The notes beneath the pieces are model-generated. The model made no database searches, was not told where the DNA came from, and saw only the letters and a list, made by a program, of their open reading frames with translations. From the NCBI GenBank assembly GCA_947627285.1, contig CANQVL010000016.1, forward strand, positions 1 to 49,936: 49,936 bases of DNA. The letters are read 5' to 3'. Origin of the DNA: an uncultured Oscillospiraceae bacterium (GTDB lineage Bacteria > Bacillota > Clostridia > Oscillospirales > Oscillospiraceae). Each line of letters opens with the position of its first letter. The first letter of the stretch is position 1. Both the position numbers and the translations under genes were made by a program. Shown here piece by piece: positions 1-49,936 of the stretch.

Positions 1-93
1 GTCTCCGCCCACTCCATCGGCAAGTCCGTCAACTTCTCCTTCAACCCCGCCCTCGCCCACCTCTTCGGCGCCGACGGAAATAACCTTCTTTAA
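1..93 (+). CDS. C-terminal end of a protein, possibly an MsmX-like sugar ABC importer ATPase
   Basis: An open frame runs in from the left edge and stops at TAA 91-93, giving 30 residues that end SFNPALAHLFGADGNNLL. The hydrophobic strand followed by a HLFG-type turn near the extreme C-terminus resembles the end of the TOBE region of UgpC/MsmX-type ATPases (compare the usual HLFD ending). That would fit the LplB-type importer at 12647-16354, which has no ATPase beside it. Only the tail is visible, with no Walker or signature motif, so the family call is tentative. The frame is directly followed by the hairpin of a repeat element. Confidence 0.45.
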   Translation, partial: VSAHSIGKSVNFSFNPALAHLFGADGNNLL

Positions 94-96
94 ATA

Positions 97-270
97 TCAA
101 AAAAGGGCAAAGCCCTTTTTTGAAGGGAAAACGTGCGAAAAAAGATTCGGAAATGTCTGCGGACATTTCCGAATCTTTTTTCTGCTGTCACGGTTCGCGC
201 ACTCGCTGTGCTCGCACACTCACCGTGACAAGAGGTGATTTTTCCGACGTACATGCCGCCGGAAAAATAT
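97..270 (+). repeat. Multi-hairpin intergenic repeat, copy 1
   Basis: The order of parts is: hairpin H1 (99-108 with 112-121, an A-run/GGGC stem ending in a T-run, terminator-like); a linker box ending ACGTGCG (131-137); hairpin H2 (138-157 with 162-181, 20 perfect pairs, loop TGCG at 158-161); the box TTCTGCTGTCAC; hairpin H3 closed by GTCACGG/CCGTGAC; a conserved AGGTGATTTTTCCGACGTAC box; and hairpin H4 (TTTTTCCG 239-246 with CGGAAAAA 260-267). H3 here uses GTCACGG where other copies use GTCGCGC, and the partner strand changes with it. Confidence 0.85.
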
Positions 271-284
271 TGAATTTTAAGTTT

Positions 285-332
285 TTCGCAAAAATACCCG
301 CCCTCCCATATCATATGAGAGGGCGGGTTATT
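285..332 (-). terminator. Rho-independent terminator of the rhamnose/fucO operon
   Basis: ACCCGCCCTC (296-305) pairs perfectly with GAGGGCGGGT (319-328). Read leftward, the stem is followed by a U-rich stretch (rc of gcaaaaatacc), so it would end the rhaB-rhaA-rhaD-fucO transcript 14-50 bp after the fucO stop. Read rightward it also has a T-rich tail, so it may work both ways. Confidence 0.7.
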
Positions 333-345
333 ATTTGTTATTGCT

Positions 346-1494
346 TTACATGAGTCCTTTATAAAGCTCTACGATCTCCTCAACGCTTGTCTCCCTGGGG
401 TTGCCGGGGCGGCAGGCGTCGGCGTAGGCGGACTCGGCGAGGAACTGGACGTCCTCAGCCTTCAAAATCCCCTTGAGGTCGGCGGGAATTCCCACGTCGG
501 CGGAGAGCTTCTTCACGGCGGCGATGGTGGCGTCAGCCGCCTCCTCGTCGGTCATGGAGTCGATCCCCGGCACGCACATCGCCCTGCCGATGGCGCGGTA
601 GCGCTTACCGGCGACAGGCGCGTTGTACTCAAGCCCCGTGGGGAGAATGATGGCGCAGGCAACGCCGTGGGGCGTGTCATAGAGGGCGGAGAGCCCGTGC
701 GCCATGGAGTGGACTATGCCAAGGCCCACGTTGGAGAAGCCCATTCCGGCAATATACTGGCCCAGCGCCATGCCCTCGCGCCCGTCCGGGTCGTTCTGGA
801 CGGCGGCGCGGAGGTTCGCGGAGATGAGCCTGATGGCCTCAAGATGGAACATATCGGAGATGGCGCAGTGACCGGCGGTGATGTAGCCCTCGATTGCGTG
901 CGTCAGAGCGTCCATACCGGTGGCGGCGGTGAGGCCCTTGGGCATGGTGGACATCATGTCCGGGTCCACGACGGCGATCTCGGGGATGTCGTTCACGTCC
1001 ACGCAGACGAACTTGCGCTTCTTCTCCACGTCGGTGATGACGTAGTTTATGGTGACCTCGGCGGCTGTGCCGGCGGTGGTGGGCACCGCGATGGTGAAGG
1101 TGGCGTGCTTCTTTGTGGGAGCCACGCCCTCAAGGGAGCGGACGTCGGCAAACTCCGGGTTCTCGGCGATTATGCCGATGGCCTTGGCGGTGTCCATGGC
1201 GGAGCCGCCGCCCACCGCCACGATGCAGTCCGCGCCGGACTCCTCAAAGGACTTTACGCCGTGCTGGACGTTCTCGATGGTGGGGTTGGCCTTGATGTCG
1301 GAATAGACCTCATAGGGGAAGCCCGCCGCGTCAAGAAGCGCGGTGACCTTTCCGGTGACGCCGAACTTGAGAAGGTCGGGGTCGGTGGCGACAAACGCCT
1401 TTTTGTACCCGCGGGCGGTGAGCTCGGGGACAATGTTCTCAATCGCGCCGTGCCCGTGGTAGGAGATGGTGTTGAGGACGATACGTGAAGCCAT
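346..1494 (-). CDS. fucO: Lactaldehyde reductase (iron-dependent propanediol oxidoreductase)
   Basis: This 382-residue group III iron-dependent alcohol dehydrogenase reduces L-lactaldehyde, the product of rhamnulose-1-phosphate cleavage, to (S)-1,2-propanediol with NADH, and so recycles NAD in anaerobic growth. It is close to E. coli FucO over its whole length and shares blocks such as AGTAAEVTINYVITD and GMGFSNVGLG. The nucleotide-binding GGGS is at 95-98, and the iron ligands expected for FucO sit at Asp195, His199, His262 and His276. The start follows AAGGAG about 10 bases upstream. It is the last gene of the rhaBAD operon, 47 bp after rhaD, with a terminator behind it. Family and role are clear; the propanediol product is known for FucO and inferred here. 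Confidence 0.95.
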   Translation of the reverse strand: MASRIVLNTISYHGHGAIENIVPELTARGYKKAFVATDPDLLKFGVTGKVTALLDAAGFPYEVYSDIKANPTIENVQHGVKSFEESGADCIVAVGGGSAMDTAKAIGIIAENPEFADVRSLEGVAPTKKHATFTIAVPTTAGTAAEVTINYVITDVEKKRKFVCVDVNDIPEIAVVDPDMMSTMPKGLTAATGMDALTHAIEGYITAGHCAISDMFHLEAIRLISANLRAAVQNDPDGREGMALGQYIAGMGFSNVGLGIVHSMAHGLSALYDTPHGVACAIILPTGLEYNAPVAGKRYRAIGRAMCVPGIDSMTDEEAADATIAAVKKLSADVGIPADLKGILKAEDVQFLAESAYADACRPGNPRETSVEEIVELYKGLM

Positions 1495-1541
1495 GATGAA
1501 TACACTCCTTATATTATAATAAATTTAAAATGACCGCAAAT

Positions 1542-2471
1542 TCAGTTTTCTTTTCTCGGGCTGAGATAATTCTCCCTGGGCGTCAGCTCGAACCTGTCGC
1601 ACAGGAGCCACATCTCATCGTCGGTGATGGTGTTGAGAAGCGGCAGGTGGGCTATCTTCATGTATATCTCCGCGGCCTTCTCCGCTGTCTCGATGAGCCC
1701 GAAGGTCTCGTCCAGATCCTTCCCCGCGCCGTAAATGCCGTGCTGTGCCCAGACCACAAGGCGCGCCGTCTTCATCTTCTCCGCCGTCGCCTCGCCGATG
1801 GTGTTGGTGCCGCAGAGCATCCAGGGCAGGACGTTCACGCCCTCGGGGAACACCACTATGCACTCGGTGCACATCTGCCAGAGGGTGCGGGTGAAGGCCT
1901 TCTCGTCCAGAGTGTGGACGTAGGTCATCGCCAGCAGGTTACCGGGGTGGCAGTGCATGACCACCCGGTTTTCGGGGTTCACCTCAAGGCGCGCGGCGTG
2001 GCTCATAAGGTGCGCCGGCAGCTCAGAGGTGAACTTGCCCCCGTCGGTGTAGCCCCAAAGGAGCTCGGCGGTGCGCCCGGAATCCTTTATGCGTATAAGC
2101 CCCAGATTCACGTCGGGCGCGTACTTCACATTCTTGAAATACTTGCCGGTGCCGGTGACCAAAAAGTACCTGCCGTCCAGCGTGGGCGCGTCAAAGCCGG
2201 TGGGTATCTCGCGGATGACCTGGTTGAGGTCCAGATAGTCCGTCAGCTCCGCCTCGTCAACCATGAGGCTGATGTTGCCGCCGTTGCGCTCGTCCCAGCC
2301 GTGGTCGTACATATTGGAGGCGGTGCGTATCATCTCCACCATGAAGGGCGCGGTGAGAATGTCCTTCCTCTTGAGCCTCTCCACTGTCTCCCCCACGGCC
2401 TCGCTGACCTTGCCGTACACGTCCTTGGCGGTGTCCTTTATGTCATTGAGATTTATGTCCTTCAGTGCCAT
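1542..2471 (-). CDS. rhaD: Rhamnulose-1-phosphate aldolase
   Basis: This class II (zinc) aldolase splits L-rhamnulose 1-phosphate into dihydroxyacetone phosphate and L-lactaldehyde in the cytoplasm. Zinc ligands are seen as His173 and His175 (HCHPGN) and His244 (AQHGIYG), with the catalytic Glu150 in TSELPAHL. The NGGNISL block at 63-69 belongs to the aldolase class II fold. At 309 residues it is about 35 longer than E. coli RhaD (274). The excess is an N-terminal charged, probably helical stretch (residues 1-35) also described for Firmicute RhaD proteins. The gene lies 14 bp after rhaA and feeds fucO, 47 bp further on. Confidence 0.95.
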   Translation of the reverse strand: MALKDINLNDIKDTAKDVYGKVSEAVGETVERLKRKDILTAPFMVEMIRTASNMYDHGWDERNGGNISLMVDEAELTDYLDLNQVIREIPTGFDAPTLDGRYFLVTGTGKYFKNVKYAPDVNLGLIRIKDSGRTAELLWGYTDGGKFTSELPAHLMSHAARLEVNPENRVVMHCHPGNLLAMTYVHTLDEKAFTRTLWQMCTECIVVFPEGVNVLPWMLCGTNTIGEATAEKMKTARLVVWAQHGIYGAGKDLDETFGLIETAEKAAEIYMKIAHLPLLNTITDDEMWLLCDRFELTPRENYLSPRKEN

Positions 2472-2484
2472 TTTGATTTCCTCC

Positions 2485-3741
2485 TTACACTCTCTTTGAA
2501 AGCACCTGTGCTTCGTATTCCTTCACCTGCGGCAGCCACTCGCCGTCCAGGGGCTTGCCCTCCCTGTGGCAGTACTCGTCCCACACGTCCCCAAAGGGCG
2601 CGGTCTTCAACTCCTCCTGCATGACCATAAGTGTGGTCCAATCCCCCTCGTCCTGGAGCTTCTTCAGTGTGTCGTTTGGCTGGAGAAGGGCAAAGAGCAG
2701 CGCCTTCTGGAGGTTCCTGAAGCCCGTGGTCCAGGCGGAGATGCGGTTGATGGATGCGTCAAAGTAGTCAAGAGCTATCTTCACGCTGCCCTCAAGCCCG
2801 CCGCAGCGGACTATCTCCCGCGCGATCTCCCGCGTCTCGTCGTCATAGAGCACCACGTGGTCGGAGTCCCAGCGTATGGGCCGCGTCACGTGGAGCGCTA
2901 TCTCCGGGAAGAACGCCAGAAGCGCCGGGATCTTGTCGCTGACCACCTCGGTGGGGTGGTAGTGGCCGTTGTCCATGAGGGGTATGCACTTATCGCGGTT
3001 GGCGGCGGCGTAGCTCAGGGCAAACTCCGCGCTTCCCACGGTGTACGCCTCCACGCCTATGCCAAACACCTTCGACTCCACGCAGGGCTTGACCTTGTCA
3101 AAGTCGTAGGGCTCGGAAAGTATCTCGTCAATGGCCTCCCTGTACCTCACGCGGGGACCCATTCTGTCGGCGGGCACGTCCTTGAAGCCGTCGCCGGTCC
3201 AGATGTTCATGACGCAGGGCTGACCCAGCTCCTCCGCCAGATACTGGCTTATGCGTATGGACGCCTTGCCGTGGTCGATCCAGAAGCGGCGCGTCTCCTC
3301 ATTGGGTGAGGAGAGCGTCAGCGGGTCGCACTTGGGGTGGGAGAAGAAGGTGGGGTTGAAGTCGCACCCCAGGCCCCTCGCCTTGCAGAAGTCCACCCAC
3401 TTTTTAAAGTGCCTGGGCTCCAGCTTGTCCCTGTCCGCCCACTCGCCGGGCTCAAATATGGCGTAGCTTGCGTGAAGATTCATCTTCACCCTGCCGGGAA
3501 TGAGCTTCAAAACCTCGTCGATGTCCGCCATCAGCTCCTCCGGCGTTCTGGCGCGGCCAGGGTAGTTGCCGGTGGTCTGGATGCCTCCGGTCAGTGGCTT
3601 TGAGGGGTCGGTGTCAAACCCGCGCACGTCGTCGCCCTGCCAGCAGTGGAGCGAAACAGGCACCGTGCTCAGCTTCGCCATAGCCGCCTCAACGTCAACT
3701 CCCAGCTTCGCGTACCTTTCCTTTGCTTCCTGATAACTCAT
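2485..3741 (-). CDS. rhaA: L-rhamnose isomerase
   Basis: This 418-residue enzyme converts L-rhamnose to L-rhamnulose, the second step after mutarotation. The sequence is collinear with RhaA of E. coli (419 residues). It has the typical start VPVSLHCWQGDDVRGF, the NLHASYAI strand, the metal-site region NIWTGDGFKD, MDNGHYHPTE and the RPIRWDSDHVV block, which carry the His/Asp/Glu ligands of the two-metal site. The start is ATG with GGAGGA just upstream. It is the middle gene of rhaB-rhaA-rhaD-fucO, 44 bp after rhaB. No anomalies are seen. Confidence 0.97.
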   Translation of the reverse strand: MSYQEAKERYAKLGVDVEAAMAKLSTVPVSLHCWQGDDVRGFDTDPSKPLTGGIQTTGNYPGRARTPEELMADIDEVLKLIPGRVKMNLHASYAIFEPGEWADRDKLEPRHFKKWVDFCKARGLGCDFNPTFFSHPKCDPLTLSSPNEETRRFWIDHGKASIRISQYLAEELGQPCVMNIWTGDGFKDVPADRMGPRVRYREAIDEILSEPYDFDKVKPCVESKVFGIGVEAYTVGSAEFALSYAAANRDKCIPLMDNGHYHPTEVVSDKIPALLAFFPEIALHVTRPIRWDSDHVVLYDDETREIAREIVRCGGLEGSVKIALDYFDASINRISAWTTGFRNLQKALLFALLQPNDTLKKLQDEGDWTTLMVMQEELKTAPFGDVWDEYCHREGKPLDGEWLPQVKEYEAQVLSKRV

Positions 3742-3785
3742 ATTTGTCCTCCTCCATTAAAATTTATCATTATTTTAAGGTGAAA

Positions 3786-5060
3786 TTATCCCTTTGCTCT
3801 CATCTGCACCGTCAGGTTCCCTATAGCCGTGGCCTCGATGGGAAGGGCGATGACCTCCTTGCCGGAAAGCTCCCGCGTCAGGGCGTTGAGGTATCCGTTT
3901 TTCGCCCCGCCGCCCACTATGTAGAGCTTATTGTATCTCCTGCCCGTGTTCGCCTCCAGCTCCTCCAGGGCCTTTTTGTACCCCAGCGCAAGGCTCCTCA
4001 CGGCGCAGTTGAAGTAGTCTCCGGGGGTGTGGAGCGCCCCTCCCGTGGCCTCGTCAAAGGCCTTGACCATGCTCTCCGGCGCCAGAAACGCCTGCGCCGC
4101 CGCGTCCACCGTTGCGGTGTTTCGGCTCTCCTCCGCCATATGGGTTATTGTCCCGAAGTCCGTGTCCGGGCACAGCTCCGCGCGCAGGCGGTTTATGAGC
4201 CACATTCCCATGATGTTCTTCTGGTAGCGGTTATACCCCACTCCGCCCTCGTTGGAGTAGTTGGCGGCCATGCTCCCCGCGTCCGTTATGGGCTTTTCGG
4301 TCTTGACGCCCAGGAGCGACCAGGTGCCGGAGGATATGTAGGGCTCGCTGCCCTCCATGGGTATGCCCTCCACCGCGCTCCCCGTGTCGTGGGTGGCACA
4401 GAGGACCGCTTTGATGCCCTTATATTCCCCGATGACCGTGCCGGGCTGGGAAAGCTCCGGGAAGAGACAGCGCGGGAGGCCCAGCCTGTCCGTGATCTCC
4501 AGGTCAAACTTGCCCGTCTCGGCGCTGATGAGCCCCTGGGTGGTGGCGTTGGTGTACTCCCGCGCCTTCACGCCCGTGAGGGTCCACATCAGGTACTCCG
4601 GCACCATCAGAAGGTCCGTAACGCCCTCCAGCCTGCCGCTTACCTTGTCCTCGTAGAGCTGATAAACGGTGGTGAAGGGCTGGAACTGACAGCCCGTGTG
4701 GGCGTACAGCTCCGAAAACGGAACGATGGAGTGTACATCGTCGATTATCCTCTCCGTGCGGCTGTCCCGGTAGGCGTAAAATGGCGGGACGGGCTCGTCC
4801 CCCCGCATCAGCACATAGTCCACGCCCCAGGTGTCGATGGCGAAGCTCTCGATGGCGCCGAACTCCGAAAGCGCCCTGTCAATGCCCTCCCGGACGTACC
4901 CGGCAAGGGCGCCCATGTCCCAGACGAGGTGCCCCCTGTCCTCCTTTACCCCGTTGGGGAAGCGGAAAACCTCGCGCGTTTTAAGCTCCCCGTCCTCCTG
5001 CCAGCCCACAAGGTGCCGGCCCGAGGACGCGCCGATGTCGATTGCCAGATAGTATTTCAT
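3786..5060 (-). CDS. rhaB: Rhamnulokinase
   Basis: This FGGY-family sugar kinase phosphorylates L-rhamnulose at O-1 with ATP. It starts with the phosphate-1 motif AIDIGASSGR (6-15). The C-terminal half has the SSGTWSLLG block, where nucleotide binding is expected, and the adenosine motif YIVGGGAKNGYLN near residue 385. At 424 residues it is shorter than E. coli RhaB (489) but usual for Firmicutes. As first gene of the operon it has its own promoter at 5084-5111 and diverges from an AraC-type regulator. The position next to rhaA and rhaD makes rhamnulose, not fuculose, the expected substrate. Confidence 0.95.
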   Translation of the reverse strand: MKYYLAIDIGASSGRHLVGWQEDGELKTREVFRFPNGVKEDRGHLVWDMGALAGYVREGIDRALSEFGAIESFAIDTWGVDYVLMRGDEPVPPFYAYRDSRTERIIDDVHSIVPFSELYAHTGCQFQPFTTVYQLYEDKVSGRLEGVTDLLMVPEYLMWTLTGVKAREYTNATTQGLISAETGKFDLEITDRLGLPRCLFPELSQPGTVIGEYKGIKAVLCATHDTGSAVEGIPMEGSEPYISSGTWSLLGVKTEKPITDAGSMAANYSNEGGVGYNRYQKNIMGMWLINRLRAELCPDTDFGTITHMAEESRNTATVDAAAQAFLAPESMVKAFDEATGGALHTPGDYFNCAVRSLALGYKKALEELEANTGRRYNKLYIVGGGAKNGYLNALTRELSGKEVIALPIEATAIGNLTVQMRAKG

Positions 5061-5083
5061 TCTACCACCCCTTTATAATATCC

Positions 5084-5111
5084 ATTATACCCGTTTCCAG
5101 CGGTTTTTCAA
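5084..5111 (-). promoter_or_regulatory. Sigma-A type promoter of the rhaB-rhaA-rhaD-fucO operon
   Basis: On the minus strand TTGAAA (5106-5111) is followed after 16 bases by a perfect TATAAT (5084-5089). Transcription would start near 5077, about 17 bases before the rhaB start codon. Only about 42 bases separate this -35 box from the divergent regulator's -35 box, so one bound regulator could touch both. Confidence 0.75.
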
Positions 5112-5153
5112 TGACTTGAAAAATTTTTACTGTATCCGATTTTGCATTTTCCC

Positions 5154-5182
5154 TTGACAAGCTCAGATACAGGTCTTACTAT
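5154..5182 (+). promoter_or_regulatory. Sigma-A type promoter of the divergent AraC regulator
   Basis: A perfect TTGACA (5154-5159), a 17-base spacer and TACTAT (5177-5182). The expected start point, near 5188-5190, falls at the beginning of the Shine-Dalgarno sequence of the AraC gene, so the leader would be only about 12 bases long. Confidence 0.75.
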
Positions 5183-5200
5183 TTTTCCGAGGTGAGTAAT

Positions 5201-6166
5201 ATGCGGCCTGAAATAATCGAGCGCCTTTCCCGCGTATCCCCCGAGGAGCGGGAGATTCTGAGCGGCGAGGGCGTTGACATGACCCTCTATAACCGCGCCG
5301 GAGGCAACGTCCTGGAGCCCGAGGGCATTTTAGAGGGCGGGCGTCTCTTCGGCATACGCACCCACACCCGATTCGCCCCCTTCCCCCGCCACAGCCACAC
5401 CTACGTGGAGATGGTCTATCAGGTCGCCGGCTCCACCCGCCACATCATCGACGGCACGGAGCGCCTGGAGCTCGGCGCCGGGAGCCTCCTGCTTTTGGGA
5501 CGTGGCGCGGAGCACGAGATCATGCCCGCCGGCATGGGCGACATCGCCGTCAATTTTATCCTCGTCCCCGCCTTTTTCGACTCCGCCGCCATAAGCATCG
5601 GCGGCAGCAACGCCCTGAGCGTGTTCCTCAAAGGCAACCTGGGGCTCAGCACCGGCGCGGGCGCTTACCTTGTATTCGATATTTCCGGCGACGCCGCCGT
5701 GGAGAATCTTTTGGAAAATCTGGTGCTGTTGGAGCTGGAGGGCGCGGACCCCCGCCGCCAGGAGCTTCAGCGGGCAACGCTGGAGCTTCTTCTGCGCCAC
5801 CTGTCCCTACGCTCAGATAACCTTCTCATATCCGCCCGCCGTGACCGGGAGCAGGCCCTCGTCCTCAGGGCGCTCTCCCGCATAGAGTCCGACGTCCACT
5901 GTACCCTGGCGGACCTCGCCCGGGAGCAGGGCCTGACGCCCTCAACCCTCACGCGAATATTGAAGCGCCGGACCGGGTGCACCTTTACGGAGCTTCTTCA
6001 CACGGCGAGGTTCAACCGGGCTGTGGCTCTGCTGAGCGAAACGGACCTCTCCGTCGCCGACATAGCCTACAGCGTGGGCTACGAAAACACCGCCTTCTTC
6101 TACCGCCGCTTCGAGCACCTCCACGGCTGTACGCCTGGCGAGTACCGCGCAAAGGTACGCGGATAA
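5201..6166 (+). CDS. AraC-family transcriptional regulator of the rhamnose operon (RhaS/RhaR-like)
   Basis: An N-terminal cupin-like sensor (RFAPFPRHSHTYVEMVYQVAG, roughly residues 55-140) binds the effector. A C-terminal double helix-turn-helix of the AraC/XylS type (roughly 220-320) ends with the signature SVADIAYSVGYENTAFFYRRFEHLHGCTPGEYR. ATG 5201 is preferred over an in-frame GTG at 5192 because AGGTGA (5190-5195) lies 5 bases before the ATG and overlaps the GTG. Divergence from rhaB suggests it controls the rhamnose genes with rhamnose or an RG-I sugar as effector; this is inferred from context. It converges on the GH28 gene with 32 bp between them. Confidence 0.9.
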   Translation: MRPEIIERLSRVSPEEREILSGEGVDMTLYNRAGGNVLEPEGILEGGRLFGIRTHTRFAPFPRHSHTYVEMVYQVAGSTRHIIDGTERLELGAGSLLLLGRGAEHEIMPAGMGDIAVNFILVPAFFDSAAISIGGSNALSVFLKGNLGLSTGAGAYLVFDISGDAAVENLLENLVLLELEGADPRRQELQRATLELLLRHLSLRSDNLLISARRDREQALVLRALSRIESDVHCTLADLAREQGLTPSTLTRILKRRTGCTFTELLHTARFNRAVALLSETDLSVADIAYSVGYENTAFFYRRFEHLHGCTPGEYRAKVRG

Positions 6167-6198
6167 CCCCCTCTCGCCCCTATACTGTTATACGTTTT

Positions 6199-7659
6199 TT
6201 ATTCGCACCTCAGATTTTTAAACGTCAGCCCGTCGCACCTTTGGAGAATTACGCCCAGGTTCCCCTCCGCCAGAGTGCAGTCCTCGAAAACCATGTTGTG
6301 TATCTCGTGCCCCGGCTTTGAAAAGCCCACCAGCTCGATCGCCGGCGTGCGGCTCATCACGTGCTCATGGTCAAGGCTCTGCCCCAATATCCGCACCCGC
6401 TCAAAGAGGCAGTTTTCAAATATGGGCTGGTCCGGCCCCGGAACGCCGTCGTCGTTGTAGGGCACCGTGTGCATGAGCACCCGCGCCACCGTGCAGTCCG
6501 TGAGCCGCAGGCCCCGGACGTATCCGCCCCGCTTGGGCGTGGCCTTTATCTCTATCCCCTGCATGGCGTCCCCCAGGTCGCAGTCCCAGACCCACACGTC
6601 CTCCACTCCGCCGCTCATTTCGCTTCCGATGACGATACCGTGCCCGAAGGAGCTCTCGCAGTCAAAGATCCTTATGCGCCTTGTGGCCCTGCCTATCTCG
6701 TTCCCCTCCGGGTTCTTGCCTGATTTGACGGCCACCATGTCGTCCCCCGTGAAGAACCGGCAGGCGAAAAGCGTGCAGTCCTCGCTGGAGTCCGGGTCCC
6801 ACCCGTCCCCGTTCCACACGCCCTCGGATATAAATACGCAGTGGTCCGTGACGATATTTTTGCTGTAAATGAAGTGCAGGTTCCAGCTGGCCCCGTTTTT
6901 CAGCTCAAGTCCGGTTATGCGTATGTTCTCGCAGTTGGACATATTAATAAGCCTCGACCGCACCCGCCCCGGAATGGTGTGGTCGTTTTCACAGCTTTCC
7001 ACAAGCTCCCTGTTGGCGGCGAGAAACTCCTTCAGCCTCTCCCGCTCCGCGTCTATGGTGTTAAGGCACAGCTCCTGCCCGCCGGAGGCTATGGTCCCCC
7101 CGCCGTAGATGAGCACGTTCCTGCAATTCGGTCCCCCGTTCCTGTCAAGGCGCCCCAGATTCAAAAGGCTTGAGTAGCACTCCTGCTCTATCCCCTCAAA
7201 GCGGCTGGGTATCCTGGGGAGGTAATCCTCGGGGTTGGCAGTTCCCTGTATCACCGCCCCCTTCTCCACAAAGAGCGCCATATCCGAATGGAGCCTCAGC
7301 GCGCCCGTCATGTACGTCCCCTCCGGGACATACACCTCCTGCCCCACCCCGCAGGCGTCGATGGCGGCCTGCAAGGCGGCTGTATCCATGCTCCTCCCGT
7401 CGCCCACGGCGCCGAAGTCCCGCACGTTCACACGCTCCCGGACCCTCTCCGTGCGCGCCGCCGTCTCACATAAAACCCCGCGCGGCGAGCACACCCGCGC
7501 CTTAAATTCCGTGTCCGGCGAAAGATCATCAAAGGTCATGTGCGTCCTTTCCGTGACGGCGGTCTTACCGCCCAGGGACACTGTGTAGGGCCCACGCTCC
7601 GTCTTTTCCCACCAAAGCGTGACGGAATCCGCCGTCGCCGCGTACTCAAGCCTCACCAT
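6199..7659 (-). CDS. Glycoside hydrolase family 28 (polygalacturonase / rhamnogalacturonan galacturonohydrolase type)
   Basis: This 486-residue enzyme hydrolyses alpha-galacturonide bonds in pectin fragments. Residues 1-75 look like a fibronectin III-like domain, followed by the NVRDFGAVGDG start of the right-handed beta-helix (about 77). The GH28 acid residues appear as Asp285 and Asp288 (NGDGWDPDSS in place of the usual NTDG), Asp306/Asp307 (GDDMVAVKSG) and His340 (FGHGIVIGSE); IEIKATPKRGG corresponds to the RIK substrate-binding motif. There is no signal peptide, so it should act on imported oligosaccharides, probably from the chain end. Its start overlaps the GH115 gene by 14 bp, which implies translational coupling. 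Confidence 0.92.
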   Translation of the reverse strand: MVRLEYAATADSVTLWWEKTERGPYTVSLGGKTAVTERTHMTFDDLSPDTEFKARVCSPRGVLCETAARTERVRERVNVRDFGAVGDGRSMDTAALQAAIDACGVGQEVYVPEGTYMTGALRLHSDMALFVEKGAVIQGTANPEDYLPRIPSRFEGIEQECYSSLLNLGRLDRNGGPNCRNVLIYGGGTIASGGQELCLNTIDAERERLKEFLAANRELVESCENDHTIPGRVRSRLINMSNCENIRITGLELKNGASWNLHFIYSKNIVTDHCVFISEGVWNGDGWDPDSSEDCTLFACRFFTGDDMVAVKSGKNPEGNEIGRATRRIRIFDCESSFGHGIVIGSEMSGGVEDVWVWDCDLGDAMQGIEIKATPKRGGYVRGLRLTDCTVARVLMHTVPYNDDGVPGPDQPIFENCLFERVRILGQSLDHEHVMSRTPAIELVGFSKPGHEIHNMVFEDCTLAEGNLGVILQRCDGLTFKNLRCE

Positions 7660-9661
7660 TTTCTTTTCCCTCCCGCGATTTGAATTTCAAATACAGCTCC
7701 CAGTCCGTGGGGTGGTTGTCCTCCACCAAAAGCGCCTTTATCGGCCTGTCCTCCGGCTCCATATACGCCTGCCTGTACCAGCTGTCGTGGCTGGGCGAGT
7801 CGCCCAGCTCCCGCGCACAGCCCATGAGCTTTTGGAGCATATACGCCGTGTGCTTGTAATCGGCAAAGCAGTCGTTGGCGTAAAAGCCCCGCCAGACGCC
7901 TCTTTCGCTGTCCCTGAGGGCCCTGTCGGCGGCGATGAACTCCTCCGCCGCCCCGCCCAGCTCCATAAAAGCGCCAAGGCAGTCCCCGGCATCCAGCCTC
8001 TCAAACGCCCTCCCCAGAGCCGCGCCGCCCCGCGCACCGCGAAGCTGCAGCTCCGCCTGGAGCTCCAACGTCTCCGCGCCGCACCCGCGGCATTTTTCCC
8101 GGTATTCCGCCAGCGCGGGCACCTGCTTTCCGCACAGGCCGCCGAAACACTTCGCCTGCCCGGTGAGGGTCCCCTCCCGCGTCAGCCACAAAAGTCCCGG
8201 CGCGGGCTTGTCCCTGTCGGCAAAAAACCGGTGCGCTATCATCCTCGGTATCTCGCAGTAAAACTGCTCCCCGGCGTGCTGGTCCTCCTCCGGCCCGAAG
8301 GCGAGCTGCGCCCCCGCGTACTCCCGCAGGCACCGCGCGGCCCTCTCCGACCCGCCGAAATATGTACCGGCAAACTCCCTGCTGTGGCTTACGGAGGTGA
8401 CCTCCAAGCCGAACCACTTCTTCCTCACCGCGTCCAGAAAATACACGTGCGGGCGGATATTGGAGCAGTTTATGAGCCAGTATTCCCGCAGATTCCTCTC
8501 AAATACCCTGTCCAGCTCCCGGCTCACAAAATCCACGGAGTTTGGCGTCATCGTCATGTGATTTGCCGCCTGCAGGTCGTAAAAGGACACGTGGTAGTAT
8601 ATCCCCCCGTGCTCCTCCGGCTCCTCCGGCAGTGAGGACACCCTGGGGTCGTGGTTCCCCCGGCGCCTCGTCACCATCCTTCCAAAGCCGTTGTCGGCGC
8701 GTATTTTTATGATGTCCGGGTCCAGATCCACGTACCCCTGTGCGTACAGCTCCATGGTCTCGCCGTAAAGATTCGTGCAGAATACCGGCTCCGCCACGTA
8801 TTTTTCCACTATGCTCCGCTGGAGGCGTATCATGCGTGAGATCATCGCCCCCCGCTTTTCCGGCGTATCGTACCTCCCCGTGGTGTCATAGGCCCAGAAG
8901 GGCGCGTCGCCCTGCCCCCGGAACCCCAGGCACCAAACCACCTTCATGTCCCTCTGGGCCTTCACCGCGTCCTCCCACTGCCCTTGGAAAAGCTGCGGGT
9001 ATTCGTCGTAGTTTGGCTCCAGCTCCGGGTACTCCCGCAAAAAGAACTCCGCCCCCAGCGCCTCCGCGTGGTGGTGGGTTATCCAAAGCCCGTAGGACGC
9101 CGCGAGACTCCTGTACCTGCGGGCGTTTTTGTCCGTTCCGGGTATCACCATGTTTCCCCCGCACCTCAGCAGCGCCTCAAGCGCCATCCGCCAGGGCTCC
9201 ACGGGGTCGCCGTCAATGCTCCAGTGGGACAAAAGCACCTCGTCGTTTATGAACCACCCCCGGAACCTCACCGCCGGGACATCCCCGCGGTAAACGCCGT
9301 CCTCCGCCGTGACCGGGTCAATTCTCCCGATTTCCTGGTCCGCCCAGAACCAGAAGGGCGCTATCCCCAGGAATTTTTCGCTTATGTACAAAAGCCCGTA
9401 AACGAACCCCGGCGCGTCCCCGGCGGCGACGGTCATGCCCCCATCTGAGACGCGCACCTCAAAGAGCTCCGGCGCGCCCATGTCCTCGCGCGCAAGCCCT
9501 ATCTCGTTTACCGCCCCGCCGGCTCCGCCGGTCTCACAGGCCCCGCCGAATCGCTTTTTAAGGTCGCGCGCCAGCATACCGGCGGCGTTTTCCACCGCCT
9601 CGCGGCGATCCGTCTCCGGTATTTTCCCGATTTTCGTCCCCGCGCAAAGGGTAAAGCCCAT
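7646..9661 (-). CDS. Glycoside hydrolase family 115-like alpha-glucuronidase
   Basis: At 671 residues, it has the GH115 signature VRFRGWFINDEVLL near 130, then WITHHHAEALG, GFRGQGD, IKIRADNGFGRM, GGIYYHVSFYD and EYWLINCSNIRPHVYFLDA, in the order known for xylan alpha-glucuronidases. The N-terminal 125 residues form the usual mixed domain (FVYGLLYISE). It is shorter than most GH115 proteins (800-1000), because the C-terminal beta-domain is missing or reduced. The family removes glucuronic acid or 4-O-methylglucuronic acid; in a pectin locus the target may be glucuronic acid on arabinogalactan or RG-I side chains, which is inference. No signal peptide. GGAGG precedes ATG by 7 bases; the gene lies 2 bp after its upstream neighbour. 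Confidence 0.8.
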   Translation of the reverse strand: MGFTLCAGTKIGKIPETDRREAVENAAGMLARDLKKRFGGACETGGAGGAVNEIGLAREDMGAPELFEVRVSDGGMTVAAGDAPGFVYGLLYISEKFLGIAPFWFWADQEIGRIDPVTAEDGVYRGDVPAVRFRGWFINDEVLLSHWSIDGDPVEPWRMALEALLRCGGNMVIPGTDKNARRYRSLAASYGLWITHHHAEALGAEFFLREYPELEPNYDEYPQLFQGQWEDAVKAQRDMKVVWCLGFRGQGDAPFWAYDTTGRYDTPEKRGAMISRMIRLQRSIVEKYVAEPVFCTNLYGETMELYAQGYVDLDPDIIKIRADNGFGRMVTRRRGNHDPRVSSLPEEPEEHGGIYYHVSFYDLQAANHMTMTPNSVDFVSRELDRVFERNLREYWLINCSNIRPHVYFLDAVRKKWFGLEVTSVSHSREFAGTYFGGSERAARCLREYAGAQLAFGPEEDQHAGEQFYCEIPRMIAHRFFADRDKPAPGLLWLTREGTLTGQAKCFGGLCGKQVPALAEYREKCRGCGAETLELQAELQLRGARGGAALGRAFERLDAGDCLGAFMELGGAAEEFIAADRALRDSERGVWRGFYANDCFADYKHTAYMLQKLMGCARELGDSPSHDSWYRQAYMEPEDRPIKALLVEDNHPTDWELYLKFKSREGKENGEA

Positions 9662-9663
9662 GC

Positions 9664-10416
9664 TTATCCCTCCGTCTTGACGGCTCCCGCCACAAGCTCC
9701 TGCCAGAGCCTGTCGGCGTCCTCATATTTATCCCTCTGCTCCTCCGAGAATATCCCCCGGCGGCACACGTAAAGCCCCTCCATGGCGGTCTGCCCGTCTA
9801 TCTGCTGCTCCGTAAGGTCCAGAAACCTGGTGTACGTCCCCAGGTCCAGCCCCCGGAGCACCGGGCAGTCCTCCCAGCGGTAGCACATATCCCGCCAGTT
9901 CTCCGCCTCGTACCCGTCCGTCTGTGTATCCGCCACGGTCCCGTCCAGATACGCCAGCGCCCCGAAGCGCCTCTGAAAGCCCTCCGGGTCGTCCGATAAT
10001 ATAAGGTACACGCCGCCGGAGCTCAGGTCCACCGTGAGCCTGGTCACGGCGGCCTGCGCCATCTCCACGTCGATGTAGTCCTCCTCGTCGAAGCCCATCT
10101 CATAGACCGGCACGTCCGCCACGACCTTCCCGTCGCCGTTCAGGTCCTCCCCCATCTCCTCAAGCCGCGCCTTCAGCGCGTCCCGCGTCTCCTCCGGGGG
10201 TATTGCCCTGGCAATTATCGCCACCTCGTAGTCCGGCTCCGTCCTGAAAAAAATGTCCCTTATGAGGAACCCCAGCGCGACAGCCGCGGCGATGCCCAAA
10301 AGCACCCACTTCAGGTTGTAGTCCCACCAGTTGGCGCGCAGCTCCTTCTTTGTGTACTCCTTTTTCGGGTCGGGCTTTACGTCCTTGTATTTCCATTTGA
10401 GATATTCGCTCGCCAA
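9664..10416 (-). CDS. Membrane-anchored protein of unknown function, partner of the YesL-like protein
   Basis: The 250-residue product is not recognised as a named family. A Lys-rich cytoplasmic N-terminus (1-33) leads into one transmembrane helix (about 35-55, VLLGIAAAVALGFLI). A soluble domain of about 190 residues follows. It holds a DLNGDGKV segment (about 91-98) that resembles an EF-hand or dockerin calcium loop, and it ends in an acidic, amphipathic stretch. It probably starts with TTG at 10416, one base after the stop of the upstream gene, with GGAGGCGGAG in front; no other start is well placed. Tight coupling to the YesL-like gene suggests a shared role at the membrane, perhaps with the importer, but nothing in the sequence proves it. 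Confidence 0.75.
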   Translation of the reverse strand: MASEYLKWKYKDVKPDPKKEYTKKELRANWWDYNLKWVLLGIAAAVALGFLIRDIFFRTEPDYEVAIIARAIPPEETRDALKARLEEMGEDLNGDGKVVADVPVYEMGFDEEDYIDVEMAQAAVTRLTVDLSSGGVYLILSDDPEGFQRRFGALAYLDGTVADTQTDGYEAENWRDMCYRWEDCPVLRGLDLGTYTRFLDLTEQQIDGQTAMEGLYVCRRGIFSEEQRDKYEDADRLWQELVAGAVKTEG

Positions 10417-10417
10417 T

Positions 10418-11239
10418 TTACTCCGCCTCCCCGTCGTTCCCGGCGCTCTCCGCCGCCTCCGCCGCCTTTTCCTCGGCGCGCTTTTTCGCGTTCAGCTCGT
10501 CGATGGACTCCTTTATATTAAACGCCTCGTCAATGGGCTTCCACAGCGTCTGGAGGCATATGAGCATGGGGAGCCAGAAGTTGAAAAGCACGTACAGCAA
10601 AGTGGAAAATGGGTATGTGACCACCATAAAGAGCCAATATACCAGCGTCACCGCCACGGCGATGACCGTCTTTATCGGGTGCTGCGCGCTGAGCACCAGG
10701 GAGTTTAAAAGTATCCTCCCCAGCGGCAGCTCCATGAGCGCTATCTGCGGCACCGCCCAGGTCGCCACGGATATGGAGATCACTGCCCCCGCCAGCATGA
10801 GCACAACAATGAAAAGCCCCTGATTTCTTGTGTGCATGAGCATGAAGTATTGGAACCCGAAAAGGAACCCCGCTATCAGCCCGAACACCGCCGACTGTTT
10901 GAAGTTCCGCTTCCACGCCTTTCTGTACCGCATACCCCAGAAGCCCGCCTCGTTGCGTATGCCCCGGAGCACCGTGTCCGCCACGCCCACTATCTGCGGC
11001 ATGGCTATGGCCCCGCCCAGGGTACAGCCCACCAGCACGAATATGAGCCCGTGGCTCGTCATGGCGAAAAAGAGGCTCACGATGTACACCAGCGCCGTGA
11101 TCCCCGCCAGGATACCGGAGCCCAAAAGCCCCAGCATATCCCTGGTGATTATCTGCCACACCCGCCCGAGGCCCGTTTTTGGCTCCGGCACCTGCGCCCC
11201 CTCGGGTCCCATTCCGTTGAAGCTGTTGAAAAAGCCCAT
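10418..11239 (-). CDS. YesL-like (DUF624) multi-pass membrane protein
   Basis: About five to six hydrophobic helices lie between residues 40 and 220. The loop RYRKAWKRNFKQSAVFGLIAG matches the conserved F/W-K-x-F-K-x-N-F-K motif of DUF624. YesL of B. subtilis lies in the rhamnogalacturonan locus, and the family often travels with LplB-type sugar importers; its biochemical role is unknown. The C-terminus is a charged Ala/Glu/Lys-rich tail. The ATG at 11239 is chosen because AGGA lies 9 bases upstream; an in-frame TTG at 11257 is less likely. It lies 21 bp after the AraC gene and 1 bp before the next gene. Confidence 0.8.
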   Translation of the reverse strand: MGFFNSFNGMGPEGAQVPEPKTGLGRVWQIITRDMLGLLGSGILAGITALVYIVSLFFAMTSHGLIFVLVGCTLGGAIAMPQIVGVADTVLRGIRNEAGFWGMRYRKAWKRNFKQSAVFGLIAGFLFGFQYFMLMHTRNQGLFIVVLMLAGAVISISVATWAVPQIALMELPLGRILLNSLVLSAQHPIKTVIAVAVTLVYWLFMVVTYPFSTLLYVLFNFWLPMLICLQTLWKPIDEAFNIKESIDELNAKKRAEEKAAEAAESAGNDGEAE

Positions 11240-11260
11240 ATCTCTCTGTCCTTTCAAATG

Positions 11261-12238
11261 TTAAACCGTCTTTGGCGGCACGGCCCAGCCGGTGTACTTC
11301 CTCAGCGTCACCGGCATATCCGCGTGTACCTTGCTCCTCCAGGCCGTGGGCGGCTGGCCCATTATGGCGGAGAAGTGGCGGTTGAAGCTGGAGAGCGACC
11401 TGAACCCCACCGCCTCGCACACGTCCAGCACCGAGGAATCGCTCATCTTTAATATGGTACACGCCCTTATTATCCTCGTCTTATTAAGGTATTCCAGCGG
11501 CCCCAGCCCCATCGTCTCCGTGAACACCCGCCGGAAGTAGGACGTGCTCATCTTACACTCCGCCGCCAAATCGTCCACCCGTATGTCCTCCATGTAGTGC
11601 TGGTCCACGTACCTCAGCGCCGGGGAGATGTGGAAGGGCTTCTCGTTTCTGTCCGTGTCCCCGTCCTCGGCGCGCCTGGAGAGCCTGTTCAGCACCGTGT
11701 CCAGCAGGGCCCTGACGCTCCGGCGGTAATTCGTCCGCTTCTCCGTCATCTCCCGCACGACCTCGTTCACCAGCATACCCAAAAGCGGGTCCTGCTCCGC
11801 GGTGACTATGGCGCGGAAGTTGTAGAGCACGCCGTTATAGAGCTCCGCCACCGGCGGCTCCGTCACCGACGTGGTGGGGTCTATGAGCCGTATCGGGTCC
11901 ACCATCACGTAGCTCCACTTTGACGCCGTCCCCGGCGCGGAGCAGGTGGTGTGGGGCGTCCCGGCGGCTATTACCGTCACGTCCCCCGCCTTGAAGGGCA
12001 CGTCCCTGTCCCTGAAGCCCACGACCCCGCTGTCCGAGTGGCACACGCCTATCTCCATGTGGTTGTGGAAGTGGAGCACCGGGCTCCTCCGGTCCGAGAT
12101 CCTCCACTCCTCCCCCGTCAGCACAATGACGGGAAATTCCGGCGGCAGAAGGTAATCCCTGCACTCCATGACCTCTCTCGGCGGCCTCGGCACCGCTCTC
12201 ATCCCCCTTATTTGCGTGATCGATTTGTATTTTACCAC
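11261..12238 (-). CDS. AraC-family transcriptional regulator, probable controller of RG-I importer and enzymes
   Basis: A cupin-like sensor (SPVLHFHNHMEIGVCHSDSG, about 52-71, through PFKAGDVTVIAAGTPH) is followed by the AraC DNA-binding domain from about 215 to 315 (VDDLAAECKMSTSYFRRVF; VLDVCEAVGFRSLSSFNRHF). It heads a leftward operon (regulator, YesL-like, unknown, GH115, GH28) and diverges from the importer operon across 408 bp, so it may regulate both. The effector is unknown; an RG-I disaccharide or rhamnose is plausible. The start is uncertain: GTG 12238 has GGGAG close upstream, and internal ATG codons at residues 13 and 24 are alternatives. Confidence 0.9.
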   Translation of the reverse strand: MVKYKSITQIRGMRAVPRPPREVMECRDYLLPPEFPVIVLTGEEWRISDRRSPVLHFHNHMEIGVCHSDSGVVGFRDRDVPFKAGDVTVIAAGTPHTTCSAPGTASKWSYVMVDPIRLIDPTTSVTEPPVAELYNGVLYNFRAIVTAEQDPLLGMLVNEVVREMTEKRTNYRRSVRALLDTVLNRLSRRAEDGDTDRNEKPFHISPALRYVDQHYMEDIRVDDLAAECKMSTSYFRRVFTETMGLGPLEYLNKTRIIRACTILKMSDSSVLDVCEAVGFRSLSSFNRHFSAIMGQPPTAWRSKVHADMPVTLRKYTGWAVPPKTV

Positions 12239-12435
12239 TTCTCCCGCCCCTTTGCCATAGCGTTTTGCAAATTCAACCCTAATTCGGCAGTCCGCACAAA
12301 AAATTTAACCGAAAATATACAACTTGCACAAATCTCTGTAACACTTTTGTCCAGAATCGCCGATTTATTTGGTATCTCTATGGTCATTTCGCTGTAAAAT
12401 CGCCAAAATTTTAACATGATAAAAAATCGAAATTG

Positions 12436-12446
12436 CATAATATAAT
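12436..12446 (+). promoter_or_regulatory. Candidate -10 region of the importer operon
   Basis: The AT-rich stretch contains CATAAT (12436-12441) running into TATAAT (12441-12446). No good -35 box is found at 16-18 bases: TTAACA at 12411 is 19 bases from the first and 24 from the second. A weak -35 is common at AraC-activated promoters. The rest of 12239-12430 is AT-rich spacer to the divergent AraC gene with no gene seen. Confidence 0.35.
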
Positions 12447-12500
12447 CTCAAAAATGGAGAGAACGGAATACCCTTTCGTTATAGAATATAAATTACCATA

Positions 12501-12620
12501 ACAGGAAGACGGCCGTCTTCCTGTTCAAGCGGAGCTCCGCTTGAACGCCCGGCGCCAGGGCAGGGAGACGCGCCGGCTGCTCAAACGTGTTGGTCGTCCG
12601 CGGCGGGCGCGAAACGCCCG
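12501..12620 (+). promoter_or_regulatory. Four consecutive hairpins in the importer leader
   Basis: Two perfect, touching palindromes come first: 24 bp at 12501-12524 (ACAGGAAGACGG and its complement) and 22 bp at 12524-12545 (TTCAAGCGGAG and its complement), sharing one T. CCGGCGC/GCGCCGG (12549-12555 with 12570-12576) and CGGGCG/CGCCCG (12604-12609 with 12615-12620) follow. The permease start codon is 26 bp after the last stem, with GGGAGG between. The arrangement could be a structured 5' untranslated region, an operator pair or both. Confidence 0.6.
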
Positions 12621-12646
12621 AGATTATAAGTTAAGGGAGGAATAAA

Positions 12647-13636
12647 ATGAGCAATTCAGCGGCAGCCACCCTTGATAAGCCCGTTGCGAAAAAGAAGAAA
12701 AAGACCGGCAACACCTGGGGGAAGGCTCTCAGTCAGCACGGCTGGCTGTACGCCATGCTGGTCCCCGGCGTTGTGTGGATGCTCGTCTTCTGCTATCTGC
12801 CCATGGGCGGACTCGTGATGGCCTTTGAAAAGTTCAGCCCCTACGCGGGGACAAACATCATCGAGTGCCTTGTCAACAGCCCGAAGGTCGGCTTCGGCAA
12901 CTTCAAGCTCCTCTTCACGGGCTCCGACTTCATGATGCTTCTCCGCAACACCCTCGGCATCTCCTTCGCGAACCTCCTGATCGCGTTCCCTGCGCCGATC
13001 ATCTTCGCTCTGATCCTCAATGAGCTCCGTCTCATGTGGTTCAAGCGTCTTTCCCAGACCTTCGTCTACATACCCCACTTCGTGTCCATCGTTATCGTGG
13101 GCACCCTGACCTTCCAGCTTTTCAACACCCAGGACGGTTACATCTACAACCTGATGACCTCCATCATGGGCAAGGGCAAAGCCCCCGACGTCCTCAGCGA
13201 CCCTGACTGCTTCGTCGGGCTCATCGTCGGGCAGAACCTTTGGAAGGAGACAGGCTACGGCACCATCATCTACCTCTCCGCTCTCGCCTCCGTTGACCCG
13301 CAGCTCTATGAGGCCGCGAAGATCGACGGCGCGGGCCGCTGGAACCTGATGTGGCACGTGACCCTGCCCGGCATCAAGGGCACCATCGTCATCATGCTCA
13401 TCATGAAGGTCGGCGCCCTGCTGAACACCGGCTACGAGCAGATCTTCCTGATGGCAAACTCCATCAACCGCTCCGCCGCCGAGGTCTTTGACACCTACGT
13501 CTACAACCGAGGCGTCTCACAGGGCCAGTATTCACTGGCTACGGCGGCGGGTCTGTTCAAGTCTGTCGTCAGCCTGATCATGGTCCTTTCCGCCAACAAG
13601 GTCGCCAAGCTCCTTGGCGAATCCGGACTTTATTGA
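12647..13636 (+). CDS. LplB-family ABC sugar importer permease
   Basis: This 329-residue inner permease belongs to the LplB/YteP type of carbohydrate importer. A Lys-rich cytoplasmic N-terminus is followed by six hydrophobic helices. The ATPase-contact (EAA) loop is YEAAKIDGAGRWNLMWHVTLPGI (about 223-245), and the family block QTFVYIPHFVSIVIV is at about 130-144. It pairs with the second permease 15 bp downstream and the lipoprotein at 14633. No ATPase gene lies in the cluster, as is usual for this class, which shares an MsmX-type ATPase. The RG-I context makes unsaturated or saturated RG-I oligosaccharides the likely cargo (inference). Start ATG with GGGAGG 6-7 bases upstream. Confidence 0.95.
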   Translation: MSNSAAATLDKPVAKKKKKTGNTWGKALSQHGWLYAMLVPGVVWMLVFCYLPMGGLVMAFEKFSPYAGTNIIECLVNSPKVGFGNFKLLFTGSDFMMLLRNTLGISFANLLIAFPAPIIFALILNELRLMWFKRLSQTFVYIPHFVSIVIVGTLTFQLFNTQDGYIYNLMTSIMGKGKAPDVLSDPDCFVGLIVGQNLWKETGYGTIIYLSALASVDPQLYEAAKIDGAGRWNLMWHVTLPGIKGTIVIMLIMKVGALLNTGYEQIFLMANSINRSAAEVFDTYVYNRGVSQGQYSLATAAGLFKSVVSLIMVLSANKVAKLLGESGLY

Positions 13637-13651
13637 TGGGAGGCGGAGAAT

Positions 13652-14566
13652 ATGGCAAAAAGCAAAGATAAAGTTGTCAACGGCTTCAACCACCGCTCGC
13701 CCGGCGATATGGTGATCCAGATCATCCTTTACATCATCACCGCCATCGCCGCCCTGATGTGCGTGCTCCCGTTCCTCTACATCTTCGGCGCGTCCTTCGC
13801 ATCCCAGCGTGAGATCATCGAGCGCCCCTTCTTCATCATTCCCAGGGAGTTCTCCATCAACGCCTACTCCTACATCCTTCATGACGGCGCCGTTTTCAAG
13901 GGTCTTCGCAATTCCCTGATAGTCACCATCGTGGGTACCGCCATCAACATGTTCGTCTCCTGCACCATGGCCTATCCCTTGAGTCGTAAGTACCTCAAGG
14001 GCCGCAACTTCTTCATGAACATGGTGGTCGTCATCATGCTCTTCGGCGGCGGCATGGTCCCCAGCTACGTGCTTATCGCCTCGGTCCTCAAGCTCAGGAA
14101 CACCTTCTGGGCACTGTGGCTCCCCGGCGCCATGAGCGCGTTCAACATGATAATCATCAAAAACTACTTCCAGGGCATCCCGGATGAGCTGGAGGAGGCC
14201 GCCATCATCGACGGCGCCAACGATCTTTACACCTTCCTGCGCATCATGCTCCCCCTGTCGGGTCCCGTGATCGCCGCTGTCTCCCTGTTCTACGCGGTGG
14301 GCCACTGGAACGCCTACTTCGGCGCCATGATGTACATCAACGACCCTGAGATGGAGGTCGTCCAGATCGTCCTTCGCCGTATCATCTTCCTCACCGGCTC
14401 CTTCGCGGACGACGGCTCCATCAACTGGGGTCCCGCCGGAAGCCCCCCGTCCAAGGCGGTCCGTATGGCGACCACCGTCGTCGCCACCGTCCCCATCCTC
14501 GCGGTTTACCCCTTCATCCAGAAATACTTCACCGCCGGCGTCATGGTCGGCTCCGTGAAGGGCTGA
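13652..14566 (+). CDS. LplC/YtcP-family ABC sugar importer permease
   Basis: At 304 residues with six predicted helices, this is the second half of the permease pair. The ATPase-contact loop is LEEAAIIDGANDLYTFLRIMLPLSGP (around residue 185-210); MAYPLSRKYLKGRNF precedes the third to fourth helix, as in YtcP/YesQ-type proteins. The protein ends YPFIQKYFTAGVMVGSVKG, the conserved C-terminus of this family. It starts 15 bp after the first permease with GGGAGG in the gap, so the two are clearly co-transcribed, and the binding protein follows after 66 bp. Confidence 0.95.
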   Translation: MAKSKDKVVNGFNHRSPGDMVIQIILYIITAIAALMCVLPFLYIFGASFASQREIIERPFFIIPREFSINAYSYILHDGAVFKGLRNSLIVTIVGTAINMFVSCTMAYPLSRKYLKGRNFFMNMVVVIMLFGGGMVPSYVLIASVLKLRNTFWALWLPGAMSAFNMIIIKNYFQGIPDELEEAAIIDGANDLYTFLRIMLPLSGPVIAAVSLFYAVGHWNAYFGAMMYINDPEMEVVQIVLRRIIFLTGSFADDGSINWGPAGSPPSKAVRMATTVVATVPILAVYPFIQKYFTAGVMVGSVKG

Positions 14567-14632
14567 TTCACTCAATTACTTACAGCCCCAGGCTGTTTGT
14601 AATACATACAAAATCATATAGGAGGATACTGT

Positions 14633-16354
14633 ATGAAAATGAAGAAGATCATCGCGTTGGTCCTTGCCTTTGTCATGATCATGGCGCTTGCGGTTGCCTG
14701 CAATAACAGCAACAACAACAGCAACACCAATCAGGGCAGCGGCAACTCCAACAACCAAGGCAGCAGCAATCAGGGCAACACCAACCAGGGCAGCAGCGAC
14801 AACCAGGGCAGCAGCGACAACCAGGGCAGCAGCGACAACCAGGGCAGCAGCGACAACCAGGGCAGCGGCGACGACAACCAGGGCAGCACCGCCCCCGAAG
14901 TCACCACCGACATCTCCATCATGCTCCCCTCCATGTTCGGCGGCGAGATGAGCGATTCCCGTCCCAACGTTGACAAGGTCCGTGAAAAGCTCTATGAGAT
15001 CACCGGCATGACCAACGTCAACTTCATGTTCACGGCTAACGACGGCTACGGCGACAGCTTCAATATGCAGCTCATGGACCGCGCCAACATGCCCATGATC
15101 ATGACCGCCGGCGGCACCATCAACGGCAACTCCGCGGTTCTGGACGCCGCCGCTCAGGGCGCCTTCTGGGATCTCACCCCGTTCCTTGAGACCGGCGACT
15201 ATCCCTACCTCGCCCAGGTCGACGAGTCCATCAAGGCTCTTCTGACCGTCAACGGCCAGTACATCGGCATCCCCAAGCTCCGTGACCCCGGCCGCCACGG
15301 CTTCAGCTATCGCGCCGACTGGGCCGAGAAGCTCGGCTTCGGTGAGCCCCAGACCGTTGAAGACGTCTACAATATGCTCTACGCCTTCACCCACAACGAC
15401 CCCGACGGCAACGGCAAGGACGACACCTACGGCATGGAGGCCTGCGGTCAGTACACCGGCTGGATGGACATCATTCAGACCTGGTTCGGCTGCGGCAACG
15501 GCTGGGTGGAGCAGGACGGCAACCTCATTCCTGTCCATGAGACTCCCGAGTACAAGGAAGCCCTTGACTGGATGCGCAAGCTCCACGCCGAAGGCATAAT
15601 CCGTCCCGACTTCGCCTCCGTCCAGTCCTCCGACTGGGGCCAGGCAGTCCAGCGTTCCGAGGCCGGCTCCATCGCCGACTGCCTTGACTCCGCCGGACGC
15701 CGCGCCTGGCTGTACTTTGAGGGCGACGGCAAGACCCCCAGCGTTGTGAATCCTGACGAGTACGCCAGCATGGTCCTTCTCGGGCCCGTAGCTGGGCACA
15801 CCGCCCGTATGCAGACCTACAACGGCTACTTCCTCATCACCAAGGACGGCGCCAAGACCGAGGACGACGTCCGCGGCTGCCTCCAGTTCCTTGACCGTAT
15901 GTGCTCCGTTGAGGGCCGTACCCTTGCCGACTGGGGCATCGAGGGTCTGACCTTCAACTATGACGCTGACGGCTACGCCTCCATGTTGGAGGGTCTTGAG
16001 ACCGCCTCCTATCCGTTCCAGGGTCTTAACCAGGCTGAGGGCTATATCCCCTTCACCCTTGAGGGCACTCCTCAGGCCAAGCAGGATCTGCCTCACGAAG
16101 CCTGCACCGAGGCCATGAAGCGTTCCGGCGCCGTGGCAGTGGGCAACCCCGCTGAGGCTTATCTGACCCAGTCCCAGACCAACGCCACCATGGGCACCGT
16201 CCTCGCCCAGACCATCAGCGACGCCCGTACCCAGTACATCGCCGAGGTCATCACCTGGGAGCAGTTCCAGGCAGCCGTCGCCACCTGGGAGTCCCAGGGA
16301 GGCGCCGCTGTTAAGGAAGAGGTCAACGCCGCCTATCACGCCGCTCAGGGCTGA
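14633..16354 (+). CDS. Extracellular sugar-binding lipoprotein of the ABC importer
   Basis: This 573-residue solute-binding protein has a lipoprotein signal peptide (KKIIALVLAFVMIMALAVAC; lipidated Cys at 23). A flexible Asn/Gln/Gly/Ser spacer (about 24-87) contains GSSDNQ repeats. The family 1 binding domain follows (from about 92), with the usual IMLPS strand, GYGDSFNMQLMDR, GIPKLRDPGRHGFSYRADW and the Asp-rich DPDGNGKDDTYG segment, which resembles a calcium-binding loop in LplA/YtcQ-type proteins. It lies outside the membrane and delivers oligosaccharides to the two permeases. GGAGGA precedes the ATG. The gene is GC-rich and codon-biased, as expected for strong expression, and a strong terminator follows. 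Confidence 0.95.
   Translation: MKMKKIIALVLAFVMIMALAVACNNSNNNSNTNQGSGNSNNQGSSNQGNTNQGSSDNQGSSDNQGSSDNQGSSDNQGSGDDNQGSTAPEVTTDISIMLPSMFGGEMSDSRPNVDKVREKLYEITGMTNVNFMFTANDGYGDSFNMQLMDRANMPMIMTAGGTINGNSAVLDAAAQGAFWDLTPFLETGDYPYLAQVDESIKALLTVNGQYIGIPKLRDPGRHGFSYRADWAEKLGFGEPQTVEDVYNMLYAFTHNDPDGNGKDDTYGMEACGQYTGWMDIIQTWFGCGNGWVEQDGNLIPVHETPEYKEALDWMRKLHAEGIIRPDFASVQSSDWGQAVQRSEAGSIADCLDSAGRRAWLYFEGDGKTPSVVNPDEYASMVLLGPVAGHTARMQTYNGYFLITKDGAKTEDDVRGCLQFLDRMCSVEGRTLADWGIEGLTFNYDADGYASMLEGLETASYPFQGLNQAEGYIPFTLEGTPQAKQDLPHEACTEAMKRSGAVAVGNPAEAYLTQSQTNATMGTVLAQTISDARTQYIAEVITWEQFQAAVATWESQGGAAVKEEVNAAYHAAQG
14786..14857 (+). repeat. Four exact 18-bp tandem repeats in the lipoprotein spacer
   Basis: The unit CAGGGCAGCAGCGACAAC occurs four times without change, and a fifth diverged unit follows. 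Each adds six residues (QGSSDN), so copy number can change without a frameshift and would alter the reach of the binding protein from the membrane. Confidence 0.9.
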
Positions 16355-16395
16355 TTTGAGCGTACATAATCTCACTTATCCGGCATAACCTAACT

Positions 16396-16432
16396 GTGCG
16401 CCGCGCCGCAAGGCGCGGCGCACTTTGGTTTT
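16396..16432 (+). terminator. Strong Rho-independent terminator after the importer operon
   Basis: GTGCGCCGCGCC (16396-16407) pairs perfectly with GGCGCGGCGCAC (16412-16423) around a GCAA tetraloop, and TTTGGTTTT follows. It lies 41 bp after the binding-protein stop and separates the importer from the enzyme genes. Confidence 0.9.
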
Positions 16433-16463
16433 CCAAAAAGGACTGTGCCCTACTTTTCTGCTC

Positions 16464-16499
16464 CCTTGAAAGCAAAGAGCCCCCTCTTTGTTTTCAAGG
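16464..16499 (+). other. Hairpin in the leader of the small membrane protein
   Basis: CCTTGAAAGCAAAGA (16464-16478) pairs with TCTTTGTTTTCAAGG (16485-16499), 15 pairs including one G-T, with the loop GCCCCC. It lies 28 bp before the next start codon and has no T-run after it, so it looks like a leader structure rather than a terminator. Confidence 0.5.
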
Positions 16500-16527
16500 A
16501 AACAGAAATCATAAAAGAGGTGTTCCC

Positions 16528-17166
16528 ATGTTCCTTATCCCCTTCGGACTTATATTCATCTTCTACTCCTACGACCTTGTCCTCACGGACATGACCGCCT
16601 TTGGCTTCTGGCGTGACACCCTTGCCATCGACCTCATAAACGACCTTGTGGGCTACCTCCTCATCGGCATAAACGCCTGGAAGCTCCGCTCCAAGTCCTT
16701 CTCCTTCTCCCGCGCTTTGTGGTTGTGCGCCGCAATGTCCGTCTTTTACGTCGCCACCCGCCTCTGGTCCCCCACGGGTCTTTTCGGCCTTGCGTGCCTG
16801 GCGATAGAGACGGCGGGCGTCCTGTGGCTCCTAAAGCTCCTGGTTGACGGCGTACAGGATCTGGAAGCCATCGAAAAGCGCCACTTAAACTACGTCCAGC
16901 TCCACCGCTGGCAGTACCTCGTCTCCATAAGCTGGCTCGCCGTCTTCGCCTGCACCGTGGGCGTGAATTTCATCTCCGGGCTGGGCTTTTTCTCCCTCCT
17001 CATCGTCGCCATCTGGGCGGTCCTGGCGCTCCTCCTCATAATCACCTTCCTCCGCACCGCCATGCGCTACCGGAAGATGGGCGAGGAGCGTGAAAAGGCG
17101 GAGTGGCGCAAAAAGGGCTCCAAAAAATTTTTCCGCGGCCCCCTGCCCCCGCATATTGACAAGTGA
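16528..17166 (+). CDS. Small multi-pass membrane protein of unknown function
   Basis: The 212-residue product has about six hydrophobic helices: MFLIPFGLIFIFYSY at the start, LVGYLLIGINAW near 45, two between 70 and 105 and two between 130 and 175. The tail is Lys/Arg-rich (EREKAEWRKKGSKKFF), which by the positive-inside rule places the C-terminus in the cytoplasm. No family is recognised. ATG 16528 is chosen because GAGGTG lies 5 bases upstream; a longer in-frame reading from 16396 would start inside the terminator stem. It lies between the importer terminator and the first rhamnosidase, 52 bp before it, which suggests it opens the enzyme operon. Its role is open. Confidence 0.7.
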   Translation: MFLIPFGLIFIFYSYDLVLTDMTAFGFWRDTLAIDLINDLVGYLLIGINAWKLRSKSFSFSRALWLCAAMSVFYVATRLWSPTGLFGLACLAIETAGVLWLLKLLVDGVQDLEAIEKRHLNYVQLHRWQYLVSISWLAVFACTVGVNFISGLGFFSLLIVAIWAVLALLLIITFLRTAMRYRKMGEEREKAEWRKKGSKKFFRGPLPPHIDK

Positions 17167-17218
17167 GGAAATCGGGATATATTTATAACTGTAATTTTTA
17201 CGCTTCAAGGTGATTTTT

Positions 17219-19249
17219 ATGGACCTTATTGATATGCTCAAAAGCCCGGGGGACGAGTTCTCCCCCATCCCCTTCTGGTTCCTTAACGGCGGCCTGACCC
17301 ACAAGGAGATCCGCCGCCAGCTCCACGATTTCCACGCCCACGGCGTCTCCGGCGTGGTGCTCCACCCCCGCATGGGCCTTCCAAAGCGCATCGGCTACCT
17401 CTCCGAGGAGTTTTTCGCCTACATAAAAACCGCCCTGGAGACCTGCCGTGAGCTTAATATGCGCGTGGTCTTTTACGACGAGGGAATGTACCCCTCCGGC
17501 TCCGCCTGCGGTCAGGTGGTGAAGGACCACCCGGAGCTTGCCAGCGTCGGCATAACGGTCACGGACGCCCTTCTCGAGGGCGACGAGCTCATAGCCGAAA
17601 AGGACGGCAGGCTCCTTGTCGCCCGCCCCACCCGCGGCACCATCCGCGGCGTCCACTACGGCGAGGACGACTTCGAGCCCGACGCCCCCCTGAGCGCCGA
17701 CATTCTGAACCCCGACGCCGTGCGCCGCTTCATCGACCTCACCCACAACGCCTATTACCGCCGCTTCCACGAATATTTCGGCTCCACCGTCATAGGCTTC
17801 TTCACCGACGAGCCCAGCATTTTGGGGCGCTGCGTCACCGGCATGAAGCCCTGGACCCGGGGCTTTGCGGAGCTCTACACCTCCGCCGGCGGCGACGTAA
17901 ACGACCTCTTCGCCCTTTTTGACGGCGGGGAAAACGACGGAACACGCCTCTATAACTCCCTCATCGTCGAGCGCGAGAACAGCGTCTATTACGCCGCCCT
18001 CTCCCGCTGGTGCGCCGACCACAACATCTGCCTCATGGGTCACCCCGACTCCTCCGACGACATCGAGCGCGAGCGCCACTTCCACATCCCCGGTCAGGAC
18101 CTGGTCTACCGCCAGGTCTCCCCTGAAAACGGCGACCTTTTCGGGCGCGACAGCGTCCAGGGCAAGTGCTCCGCCGACGCCGCCCGCCTTTTGGGACGGG
18201 AGCGCAACTCCAACGAGTGCCTTGGCGTCTGCGGCGGCGAGGAGAACCCCTGGAGCATGACCGGCGCGGACGTGAAATGGTTCATCGACTACCTTGCCGT
18301 GCGCGGCGTCAACCTCTTTATCCCCCACGCCTTCTATTACTCCGTCGTGGGCGCCCGAAAGGACGAGCGTCCCCCCGACGTGGGCCCCCACTCCATCTGG
18401 TGGAGCCATTACCTCATGTGGACAACCTACATACGCCGCGTCTCCTGCCTCATGACCGGCGCGAAGCTCCGCGCCGATGTCGCCATACTCTGCCGCAACC
18501 GGGAGCTTGCGCCCGAGACAGTCGCGGAGCTCTTCAAAAATCAGATTGGATTTACATATATCCCCAAAATGTTCTGGGACGACTGCCGCGAAGAAAACGG
18601 AAGGCTGGTCACGCCCGTGGGCGTCTTTTCCGCGATCGCGGACCCGGAAAACCGCTTCCCCGGCGTCTCCCGCGACATTCTCGGCGTCCCCCGCGACCTC
18701 ACCTGCGCGGAGCAGCGCGAGGATCTGCGCGTCATGCGCTTTGAGCGCCTGGGAAGGGATTGCCTTTTCCTTGTGAACGCGGGCGAGGCGGACATCTCCA
18801 CCCCCGTGACCCTCCCCTTTGAGGGCCCCGCCGCGGCGTACGACCTCTGGACAGGCTCCGCATTCCGCTTTGACGGGCGTTTGGACCTCCCCCGCCGGGG
18901 TAGCCTCCTCGTCTTCTCCTGCACCGCCGGGGAGCTTGCCTCTCTGCCGGAAAAGCAGGTGAAAAACGCCATTCCCGCGCCGGAATTCAGGCTCGTCAGT
19001 GAGGACTGCTCCGCCGCCGTCAAGGTCTACGAGGCGTCCCTGCCCCCCATGGAGGGCGTGCTGACAGTGGAGGCGGAGGAGATGGCGGAGCTCACCGTCA
19101 ACGGGCGCGACGCGGGCGTCTCCTTCTGGGGCCCCCACAGCTTCGACCTCACGGGCCTTCTCACCCGCAAGTCCAACAAGCTCCGCCTAACCGTCACCGG
19201 CTCCCGCGCCAACCTGTACGGAAAACCCGTCAATTATGGACTTAAATAA
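17219..19249 (+). CDS. GH106-like protein, putative alpha-L-rhamnosidase
   Basis: The 676-residue product begins with the block PIPFWFLNGGLTHKEIRRQL, GVSGVVLHPRMG and VVFYDEGMYPSGSACG typical of the GH106-related (beta/alpha)8 domain, and GFFTDEPSI around 200. A C-terminal beta-sandwich includes TVEAEEMAELTVNGRDAGVSFWGPHSFDLT, the kind of accessory domain seen in GH106 and GH2-like enzymes. It is shorter than RhaM-type GH106 enzymes (about 900-1100). The expected action is release of rhamnose from RG-I fragments; the activity is inferred from family and context. No signal peptide. ATG 17219 is chosen over GTG 17210 because AAGGTGAT (17207-17214) lies 4 bases before the ATG. Confidence 0.75.
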   Translation: MDLIDMLKSPGDEFSPIPFWFLNGGLTHKEIRRQLHDFHAHGVSGVVLHPRMGLPKRIGYLSEEFFAYIKTALETCRELNMRVVFYDEGMYPSGSACGQVVKDHPELASVGITVTDALLEGDELIAEKDGRLLVARPTRGTIRGVHYGEDDFEPDAPLSADILNPDAVRRFIDLTHNAYYRRFHEYFGSTVIGFFTDEPSILGRCVTGMKPWTRGFAELYTSAGGDVNDLFALFDGGENDGTRLYNSLIVERENSVYYAALSRWCADHNICLMGHPDSSDDIERERHFHIPGQDLVYRQVSPENGDLFGRDSVQGKCSADAARLLGRERNSNECLGVCGGEENPWSMTGADVKWFIDYLAVRGVNLFIPHAFYYSVVGARKDERPPDVGPHSIWWSHYLMWTTYIRRVSCLMTGAKLRADVAILCRNRELAPETVAELFKNQIGFTYIPKMFWDDCREENGRLVTPVGVFSAIADPENRFPGVSRDILGVPRDLTCAEQREDLRVMRFERLGRDCLFLVNAGEADISTPVTLPFEGPAAAYDLWTGSAFRFDGRLDLPRRGSLLVFSCTAGELASLPEKQVKNAIPAPEFRLVSEDCSAAVKVYEASLPPMEGVLTVEAEEMAELTVNGRDAGVSFWGPHSFDLTGLLTRKSNKLRLTVTGSRANLYGKPVNYGLK

Positions 19250-19293
19250 CCCTCCCGCTCCCCTTAACGGGAGAGCAAGGAAAGGACACCGGT

Positions 19294-22200
19294 ATGCTGA
19301 ATAAGGAAATAAATGTAAAGCTGTCGAATCTCACCGAGCAGGGCGTCACCCTCTCCTGGGACGAGGTGAGCGGCGCGGATTACTATGTGGTCTCCTGGTC
19401 CGACAGGAACACCCCCGCCCACATCCTCAAGCCCCTCTCCCCTGTCCGGGAGAACGCCTTCCGCTTCACACGCTGTACCGCCATACCCTACTACCTGAAG
19501 GTGGAGGCGTACGATTTGGAGGGCGCCCTTTTGGGCGAGAGCGCCATCGTCCGCTCCGCCGTGGGCTGTGTCATGCGTCCGCAGCTGGAGGAGCTGGGGC
19601 GCGGACTCGTCGCCGTGTGTACCTCCGCCGGCGTGTTCCTCAGCTGGCGCCTGCTCAAAAGCGAGGTCAACGGCTTTACCGAAACAGGTCTGTCCGGCGC
19701 GGACTTCGCCGTGTACAAAAACGGTGAAAAAATCGCCCTGGTCACCGACAGAACAAGCTGGCGGGACGAAAAGGGCACGGCGGAGGACCTCTACTCCGTC
19801 GCCGCCGTCCTCCCCGGAGGCAAGGACGCCCCCTGCAAGGCCGTGAAGCCCTGGGCGCAAAACTATATCGACATCCCCCTCTCCATACCCGAGGGCGGCG
19901 TCACCCCCGCCGGGCAGGAGTTCACCTACCACTGCTCCGACATGAGCGTTGGCGACATGGACGGCGACGGGGAATACGAATTCGTGCTGAAGTGGAGCCC
20001 CTCCAACGCCCACGACGTGAGTCACCGGGGCTACACCGGTCACTGCATACTTGACTGCTTCCGAATTGACGGCACCCGCCTCTGGCGGCTGGACATGGGG
20101 CCCAATATCCGCGCCGGCAACCACTACACCCAGTTCATGGTGTACGACTTCAACGGCGACGGCAGGGCGGAGATGGCTGTAAAGACCGCCCCCGGCACCC
20201 TCATGACCCGCTACGCCCCCGACGGCAGCGTCAGGAGCCGGGACTACATAACCATGCCCCAGGAGGACATCGACGCCGGCTGGTCCCACCAGGACAACTA
20301 CGTCTGCTCCGCCGCCGACTACCGCCGCCACGTGGCTGATATGTTCGAGGGCTGGCACCGCCACCCCGAGGTCGTCGCCGGCAACTGGCCCAAGACCGTG
20401 GAGGAGTGCCTGGGCATACCCCGCCGCTACCCCTATCCCCTCTCCCGCCGTGAGGCCGAGGCGCTGGCGGACTTCTTCATCGACGAGTGGGCGCCCGCCC
20501 GGGACCCGAAAAACAGGCTCTGGGAGTTTGAGGGCTTCATCTACGAGGGCCCCGAGTACCTGACCATGTTCGACGGCACGGGCAGGGAGCTGGACACCAT
20601 CCACTACGAGCCCGCCCGGGGCGACGACGGGCTGATGTGGGGCGACTACGCCTGGACGCGCATCGAGCCCTGCAACCGGGTTGACAGGTTTCTGGCGGGA
20701 GTGGGCTACCTGGATGGGGAGCGCCCCTACCTTCTCATGTGCCGGGGCTACTACACCCGCGCCTTTGTGGCGGCTTACGACTTCTTTGAAAACAAATTCC
20801 ACAAGGTCTGGCAGGCGGACTCCGGCTTCATGCCCATGTCCAACCCCTTTGACTACACCACCACCCGCAGGACCGGCAGCCACCCCACAATGGGGGGTCT
20901 CGCCGGACAGGGCAACCACTCCGTCTCCACCGCCGACATCGACGGCGACGGCTTCATGGAGCTCATCTACGGCGCGGCGGTCATCGACCACGACGGCACC
21001 CTCCTCTACTCCGCCCGGGGCAAGCTCCCCGACGGCAGGGACGCAAAGCTGGGCCACGGTGACGCCATGCACGTGGCGGACATCGACCCTGACCGCCCCG
21101 GCAAGGAGATTTTCAACGTCTACGAGGAGGGCAAAAACGCCCCCTACGGCTACGCCCTCCGGGACGCGGAGACGGGCAAGGTCTACTTCGGGCAGTATTA
21201 CGAGGGCGACCTGGGCAGGTGCATGATCGGCGACATCGCCGACGGCGTCCGGGGGCTCCAGGTGTGGGTGAACGACGTCTTTGACTGCAAGGGCAACAAG
21301 CTGGGTATCCCCGCCCCCTCCACGAATATGCGCATTTTCTGGGCGGGCGACATGACCACCCAGCTCACCGACGGGCCCGACTACATGGGCCAGGGCGCCA
21401 AGGGCACCGCCATCGGCAGGGTCGTGGACCCGCGGCGCGGCGTGCTTCTGGAACCTGAGGGCACCGGCACCAACCACTACACCAAGGCCACCCCCTGCCT
21501 GGTGGCCGACATATTCGGCGACTGGCGCGAGGAGATACTTCTGCGCCACGCGGACAACACCGCCATACGAATTTACACCAACACCGACGACGCGCCCCAC
21601 AAGCTCTTCACCCTGATGCACGACCCCCAGTACCGCTGCGGCGTGGCGTGGCAGAACAACTGCTACAACCAGCCCGTCTACCCCTCCTTCTACTACGCCT
21701 CGGACATGGAGTTCAAGGACGTGCTCAAAAGCATGGAGTTCCGCCCCGCTCTCTACCTCGCCGGGGACTCCACCATGCAGTCCTACGAGCCCGACGGCTC
21801 GGGGCTTTCCGGCTGGGGACAGGCGCTTTTTGAGAAGGGCGCCGGCGCGCGGGTGTGCTTTACGGAGCACCGGGCGGACTGCCCCTTCGGGACCGAGCGG
21901 AGGTACACCCTGCCGGAGCTCGTCATCGACAACTGCGCCATGAGCGGCAGGAGCACCAGGGTCTTCCTTGACGAGGGCAGGCTCGAGGACATAAAAAACC
22001 ACCTGGGCCTCGGGGATTTCCTGCTCATTCAGTTCGGGCACAACGACTGCGACCCCTCCCATCCGGAGCGGTTCACGGACCCGGAGGAATACGGGGAGAA
22101 CCTGAAAAAATTCATCTCCGCCGCTTTGGAAAGGGGCGCGCAGCCCATTCTCGCCACCCCCATAACGGATCTGGGGACACAGCCGGGGCTCGCCACCCTC

Positions 22201-22446
22201 AACAGCTATAGCGACGTCACCCGCGCCGTGGCGGAGGAGTGCGGCGTACCCGTCCTCGACATACGCAAGGCCTCGCGGCTGAGCCTGGAAAAGCTGGGAG
22301 CCCACAGGACGGCGGAGTTTTTCAACGCCGACGGCGTACACCTGACAGCCTCGGGGGCGAGGCATATCGCCTCCATCGCCGCCGCGCTTATTTCCAGGTC
22401 CGACGACCCCAGGCTTTCGTATCTGCGCCGCGTTTTCGGCGGTTAA
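19294..22446 (+). CDS. Fusion of a family 11 rhamnogalacturonan lyase with a family 12 rhamnogalacturonan acetylesterase
   Basis: The 1050-residue protein has two enzymes. Residues about 1-90 form a fibronectin III-like domain. About 95-810 form a PL11 rhamnogalacturonan lyase, an eight-bladed propeller with calcium-type loops such as DMDGDGEYE, DFNGDGRAE and DIDGDGFME, and the blocks GHGDAMHVADIDP and NNCYNQPVYPSFY. About 815-1050 form an SGNH esterase of the CE12 type with Ser826 (GDST), the FGHND block and Asp1013/His1016 (DGVHL). The lyase cleaves the Rha-GalA bond by beta-elimination and the esterase removes acetyl groups from GalA. YesX (PL11) and YesT/YesY (CE12) are separate proteins in B. 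subtilis. No signal peptide is seen. AAGGAAAGGA precedes the ATG. Confidence 0.92.
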   Translation: MLNKEINVKLSNLTEQGVTLSWDEVSGADYYVVSWSDRNTPAHILKPLSPVRENAFRFTRCTAIPYYLKVEAYDLEGALLGESAIVRSAVGCVMRPQLEELGRGLVAVCTSAGVFLSWRLLKSEVNGFTETGLSGADFAVYKNGEKIALVTDRTSWRDEKGTAEDLYSVAAVLPGGKDAPCKAVKPWAQNYIDIPLSIPEGGVTPAGQEFTYHCSDMSVGDMDGDGEYEFVLKWSPSNAHDVSHRGYTGHCILDCFRIDGTRLWRLDMGPNIRAGNHYTQFMVYDFNGDGRAEMAVKTAPGTLMTRYAPDGSVRSRDYITMPQEDIDAGWSHQDNYVCSAADYRRHVADMFEGWHRHPEVVAGNWPKTVEECLGIPRRYPYPLSRREAEALADFFIDEWAPARDPKNRLWEFEGFIYEGPEYLTMFDGTGRELDTIHYEPARGDDGLMWGDYAWTRIEPCNRVDRFLAGVGYLDGERPYLLMCRGYYTRAFVAAYDFFENKFHKVWQADSGFMPMSNPFDYTTTRRTGSHPTMGGLAGQGNHSVSTADIDGDGFMELIYGAAVIDHDGTLLYSARGKLPDGRDAKLGHGDAMHVADIDPDRPGKEIFNVYEEGKNAPYGYALRDAETGKVYFGQYYEGDLGRCMIGDIADGVRGLQVWVNDVFDCKGNKLGIPAPSTNMRIFWAGDMTTQLTDGPDYMGQGAKGTAIGRVVDPRRGVLLEPEGTGTNHYTKATPCLVADIFGDWREEILLRHADNTAIRIYTNTDDAPHKLFTLMHDPQYRCGVAWQNNCYNQPVYPSFYYASDMEFKDVLKSMEFRPALYLAGDSTMQSYEPDGSGLSGWGQALFEKGAGARVCFTEHRADCPFGTERRYTLPELVIDNCAMSGRSTRVFLDEGRLEDIKNHLGLGDFLLIQFGHNDCDPSHPERFTDPEEYGENLKKFISAALERGAQPILATPITDLGTQPGLATLNSYSDVTRAVAEECGVPVLDIRKASRLSLEKLGAHRTAEFFNADGVHLTASGARHIASIAAALISRSDDPRLSYLRRVFGG

Positions 22447-22470
22447 TGGCTTCTTTGGGAGGAATATGAT

Positions 22471-23283
22471 ATGCTCAACCCCATTTTTAAGAATATTTAC
22501 ATCTGCTTTCCCGGCGGGAAGCACAAGGTCCTGACCATGAGCTACGACGACGGCAGGGAGGAGGACCGAAGGCTCGTCTCCGTCTTCAACGAGCACGGCA
22601 TAAAGGGCACCTTCAACTTAAATTCCGGCATATTTTCAGACCCCCGGCGTATCCCGACGGAGGAGTACCCGGAGCTTTACCGGGGCCATGAGATAGCCTG
22701 CCACACCTACACCCACCCCACAATTGAGCGGTGCCCCACGGAGCTTGTGGCAAGGCAGATACTCCAGGACAGGTACGAGCTGGAGGCGCTCTCCGGCGCT
22801 CCGGTGAGGGGGCTTGCCTACCCCAACGGGTCGTACTCAAGGGAGATAATGGCGCTTTTGCCGTCCCTGGGGATAAAATACGGCAGGGTGGTGGAGACCA
22901 CCGGCGGATTTGGTATGCCCGAGAATTTCCTGGAGTGGAAGGGCACCTGCCACCACAACGGAAGGCTTTTGGAGCTGGGGGAGCAGTTTATAAATATGCA
23001 CAAGACCCAGTACCTCTACATGATGTACGTCTGGGGCCACAGCTACGAGTTCACCACCTACGGAAACTGGGACGTGATGGAGCGCTTCTGCGGCATGATG
23101 GAAAATAAGGACGACATCTGGTACGCCACGAATATCGAGATAGTCGATTACATGGAGGACGCAAAGCGCCTGCGCTTCACCGCCGCCTGCGACAGGGTGT
23201 TCAACCCCAACGCCGGCTCCGTATGGCTGGAGGTGGACGGCGGGAAGGCGGAGATCCCCGGCGGGGCGCTGGTGAGTTTGTAA
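22471..23283 (+). CDS. Polysaccharide deacetylase (NodB / CE4-like)
   Basis: The 270-residue NodB-fold protein has the metal and catalytic motif as TMSYDDG (Asp26, Asp27) in place of the usual TFDDG, and metal ligands His78 and His82 in HTYTHPTIE. AYPNGSYS and MMYVWGHSYEF correspond to motifs 3 and 5. These residues argue for an active, metal-dependent deacetylase. No signal peptide is present, unlike peptidoglycan or xylan CE4 enzymes that act outside. Between two rhamnogalacturonan acetylesterases the likely task is removal of acetyl groups from imported RG-I fragments, but this is inference. GGGAGG precedes the ATG and the next gene starts 12 bp on. Confidence 0.85.
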   Translation: MLNPIFKNIYICFPGGKHKVLTMSYDDGREEDRRLVSVFNEHGIKGTFNLNSGIFSDPRRIPTEEYPELYRGHEIACHTYTHPTIERCPTELVARQILQDRYELEALSGAPVRGLAYPNGSYSREIMALLPSLGIKYGRVVETTGGFGMPENFLEWKGTCHHNGRLLELGEQFINMHKTQYLYMMYVWGHSYEFTTYGNWDVMERFCGMMENKDDIWYATNIEIVDYMEDAKRLRFTAACDRVFNPNAGSVWLEVDGGKAEIPGGALVSL

Positions 23284-23295
23284 GAGGTCAGAAAG

Positions 23296-24624
23296 ATGGT
23301 AAACGTTCCCTTCACCCTCGACTTTTCCGAAAATGGGTGTGGAAAATACACCCCCGGCAGCCTCGGTTTTGTGACGGAGGAGGAGATTTTCCAATATTCG
23401 GAATTAAAAGTGCCGGAGGTAAACAGCGGTTTTACCCCCGTCTGGTGGTACTCCGGTGCCCCTCTGACAGCGCTCAGACAGGGTCCCGATGGGGTCTGTG
23501 CGGCCCCCGGAGGCGCCGCGATAGGGGGCGATCTCATATGCCGTGCGCTGCCGCTGTGGTTCAAGGCGGACGTGGGGCCCGGAAGGTACAAAATAACCGC
23601 GACCCTTACGGCGGCAAGGGATTCGGACGAGATCACCGTCTTTGTCAGCCGCCGGAGGCTCGCCTGGAAGGGCAGTCTCCGCGCCGGTGAAAGCGCGGAC
23701 ATAGAGGTCCTGTGTGACGTTTCACCAATCATCGCCGTGGGCGGCGGAGACGCCGCCGTCAGCGACAACGGGGTTGCCGAGGACGTGAGCGTGGACTTCA
23801 CGGTGCTGGGCGCGGGGCTTAAAAGGATAAGCGTAGAGCCCTGGGAAGGTCCCGCGATGTTCATAATGGGCGATTCCACCGTGACGGACCAGCCCGCCGC
23901 GTACCCTTACGCGCCGGGGTGCAACTATTGCGGCTGGGGGCAGATGCTCCAGCTCTATTTGGGGACAGGCTATGTGGTCTCCAACCACGCCCACTCAGGG
24001 CTCTCCACCGAGACCTTCCGGGAAAAGGGCCACTACGCCGTGATGCTCCCGCAGGTGAAACCGGGCGACGTTGTGCTCATACAGTTCGGGCACAACGACC
24101 AGAAAAAGAGGCGCCTGGCGGCGGAGACGGGGTACACGGAGAACCTGATAAGGTACATCCGCGAGCTCAGGAAGGCAGGCGCGAAGCCCGTTCTTGTCAC
24201 CTCCCTTGCGCGGAACACCTGGAAAAGCCCCACGGAGTACAACGATCTTCTTGAAAGATGGGCCGCGGCGGCAGTGAAAGTCGGGCAGGTTGAAAATGTT
24301 CCCGTTCTGGACCTCCACGGCATGATGATGAGGAAGATAATTGACTCCGGAATGGAGGGGGCTAAGAGGTTCTACCACCCCGGCGACTACGCCCACCCCA
24401 ACGACTTCGGGGCGCACATGGCGGCGGGGTTCGTGGCATCCGAGCTGGCGCGCGCCGGCATTATCCCGGAGCCTCACGTTCCCGCCTGGGAGATACACGG
24501 CCCCTTTGAGGGGCTCAAACGCCCCGAAAACGAGGCGGACCTTCACGGAAACGCCGCCCCCGCCGAGGAGCCGAGGCTTGTGGACTACGGGCTCATACCC
24601 GATATGCCCTGGCCGGTGGATTGA
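23296..24624 (+). CDS. Rhamnogalacturonan acetylesterase (CE12) with an N-terminal beta-sandwich
   Basis: At 442 residues. Residues 1-180 form a beta-rich domain beginning FTLDFSENGCGKYTPG, as found before the catalytic domain in many CE12 proteins. The SGNH esterase follows, with Ser194 (MGDSTVTDQ), the oxyanion Gly region (AHSGLSTETF), Asn in FGHNDQKK and the catalytic pair Asp364/His367 (DYAHPND). It removes acetyl esters from galacturonate in RG-I, which lets lyases and hydrolases proceed. It is the second CE12 domain of the locus and is not closely alike to the fused one, so it may have a different regio-preference. No signal peptide. The tail from 400 on is a Pro/Glu-rich extension. Confidence 0.9.
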   Translation: MVNVPFTLDFSENGCGKYTPGSLGFVTEEEIFQYSELKVPEVNSGFTPVWWYSGAPLTALRQGPDGVCAAPGGAAIGGDLICRALPLWFKADVGPGRYKITATLTAARDSDEITVFVSRRRLAWKGSLRAGESADIEVLCDVSPIIAVGGGDAAVSDNGVAEDVSVDFTVLGAGLKRISVEPWEGPAMFIMGDSTVTDQPAAYPYAPGCNYCGWGQMLQLYLGTGYVVSNHAHSGLSTETFREKGHYAVMLPQVKPGDVVLIQFGHNDQKKRRLAAETGYTENLIRYIRELRKAGAKPVLVTSLARNTWKSPTEYNDLLERWAAAAVKVGQVENVPVLDLHGMMMRKIIDSGMEGAKRFYHPGDYAHPNDFGAHMAAGFVASELARAGIIPEPHVPAWEIHGPFEGLKRPENEADLHGNAAPAEEPRLVDYGLIPDMPWPVD

Positions 24625-24746
24625 GGGTCGAGCCGGCGTCAGCTTAAAGCATAACTAACCCTTACGATGGCATTATACCACAAAGGCAAGTATTTGTCAA
24701 GCATTATTTTAAGTATTTTTAATTATTTTTGGGGAGGGGCAACAAT

Positions 24747-26900
24747 ATGGAGCACACTAAAGGCGGGTTCACGATGCCCGGTGAGTCGGGCTACGAGAAG
24801 CTGACGCTGGAGCTTGCGGAGAGATGGGGCGCCGACGTGGTGAGGGACAGCGACGGCACGAAGCTCTCCGACGAGATAATCTCGGCGGGCTACGGGGTCT
24901 ACTCCACCATCTGCATAATCCGGGAGCACAACGAGTTCGCGAGGGAGCATCCCGAGTGCCTTCAGCAGTCCTTTTTGTCCACGGAGCCCGTGGCGGCGGA
25001 GGGCGGGGAGCTGAAGATAGACCTCATCGCCGGATTTTTTGACCAGCAGTTCAAGGTAAACGACTCCCCCGCGTCCCGCGCCTACTGGCAGGTGTGGGAC
25101 AGGACCGAGGGGAGGGTCCTGGACGCGGGCGAGTGGAGCTATGACGGCGGGACCGTCACGGTGAAGTCCCCCGTCCCCTTCCACACCTACACGGCGAGCT
25201 TTCTCGCCTACCGGCTGTGGGAGGAGATCAACATGTACAACCATGTTACCAACTCCTGGACCAGCGAGCACCTTATGCCCATCGACCCGCGCCTTCCCGT
25301 GGCGCAGGAGTACCTTTACAATTACCTGGACGGCTGGTGCAGGGACCACCCGGCGACAACGGTGGTGCGGTTTACCAGTATGTTCTACAACTTTGTGTGG
25401 ATCTGGGGAAGCCACGAGCGCAACAGGACGCTTTTCACCGATTGGGGGAGCTATGACTTCACCGTGAGTGAGAAGGCGCTGGCGGATTTTGAGAGGGAGT
25501 ACGGCTACGCCCTCACCGCCGAGGACTTTATCAATCACGGCGATCTCCAGGTCACCCATATGCCCCCCACGGAGCACAAGCGGGACTACATGGAGTTCAC
25601 CCAGAGGTTCGTCGCCGGGTTCGGGCGCAAGCTGGTGGAGCTGGTACACAGCTACGGCAAAAAGGCGTATGTATTTTACGACGACAGCTGGGTGGGCGTG
25701 GAGCCCTACGGCCCGCACTTTAAGGAGTTCGGCTTTGACGGGATAATCAAGTGCGTCTTCTCCGGCTACGAGGCGCGGCTGTGCGCCGGGGTGCCGGCGG
25801 GGGTACACGAGCTCAGGCTCCACCCGTACCTTTTCCCCGTGGGGCTGGGCGGCGCGCCCACCTTTATGGAGGGGGGCGACCCCACCGCCGACGCCAGGAA
25901 ATATTGGGTGAACGTGAGGCGCGCGCTTTTGCGGGCGAAGATAGACAGGATAGGTCTGGGCGGGTACATACACCTTTTGGAGGGCTTCCCGGACTTTGTG
26001 GACTACATAGCGGAGGTTTCCGACGAGTTTCGGGCGATACGTTCCCTGCACACAGACGGCGCGCCCTACGTGCTCCCCATGAGGGTGGCGGTGCTCCACA
26101 GCTGGGGCGCTCTGAGGCCCTGGACGCTCTCCGGACACTTCCACGAGACATATATGCACGACCTCATCCACATAAACGAGGCGCTTTCGGGGCTCCCCGT
26201 GGACGTGCGCTTTATCGACTACAGCGACGCGAAATCCGGCGCTTTGAAGGACGCGGACGTGGTGATATGCGCCGGAAGAGCGGGCACGGCGTGGAGCGGC
26301 GGGGCTGTTTGGAATGACCCGGAGCTTGTCGCCGCCGTGACGGAATGGGTACACTCCGGCGGCGTGTTCCTGGGGGTAGGCGAGCCCACCGCCACGCCCG
26401 AGGGCTGGGGATACTTCAAGCTCCGCCACATTCTCGGAGTTGACAGGGACACCGGCGCCAGGGTGTGCCACGGGCGCTACACCTTCGACGTGGAGACGGT
26501 CCCGGGGCTCATACCTGAGGGTGCGGGGGTACGGGGGCTTTCCCACCTCTACCTCACCGACGGGGAAACAAAGGTGCTTGCCGCGGATCCGGATACGGGA
26601 CTTCCCGCCGTCGCCGCCCACAAGTTCGGCGCCGGATGCGGGGTATATCTGTCCAGCTTCCAGTTTACGCCCGAAAACACCCGTATGCTTTTGAACCTCA
26701 TGCTCCGGGCAGGTGGAAAGGAGCTTGGGCAAATGTGGCTCACTGATTCGCCGGCGGCGGAGTGCGCCTGGTTCCCGCAAAGCCGCTCGCTGGTGGTGAT
26801 AAACAGCTCCGCCGAGGCGCGCACTGTCGGCGTCGCCACGGACAACGGGCGGGCGGAGATAGAGCTCGAGCCCTTCGGAACAGTGATAAAGAAAATATAA
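24747..26900 (+). CDS. GH112 phosphorylase, probably D-galactosyl-beta-1,4-L-rhamnose phosphorylase
   Basis: The 717-residue protein matches the GH112 family: the MPGESGYEKLTLELAERWGAD start, WGADVVRDSDGT, FTSMFYNF, YYD-type FYDDSWVGVEPYG, GFDGIIKCVFSGYEAR and GGYIHLLEGFPDF. The family has lacto-N-biose/galacto-N-biose phosphorylases and D-galactosyl-beta-1,4-L-rhamnose phosphorylase. With rhamnose isomerase, mutarotase and RG-I enzymes around it, the last activity is expected: Gal-Rha plus phosphate gives galactose 1-phosphate and rhamnose, saving an ATP. ATG 24747 has GGAGG 9 bases before it. The 122 bp before it hold only a weak TTGTCA/AT-rich promoter-like stretch. GH51 follows after 30 bp. 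Confidence 0.88.
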   Translation: MEHTKGGFTMPGESGYEKLTLELAERWGADVVRDSDGTKLSDEIISAGYGVYSTICIIREHNEFAREHPECLQQSFLSTEPVAAEGGELKIDLIAGFFDQQFKVNDSPASRAYWQVWDRTEGRVLDAGEWSYDGGTVTVKSPVPFHTYTASFLAYRLWEEINMYNHVTNSWTSEHLMPIDPRLPVAQEYLYNYLDGWCRDHPATTVVRFTSMFYNFVWIWGSHERNRTLFTDWGSYDFTVSEKALADFEREYGYALTAEDFINHGDLQVTHMPPTEHKRDYMEFTQRFVAGFGRKLVELVHSYGKKAYVFYDDSWVGVEPYGPHFKEFGFDGIIKCVFSGYEARLCAGVPAGVHELRLHPYLFPVGLGGAPTFMEGGDPTADARKYWVNVRRALLRAKIDRIGLGGYIHLLEGFPDFVDYIAEVSDEFRAIRSLHTDGAPYVLPMRVAVLHSWGALRPWTLSGHFHETYMHDLIHINEALSGLPVDVRFIDYSDAKSGALKDADVVICAGRAGTAWSGGAVWNDPELVAAVTEWVHSGGVFLGVGEPTATPEGWGYFKLRHILGVDRDTGARVCHGRYTFDVETVPGLIPEGAGVRGLSHLYLTDGETKVLAADPDTGLPAVAAHKFGAGCGVYLSSFQFTPENTRMLLNLMLRAGGKELGQMWLTDSPAAECAWFPQSRSLVVINSSAEARTVGVATDNGRAEIELEPFGTVIKKI

Positions 26901-26930
26901 CGCTAATATTAGCATAAAAGGAGACTCCGT

Positions 26931-28412
26931 ATGCGAATCATCATAAACCCCAACCGCTCAGTGGGGACCATAAACCCCAACATCTACGGGCACTTTGCAG
27001 AGCACCTGGGACGGTGCATATACGAGGGGCTGTGGGTGGGCCCCGACTCCCCCATACCCAACGAAAACGGGCTCCGCTCCGACGTGGTAAGCGCCCTTAA
27101 GGAGCTTCACGTACCGGTCCTGCGCTGGCCGGGCGGGTGCTTTGCCGACACCTACCACTGGCGGGACGGCGTGGGGCCCGCTGAGAGCCGCAAGACAATC
27201 GTGAACACCAACTGGGGCGGCGTCACCGAGGACAACCGCTTCGGGACCCACGAGTTCATGGAGCTTTGCCGCCAGCTGGGGTGTGAGGCGTATTTTTCCG
27301 GCAACGTGGGCTCCGGCACGGTTCAGGAGTTTTCCGACTGGGTGGAATACTGCAATATGCCGGGCGTGTCGCCCATGGCGGACCTGCGGCGGCAAAACGG
27401 GCGGGAGGAGCCCTTCAACGTGAAATACTGGGGCATCGGCAACGAGGCCTGGGGCTGCGGAGGAAATATGCGCCCGGAGCACTACGCGGACCTTTGCAGG
27501 CAGTATTCCACGTATCTTCGCGACTACTCCGACCACAAAATATATAAGATCGCCTCCGGCGCGAATGTGGCGGACTACGAGTGGACGGGGAAGGTGGCGG
27601 AGATAGCCGGCGGGACCATTGACGCCGTGAGCCTCCACTACTACACCCTGCCCCACGACGAGTGGAGCCGCAAGGGAGCCGCCACGGGGTTCACCCGCGA
27701 GGAATATTACGCTGTGCTGAAAAAGACCCTGCGCATGAAGGAGCTGGTGACGGAGCACGGGCGGATACTGCGCCGCGCCGACCCCGAGGGCCGGCTTGGG
27801 CTGGTGGTGGACGAGTGGGGCACCTGGTACGACGTGGAGCCGGGGACGAATCCGGGCTTCCTCTATCAGCAGAACACCGTGCGTGACGCGCTGGTGGCGG
27901 CGCTGAACCTGAATATTTTCAACGACCATTGCGACACGGTGGTGATGGCTAACATCGCCCAGACGGTGAACGTCCTACAGGCGATGGTGCTCACCGAGGG
28001 GGCGAAAATGCTCAAAACCCCCACATACCACGTGTTCCGCATGTTCCGGGAGCACCAGGGGGCGAAGCAGGTGGAGACATACGCCGAGACGAAGCTCATC
28101 TCCTGCGGGGATTGGAGCGTGCCCAACATACAGGTCTCCGCCAGCGAGGGCGCGGACGGGTCCGTACTGCTCACGGCGGTGAACCTCTCGGACACTGACG
28201 CGGCGCCTCTGGAGGTGCTGATGGACGGGATAACGGAGAAATCGACGGTCACGGGCGAGATCCTGGGCGGGGACGCCGGGGCCTACAACACCTTTGAAAA
28301 TCCCGACGCGGTGAAGCCCGCGGCTCTGGGCGGCCTGGAGGTCAAGGGCGGCGGCGTGAAGGCGGTGCTTCCCGCCTCCTCCGTGGCGGCGATAAGGATA
28401 GTCCGTGAGTGA
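26931..28412 (+). CDS. Alpha-L-arabinofuranosidase, GH51
   Basis: At 493 residues, this retaining exo-enzyme of the GH51 family removes arabinofuranosyl units from arabinan or arabinogalactan side chains of pectin. The [21 protein letters not shown] start and [14 protein letters not shown] are diagnostic. The acid/base is Glu172 ([11 protein letters not shown]) and the nucleophile is Glu295 ([14 protein letters not shown]). The C-terminal beta-sandwich spans about 385-493. No signal peptide, as in other intracellular GH51 enzymes. AAAAGGAGA lies 7 bases before ATG. The end overlaps the small Cys-rich gene by 8 bp. Confidence 0.95.
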
Positions 28413-28656
28413 GGTCAAATGCCGCCGGTGCCTTCTCAATGAGCTTGCCCAGGGGCGGGAGCTTTACGAGAGCGTGAGGGCGTACCGGTCGGAGCTTCCG
28501 CCGGAGGAGCGGACGGAGGACAGGGAGTTTGAGGCAAGGCTCCGTGAGTGCAGGGAGTGCGGGTATCTTGCCAACGCCACATGTATGCAGTGCGGGTGCT
28601 TTGTGGAGATCAGGGCGGCGAAGAGGGATATACACTGTCCGATGCTGAAGTGGTAA
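28405..28656 (+). CDS. Small Cys-rich protein, DUF6171-like
   Basis: The 83-residue product has two or three Cys pairs: CRRC (6-9), CRECGY (about 49-53) and CMQCGC (about 60-65), plus Cys78, spaced as in a zinc ribbon. The middle is charged and helical ([24 protein letters not shown]). It resembles the DUF6171 proteins common in gut Clostridia; no function is known to me. It starts with GTG inside the GH51 end (8-bp overlap), so it is translationally coupled. Its stop codon TAA forms the first bases of a perfect hairpin. A link to carbohydrate use rests only on position. Confidence 0.7.
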
Positions 28657-28695
28657 AAAAGGTTCTGCGAACCTTTTTTAGAAGGGGAAACGGCT
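28654..28695 (+). terminator. Hairpin on the stop codon: terminator-like relic of the multi-hairpin repeat
   Basis: TAAAAAAGGTTC (28654-28665) pairs perfectly with GAACCTTTTTTA (28669-28680) around TGC; the first three bases are the stop codon of the upstream gene. GAAGGGGAAACGG follows, which matches the start of the linker box of the full repeats (GAAGGGAAAACG in copy 1), but the rest of the element is missing. It may reduce read-through into the mutarotase gene 47 bp further on. Confidence 0.65.
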
Positions 28696-28727
28696 ATTAT
28701 CAATATCAAAATCAAGGAGGGTTTTTT

Positions 28728-29045
28728 ATGGAGCGCATGGCCTGGAAGGGGCGGATAAGGCCCGGGTGCAAGGCGGAGTATGTCAGGCGGCACAATGAGA
28801 TCTGGCCGGAGATGGTGGAGGTTTTGAAGGCCGCGGGGATCTGCAACTACACCATTTTCGCCAACGGCGAGGAGCTTTTCGGCTACTATGAGTGCGAAAA
28901 GGGCATTGAGTTTGCCGAGAGGACCCAGGCGGAGAGCCCCGTTGTGGACAGGTGGAACGAGTACATGAAGGACATATTGGAGCTGGAGATGGACCCGGTG
29001 ACGGGCGCTCAGCCCAAGCTGGAGCCGGTGTTCCGGCTGGATTGA
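28728..29045 (+). CDS. rhaM: L-rhamnose mutarotase
   Basis: The 105-residue protein interconverts alpha and beta anomers of L-rhamnose so that isomerase RhaA gets its preferred form. It is collinear with E. coli RhaM (104 residues): YVRRHNEIWPEM carries the catalytic His22 at the same position, then GICNYTIF and WNEYMKDILE near the end. ATG 28728 has AAGGAGG 7 bases upstream; a longer reading frame from 28548 lies over the preceding gene and is rejected. It lies between a hairpin and GH105, far from rhaBAD, which suggests that it is induced with the RG-I enzymes. Confidence 0.95.
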   Translation: MERMAWKGRIRPGCKAEYVRRHNEIWPEMVEVLKAAGICNYTIFANGEELFGYYECEKGIEFAERTQAESPVVDRWNEYMKDILELEMDPVTGAQPKLEPVFRLD

Positions 29046-29057
29046 GGGGGAGCGGAA

Positions 29058-30104
29058 ATGAAGCTTGACTTTGATAAGGAACAGGTGCTCCGCACTATGG
29101 ACGCGGTGGTGGACCGCACCATGCGCATGGATATGACCTGGGACTGGCCCTGCGGGGTGGCGTACTACGGCATATGCGAGGCATATGAGGCCACGGGGAA
29201 GAGGGAGTACCTGGACGCGGTGAGGGCGAGGGTGGACGAGTTTCTTGAGCTCGGACTGCCCACCTGGACGGTGAACACCTGCTCCATGGGGCACTGCTGT
29301 CTTTCGCTTTATCAGCACACGGGGGAGAAGAAGTACCTGGACGTGGTGATGAGCAAGATAGACTACCTGAAAAATTCCGCGCTCCGCTTCGGGGACAATG
29401 TTTTACAGCACACTGTCTCCGCCAACAACGACTTTCCCGAGCAGGCGTGGGCGGACACGCTGTTTATGGCGGCGTTTTTCATGCTCCGGGTGGGCGTGGA
29501 GCTGAAGGACGAGGAGCTCATCGACGACGCGCTCAACCAGTGGTACTGGCACATAAAATATCTCCAGGACCCCGCCACGGGGCTTTACTACCACGGCTAC
29601 AACAACATAACCGGCGACCATATGTCCGGGTTTTACTGGGGGCGCGCCAACGCCTGGGCGGCGTATACCATGTCCCAGGTGGGGGCGAGACTGCCGCAGG
29701 CGTACCTCTATCCCAAATTCCTTGACGTGACGGGCTCGCTCAACGACCAGTTGGCGGCGCTGAAGCTCTGCCAGACGGAGAACGGGCTGTGGCGCACGAT
29801 ACTTGACGACCCGGAGAGCTACGAGGAGGTCTCCGCCTCCGCGGGTATCGCCGCGGCGATGGTGGCGAAGGGGAACCCGCTGCACATAAAGTACATAAAC
29901 CGGGCCATACCCGGCATACTTGCCAACATCTCTCCCGACGGGCGGGTGCTCAACGTCTCAGGCGGAACCGCCGTCATGCGGGACCGGGACGGGTACAGGA
30001 ACATCAGCCGCGACTGGATACAGGGCTGGGGCCAGGGGCTGGCGCTGGCGTTTTTGGCGGGAATATTGAGGTACGACCAATCGGAGGGGGCGAACTCTTT
30101 GTAA
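29058..30104 (+). CDS. Unsaturated rhamnogalacturonyl hydrolase, GH105
   Basis: This 348-residue (alpha/alpha)6-barrel enzyme of the YteR/YesR type removes the unsaturated galacturonyl residue that a rhamnogalacturonan lyase leaves at the non-reducing end. Seen are TWDWPCGVAYYGI, ADTLFMAAFFMLRVG with the catalytic Asp133, YYHGYNN, GFYWGRANAWAAYTM and RDWIQGWGQGLALAFLAGILRY. The family hydrates the double bond rather than using a classic double displacement. No signal peptide. It is 12 bp after rhaM. The stop codon TAA is the first triplet of an 18-bp perfect hairpin that opens repeat copy 2. Confidence 0.95.
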   Translation: MKLDFDKEQVLRTMDAVVDRTMRMDMTWDWPCGVAYYGICEAYEATGKREYLDAVRARVDEFLELGLPTWTVNTCSMGHCCLSLYQHTGEKKYLDVVMSKIDYLKNSALRFGDNVLQHTVSANNDFPEQAWADTLFMAAFFMLRVGVELKDEELIDDALNQWYWHIKYLQDPATGLYYHGYNNITGDHMSGFYWGRANAWAAYTMSQVGARLPQAYLYPKFLDVTGSLNDQLAALKLCQTENGLWRTILDDPESYEEVSASAGIAAAMVAKGNPLHIKYINRAIPGILANISPDGRVLNVSGGTAVMRDRDGYRNISRDWIQGWGQGLALAFLAGILRYDQSEGANSL

Positions 30105-30382
30105 TATTTTCGCAAAGGCTTTGCCTTTGCGAAAATATTAGGGGGGACGTGCGGAAAAAAGCCGTGAATTCTGCGGAATTCACGGCTTTTTTCCTGCTGT
30201 CGCGCGGCGCGCACTCGTTGTCGCGGAAGTCGCTTAACCTCGCCCCGCCGCAAGCGGCAGGGCTCAGGCGCGGACTTCGCTCCTCCTCTCCCCACGCAAT
30301 CATGATTGCGTGGGGACCCCAAAATGCGGCACACTTGCGCGACATAAGGTGATTTTTCCGACGTACATGCCGCCGGAAAAAT
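30102..30382 (+). repeat. Multi-hairpin intergenic repeat, copy 2 (long form)
   Basis: H1: 30102-30119 with 30123-30140, 18 perfect pairs that include the GH105 stop codon. Box GGGGGGACGTGCGG. H2: 30153-30171 with 30176-30194, 19 perfect pairs, loop TGCG. Box CCTGCTGTCGCGC. The long H3 region (about 30199-30342) has an inner stem GAAGTC/GACTTC around a segment starting GCTTAACCTCGCCCCGC, and CCCCACGCAAT/ATTGCGTGGGG with loop CATG (30290-30315). It ends with GCGCGAC, the AAGGTGATTTTTCCG box and H4. It lies between converging GH105 and GH35. Confidence 0.85.
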
Positions 30383-30396
30383 GTTTTATTGGTGGA

Positions 30397-32454
30397 TTAG
30401 GATTTCGGTTCGGTGTAGACGGAATTATTGGGGGCGGTGTAGGCTATGTGGCAGGTGTTTTGGTAGAGAAGGGAGGCGGGGAGGCGCCAGGGGAGGCGGT
30501 CGGAGAATTTGTCGGCGGTGAGGGCGCCGTTGACGTAGAGCTGGGCAACGTCGAATTTTGTGGGGACGGCGACGAAGCCGCGGGGGGAGGTGACGGTGAG
30601 GCGGCGCCAGAATACGGGGCGGTCGCCGCCCAGGCGGAGCTCCTCGGGGTACTGGGGCTCGAAGGGCGGCGGGCAGGGGCGGGTGGTGAGGCGGGCGGCG
30701 GGGGCGCTGCCGTCCAGAAGGGAGAGCTCGTCCGTGTCGCCGTAATCCTCCGTGTCCTCTTCGCCGGAGGCGAGCTGTTCGCCCTGGAATTCGTAAAGGT
30801 CGGCGCCGCCGCCCAGGACGGTGCCGGTTTCCAGGCGGCGGAGGTATTTTGCCTCGTACAGGCTGAGGACGGTCACGCTTATTGAGCCCACGGGGACAGT
30901 CTCGACGCCGTCGCCGGTAAACTCAAGTATCCCGCGGCTTTTGAATTTGAAGCGGGGCTTAATATTGGGAATGGCGGCGAAGTAATATTCGTCCTTCTCG
31001 CGGCATATGAGCTGGGCTGTGGCCCATTCCAGTCCCTCGCCGCCCAGACTGAGCCCGAAGGGGAGAATGAAGGCGGTGTCGCCCTTTACGTCGATGGGCG
31101 GGAGCTCCAAACCCAGGGGGCGGAAGGAGACGCTTTTCATGTCCCGGAGCTTCATATGGCGCTGGTGGTGGTTTACGAATATGAAGCCGGAGGAGCCGTC
31201 GGTGCGCATGGCGTAGCGGAGGGTCTCGGTATCGCCGGCGGGGGCGAATTTTTCCGCCGGGACGTGCTCCATGGGGGCGAGAATGTGGCCGAAGTCCCGG
31301 ACGAAGAGGTGAAGGAGGTTTAAAAGGCGGTAGGTCTCCCCTATCTCGCCGTAGGGGGAGATACACGCCTGGAAGCCGTAATCGAGTATGGGAAGGTCGT
31401 TGGGGTAGCCGGTGGCGCGGGACTCCTGGAGGGTGGAGAGGGCGCCTATCTTGTTTATGCCGCCGTGGTACATGTACCAGCCCATCAGGTTGTTGCCACA
31501 GCCGAGCTTTGATAGGCCCATGGAGTAGGCGTCCATGGGGGCGACGGCGGGGCGGCGGTGGTAGGTGGGCTGGAGGCCAGGGCCCAGCTCGCAGGTGGCG
31601 AAGGGGTAGCGCTCGTAGGGGAGGCGCCAGCCGGAGCTGTCGGTGTCGTGAAGGGGGTCCACCCAGACCGCCGCCTCGTTGCGTGTGGGGTTGAAGGTGA
31701 AGTGGACGGAGGGGGGAAGCTCCTCTGTCGTCTCCGCCCAGGGCGCGTCGGCGTAGCCGCCGAACACGGGGAGGAACTCGTCCACGGGCATTTTCGCGCC
31801 GTAGCAGCTGTTCCAGCCGGTGGCGGTCCAGAGGGGCACGTCAAAGCCCACGCTTTGGGCGAGCCTTTTCAGCGCCAGGAGGTGTTCGGCGTTGTCCACA
31901 AGCTCGTTTTCTATCTGGACGCCGATGATGGGTCCGCCGTCCTTGTAAAAGAGGCCCTTCACCTGCTCGTATATGTGCCTGTACCATATCTCCGCCTTCT
32001 CCATGTAGCCGGGGTTGTTGTCCCGGATCTTGAAGGGCTTTTTCAGTATCCAGTCGGGGAGGCCGCCGTTGCGGGTCTCGCCGTGGCACCAGGGGCCTAT
32101 GCGGATGATGACGTCGAGCCCGGCGGCCTGGGCGTCTGCGACGAATTTTCTCAGGTCCCGGTCGCCGGTGAAGTCGAAGCTCCCCTCCGATTCCTCGTGG
32201 TATATCCAGAAGACGTAGGTGGAGACGGCGGTTATGCCTCCGGCGCGCATTTTGGCAAGCTCCCGCGCCCAGTTTTCGCGCCTGTCGCGGACATAGTGGT
32301 ACTCCCCCATCACGCCGATCCAGGGCTTGCCGTCACGCTCGATATAAAGTGAGTTTACGTCGATCCGCCGTCCGGCGGGGTCCGCGCCGCCCAGCTTGAG
32401 GTGCCCGCGAAGTATCTCCGAGGGCCTGTACTCGGAAAAGCGAAGCTCGGTCAT
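30397..32454 (-). CDS. Beta-galactosidase, GH35
   Basis: At 685 residues, this retaining enzyme most likely takes galactose from galactan or arabinogalactan side chains. IGVMGEYHYVRDRRENWARELAKMRAGGITAVSTYVFW is the diagnostic start of the TIM barrel. The acid/base is Glu184 (GVQIENELVDN) and the nucleophile is probably Glu289 (FATCELGPGLQ). The C-terminal 230 residues form beta domains, including DVAQLYVNGALTADKF. No signal peptide. GGGGAG lies 7 bases before ATG and the start is 1 bp after the stop of the preceding GH2 gene, so the two are translated together. Confidence 0.93.
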   Translation of the reverse strand: MTELRFSEYRPSEILRGHLKLGGADPAGRRIDVNSLYIERDGKPWIGVMGEYHYVRDRRENWARELAKMRAGGITAVSTYVFWIYHEESEGSFDFTGDRDLRKFVADAQAAGLDVIIRIGPWCHGETRNGGLPDWILKKPFKIRDNNPGYMEKAEIWYRHIYEQVKGLFYKDGGPIIGVQIENELVDNAEHLLALKRLAQSVGFDVPLWTATGWNSCYGAKMPVDEFLPVFGGYADAPWAETTEELPPSVHFTFNPTRNEAAVWVDPLHDTDSSGWRLPYERYPFATCELGPGLQPTYHRRPAVAPMDAYSMGLSKLGCGNNLMGWYMYHGGINKIGALSTLQESRATGYPNDLPILDYGFQACISPYGEIGETYRLLNLLHLFVRDFGHILAPMEHVPAEKFAPAGDTETLRYAMRTDGSSGFIFVNHHQRHMKLRDMKSVSFRPLGLELPPIDVKGDTAFILPFGLSLGGEGLEWATAQLICREKDEYYFAAIPNIKPRFKFKSRGILEFTGDGVETVPVGSISVTVLSLYEAKYLRRLETGTVLGGGADLYEFQGEQLASGEEDTEDYGDTDELSLLDGSAPAARLTTRPCPPPFEPQYPEELRLGGDRPVFWRRLTVTSPRGFVAVPTKFDVAQLYVNGALTADKFSDRLPWRLPASLLYQNTCHIAYTAPNNSVYTEPKS

Positions 32455-32455
32455 G

Positions 32456-35098
32456 TCATATCTCCCCTTTCAAAATTGCCTGTACCGCTTCAGGCGTAAG
32501 CGTTTGCGCGGGGTCAAAGTCCTCCGAGGACATGTAGCTGTAAACTGATCCCAGAAGAGCCCGCGCCTCGGGCTCGGCTTGAAGATCATGGAGCCCGAAG
32601 GAGCAGACAAGGAGCCTGCCGCCCGAACAGCGGCACTCAAACATATACGAAAGGCGGCGCAGGTAGGCGTAGGAGTCCATGAGGGTGACGATGCTCTCCA
32701 GCCCGCCCGGTACGCGCAGGGCGCGAGCGCGGGACATGGGGCGCCACTGCCAGTCCGTGTGGCTGTCCGTGGGAAAGCCGGCAAAGACGGGGTGGGCGCT
32801 GTCCACAAGCATACCCATGCCCCCCGGCTGGAAGGGAAAGGTGCCCACGGACCAGAAGTCGGTGGTGAACTGACCCTTGACGGAGCCGGGCAGCGCCTCC
32901 TCGGTGGAGTCGGGCGCCAGAAGTACCCTGCCGCCGGAGGAGAGGACGCGAAGCGCCTCACCGTCAAGGGCGCGCGTCTCATATACCGCCGTCGGGCAGG
33001 CCGGCGTTTCGTCGGGGTAGAGCCAGAGGGAATAGCTGTTTTCAGCGCCGGCGAGCTTCACCGTCAGGGTATATTTAGCCGGCGCGGGGAGGCCGGAGAG
33101 GGGTATGTTCAGCTCCCCCAGGTCTGTGAGCCCTCCCGCCTTGGCGGTGGTCCCGGCGAGACTGCCCGAGAGGTGGGAAAGACTCCATTCGATGGCCCCC
33201 GTGAGGTCGGTTTTCCCGTAGTTTGCCATAATGACCGGGGCGCGAAGGGCGTCGGTCCGGGTGAAGGTGAAGCGCTTTGCACGCACGAGGGGCAGAACGC
33301 CGGTGAAGAAGCTTTTAAATCTTTTGGGGTCCGCAAAGGGGTAGGGCTTTGGCTTTAGGTGGGAGTTGAGCATTCCCACCAGCGCCGTGCCCTGTCCGGG
33401 GAAGTCCTGGAGCCCCAGGAGGCTTATGCCGCCAAGCCCCGGCGTGGCAAGCGCCGCCTCGTACTCCGCCCGGTAGCCCAACAGGGACAGCTCCCCGGAG
33501 GCGGAGACATAGTCCTCCCATTTGTCCGCAAGGCCCTGCTTTTCCACGTTTTCGCGGATAAGGCGGAGGTTTGCGGGGTCCGTGACGCCCTTGAAGTCGG
33601 AAAGCTCGGAAAAGTCCGGCAGTATCTCAAACTGCCCCACCTCAAAGGAGACAACGGGGCCGGAGTAGTCCCGGCGTATTGCGTCCATGGCGCCGGAGTA
33701 ATCGGCGGTCACATCGGGCGACTCGTTTATCCAGCCGGAGACGCCGGCTGAGGCTCCCCGGATGCGCTTGTCAAAGTACGCAGCGGAGGTATAAAAGCCC
33801 TCCAGAGGGTCGATTTTCCGCTGTCCGTAATGGTTATTTGAGCCCGAGGCGTAAAGGCGGGTGGGGTCGTACGCCCTTGCCCGCGCCAAAAGCTCACCCA
33901 TGAAGCGGTGGCCCTCCCCGTCCGCCGTGAGCTCGTTCCCCAGGGTGAGCATGACGAAGGAGGGGTGGTTGGCGTAGACCTTTAGTATCTCCATGAGCTC
34001 ACCGCTGTAATAATCCCGGCTCTCCGGCGTTCCGAAGGCGGCGCGGGGGTTCCAGTTGGAAAGCTCCGGCTCCATGAGCATACCCAGCTCGTCGGCGGCG
34101 GCAAACGCCGCCTCGGGGGGACAGTGGGAGTGGAAGCGCAGATGGTTCACGCCGTAGGACTTGTAGGTACGTATTATCTCCCGCCAGCTCTCCGTGTCCG
34201 TGGGCTCGTGGCCCGTCTCGGGGAAGACGGCGCAGTTTGCCTCGCCGCGAAGGAACACAGTTTTTCCGTTCAGGGAGAACTGCCCGCCGGCGGAGATGCC
34301 GAAGTCCCGCGCTCCGAAGGCGACGGTGACGCTGTCCTCCCCAAACGAGGCGGTTATGGGGTACAGCTCTCCCCCGTCCAGGTCCCAGCGGCGTATATTT
34401 TCCGCGAGCGGGAGATTCTTGACGCGTCCTGGGGCGCGGAAGGCGACGGGGGCCCTCAGGGCGGGGCTTGTGACGGTGACGTCGCCCTCGCCGTCGGAAA
34501 GCTCCACATATATGTCCAGCTCCCCGCCGTGGGGGTAGGCGCGAAGGCTCGTGATGAATCGGCTCTCGCGTATGGAGAGGCGTATACAGCCCAAGATCCC
34601 GTTCCAGTTTGTCTGAGTTTCGTCGGTGGCGGCGGAGGAGGCAAGGATGTCGGCGCGGGGCCAGCCGGGGTAGGAGTTATCGGATATGAGCGTCAGCCTA
34701 CATTCCCCTTTCCCCGCCAGCGCGCCGGTCAGCTCAAAGCGCCTTGGGGTGGAGAGGGTGGGAGGGGTGAAATCCGGCACCGGAACGCCGCCGGCAAGGA
34801 CTCTCAGGCTCCTTGCCCGCTCGCACTCAAGGAATATCCGCTTGCCCTCGGGGGGCTTTGCGGATATTTCCAGCTCTATCCGCGCCTCCCCCTCCCAGGT
34901 GTGCCCGCGGGTGAGGCGGGTGGCTATCACCTCGCCGCCGGAGAGGGCATCGTTCACCTGCTCGTCCGGGTGCCAGGGGGCGGTTATTTTGTCGGGGAAG
35001 CCCAGACCGCTCTCGTCCAGGGTGCCGGGGAGACGTATTTGCCCCCACTCCCCGCCAAACTCACAGGGGTAGACGCCGGAAAGGTCGATGTATCTCAT
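32456..35098 (-). CDS. Glycoside hydrolase family 2 protein with C-terminal extension
   Basis: At 880 residues. The N-terminal jelly roll (about 20-180) contains GQIRLPGTLDESGLG, an immunoglobulin-like domain follows (about 180-285) and then the TIM barrel. The acid/base is Glu389 (LTLGNELTADGEG) and the likely nucleophile is Glu486 (VVSFEVGQFEI). From about 600 come extra beta domains ending in ALRVLSSGGRVLLAP, which resembles a glutamine amidotransferase-like fold. GH2 includes beta-galactosidases, beta-glucuronidases and arabinopyranosidases; the sequence does not decide which. No signal peptide. ATG 35098 is preferred because GAGG lies 6 bases upstream and 6 bp separate it from the previous stop; an in-frame reading from 35134 would overlap. 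Confidence 0.87.
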   Translation of the reverse strand: MRYIDLSGVYPCEFGGEWGQIRLPGTLDESGLGFPDKITAPWHPDEQVNDALSGGEVIATRLTRGHTWEGEARIELEISAKPPEGKRIFLECERARSLRVLAGGVPVPDFTPPTLSTPRRFELTGALAGKGECRLTLISDNSYPGWPRADILASSAATDETQTNWNGILGCIRLSIRESRFITSLRAYPHGGELDIYVELSDGEGDVTVTSPALRAPVAFRAPGRVKNLPLAENIRRWDLDGGELYPITASFGEDSVTVAFGARDFGISAGGQFSLNGKTVFLRGEANCAVFPETGHEPTDTESWREIIRTYKSYGVNHLRFHSHCPPEAAFAAADELGMLMEPELSNWNPRAAFGTPESRDYYSGELMEILKVYANHPSFVMLTLGNELTADGEGHRFMGELLARARAYDPTRLYASGSNNHYGQRKIDPLEGFYTSAAYFDKRIRGASAGVSGWINESPDVTADYSGAMDAIRRDYSGPVVSFEVGQFEILPDFSELSDFKGVTDPANLRLIRENVEKQGLADKWEDYVSASGELSLLGYRAEYEAALATPGLGGISLLGLQDFPGQGTALVGMLNSHLKPKPYPFADPKRFKSFFTGVLPLVRAKRFTFTRTDALRAPVIMANYGKTDLTGAIEWSLSHLSGSLAGTTAKAGGLTDLGELNIPLSGLPAPAKYTLTVKLAGAENSYSLWLYPDETPACPTAVYETRALDGEALRVLSSGGRVLLAPDSTEEALPGSVKGQFTTDFWSVGTFPFQPGGMGMLVDSAHPVFAGFPTDSHTDWQWRPMSRARALRVPGGLESIVTLMDSYAYLRRLSYMFECRCSGGRLLVCSFGLHDLQAEPEARALLGSVYSYMSSEDFDPAQTLTPEAVQAILKGEI

Positions 35099-35106
35099 AG
35101 CGCGCC

Positions 35107-37470
35107 TCACAGAACCGTAAATTCCGTTTCCCACGGCTCAAAGCCCTCCACGCTGACGGCGAGCCCTGCTTTTCCGGGCGTTTTTCCCGCCCGTACCGCC
35201 AGCATAAGGTGGCCTGAGAAGGTCGGCGCTTCGTTCCCGCCGGGGAAGCCGTGCCAGGGGTCGCCGTTGTCGGCGAGGACGGCAATATCGCCCTGTATTT
35301 TCCAGGAGACGTTTTTGTCCTCCAGCATGTACCGCTCGCCGTGGCTGTCCTCTATGTACACGTCCACAAACGCCGTGCCGCCCGCCGGTATAGATGTCCT
35401 GTCCGCCTCTATCCGCGCCGCCGACGCCTCGTGGTCGGACCACACCGTGTCCTCGCACACCAAAAGCCCGCCGCGCCAGCCCTCCGCCCGGAGCCTTCCG
35501 GGGATGAAGGGGAGGTAGAAATGGACCATGCCGTCCTCAAAGTCGGACAGGCGCGCCACGCGCTCCTCCTGGGAGTTTTGAAAGAGCTTCACGGTGTCGC
35601 AGTTGGTCATGACGGCGACGTGCATCACCTTTTCAAATTCCTTATAATTCCAATGCCTGCGCATTTGCGGAAAGCCCCAGAGACCGCGCGCCCCGTCCCA
35701 GGGCTCGGACTCGTCGTAGACGGCGAGCCTGAGCACCGGCTCGTTTTTCCACTGGGCGGCGCAGTACCATGCCCTGAGCTTTGGCTCGCCTGTGGAGTCC
35801 AGAAGGTCGCCGGTCCAGCCCCGAAGGGGCCAGAATGGGCTCTCGCCCAGGTAGTCCGCGCCCGCCCAGACGATGGCTCCGCAGACCCAGTCGTGCTCCT
35901 TTACGGTGGTATAGGGGGACTCAAGCCTCAGATTTACCTGGTTGTGGAAGCGGGAGTCGTTGCGGTAATAGGTCCGCACCTCCGCGCCCAGTATGGGCTT
36001 TCTCATACCGGACTCACGAAGGCGCTCGTAATACTGCTCCATGTAGTTCCCGGCGAACACGTCCACGCACTCGGAGTACCGGCGCGCCAGCTCCAAAAGC
36101 TTACCCAACGGCATCGTGTCGTTGGCGTTGGGCAGGCAGAAGCCGATGAGCACGCAGGTGACGGCGCGGGTGGGGTCCATGCTCCGGCAGGCGTCAGTAA
36201 GCTCCCGGAGACGCCGGTAGAACCCCTCGGTATACTGCCCGCGCACCTCGTTGCCCACGCTCCAGAGTATAACGCACGGGTGGTTGGCGTCACGGCGGAC
36301 CATGGTTTCAAGGTCGGTGCGGCTCCATTGGGGGAAGACGCTGTCATAGTACATATTGCTGTTGTCCCACTTGTCATAGAGCTCGTCCACCGCCATGAGC
36401 CCCAGCCTGTCGCACAGGTCGTAGAGCTCCGGCGACTGGGGGTTGTGGCTCATCCTGACGGTGTTGACGCCCATGGCTTTCAAGGTCCTGAGCCTGCGTT
36501 CCCACACCTCCGTAGGTACCGCCGCGCCGAATACCCCGCCGTCGTGGTGGAGGTTGACGCCCCAGAGCTTTATCCTTTTGCTGTTGAGGCGGAAGCCGTC
36601 CTCGCTGTCAAAGACCGCGGAGCGAATTCCGAAGCTGACGGTGTGGGCGTCCAGCGTCTCCCCGCCCCGGGTCACGCTAATCTCCGCCCGGTAGAGATAC
36701 GGCTTGTCCGGGGACCAGAGCATGGGGGCCTCAAGGCGGGTCTCAAAGACCGTCACGGGCTCGGCGGCGCGCTCCTCGAAATAGACCCGCTCGCCCTCCG
36801 GGGAGAATATCTCAAATCGGACGGCGCAGCCCTCAAGGCCGCCCTCAACCTCCGCCGAGGCGCAAATTTTGGCGGAGCCGCAGCGTATGCCCTCCACGTC
36901 CGGCACGTCGCCACGGGGTCCGCGCATGGAGGGCTCCGCGGTTATCCTGACGCCGTCGTTGGCGATGTGGGTTGGGTCCTGGACAAGCAGCCAGACGTTT
37001 CTGTATATGCCCGTGCCTGAGTACCAGCGGTCGCCGCCTCTTGCCACCCACTTCCCGCCGGAGAGGTCCCGGTTGTCCGCGCGGACGGCGAGGAGGTTTT
37101 CGCCGCCGTAGACAAGCTCGTATGTCATGTCGCAGAGTATGGGAACGTAGCCGTAGGGCCTGCCGCCTATTTTTTTGCCGTTGAGCCAGATCTCCGAGAA
37201 TCGCTGGACGCCGTCAAAAAGGACGCGGACAGTCCTTCCGCGCCACTCCTCCGGCGCCGTGAAGCGAAGGCGATAGACACCCACGCCCTCACGGGGGTAA
37301 AAGCCCTGCTCCCTTGGGGCGGACTCACTGCGGGGGTTCTCGATCTGCCAGTCGTGGGGCAGGTCCAGCCTCCGCCACGAGCTGTCGTCATGCTCCGGCA
37401 GTACGGCGGCTGTGTCCTCCGTCAGGGCAAAGCGCCAGCCGGTGTTGAAGCTTACGCGTGTTTTTTCCAT
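35107..37470 (-). CDS. Beta-galactosidase-type glycoside hydrolase, GH2
   Basis: At 787 residues, it is the first gene of a leftward GH2-GH2-GH35 operon. The sugar-binding domain starts VSFNTGWRFALTED and includes DLPHDWQIENP. The barrel has KLWGVNLHHDGG, VNTVRMSHNPQSPELYDLCDRLG, acid/base Glu408 (LWSVGNEVRG) and the probable nucleophile Glu497 (ILGAEVRTYY). The C-terminal domain (about 640-787) has the SWKIQGDIAVLADNGDPWHG pattern of the DUF4982/BIG-like region of beta-galactosidases. No signal peptide, so it should act on imported galactosides. The start is ATG with GGAGG upstream. Confidence 0.92.
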   Translation of the reverse strand: MEKTRVSFNTGWRFALTEDTAAVLPEHDDSSWRRLDLPHDWQIENPRSESAPREQGFYPREGVGVYRLRFTAPEEWRGRTVRVLFDGVQRFSEIWLNGKKIGGRPYGYVPILCDMTYELVYGGENLLAVRADNRDLSGGKWVARGGDRWYSGTGIYRNVWLLVQDPTHIANDGVRITAEPSMRGPRGDVPDVEGIRCGSAKICASAEVEGGLEGCAVRFEIFSPEGERVYFEERAAEPVTVFETRLEAPMLWSPDKPYLYRAEISVTRGGETLDAHTVSFGIRSAVFDSEDGFRLNSKRIKLWGVNLHHDGGVFGAAVPTEVWERRLRTLKAMGVNTVRMSHNPQSPELYDLCDRLGLMAVDELYDKWDNSNMYYDSVFPQWSRTDLETMVRRDANHPCVILWSVGNEVRGQYTEGFYRRLRELTDACRSMDPTRAVTCVLIGFCLPNANDTMPLGKLLELARRYSECVDVFAGNYMEQYYERLRESGMRKPILGAEVRTYYRNDSRFHNQVNLRLESPYTTVKEHDWVCGAIVWAGADYLGESPFWPLRGWTGDLLDSTGEPKLRAWYCAAQWKNEPVLRLAVYDESEPWDGARGLWGFPQMRRHWNYKEFEKVMHVAVMTNCDTVKLFQNSQEERVARLSDFEDGMVHFYLPFIPGRLRAEGWRGGLLVCEDTVWSDHEASAARIEADRTSIPAGGTAFVDVYIEDSHGERYMLEDKNVSWKIQGDIAVLADNGDPWHGFPGGNEAPTFSGHLMLAVRAGKTPGKAGLAVSVEGFEPWETEFTVL

Positions 37471-37508
37471 GTTACCGCCTCCGCAGAATAATCCGGATCG
37501 TTATATCT

Positions 37509-37538
37509 ATTTTAATTCCAAATATAAGGCTTTGTAAA
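37509..37538 (-). promoter_or_regulatory. Candidate promoter of the GH2-GH2-GH35 operon
   Basis: On the minus strand TTTACA (37533-37538) is followed after 18 bases by TAAAAT (37509-37514), about 38 bases before the GH2 start codon. No other good promoter is seen between the divergent genes on this strand. Confidence 0.5.
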
Positions 37539-37611
37539 GAGAAAAGGGAAGGTTTTTTCAATCGCGGAATGTTCAAAAAACCTTATTTTTTGCTTAACAG
37601 AAAATTCACCC

Positions 37612-37640
37612 TTGCAAAGAGGGGAAATTTATAATAGTAT
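37612..37640 (+). promoter_or_regulatory. Candidate promoter of the two-component system
   Basis: TTGCAA (37612-37617) and, after 17 bases, TAGTAT (37635-37640), in an AT-rich stretch that also holds TATAAT at 37630-37635 and TATAAA just after. The start codon is 43 bases beyond the -10 box. Confidence 0.45.
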
Positions 37641-37683
37641 AAAGTTTAGTGGGATAATTATTTGCAAAAGGGAGGAACCGGAT

Positions 37684-38382
37684 ATGGCGGAAAAGATACT
37701 TATAGTGGAGGACGAGCAGAACATAGCCGAGCTTTTGCGGCTCTACCTGGAGCGGGAGGGGCTGGAGACGGTCATCGCCAACGACGGTGAGAGGGGCGTG
37801 GCGGAGTTTGAGCGCGTGCGCCCGGACCTGGTGCTGCTGGACATCATGCTCCCCGGACTTGACGGGTGGGGCGTTTTGAGGAAGATACGCGCCCAGGCGG
37901 ACACGCCGGTGATCATGCTCACAGCCAAGGGCGAGACCTTCGACAAGGTGACGGGGCTGGAGATGGGCGCCGACGACTACATAACAAAGCCCTTCGACAT
38001 GAAGGAGGTGGTGGCGCGCATCCGCGCGGTGCTGCGGCGTTACGGCGGCGGCGAGAGCGGGGACAGCAAGCGCCGCCTCGTCTTCGACAAGCTCATTATC
38101 GACATGGAGTCCTTCGTCCTCACCGTGGACGGAAAGCCCGTGGACATACCGCCCAAGGAGATGGAGCTTTTGTACCATCTGGCGCTGTCGCCCAATCGGG
38201 TGTACACAAGGAACCAGCTTTTGGACGAGGTGTGGGGCTTTGACTACTTCGGCGACTCCCGCACCGTGGACGTACACATAAAGCGGCTGAGGGAAAAGCT
38301 GGAGGGCGTCTCGGATAAGTGGAGCCTGAAGACGGTCTGGGGCGTGGGCTACAAATTTGAGCTCAAAAATGACGCGGAATAA
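37684..38382 (+). CDS. OmpR/PhoB-family response regulator
   Basis: At 232 residues. The receiver domain (3-117) has the acidic pocket Glu9/Asp10, the phospho-acceptor Asp53 (VLLDIMLPG), Thr in IMLTAKG and Lys in TKPFDMKE. The winged-helix DNA-binding domain (about 130-228) ends RTVDVHIKRLREKLEG and LKTVWGVGYKFE. GGGAGG precedes the ATG. It is co-transcribed with the histidine kinase 12 bp downstream. The PhoB-type output domain differs from the AraC-type output of YesN, so this pair is not the direct counterpart of the B. subtilis YesMN pair. What it senses is not visible. Confidence 0.93.
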   Translation: MAEKILIVEDEQNIAELLRLYLEREGLETVIANDGERGVAEFERVRPDLVLLDIMLPGLDGWGVLRKIRAQADTPVIMLTAKGETFDKVTGLEMGADDYITKPFDMKEVVARIRAVLRRYGGGESGDSKRRLVFDKLIIDMESFVLTVDGKPVDIPPKEMELLYHLALSPNRVYTRNQLLDEVWGFDYFGDSRTVDVHIKRLREKLEGVSDKWSLKTVWGVGYKFELKNDAE

Positions 38383-38394
38383 GAGGCGGTAACC

Positions 38395-39861
38395 GTGCGC
38401 TACCTGCGCAGTGTATATGCCAAAAACTTCATAACGATAGTGCTTGTCTTCTGCCTGAGCCTTCTCATACTCGGCGCCGCCTTCGCGGGGATGAGCTACA
38501 GCTTCATACTCCGTCAGCGCGCGGACGCCATGACAGACTCCGCCGGCACCACCGGCGAGATGCTCAGGTCCTACGCCCAGCAGTGGGGCACGGGGTACGA
38601 GGGCATCAATATGCGCGCCACCATATCCTGGCTTGCGAGCATAGCGGGGTACCACATAATCATCACCGACGAGCAGGGGAGCATCGTCAACTGCTCCGAC
38701 AGGAATTTAAACTGCGGCCACGCGGGGCTTACGGTGCCCGCCTCCGCCATCTCCGCCATAAACGCCGGCGGAAAGTTCCAGGGGATAACGAATCTCGGCG
38801 GGGTGTTCTCCGTCCCCAGGTTCGCCGTCGGGGTGCCCCTCCCCGCGGGGCCCTCCAGGGGGTACATCTTCGTCTCCGACGAGGCGGGGCGTATGTCCGG
38901 CATATGGCGGGGCTTTGCGCGGATATTCATCTTTGCCGCCATTGTGGTGGTGCCGCTGTCCTTCATAATGGCGTATGCCGTCATCCGCAAGCAATCAAAG
39001 CCCATCAAGGAGATGTCCGACGCCGCCCGCAGCTACAGCCGGGGCGATTTCTCCCCCAGGGTCCACACCGAGGGGCGGCAGGACGAGGTGGGCGAGCTTG
39101 CCGAGGCGTTCAACGCCATGGCGGATTCCCTGGAGCGGAGCGAGCAAAGCCGCCGTGACCTCATCGCCAACGTGTCACACGAGCTGAAAACGCCCATGAC
39201 CACCATATCAGGCTTTGCCGACGGGATACTTGACGGGACCATACCCAAGGAGAAGGAGGGCGAGTACCTGACGGTGATCTCCTCCGAGACAAAGCGCCTC
39301 TCGCGCCTGGTGCGGGGTATGCTGGATATGTCACAGCTCCAGTCCGTGACGCCAATGGAGCTCTCGCGCCGCTCCTTCGACCTTTTGGAGGTGGTTTGCC
39401 AGTCACTCCTGAGCCTGGAGTCCAAGATAACCTCCCGTGGCCTTGACGTGGAGACGGTACTGCCTGAGGAGCCAGTCTACGCCGTGGGCGACGGGGACGC
39501 CATAACCCAGGTGGTCCACAACCTCCTTGACAACGCCGCCAAATTCGCCGAGCCCGGCACCGCCATAATTTTGAAGCTCTGGCGGGAGGAGGGCAGGTGC
39601 TACGTCTCCGTGGCAAACAGGGGCGAGACAATACCCAAGGAGGAGCTCCCCCTCATCTTTGAGCGATTCCACAAGACCGACAAATCCAGAAGCCGCGACC
39701 GCGACGGCGTGGGGCTTGGGCTCTACATCGTCAAGACCATTCTGGACAGCCACGGCGGGAGCATTTACGTCACCAGCCGCGACGGGCTCACCACCTTCAC
39801 CTTCAGCCTGAAGCTGGCAAAGCAGCGCCCACAGCAGGAGAAAAACGGCTCCAAACCGTGA
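38395..39861 (+). CDS. Membrane sensor histidine kinase
   Basis: At 488 residues, starting with GTG. It has a transmembrane helix at about 13-35, an extracellular sensor of about 150 residues with two Cys (NCSDRNLNC), and a second helix at about 180-200. A HAMP domain follows (about 201-253, QSKPIKEMSDAARSYSRGDF), then HisKA with phospho-acceptor His262 (NVSHELKTPM) and HATPase with the N box HNLLDNAAKFA and GVGLGLYIVKTI. The Cys pair inside the sensor could form a disulfide. It forms a pair with the regulator before it. A C/U-rich hairpin region with a possible promoter follows its stop codon. Confidence 0.93.
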   Translation: MRYLRSVYAKNFITIVLVFCLSLLILGAAFAGMSYSFILRQRADAMTDSAGTTGEMLRSYAQQWGTGYEGINMRATISWLASIAGYHIIITDEQGSIVNCSDRNLNCGHAGLTVPASAISAINAGGKFQGITNLGGVFSVPRFAVGVPLPAGPSRGYIFVSDEAGRMSGIWRGFARIFIFAAIVVVPLSFIMAYAVIRKQSKPIKEMSDAARSYSRGDFSPRVHTEGRQDEVGELAEAFNAMADSLERSEQSRRDLIANVSHELKTPMTTISGFADGILDGTIPKEKEGEYLTVISSETKRLSRLVRGMLDMSQLQSVTPMELSRRSFDLLEVVCQSLLSLESKITSRGLDVETVLPEEPVYAVGDGDAITQVVHNLLDNAAKFAEPGTAIILKLWREEGRCYVSVANRGETIPKEELPLIFERFHKTDKSRSRDRDGVGLGLYIVKTILDSHGGSIYVTSRDGLTTFTFSLKLAKQRPQQEKNGSKP

Positions 39862-39933
39862 TTTTGGCGTAATTTTCCGCCGTTGTTTACAAAATGTATA
39901 AAATTTATTCACACTCTCTTGAAGTACGCACTG

Positions 39934-40105
39934 TATAATACGATTGAAGCGGTTCCTCCATACAAGCGGTGATATTCCCCCAAATATCTCCGTGAAGCCG
40001 CTTCAAGCGGATCTCTCCCAATCCGCGTGCTTGGTCATTTCCAAGCGTTTCTCCCTCATTTTTTTGCGAAATGCCCCCGTCCCTACCCCGGACGGGGGCA
40101 TTTCA
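39934..40105 (+). ncRNA. Candidate small RNA with C/U-rich hairpin loops
   Basis: A perfect TATAAT (39934-39939) lies 73 bases after the kinase stop. From about 39946 come TTGAAGCGG (39944-39952) with CCGCTTCAA (39998-40006), an inner stem GATATT/AATATC with loop CCCCCA (39977-39982), GCGGAT/ATCCGC with loop CTCTCCCA (40013-40020), GCTTGG/CCAAGC (40029-40046), single-stranded CTCCC at 40051, and a GC-rich 12-bp stem ATGCCCCCGTCC (40071-40082) with 40090-40101. CCTCC at 39955 is also unpaired. These are anti-Shine-Dalgarno sequences. Termination may occur here or at the A/T-flanked hairpin at 40113. No clear -35 box is present, as at regulator-dependent promoters. A known RNA class is not recognised. 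Confidence 0.5.
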
Positions 40106-40112
40106 GGCTTTC

Positions 40113-40285
40113 AAAAAAAGGGCATTTGCCCTTTTTTTGAAGGGGGACGTGCGAAAAGGAATTCGGAAATGTCTGCGGACATTTCCGAATTTCTTTTCTG
40201 CTGTCGCGCTGCGCGCGTGACCCGAAGGGTCACACACTTGCGCGACATAAGGTGATTTTTCCGACGTACATGCCGTCGGAAAAAT
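40113..40285 (+). repeat. Multi-hairpin intergenic repeat, copy 3
   Basis: H1: AAAAAAAGGGC (40113-40123) with 40128-40138, loop ATTT, terminator-like. Box GGGGGACGTGCG (40142-40153). H2: 40154-40173 with 40178-40197, 20 pairs with one G-T, loop TGCG. H3: GTCGCGC (40203-40209) with GCGCGAC, holding the inner stem GTGACCC/GGTCAC with loop GAAG. Then AAGGTGATTTTTCCG and H4 (stem TTTTTCCGAC/GTCGGAAAAA). The inner H3 stem differs from copy 4 (GCCGCC/GCGGC) at the same place. Confidence 0.88.
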
Positions 40286-40317
40286 GTTTTATTGGGGGGT
40301 GGAAATTGGAGCGGTAC

Positions 40318-40367
40318 TTGAATGTTTTAAAGGGTTCTGCTATAATATCCGCGAGGCGGATATTATA
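40318..40367 (+). promoter_or_regulatory. Promoter with a perfect palindrome over the -10 box
   Basis: TTGAAT (40318-40323), a 17-base spacer and TATAAT (40341-40346), preceded by TGC as in an extended -10 box. The -10 opens a perfect inverted repeat: TATAATATCCGC (40341-40352), GAG, GCGGATATTATA (40356-40367). A repressor bound there would cover the -10 box and start site. It drives the DUF4430/ECF pair and possibly the GH2 gene behind it. Confidence 0.7.
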
Positions 40368-40372
40368 TTAAG

Positions 40373-40411
40373 CCGTTTTTCTTCCCGGCTTTGCCGGGGG
40401 TCGAAAAACGG
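40373..40411 (+). other. Two-part hairpin in the DUF4430 leader
   Basis: CCGTTTTTC (40373-40381) pairs with GAAAAACGG (40403-40411), and inside it CCCGGC pairs with GCCGGG. It lies 35 bp before the DUF4430 start codon. No long T-run follows, so a leader structure is more likely than a terminator. Confidence 0.45.
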
Positions 40412-40446
40412 GGGTAATTATACATATAAAGAGCGGTGAAAAAAAG

Positions 40447-40839
40447 ATGAAAAGGAACACTAAAATAATTATTGCTTGTCTGGCGCTTTTGGCGGCGGCG
40501 GGGGTTATGATGGGGGTGTGGCTGGCGCTGAGGCCGGAGGTCTCGGAGGGGGTTAAGGAGATAACGGTGGAGGCGGCGCACTCTGACGGGAGCGTGAAGT
40601 CATTCACGTACAAAACAGCGGAGGAATACCTGGGGGCTGTGCTTCTCTCGGATGGGCTTGCGGAGGGCGAGCAGGGGGAGTACGGGCTTTATATCACCTC
40701 AGTCGACGGGGAGAGGGCGGTTTACGAGGAGGACGGCGCGTACTGGGCGCTGTACCGCAACGGCGAGTACGCCGTCTCCGGCGCGGACACCACGCCCATA
40801 GCCGACGGCGACGTGTTCCGGCTTGAGTACACCAGATGA
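40447..40839 (+). CDS. DUF4430-type membrane-anchored extracytoplasmic protein
   Basis: At 130 residues, it has a short Lys/Arg start and a hydrophobic helix (7-27, IIIACLALLAAAGVMMGVWLAL) with no lipobox Cys, so it is an uncleaved anchor or a weak signal peptide. The outer domain of about 100 residues has YGLYITSVDGE, YWALYRNGEYAVSGADTTPIADGDVFRLEY, the pattern of DUF4430, a fold shared with the C-terminal domain of transcobalamin-type proteins. DUF4430 genes commonly pair with ECF transporter S components, as here (ATGA overlap with the next gene). The ligand is unknown; a cofactor or vitamin is possible. Confidence 0.82.
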   Translation: MKRNTKIIIACLALLAAAGVMMGVWLALRPEVSEGVKEITVEAAHSDGSVKSFTYKTAEEYLGAVLLSDGLAEGEQGEYGLYITSVDGERAVYEEDGAYWALYRNGEYAVSGADTTPIADGDVFRLEYTR

Positions 40840-41348
40840 GCGGCAGGAGGATAAGCGTTCGGGAGCTGGTGCTTTTTGCCCTTCTGGGAGGGCTGTGCTT
40901 CATAAGCGCGGCGGTGATGTCGGGGCTTCCCAACGTGGAGCCGGTGTCGCTTTTTGTGATGCTCTTTGCCGTGACCTTCGGGTGGAAATCGCTTCTGCCG
41001 ATATACACCTATGTGCTTTTGGTGCTGGCGGTCTACCCGCCGCAGCTCTGGTCCATAAACTACCTGTACATCTGGCTCATACTGGCGGCGGTGTCCATAG
41101 CCATGCGGGGCTGTCGGACGAATCTGATCTGGGCGCTGGTGTCCGGCGCCTTCGGGCTGTTCTTTGGGCTTTTGAGCGCGCCGGTGTATTTGGTCACCGG
41201 CGGCTGGGCGTTCGCCGCCTCCTGGTGGGTCAGCGGGATACCCTTTGACCTTGTCCACTGCGCCGGAAATTTCGCCCTGGCGCTGGCGCTTTTCGGGCCG
41301 CTCCGGAGGCTTATGGAGCGGATGTACGCGAAGCTAATGACAAAATAA
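40836..41348 (+). CDS. ECF transporter S component (substrate-binding membrane subunit)
   Basis: At 170 residues with about five to six helices, this S-type subunit captures a small substrate at the membrane and hands it to a shared energising module. RRISVRELVLFALLGGLCFISAAVMS is the typical first helix with an Ala-rich face that docks to EcfT, and the ISAAVMSGLPNVEPVSLFVMLFAVTFG segment fits the family. No EcfA or EcfT gene is in the window. The start overlaps the DUF4430 stop as ATGA. The next gene, a GH2, starts 12 bp on, so cargo linked to glycan use cannot be excluded, though vitamins are the usual cargo. Confidence 0.8.
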   Translation: MSGRRISVRELVLFALLGGLCFISAAVMSGLPNVEPVSLFVMLFAVTFGWKSLLPIYTYVLLVLAVYPPQLWSINYLYIWLILAAVSIAMRGCRTNLIWALVSGAFGLFFGLLSAPVYLVTGGWAFAASWWVSGIPFDLVHCAGNFALALALFGPLRRLMERMYAKLMTK

Positions 41349-41359
41349 GGAGGAACCGC

Positions 41360-43660
41360 ATGAAAAGGCTGAGCTTCAACGACGGCTGGACGCTTAAAAG
41401 GGAGGACGGCACGGTTCTGCCGGTGCTTTTGCCCCACGACGCCATGCAGACCGAGCCCCGGCAGGCGGGGAACCCATCGGGTCCGGGGTGCGGATACTAC
41501 AAGGGCGGGGTGTACGAGTATGAAAAGCACTTCACCCCTCCCGCGGATTGGGCCGGAAAGAGCGTCATTTTTGAGTTTGAGGGCGCGTATCCCACGGCGG
41601 AGGTATATTTGAACGGCCTTCGCGTGGGCGGGTGCGCTTACGGGTATGAGCAGTTCCTTGTTCCGGGGGACGGGCTGAAAATCGGGGAGGAAAACGTCCT
41701 GCGGGTGGTCGTGGACAACACACAGCTCCCCAACTCCCGCTGGTACTCCGGCGCAGGGCTCCACAGACCGGTATTCGTGTACCTGGGCGAGGCGGAGCAC
41801 ATTGAGCCCTACGGGTTAAGGATAAGTACGGTCTCGCTTGACCCCGCCGTGGTAAAGGTCACCGTGAGGCACACGGGTCTTTCCCCCGCCAGGGTGGAGA
41901 TACTGGACGGGGACACGGTGGTCGCCTCCGGCACGGGCGACGAGCTGGAGCTTGAGGTACCCGCCGCCAGGCTTTGGAGCGATTTAACGCCGGAGCTCTA
42001 CACCTGCCGCGCGGCGCTCCCCGGCGGCGACGAGGCGCGGGAGAGCTTCGGCGTCAGGACGCTTGAATGGGGCCCCACGGGATTTTTCGTAAACGGCAGG
42101 GCGGTGAAGCTCCGGGGCGGGTGCGTCCACCACGACAACGGCATTTTGGGCGCGCGGAGCTTCCCGGAGTCCGAGCTGCGGCGGGTGAGGATACTCAAAT
42201 CCGCCGGCTTCAACGCCATACGCTCCTCCCACAACCCGGCGTCCAGGTCCCTGCTTGACGCCTGCGACCAGGTGGGAATGTACGTCATGGACGAGGGCTG
42301 GGACATGTGGTTCAACCACAAAAATCCCGGCGACTACGCCTCCCGCTTCGAGGAAAACTGGAAAACGGACCTGGAGCGCATGGTTGAGAAGGACTTCAAC
42401 CACCCCTGTGTGGTGATGTACTCCATCGGCAACGAGGTATCGGAGCCCGCGAGCCGGCGGGGGCTTGAGACGGCAAGGGCGCTTGTTGACACGCTCCACG
42501 CCCTTGACCCCTCCCGTCCCGTCACCTCAGGCGCGAACCTGGTGATACTCACCGAGGCGTTTTACTCCCACCGATTCGGCGGGATAAGCGCGGACAAGGC
42601 CGTGGACAGCACGGAGTTCAATAAACTGCTGTCGGAGCAGTTTTTGGGCATGTGCAGCTACTCCGCAAGGCCTGAGGCGGACGCCGCCACTGAAGCCTAT
42701 TTCGCCCTCCTGGACATCGCCGGCTACAACTACGCCTCCGACCGCTACCCCACGGACTGCCAAAAATACCCGGACCGGGTGGTGGTGGGCAGTGAGACCT
42801 TCCCCTCCATGCTGGCGGAGAACTGGGAGGCGGTGGAGAAATACGACTACCTCATCGGTGATTTCATGTGGACCGCCTGGGATTATCTGGGTGAGACGGG
42901 CATCGGCGCCTGGAGCTGTGAGCCCGACGCCAAGGTCTTCGCCAAGCCCTACCCCTGGCTGCTGGCGGACTCCGGCGCCTTTGACATACTCGGACACGAC
43001 AACGCGGAGGCGGGGCTGGCGATGACGGTTTGGGGCGCCAGGGACACGCCGTACATCGGCATAGCCCCTCCCAACCACCCCGGCGAGCCCCAGTACAGGG
43101 GCGCCTGGAGGGGCTCTGACGCCCTTCCGAGCTGGTCCTGGAGGGGGTGCGACGGGAATCCGGCGGGGATCGAGGTGTACTCCAAGGCGCCCGCGGTCGC
43201 GCTGTACATAAACGGCAGGCACGTGGGCACGGCCCCGACAAAGGGCTGCCGCGCCGATTTCAGCGTCCGGTATGAGCCCGGAGAGATACGCGCCGTGGCA
43301 CTGGATCTCAACGGAAACGAGCTCTCTGAATCGGCGCTGCGCTCCGCCCGCGGCAGGCTGGGGGTAAGGGTCGTCCCCGAGGGCGTCCCGGAGGCGGGAA
43401 GGCCGCTGTACGTGGACTTCTCGGTGGTGGGCGAAAACGGCGAGGTGGAGTCCAACGCCGACACGGTGCTGTCCGTCGAGGTCACGGGGGCGGAGCTCCT
43501 TGCCTTCGGAAGCGCCCAGCCCCGGACAGAGAGCCGCTTCGAGACAGGCCGGTACGAAACATACCGAGGCCAAGCCCAAGCCGTCCTCCTCCCCAACGGC
43601 GGACCAATAACAGTAAAGGCACACTCCGAGAATCTTGGAACCTTTGAAGTAAAGCTTTAA
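41360..43660 (+). CDS. Glycoside hydrolase family 2, beta-galactosidase type
   Basis: At 766 residues. The jelly-roll sugar-binding domain (LSFNDGWTLKREDGT, LLPHDAMQTEPRQAG) is followed by an Ig-like domain and a barrel with GGCVHHDNGILGARSFPESELRRV and NAIRSSHNPASRSLLDACDQVGMYVMDEGWDMW. The acid/base is Glu359 (MYSIGNEVSEP) and the nucleophile is Glu479 (VVGSETFPSM). A C-terminal Ig-like domain follows (about 590-766), with LSVEVTGAELLAFGSAQPRTE. No signal peptide. The large insert after residue 395 (FGGISADKAVDSTEF) suggests a subfamily different from the other two GH2 proteins. AAGGAGG precedes ATG. It converges on ferritin, with a repeat between. Confidence 0.92.
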   Translation: MKRLSFNDGWTLKREDGTVLPVLLPHDAMQTEPRQAGNPSGPGCGYYKGGVYEYEKHFTPPADWAGKSVIFEFEGAYPTAEVYLNGLRVGGCAYGYEQFLVPGDGLKIGEENVLRVVVDNTQLPNSRWYSGAGLHRPVFVYLGEAEHIEPYGLRISTVSLDPAVVKVTVRHTGLSPARVEILDGDTVVASGTGDELELEVPAARLWSDLTPELYTCRAALPGGDEARESFGVRTLEWGPTGFFVNGRAVKLRGGCVHHDNGILGARSFPESELRRVRILKSAGFNAIRSSHNPASRSLLDACDQVGMYVMDEGWDMWFNHKNPGDYASRFEENWKTDLERMVEKDFNHPCVVMYSIGNEVSEPASRRGLETARALVDTLHALDPSRPVTSGANLVILTEAFYSHRFGGISADKAVDSTEFNKLLSEQFLGMCSYSARPEADAATEAYFALLDIAGYNYASDRYPTDCQKYPDRVVVGSETFPSMLAENWEAVEKYDYLIGDFMWTAWDYLGETGIGAWSCEPDAKVFAKPYPWLLADSGAFDILGHDNAEAGLAMTVWGARDTPYIGIAPPNHPGEPQYRGAWRGSDALPSWSWRGCDGNPAGIEVYSKAPAVALYINGRHVGTAPTKGCRADFSVRYEPGEIRAVALDLNGNELSESALRSARGRLGVRVVPEGVPEAGRPLYVDFSVVGENGEVESNADTVLSVEVTGAELLAFGSAQPRTESRFETGRYETYRGQAQAVLLPNGGPITVKAHSENLGTFEVKL

Positions 43661-43671
43661 ATCTTCATCAA

Positions 43672-43857
43672 ATATTTTTCCGACGGCATGTACGTCGGAA
43701 AAATCACCTTATGTCGCGCAAGTGTGCCGCCTACGGCGGCGCGCGCAGCGCGACAGCAGGAAAGCCCTCGTGAAAGGTCCGCAGACCTTTCACGAGGGCT
43801 TTCCGCACGTATCCCCTTAAAAATTTAAAAAGGGCTACGCCCTTTTTAAATTTTTAA
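43672..43857 (-). repeat. Multi-hairpin intergenic repeat, copy 4
   Basis: Read leftward. H1: 43839-43857 with 43817-43835, 19 perfect pairs, loop of 3; it includes the ferritin stop codon and its last four codons. Box GGGGATACGTGCGG. H2: 43784-43804 with 43759-43779, 21 perfect pairs, loop TGCG on the minus strand. H3 closes with GTCGCGC/GCGCGAC and has the inner stem GCCGCC/GGCGGC. The AAGGTGATTTTTCCG box and H4 follow. The H2 stem sequence (AGCCCTCGTGAAAGGTC) is unrelated to that of copies 1-3. Confidence 0.88.
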
Positions 43858-44355
43858 AGATGGCTCCGAATACACGCGTGACGCGAGCTCGGAGTTGAGC
43901 ATATAGAGGCAGCGGGTGTCGTCGCCGAAGAGCTCCATCTTGGTTATCATATCGGAGGAGTTCTTCTCCTCCTCGCCCTGCTCCTTAACGAACCAGTCAA
44001 GGAACTGGACGGTGCGGTAGTCGTGGGCGTCCTGGGCGGCGCGGTAGATGTTGTTGATGAGGCCGGTGACGTACTGCTCATGGGCGTGGGCGGCCTTCAG
44101 GGGGTCAATGAGGGCGGAGTAGGTCTTGTCGGGCTTTGCCACGGCCTCCAGAGTCACCTTCTCGGAGTTGTTGTGGAGGTACTTGTAGATAAGCAGCGCG
44201 TGGTCCTGCTCCTCGCGGGCCTGTATCTCGTACCAGTTGGCGAAGCCGTCAAGCCCCTTCTCGTCGTAAAAATTTGCCATATCCAGGTAGAGATAGGCGG
44301 AATAGAGCTCCTTGTTGATCTGGTCATTCAAGAGCGCGGAAACATTTTTGTCCAT
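43846..44355 (-). CDS. ftnA: Ferritin (bacterial non-haem ferritin)
   Basis: This 169-residue four-helix protein stores iron in a 24-subunit shell and oxidises Fe(II). Ferroxidase-site residues are seen as Glu16 (INKELYSAYLYLDMA), Glu49/His52 (AREEQDHALLIYKYL) and Glu93 region (HAHEQYVTGLI), with the fourth-helix QFLDWFVKEQGEEEKNSSDMI block. The start follows GGAGGA and the gene has a near-consensus promoter. Its last codons (SLKI stop) are encoded by a strand of a repeat-element hairpin, so the C-terminus may have been altered by the element. Confidence 0.95.
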   Translation of the reverse strand: MDKNVSALLNDQINKELYSAYLYLDMANFYDEKGLDGFANWYEIQAREEQDHALLIYKYLHNNSEKVTLEAVAKPDKTYSALIDPLKAAHAHEQYVTGLINNIYRAAQDAHDYRTVQFLDWFVKEQGEEEKNSSDMITKMELFGDDTRCLYMLNSELASRVYSEPSLKI

Positions 44356-44420
44356 ATCGGATCCTCCTTACAGAAGTAAAAATCGGTCTGATACCTTTCG
44401 TATCAGCCGTAACCGTAATT

Positions 44421-44448
44421 ATTATAGCACCGGCTTTGGCGGTGTCAA
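44421..44448 (-). promoter_or_regulatory. Ferritin promoter
   Basis: On the minus strand a perfect TTGACA (44443-44448), a 16-base spacer and a perfect TATAAT (44421-44426). The leader holds a hairpin CTGATAC/GTATCAG with loop GAAAG (about 44386-44404), followed by GGAGGA before the start codon. Confidence 0.8.
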
Positions 44449-44527
44449 GCGGCAGAACGGGATTTTTTTGCCCGGAACGGCGGTGGTTCGATTTAATTTT
44501 TTATACTGTCAACTTGCGCGGTGTGTA

Positions 44528-44556
44528 TTGACCTTGGGAAGGATTTGGTATAAAAT
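44528..44556 (+). promoter_or_regulatory. Promoter of the potassium uptake operon
   Basis: TTGACC (44528-44533), 17 bases and TAAAAT (44551-44556); TATAAA at 15 bases is an alternative. The start codon is 44 bases downstream, with GGAGGTGAG before it. Confidence 0.6.
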
Positions 44557-44600
44557 ATAAAATACTTTTTTAAATCCTTCATTAAATCGGAGGTGAGGGT

Positions 44601-45941
44601 ATGCCCGCAAAGGTAAGGCGGAGAATGACGCCGGTGAAGCTCGTGGTCCTGAGCTTCCTTGCGGTCATACTTTTGGGCTCCGCCGTCCTTACTCTCCCCT
44701 GGTGCTCCAACGAGGGCGTGTGGACGCCGTTTGTGGACTGCCTCTTTACCTCCACCTCGGCGGCGTGCGTCACGGGGCTTGCCGTTGTTGACACGGCGGG
44801 GCACTGGAGCGTGACGGGTCAGGCGGTGATACTCGTCCTCATTCAGGTGGGCGGGCTGGGCGCCATGACCATCATCACGGGCTTCTTCTCCGTTGTTAGA
44901 AAGCGGGCGAGCCTTTCCGATTCGCGGCTCATAATGCAGGCGGCGGGCAGCGACAGCTACGCCGGAGTGGTGAAGATGGTGCGGCGGCTCTTTTTGGGGA
45001 CGGTCATATTTGAGGTCGCGGGGGCTTTACTGCTGGCGATAAGGTTCGTCCCACTCTTTGGCTGGGGGCGGGGCATATGGTTCTCCGTCTTCCACTCCGT
45101 TTCGGCCTTCTGCAACGCCGGCTTTGACCTAATGGGGGACTACAACGGCGGGGCGAGCCTCTCCGCCTTTTCCGGGGACGCGCTGGTGATTCTCACCGTC
45201 TCCGCCCTCATAATTCTGGGCGGGCTGGGGTTCATCGTCTGGGACGACCTTCTCAACTCCAAATTCCGCCTGAAAAAGCTGAAATTCCACTCAAAGATAG
45301 TGCTCATAATGACTGGCCTGCTCATAGCCGTGCCCTTCGCGCTGTTCCTCATATTTGAAAACACCGCCGCCTTCGCCGGCGCGGGGGCGGGGAAAAAGGT
45401 TCTGCTGTCGCTTTTCCAGGCGGTGACGCCCAGGACGGCGGGCTTCGCCACGGTGCCGATGTCGGAGCTCTCCGACGCCGGGGCGCTTTTGACGATGGTG
45501 CTCATGCTGGTGGGCGGGTCCCCCGGCTCCACAGCCGGCGGACTTAAAACCACCACCGTGGCTGTGGTGCTCATCTGCACGGCGGCGTCGGTGAAGAAGT
45601 CGCCCCCAACGGCGCTGAGGCGGCGGATCGACGACGACACCGTCAGGCAGGCGACAGCCATCGTGGTCATATACCTGACGGCGGTGATCGTGGCGACCTG
45701 CGCCCTTTGCGCGGTGGAGTCCGCGCCGCTGAGGGACGCGCTTTTTGAGGTCATCTCCGCCATAGCCACCGTGGGGCTCTCCACGGGTATAACGCCCACC
45801 CTTGGCGTGGCGGCAAAGCTTATGTTGACGGCGCTGATGTTCGCCGGAAGGATCGGCGGGCTCACAATGGCGATAGCCCTCACGGGCGAACAGGGCGCGT
45901 CGCCGGTGAAATTCCCCTCGGGCAAGCTGCTCGTGGGCTGA
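44601..45941 (+). CDS. ktrB: Potassium uptake membrane subunit (TrkH/KtrB family)
   Basis: The 446-residue multi-pass protein has four repeated M1-P-M2 units that form the potassium pore. The selectivity loops are seen as STSAACVTGLAVVDT, SVSAFCNAGFDLMGDY, AVTPRTAGFATVPM and ISAIATVGLSTGITPTL, each with the required Gly. GGSPGSTAGGLKTTT is the diagnostic block before the last unit. The length matches KtrB more than TrkH (about 480). It lies 15 bp before the regulatory TrkA/KtrA gene, and together they form a potassium-uptake system driven by sodium or protons. Confidence 0.95.
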   Translation: MPAKVRRRMTPVKLVVLSFLAVILLGSAVLTLPWCSNEGVWTPFVDCLFTSTSAACVTGLAVVDTAGHWSVTGQAVILVLIQVGGLGAMTIITGFFSVVRKRASLSDSRLIMQAAGSDSYAGVVKMVRRLFLGTVIFEVAGALLLAIRFVPLFGWGRGIWFSVFHSVSAFCNAGFDLMGDYNGGASLSAFSGDALVILTVSALIILGGLGFIVWDDLLNSKFRLKKLKFHSKIVLIMTGLLIAVPFALFLIFENTAAFAGAGAGKKVLLSLFQAVTPRTAGFATVPMSELSDAGALLTMVLMLVGGSPGSTAGGLKTTTVAVVLICTAASVKKSPPTALRRRIDDDTVRQATAIVVIYLTAVIVATCALCAVESAPLRDALFEVISAIATVGLSTGITPTLGVAAKLMLTALMFAGRIGGLTMAIALTGEQGASPVKFPSGKLLVG

Positions 45942-45956
45942 TTTGGGAGGATACCT

Positions 45957-46607
45957 ATGAAATCCGTACTGGTCATTGGCCTTGGCCGCTTCGGGCGGCA
46001 CCTGGCGACAAAGATGCAGGAGCTGGGCAACGATGTGATGATAGTGGACAAGGACGCGGAGCTGGTGGAGCTGATGGCGAACCGCTTCACCGAGTGTACC
46101 ATTGGGGACTGCACCAAGGAGCCGGTGGTGGCGTCGCTGGGAGTGGAGAACTTCGACCTGTGCTTTGTCACAACGGGCGACGACTTCCAGTCCTCCCTGG
46201 TGACCACGGCGCTTTTGGTGCGCCACGGGGCGAAAAAGGTCATATCAAAGACGACTCAGGACATCCAGGAGATGCTTTTGAAGCAGATAGGCGCATACGA
46301 GGTGGTGTACCCCGAGAGGGAGATCGCCGAGCGCGTGGCTGTGCGCTACAACTCCGACAACATTTTTGACTTCATACCCATTACCGAGGACGTGGCGATA
46401 TATGAGATAAAGGCGCCCAAGTCCTGGATAGGCGACACCATTGTGGGGGTGGACGTGCGGAAAAAGCACAGTGTGAACGTCATCGCCATAAAGCAGGGCG
46501 AGAAGCTCATCGCCGCGCCGGGTCCGGGGTATGTTTTCAAGGAGGGCGACCACATAATGGTCATGGGCGCCTCCTCAGACGTGTTCAGGCTGGCGGGCAA
46601 GGCGTGA
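45957..46607 (+). CDS. ktrA: Potassium uptake regulatory subunit (TrkA/KtrA, RCK)
   Basis: This 216-residue cytoplasmic subunit has an N-terminal nucleotide-binding RCK domain (GLGRFGRHLATKMQELGNDV, with the dinucleotide motif GxGxxG and later VTTGDDFQSSLV). The C-terminal RCK_C domain (about 135-216) has WIGDTIVGVDVRKKHSVNVIAI and GDHIMVMGASSDVFRL. It forms an octameric ring on the KtrB dimer and gates it with ATP/ADP or c-di-AMP, as known for the family. GGGAGG lies before ATG. Its stop overlaps the next start as TGATG. Confidence 0.95.
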   Translation: MKSVLVIGLGRFGRHLATKMQELGNDVMIVDKDAELVELMANRFTECTIGDCTKEPVVASLGVENFDLCFVTTGDDFQSSLVTTALLVRHGAKKVISKTTQDIQEMLLKQIGAYEVVYPEREIAERVAVRYNSDNIFDFIPITEDVAIYEIKAPKSWIGDTIVGVDVRKKHSVNVIAIKQGEKLIAAPGPGYVFKEGDHIMVMGASSDVFRLAGKA

Positions 46608-46957
46608 TGGCTGAGCCGCGGAGGGTAAAAAGAGGAAAGAATATCCCCGCCGTCGCCGGGTTCGGCGTGCGGCAGGGGGACGACTCGATGGAGCCCTGGA
46701 TAAGGGCGGGTCAGGTCTTCTACGTAAGCCGGGGCCCCATGCCGGAGCCGGGTGACGTGGGGCTTTTCCTTGCGCGCGGGGAGCTGGTGTGCCGGCAGTA
46801 TTTGGAGGACAGCGAGGGGAACATATACCTCTTTGTCCTGAACCGTTCACGCCGCGGGCTGGACATCACCGTCCCGCCCACGGACCCTGATGGCGTGAGC
46901 TTCTACGGCAGGGTGCTGCTGAAATCCGCGCCTCCGCTGCCGGGGATAGAAGAATAA
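46607..46957 (+). CDS. S24/LexA-type peptidase fold protein with the catalytic Lys replaced by Arg
   Basis: The 116-residue protein has no DNA-binding domain. GVRQGDDSMEPWIRAGQVFYVSRG holds the usual Ser (Ser27) of the S24 Ser-Lys dyad. The second active residue, Lys in the family pattern V-C-K-Q-Y, is Arg63 here (LVCRQYLEDSEGN). Lys-to-Arg is expected to block catalysis, so a binding or signalling role is likelier. The start ATG overlaps the KtrA stop (TGATG), so expression is tied to potassium uptake. The function is unknown, and the family call rests on the spacing and these two motifs. Confidence 0.75.
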   Translation: MAEPRRVKRGKNIPAVAGFGVRQGDDSMEPWIRAGQVFYVSRGPMPEPGDVGLFLARGELVCRQYLEDSEGNIYLFVLNRSRRGLDITVPPTDPDGVSFYGRVLLKSAPPLPGIEE

Positions 46958-46975
46958 AAAAAGGCGGAGCCTTGT

Positions 46976-47776
46976 CTACGCATGGGCGCGAATCAGGCTG
47001 ATATATTCCGTAATGGCGGAATCTAACAGCGCCATGTCAAGGCGTTGGTCGAGCTGCAGGGGCTTGTTTTCCTTTACAGCGTCCATAAATTGCCCTTGCA
47101 CAATTTTCAGCTTTTGGCTGATTTGAGTTTCTCCGATCAAATCCAGCATTGTAATTCCGTCAAGCAGAATCGCGCGGAACAGAGTATTCATAGACAGGCG
47201 AATATCCGTTGAGGATCTCTCCTGTGAACAGAAGCCGGCTATTTCTTTTGCCAACGACTGAAGGACAGCTATAGAGCGCTTTGCCGTACCTTCGGTTTTA
47301 ACAGCTTCACAAGCGGTCTTATTCAAAACGCCCACCGTTACCTTTTCATCGACCCGCCGCAAAAGCTCCTGTTCTGAAAACACCAGCGTATCAGGCTCAT
47401 CGGACCGTTCCCATTTGTTGTTGAGCATACAGTATTTGCCGTCTTCCATCCCTGTGTAAATAACGGCGTGCTTATTCCGCTCGCTTACATAAATGCCCAG
47501 CATGGCATACTGTAAATCGCGAAGATAACCGCAGAGCCGTTCCTTATTCACCTCTTTTTCCGTCATGGTATAGCCGATAGGCTTTAAGTAGAGATTGAAC
47601 CATCTTGCGCCTTGAAGCATTGGCCCCGAAAGATAACACCCCTCCTCGCAGTCAAACAAAAACGGCAGTCCCATTTCAAGCGCGATCGTTCTGTCCTCGG
47701 TATCTATCCCATAAAACGACAAAAGATTTGCTATCCCTGCATAGGAACACGATGAATTGAAAGTCATATACTTCAT
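46976..47776 (-). CDS. Papain-like (C39 / BtrH-N type) cysteine-protease-fold protein, unknown role
   Basis: At 266 residues. The first 130 resemble the papain-like fold of C39 peptidases or of the BtrH N-terminal domain: Cys10 in NSSCSYAGIANLLSFYG at the start of the first helix, His103 in NKHAVIYTG and Asn119/Asn120 in CMLNNKW, spaced as a Cys-His-Asn triad. Residues 140-266 are helical. There is no export signal and no nearby transporter or precursor peptide. Base composition is clearly more AT-rich than all neighbours and codon choice differs, so it is probably acquired. It converges on the S24-like gene with 18 bp between. Protease, acyltransferase and toxin-like roles are all possible. 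Confidence 0.65.
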   Translation of the reverse strand: MKYMTFNSSCSYAGIANLLSFYGIDTEDRTIALEMGLPFLFDCEEGCYLSGPMLQGARWFNLYLKPIGYTMTEKEVNKERLCGYLRDLQYAMLGIYVSERNKHAVIYTGMEDGKYCMLNNKWERSDEPDTLVFSEQELLRRVDEKVTVGVLNKTACEAVKTEGTAKRSIAVLQSLAKEIAGFCSQERSSTDIRLSMNTLFRAILLDGITMLDLIGETQISQKLKIVQGQFMDAVKENKPLQLDQRLDMALLDSAITEYISLIRAHA

Positions 47777-47813
47777 AGATACATTTCCTTCTCAAATGTT
47801 TTTTAATTGGAGC

Positions 47814-47880
47814 GTTCAGTAAAAATCCGTGAATTCCGGGGAATTCACGGATTTTTTCCTGCCGCCGCCGGAAAAATGTT
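47814..47880 (+). repeat. Multi-hairpin intergenic repeat, copy 5 (shortened)
   Basis: H2 is complete: AAAAATCCGTGAATTC (47822-47837) pairs with 47842-47857, but the loop is CGGG instead of TGCG. It is joined through TCCTGC directly to GCCGCCGGAAAAATG, the right half of H4, so the H3 region and the AAGGTGAT box are missing. The stem core CCGTGAATTC is the same as in copy 2. Confidence 0.75.
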
Positions 47881-47904
47881 TAATTTGAGGGTCGGGGCGG
47901 GGAG

Positions 47905-49380
47905 TTAAACTATTTTGGAAAACAATGACTTCATAGCTGGGTAAATCTCTTTGAATTGTTGGTATCGCTCGTCGTAGAGCCTTGTCAGCTCCGGTTCCGG
48001 CTCCGTGGTGGAGGCGACGGTCACCAGCGCGTCGCACGCGGCCTGGACGGTGGGATAGCGCCCGTCCGCCACCATCGCCAGGATCGCGCCGCCGTAACCG
48101 GGGCCCTGCTCCGTTGCCACCATGTCCAGGGAAATTCCCAGAACGTTGGCGAGGATCTTGCGCCACAGGGGAGATTTCGCCCCGCCGCCGCAGATGTTGG
48201 AGCGGGGGATTTCGACGCCAAGAGATTTTGCCACCTCGAAGCTGTCCCGGATGGCGAACGCCACGCCCTCCAGCACCGCTTGGGTCATGTCCGCGTGGGT
48301 GGTGTCCATGGTGAGACCCGTAAATGTCCCACGGGCGTTTGTGTCGTTGATGGGACTGCGCTCGCCCATGAGATATGGCAGGAAGTAGACGTGGTTGCGC
48401 CCCAGCCTGTCGGGGGCTATCTTCGCCTGCTCCGAGGCGTAGTCCTTGTCGCCTGAGACCTCATCCATCCACCACTTGTTGCAGCTGGCGGCAGAGAGCA
48501 TACAGCCCATGAGATGATACCCCCCGTCGGCGTGGGCGAAGGAGTGCAGGGCGTTGTGGGGGTCCACGCCGAATTTATCGGAGGAGATGAACACCGTCCC
48601 GGAGGTGCCGAGGGATATGTTGCAGCCCCCCGCGCCCACGGTGCCGGTGCCCACCGCTGCCGCGGCGTTGTCCCCCGCCCCGGCGCAGACCTTTACAGTC
48701 TCGGGCAGCCCAAATTCCGCCGCCACGCGGGGCTTTAGCGTTCCAACGCACTCCCAGCTCTCATGGAGCTTTGGCAGCTGCGCCTCGGTGACGCCGCATA
48801 TCTCCAGCATCTCCTTGGACCAGCGCTTGTTCCGGACGTCCAGAAGGAGCATGCCGGAGGCGTCGGAGTAGTCCGTGGCGTGTGCGCCGGTCATTTTGTA
48901 GACCAGGTAGTCCTTGGGGAGCATGATCTTGGAAATGCGGGCGAAGCTTTCCGGCTCGTTTGCCCTCATCCAGAGGATCTTCGGCGCGGTGAACCCGGCG
49001 AAGGTGATGTTGGCTGTGTACTGGCTCAGTTTGTCCCGGCCCACCGTCTCGTTGAGAAAGTCCGTCTCCTTGGCGGTGCGCCCGTCGTTCCAGAGTATGG
49101 CGGGGCGGATAACGTTGTCCCGGTCGTCCAGCGCCACAAGCCCGTGCATTTGCCCGCCCAGGCCGATGGCGCGCACGCTTTTTGGGTCCACGCCCGCTAT
49201 GAGCTCCGGCACGCCCGCCAGAACAGCGTTCCACCAATCCTCCGGCTCCTGCTCGCTCCAGCCGGGGTGGGGGAAGCTGAGTGGATACTCCTTTGTCACC
49301 TCTCCGGTCACCCTTCCTGCCTCGTCCACCAGCAAAAGCTTCACCGCAGAGGTCCCAAGGTCGATACCAATGTAACACAT
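47905..49380 (-). CDS. xylB: Xylulokinase
   Basis: At 491 residues, this FGGY-family kinase phosphorylates D-xylulose to D-xylulose 5-phosphate for the pentose phosphate pathway. The phosphate-1 loop is GIDLGTSAVKLLLVD. GLGGQMHGLVALD is the xylulokinase-specific MHG block near residue 75; DYSDASGMLLLDV, AGAGDNAAAAVGTG and ICGGGAKSPLWRKILANVL complete the fold. ATG 49380 is preferred because AGGAG lies 9 bases upstream; an in-frame start 30 bases earlier would cover it. It stands alone, with no xylose isomerase next to it. It could also process pentuloses from arabinan breakdown after epimerisation, but xylulose is the default. Confidence 0.93.
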   Translation of the reverse strand: MCYIGIDLGTSAVKLLLVDEAGRVTGEVTKEYPLSFPHPGWSEQEPEDWWNAVLAGVPELIAGVDPKSVRAIGLGGQMHGLVALDDRDNVIRPAILWNDGRTAKETDFLNETVGRDKLSQYTANITFAGFTAPKILWMRANEPESFARISKIMLPKDYLVYKMTGAHATDYSDASGMLLLDVRNKRWSKEMLEICGVTEAQLPKLHESWECVGTLKPRVAAEFGLPETVKVCAGAGDNAAAAVGTGTVGAGGCNISLGTSGTVFISSDKFGVDPHNALHSFAHADGGYHLMGCMLSAASCNKWWMDEVSGDKDYASEQAKIAPDRLGRNHVYFLPYLMGERSPINDTNARGTFTGLTMDTTHADMTQAVLEGVAFAIRDSFEVAKSLGVEIPRSNICGGGAKSPLWRKILANVLGISLDMVATEQGPGYGGAILAMVADGRYPTVQAACDALVTVASTTEPEPELTRLYDERYQQFKEIYPAMKSLFSKIV

Positions 49381-49549
49381 CTCTGTCTGCTCCTTTCGTT
49401 TATCCCGCATTGTGATTCCACAGCTTCGTCAAATCCATTATAACCGCGTCCCCGCCTTATGGCAAGCCCTTTTTGCCCCGTCTGAGTCATCTCGCCCCAA
49501 CAGGCTCCGCGCGCAAAATGGACAGACCGTCAAAAACCCATAATTCAAT

Positions 49550-49828
49550 ATTTTTCCGGCGGCATGTACGTCGGAAAAATCACCTTTTGTCGCGCAAGTG
49601 TGCCGCCTTCGGCGGTGCGCGAAATAGGGGTCCCCAACGGACGGAAGTCCGTTGGGGAGAGGACGAGCCGAGCCAGCGCCTGAGCCCTGCGCTTGCGCGG
49701 GGCGAGGTTAAGCGGCTCGAGCGAGGACGACGACAGCAGGGTAATTTTCTCTGAATTTCGCAAAATTCAGAGAAAACTACCCGCACGTTCCCCCTTGTCG
49801 GCAAAGGCCAGCGGTCTTTGCCGACAAT
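49550..49828 (-). repeat. Multi-hairpin intergenic repeat, copy 6 (long form)
   Basis: Read leftward. H1: 49813-49827 with 49795-49809. Box GGGGGAACGTGCGG. H2: stem TTTTCTCTGAATTT with its complement (about 49742-49778), loop TGCG on the minus strand. The long H3 region has the stem CGAGCC/GGCTCG around a segment starting GCTTAACCTCGCCCCGC, the stem CCCCAACGGAC/GTCCGTTGGGG, and an extra GCCGCC/GGCGGC stem. It closes with the GCGCGACAAAAGG box and H4. It pairs with copy 2 as the long class but has different bases in nearly every stem. Confidence 0.85.
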
Positions 49829-49902
49829 CAAAAACGCTCCGGCAAAAGCTGGGGCATCATAAGAAAGTTTTATCAAGTTTTGCAGGGACGGCATGATTTC
49901 GG

Positions 49903-49936
49903 TCATGCCGTTTCCTGCTTTTCCTGTTCCATCAGC
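49903..49936 (-). CDS. Possible C-terminal end of a protein
   Basis: On the minus strand a frame enters from the right edge and reads LMEQEKQETA before TGA (49903-49905). The charged end is plausible for a coding tail, but ten residues cannot identify a protein. A long hairpin follows (GCAGG..ACGGCATGA with TCATGCCGT..CCTGC, about 49881-49918) without a clear U-run. Between 49381 and this point there is only the repeat and AT-richer spacer. Confidence 0.3.
   Translation of the reverse strand, partial: LMEQEKQETA

Follow-up and report, generated by a model that had tools for sequence, protein, structure and literature searches.

A probable IS1182-type MITE family with variable but paired hairpins in an uncultured Oscillospiraceae bacterium

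The repeated multi-hairpin element analyzed here is most probably (we put this at about 0.87) a family of IS1182-type MITEs, moved in trans by transposases that target intrinsic-terminator hairpins. Its ends match the terminal inverted repeats of IS1182-family transposons, terminator repeats flank a minority of copies, the copies are positioned at the 3' ends of genes, and their presence and orientation differ at orthologous loci. The inner hairpins vary in stem sequence yet stay paired, and the copies are mosaics.

Copies of the element in the window and in the genome

The window, which is the whole stretch of 49,936 nt that was analyzed, contains five copies that are full, a derivative shortened by deletion, and a relic of the left end (Table 1). 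The first-pass annotation had placed six copies and the relic at about these positions; five of the six are indeed full, and the sixth, at 47812-47880, is the deletion derivative. The fixed order of the hairpins and the conserved linkers that it described were also found, as H1-linker-H2-linker-H3-H4, in the full window copies. The element is about 210 bp long and includes no transposase gene (L254, a copy in genome G002, measures about 207 bp over its full length, and other copies are of similar size). A nested unit, N, adds roughly 100 bp; in copies 2 and 6, this separate repeat of about 110 nt breaks up the H3 region. The start of H1 in copy 2 is the TAA stop of the open reading frame at 29058-30104. 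The right terminal repeat of copy 1 is unrecognizable, and copy 6, with the left end TGTCGGCAAAGACC and the right end TTTGACGGTCTG at about 49520, is the only window copy in which the right end passes the pattern described below.

Table 1. Element copies and associated features in the window
Feature	Position	Strand	Components
Copy 1	97..269	+	H1 97-123, H2 137-182 (loop TGCG), H3 187-229, H4 237-269
Left-end relic	28653..28695	+	H1-type hairpin with loop TGCG, then linker AGAAGGGGAAACG; without H2-H4
Copy 2	30102..30383	+	H1 30102-30140, H2 30153-30194, H3 region 30195-30350, H4 30351-30383
Nested N unit in H3 region of copy 2	30214..30326 (ends approximate)	+	
Hairpin immediately 5' of copy 3	40068..40104	+	Possibly own terminator of upstream gene
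Copy 3	40110..40286	+	H1 40110-40141, H2 40153-40198, H3 region 40199-40253, H4 40254-40286
Copy 4	43673..43857	-	H1 43817-43857, H2 43759-43804, H3 region 43706-43758, H4 43673-43705
Copy 5, internal-deletion derivative	47812..47880	+	GTTCAG linker, H2 (loop CGGG), CCTGC, H4 right arm only
Copy 6	49549..49827	-	H1 49795-49827, H2 49739-49782, H3 region 49582-49738 with nested N unit, H4 49549-49581

A search of the 2.8-Mb genome of this gut bacterium with the core of H4 (up to three mismatches) gave 117 matches, and the reversed control gave none, as expected of the dispersed repeat that had been claimed. The pairing of stems that differ in sequence was likewise confirmed: the 80 distinct H2 stems of this genome (identical stems counted once) show 98.4% Watson-Crick pairing at depth 16. 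In 500 shuffles, which did not preserve relatedness, pairing averaged 50.8% and never exceeded 54.2%. Six of the 92 own copies have no H2 and were left out when H2 was read. The association between modules is weak (Cramer's V 0.25-0.46), and 16 of 191 copies have outer H3 arms that differ at two or more of their five bases, most of these being joins of unlike types (9 of 200 copies had no readable H3 arms and were left out).

Transposon ends and insertion sites

The element ends match two types of IS1182-family terminal inverted repeats found in its own genome and in the genus. Type A ends (CAGwCTGTmGACAAACmC) are those of the IS1182 elements L232 and L235. Type B ends, which are CAGTCTGTCAAAAAAC-like, occur on both sides of L239, L240, L242, and L243 (CAGTTTGTC at both ends of L240, CAGATTGTC at one end of L242, and CAGCCTGTC at one end of L243), and L236, L241, and L244 have one CAGTCTGTCAAAAAAC-like end each. 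The right end (TTTGACAGTCTG or TTGTCAACAGTCTG, with up to two mismatches allowed) was detected at most 70 nt after H4 in 17 of 91 own copies, compared with 1 of 91 for a control interval; by this pattern it is absent in the other 74, and, with most copies also lacking a significant flank repeat (below), the mobile state is visible in a minority of copies only. A scan of the genome for the left end gave 63 places versus 14 for control patterns, and no autonomous unit was revealed by that scan alone. The first-pass annotation had considered the element unlike an insertion-sequence remnant and had named a match to a transposon end as a refuting outcome; the match to IS1182 ends, together with the minority of copies between host terminator repeats, leaves that view unsupported.

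The transposase of L232 is assigned to NF033551, the IS1182 family, with 440 bits (cut-off 270), and the own genome, G000, has one intact and one interrupted partner IS1182 transposase. In G005, the sister species with 102 element copies, no match to PF13751 or to an L232-like transposase was found, and the presence of the IS does not track the number of MITEs: in G004 the IS is present and H4 matches are absent. A partner transposase in every copy-rich host is no strict requirement, and the partner may be lost. An IS1202-family partner was considered because the long-duplication group of that family makes repeats of 16-28 bp, according to the portion of PMC10132070 that deals with it; this candidate was rejected, as the IS at L117 with TGTAGG..CCTACA ends scored as IS481 and its ends differ from those of the element.

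Of 86 copies, 12 have left and right flanks that resemble each other beyond the 99th percentile set by 7310 mismatched pairs of flanks, where 0.86 copies would be expected, and in the other 74 a flank repeat is not significant. In nine of these 12, the repeats are clearly terminator hairpins, 18-35 bp long, and the same kind of flanking palindrome surrounds the six IS copies for which both ends were identified (L232, L235, L239, L240, L242, and L243). In G002, the element at L254 has the same hairpin on either side, and this hairpin is present once behind the same gene at L253 and L256; the two hairpin copies at L254 differ by an inverted center, and thus the repeat is not a plain direct one.

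A gene 3' end is on the H1 side in 64 of 79 copies, 39 of them between convergent genes, and H1 starts from -15 to +7 nt relative to the stop codon in 41 of the 64. Native terminators of the genus likewise start close behind stop codons. In the window at 30000-49936, a terminator scan gave 27 sites versus 21.5 (sd 5.0) in shuffles, which is no excess; we therefore only infer termination by H1, which probably becomes the terminator of the adjoining gene.

Orthologous copies and the pairing of the stems

Thirty of the 92 own copies have both flanks in one of 62 loci of G005, with a flank identity of 91.4-100% (mean 96.2%). At these orthologous loci, 21 copies are in the same orientation, four are inverted, and five sites have no H4 match; one site without H4, L117, retains an H1-type hairpin. 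Orthologous copies in the same orientation often carry a different inner cassette. For the window, the G005 orthologs of copies 3 and 4 are L220 and L219, respectively, the latter with a different H2 class, and nothing in the compared G005 stretch aligns with the part from 46.9 to 49.9 kb. Because the genomes are drafts (G005 is a MAG, and G000 is in 95 contigs) and the repeat is about 200 bp, some of the cassette swaps and inversions could be mis-assembly. A simple inversion switch between the flanking terminators was rejected: L069/L098 resembles one, but L033/L198, L057/L201, and L062/L193 resemble separate insertions in opposite orientation.

Between same-class orthologous stems, we found 17 paired versus 4 one-sided changes (nine double and three single in H2, eight double and one single in H1), a ratio that fits either template switching or exchange between copies. 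The pooled mismatches comprise 43 G.T and 51 A.C, with no excess of G.T (30 versus 26 in H2, p 0.69; 13 versus 25 in H1, p 0.07; 36 of 236 rows were dropped and identical stems counted once), and therefore the pairing is not most simply explained by selection at the RNA level. The mismatches, the paired changes, and the cassette and inversion data favor copying or exchange at the DNA level at least as much as RNA selection. Multibase compensatory changes that bypass G.U, as in the present stems, are described, in the relevant portion of PMC8794818, for hairpins maintained by template switching. That the stems diversify as paired units, faster than the linkers, through a DNA process of fold-back template switching and cassette exchange between copies, and not through RNA selection, is a tentative proposal with the odds somewhat against it. 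Even so, paired change cannot be read here as the mark of selection on structure, as the first-pass annotation had read it: there is no G.T excess, paired changes outnumber one-sided ones, and orthologous copies differ in cassette or are inverted.

The first alternative to be weighed is that the element is a structured RNA family (regulators or 3'-end RNAs), the stems of which are held paired by selection on RNA folding. The strong covariation, the conserved linkers, and the position at 3' ends agree with it, as does the TGCG loop of H2, present in 155 of 168 distinct stems, which fits the UNCG loop type. Such an RNA could be carried by a MITE, and thus the two readings are not strictly exclusive. 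However, the mismatches without G.T excess, the H3 arms that join unlike types, and the weakly associated modules speak against it, the dispersal is accounted for by transposon ends and terminator repeats, and comparison of the window with Rfam 15 gave no match at the gathering threshold. As the main reading, an RNA regulator family was rejected on account of the mismatches, the mosaics, and the transposon ends, and we regard it as improbable.

The idea that the H1 arms were copied from coding sequence of the host was attractive for L020 and unsupported in the one gene tested. At this gene, 17 of 28 readable loci end in LGK* (one unreadable locus, L275, was omitted), and the H1-overlapped end LGA* occurs only in G000 and G005; because other congeners lack that end, it is derived.

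Other readings, a probable pathway, and known systems

Much less probable still is that these are repeated intrinsic terminators of host origin that selection for termination has spread, without any transposition of the element itself. The start of H1 near stop codons, where native terminators of the genus are similarly placed, agrees with this idea, but the ends shared with IS1182 elements, the terminator repeats on either side, and the orthologous loci (five lacking an H4 match, four with the copy inverted) do not. REP and BIME elements are likewise palindromic repeats that lie between genes, close to gene 3' ends, and movement by a REP-associated tyrosine (Y1) transposase would suit a many-copy intergenic palindrome in a genome with two Y1_Tnp genes. 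Both genes, however, are in tandem IS200-like units with no element copy in the surrounding 3.4 kb, the element ends match DDE-type IS1182 elements, and the flank repeats are long; we consider this partnership very unlikely and rejected it. A degenerate group IIC intron can be dismissed: such introns sit behind terminators, and the GTGCG-type linker (76 of 88 own copies, assigned by default) resembles a group II 5' end, but GTTCA replaces it in 12 of 88, the window has no Rfam match, the flank repeats are unexpected for introns, and the genome has no match to the reverse transcriptase domain PF00078 (RVT_1).

Returning to the IS1182-type MITE, the probable pathway is that a transposase of this family mobilizes the element in trans with intrinsic-terminator hairpins as its targets, and a young insertion would then have the host terminator hairpin on both sides. 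Older insertions would lose their native terminator and outer ends, and H1, abutting or overlapping the stop codon, would take over as the terminator of the gene. H1 and H2 would stay paired during change if both arms were rewritten as one unit, by fold-back template switching inside the hairpin, by cassette exchange among the approximately 100 copies, or by both, and protein binding may be why the linkers and the H2 loop TGCG are conserved.

If this is right, a portable element takes over gene terminators genome-wide, and there is a warning in it: a family of DNA transposons can develop, without G.U excess, the covariation that counts as standard proof of structure in RNA. If the DNA process is also the true one, the family would be a natural laboratory for strong "RNA-like" covariation without RNA function, in which the own hairpins of a hairpin-targeting transposon are both host terminators and new landing sites. 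In the sister genomes, with flank identity of about 96% and about 100 copies each, one could measure how fast paired changes, loop inversions, and exchanges of cassettes occur.

In the open-licence PMC literature on IS1182, IS1202, MITEs, REP, and terminators, a scope that is no proof of novelty, we found no report of the element, and nothing on MITEs in Oscillospiraceae was found in the open-licence PMC literature. Bacterial MITEs such as MITEAba12 are short, high-copy, non-autonomous elements with terminal inverted repeats that are mobilized in trans; the present element differs from them in its several internal hairpins, its variable but paired stems, and its mosaic copies. From REP and BIME, it differs in ends, size, flank repeats, and type of transposase. 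The template-switch-maintained hairpins treated in the cited portion of PMC8794818 are in RNA genes, whereas the stems here are those of a mobile element. Direct repeats of IS1182 elements in ISFinder span 2-60 bp, as given in the corresponding portion of PMC7335449. The portions of PMC4923244 on IS1272/TnSha1, of the IS1182 family, describe insertion into hairpins without sequence specificity and in both orientations, with five of seven sequenced sites being confirmed terminators, and IS1272 repeatedly hits one site, where it bluntly deletes part of the stem and does not duplicate the target. On that account, IS1272/TnSha1 and the present element share hairpins, many of them terminators, as targets and probably an IS1182-family transposase; IS1272 is autonomous and makes no target duplication, whereas the present element has no gene and some of its copies have a terminator copy on each side.

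Architecture and pairing of the repeated unit

In the window copies, the intergenic element has the order H1-(A)AGGGGAACGTGCG-H2-CTGCTGT-H3-GGTGAT-H4, and five copies are full H1-H4 units; related features are listed in the table. A second dispersed repeat unit, N, also with conserved linkers and a terminal hairpin of variable stem, was seen in the fetched loci L018, L030, L108 and others as well as in the window, and an N-like unit lies away from the element in L108.

Table. Features located in the window and in fetched loci of G000 (the source genome), G005 (its sister species) and G002
Feature	Location	Observation
Left-end relic of the element	window 28653	
Deletion derivative of the element	window 47812-47880	
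N unit, CTCGTCGTCGCTGAAGCC...CTCTCCCCACGCAATCATGATTGCGTGGGGACCCC	window 30214-30326	
N unit	window about 49624-49731	
18-bp tandem repeat GGCAGCAGCGACAACCAG	window 14703-14914	within overlapping ORFs 14633-16354 (+) and 14576-16375 (-)
Promoter-like site TTGAAT-17-TATAAT with TG	window 40318-40346	directly 3' of copy 3, upstream of ORF 40447-40839
Third IS1182-type element of G000	L231, G000 contig C18, about 35.4-37.2 kb	different ends (GGGGCTGTGAAAA); long hairpin just within left end
Two tandem, closely similar IS200-like units	L189, G000 contig C18, about 1.3-2.8 kb	Y1 transposase genes
IS481-family element	L117, G005 contig 7, about 930-2000	ends TGTAGG..CCTACA, inside terminator; 25-bp repeat each side; orthologous G000 site (L077) carries the MITE
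Flanking terminator copies	L254, G002, bases 36-61 and 270-295	centres GGAACC and GGTTCC

Ninety-two distinct copies among the 117 G000 matches to the H4 core were drawn from 80 fetched G000 stretches and the window. H2 could be parsed in 86 of them, with the loop TGCG in 84, TGTG in one and the inverse, CGCA, in one, and all but 25 of the 1687 pairs were Watson-Crick. A second parse covered 88 own copies and gave 80 distinct H2 stems; at depth 16 their pairing was 98.4%, compared with 50.8% (maximum 54.2%) after the 3' letters were dealt anew, a control that does not keep relatedness; three or four Watson-Crick pair types occurred at 10 of the 16 depths. The first-pass annotation had described stems that covary with pairing kept, and this is confirmed and strengthened.

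In RNA stems, G.U pairs on the transcribed strand are usually tolerated. We counted mismatches in a set of 236 copies from the fetched loci (H2 obtained in 200 and H1 in 187), with a hairpin finder that penalized GT and AC equally. Distinct H2 stems had 30 GT and 26 AC mismatches (p 0.69), and distinct H1 stems had 13 and 25, respectively (p 0.07). Thus, GT was not in excess of AC in either stem, and a G.U-tolerant strand is not supported. The outer arms of H3 matched in 153 of 191 readable copies, with one difference in 22 and two or more in 16, the last being mostly unlike types joined. Association among the types of H1, H2, H3 and linker was only weak, with Cramer's V at 0.25-0.46 (p 0.001 for H2 with H3, 0.0008 for H2 with linker, 0.11 for H2 with H1 and 0.09 for H1 with H3).

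Distribution, ends and flanking sequences

With up to three mismatches allowed, the H4 core pattern gave the 117 matches in G000 (2,806,996 bp, 95 contigs), where the reversed pattern gave none, and 102 in G005. The genomes are draft assemblies. At least one match was found in 22 of the 60 searched, G000 included; 21 are of the same genus, and the remaining one (G042) comes from another family. In GTDB genomes, an exact scan found at least 106 stretches with a match. Most of the matches listed were in MAGs of Oscillospiraceae with the label Lapin, the French word for rabbit; records named Lawsonibacter, Dysosmobacter and Candidatus Oscillibacter excrementigallinarum were also among them. An exact scan of viral contigs gave no match to the element. 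One match (L164) is on a contig of 4.7 kb that bears the label Acetatifactor and has the same sample label, Lapin-001, as G005, possibly through a binning error.

Aligned copies begin with, for example, CAGTCTGTCGGCAAAGGCC or ..TGTCAAAAAAGGGC and end with ..TTTTTTGACAGTCTG or ..GGTTTGTCAACAGTCTG. A recognizable right end is absent from most copies, being found within 70 nt past H4 in 17 of 91 own copies (control interval, 1 of 91). In G000, L232 is an IS1182-family element (NF033551, 440 bits, cut-off 270) with the ends CAGTCTGTCGACAAACCCG and CAGACTGTAGACAAACACC and one copy of the palindrome AACCACTCGTTAAACGAGTGGTT on each side, and L235 in G032 is of the same type. Loci L239-L244 of other congeners hold a second type, the ends of which (CAGTCTGTCAAAAAAC-like) match the second end class of the element. 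Both ends were seen in six IS copies (L232, L235, L239, L240, L242 and L243), and all six have terminator-like flanking palindromes. The transposase was found in 11 of the 60 genomes, G000 included; besides G000, G032 and G004 have it at 87% or higher identity across almost its entire length. Its presence does not track MITE number: G005, with its 102 element copies, had no transposase match, and the reverse held for G004.

When left and right flanks were aligned for each copy, 12 of 86 scored above the 99th percentile of 7310 mismatched pairs, where 0.86 would be expected. The repeat is a clear terminator-type hairpin of 18-35 bp in nine of the 12, as in L027, with AAAAGCGGCTTGCGTTTGCAAGCCGCTTT on both sides; L030 has a weaker 26-bp repeat overlapping the end of the element, and L059 and L025 have repeats of 11 bp. 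Genes were called with a simple ORF score, and 79 own copies had one on either side. Of these, 39 are flanked by convergent 3' ends, 25 have a 3' end at the H1 side and a 5' end opposite, eight are the other way round, and seven are flanked by two 5' ends. For 41 of the 64 copies with a 3' end at the H1 side, the start of H1 falls between -15 and +7 nt relative to the stop codon. A terminator scan of window positions 30000-49936 gave 27 sites and 21.5 (sd 5.0) in shuffles.

The gene upstream of copy L020 was readable at 28 loci, G000 included, and at 24 no H4 match in either orientation was found within 400 bp. The element has one orientation in G000 and G005 and the opposite one in G002 and G010; in G002 (L254) it has on each side one copy of a hairpin that is present once in L253 and L256. 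The centre of one of these L254 terminator copies appears to be inverted.

Turnover between the sister species

Orthology was assigned from flanks alone, comparing the 92 own copies with 62 fetched G005 loci. For 30 copies both flanks were found in one G005 locus, with identities of 91.4-100% (mean 96.2%; 42 of 60 flanks at 94-98%). At these sites the element had the same orientation in 21, was inverted in four, and had no H4 match in five, of which one is short (L039/L206, 95 bp) and four have other DNA, including L117, where an IS481 is present and an H1-type hairpin is still there.

In L010/L095, L020/L083 and L081/L222, H1 is identical, H2 belongs to a different class and H3 differs. Where inner bases were the same, H2 (8 pairs) had 144 positions unchanged, nine changed on both sides and three on one side, and H1 (11 pairs) had 152, eight and one, respectively. 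Where inner bases differed, there were 92 double and three single changes in H2 (10 pairs) and 35 and three in H1 (7 pairs). In L024/L207 the H1 stem is identical and the loop is inverted (TCC and GGA). The whole of H3 is an exact palindrome in L041, and L064 and L071 show exact complementarity over the outer 11-13 bases of H3, including a linker that is usually CTGCTGT.

Possible history of the element

The observations are the match of ends, flank repeats in a minority of copies, the position at gene 3' ends, differences at orthologous loci, and near-perfect pairing with no G.T excess. An IS1182 transposase may mobilize the element; the native terminator would later be lost, so that H1 ends the gene. 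The gene upstream of L020 seems to have had its last codon and terminator overwritten. Insertions may also be nested, within or next to other copies: in L198, the H1 and linker of one element are followed by a second, inverted one, and the H3 region holds the N unit in 24 of 88 own copies. The palindromes may be maintained by template switching, exchange, or both: many of the stem changes could have come from either, and exchange with other copies explains the H2 class changes equally well. Template switching has been described to homogenize arms and invert spacers (PMC8604942, PMC8794818), and hairpins and terminators are known targets of IS1182-family elements (PMC4923244).
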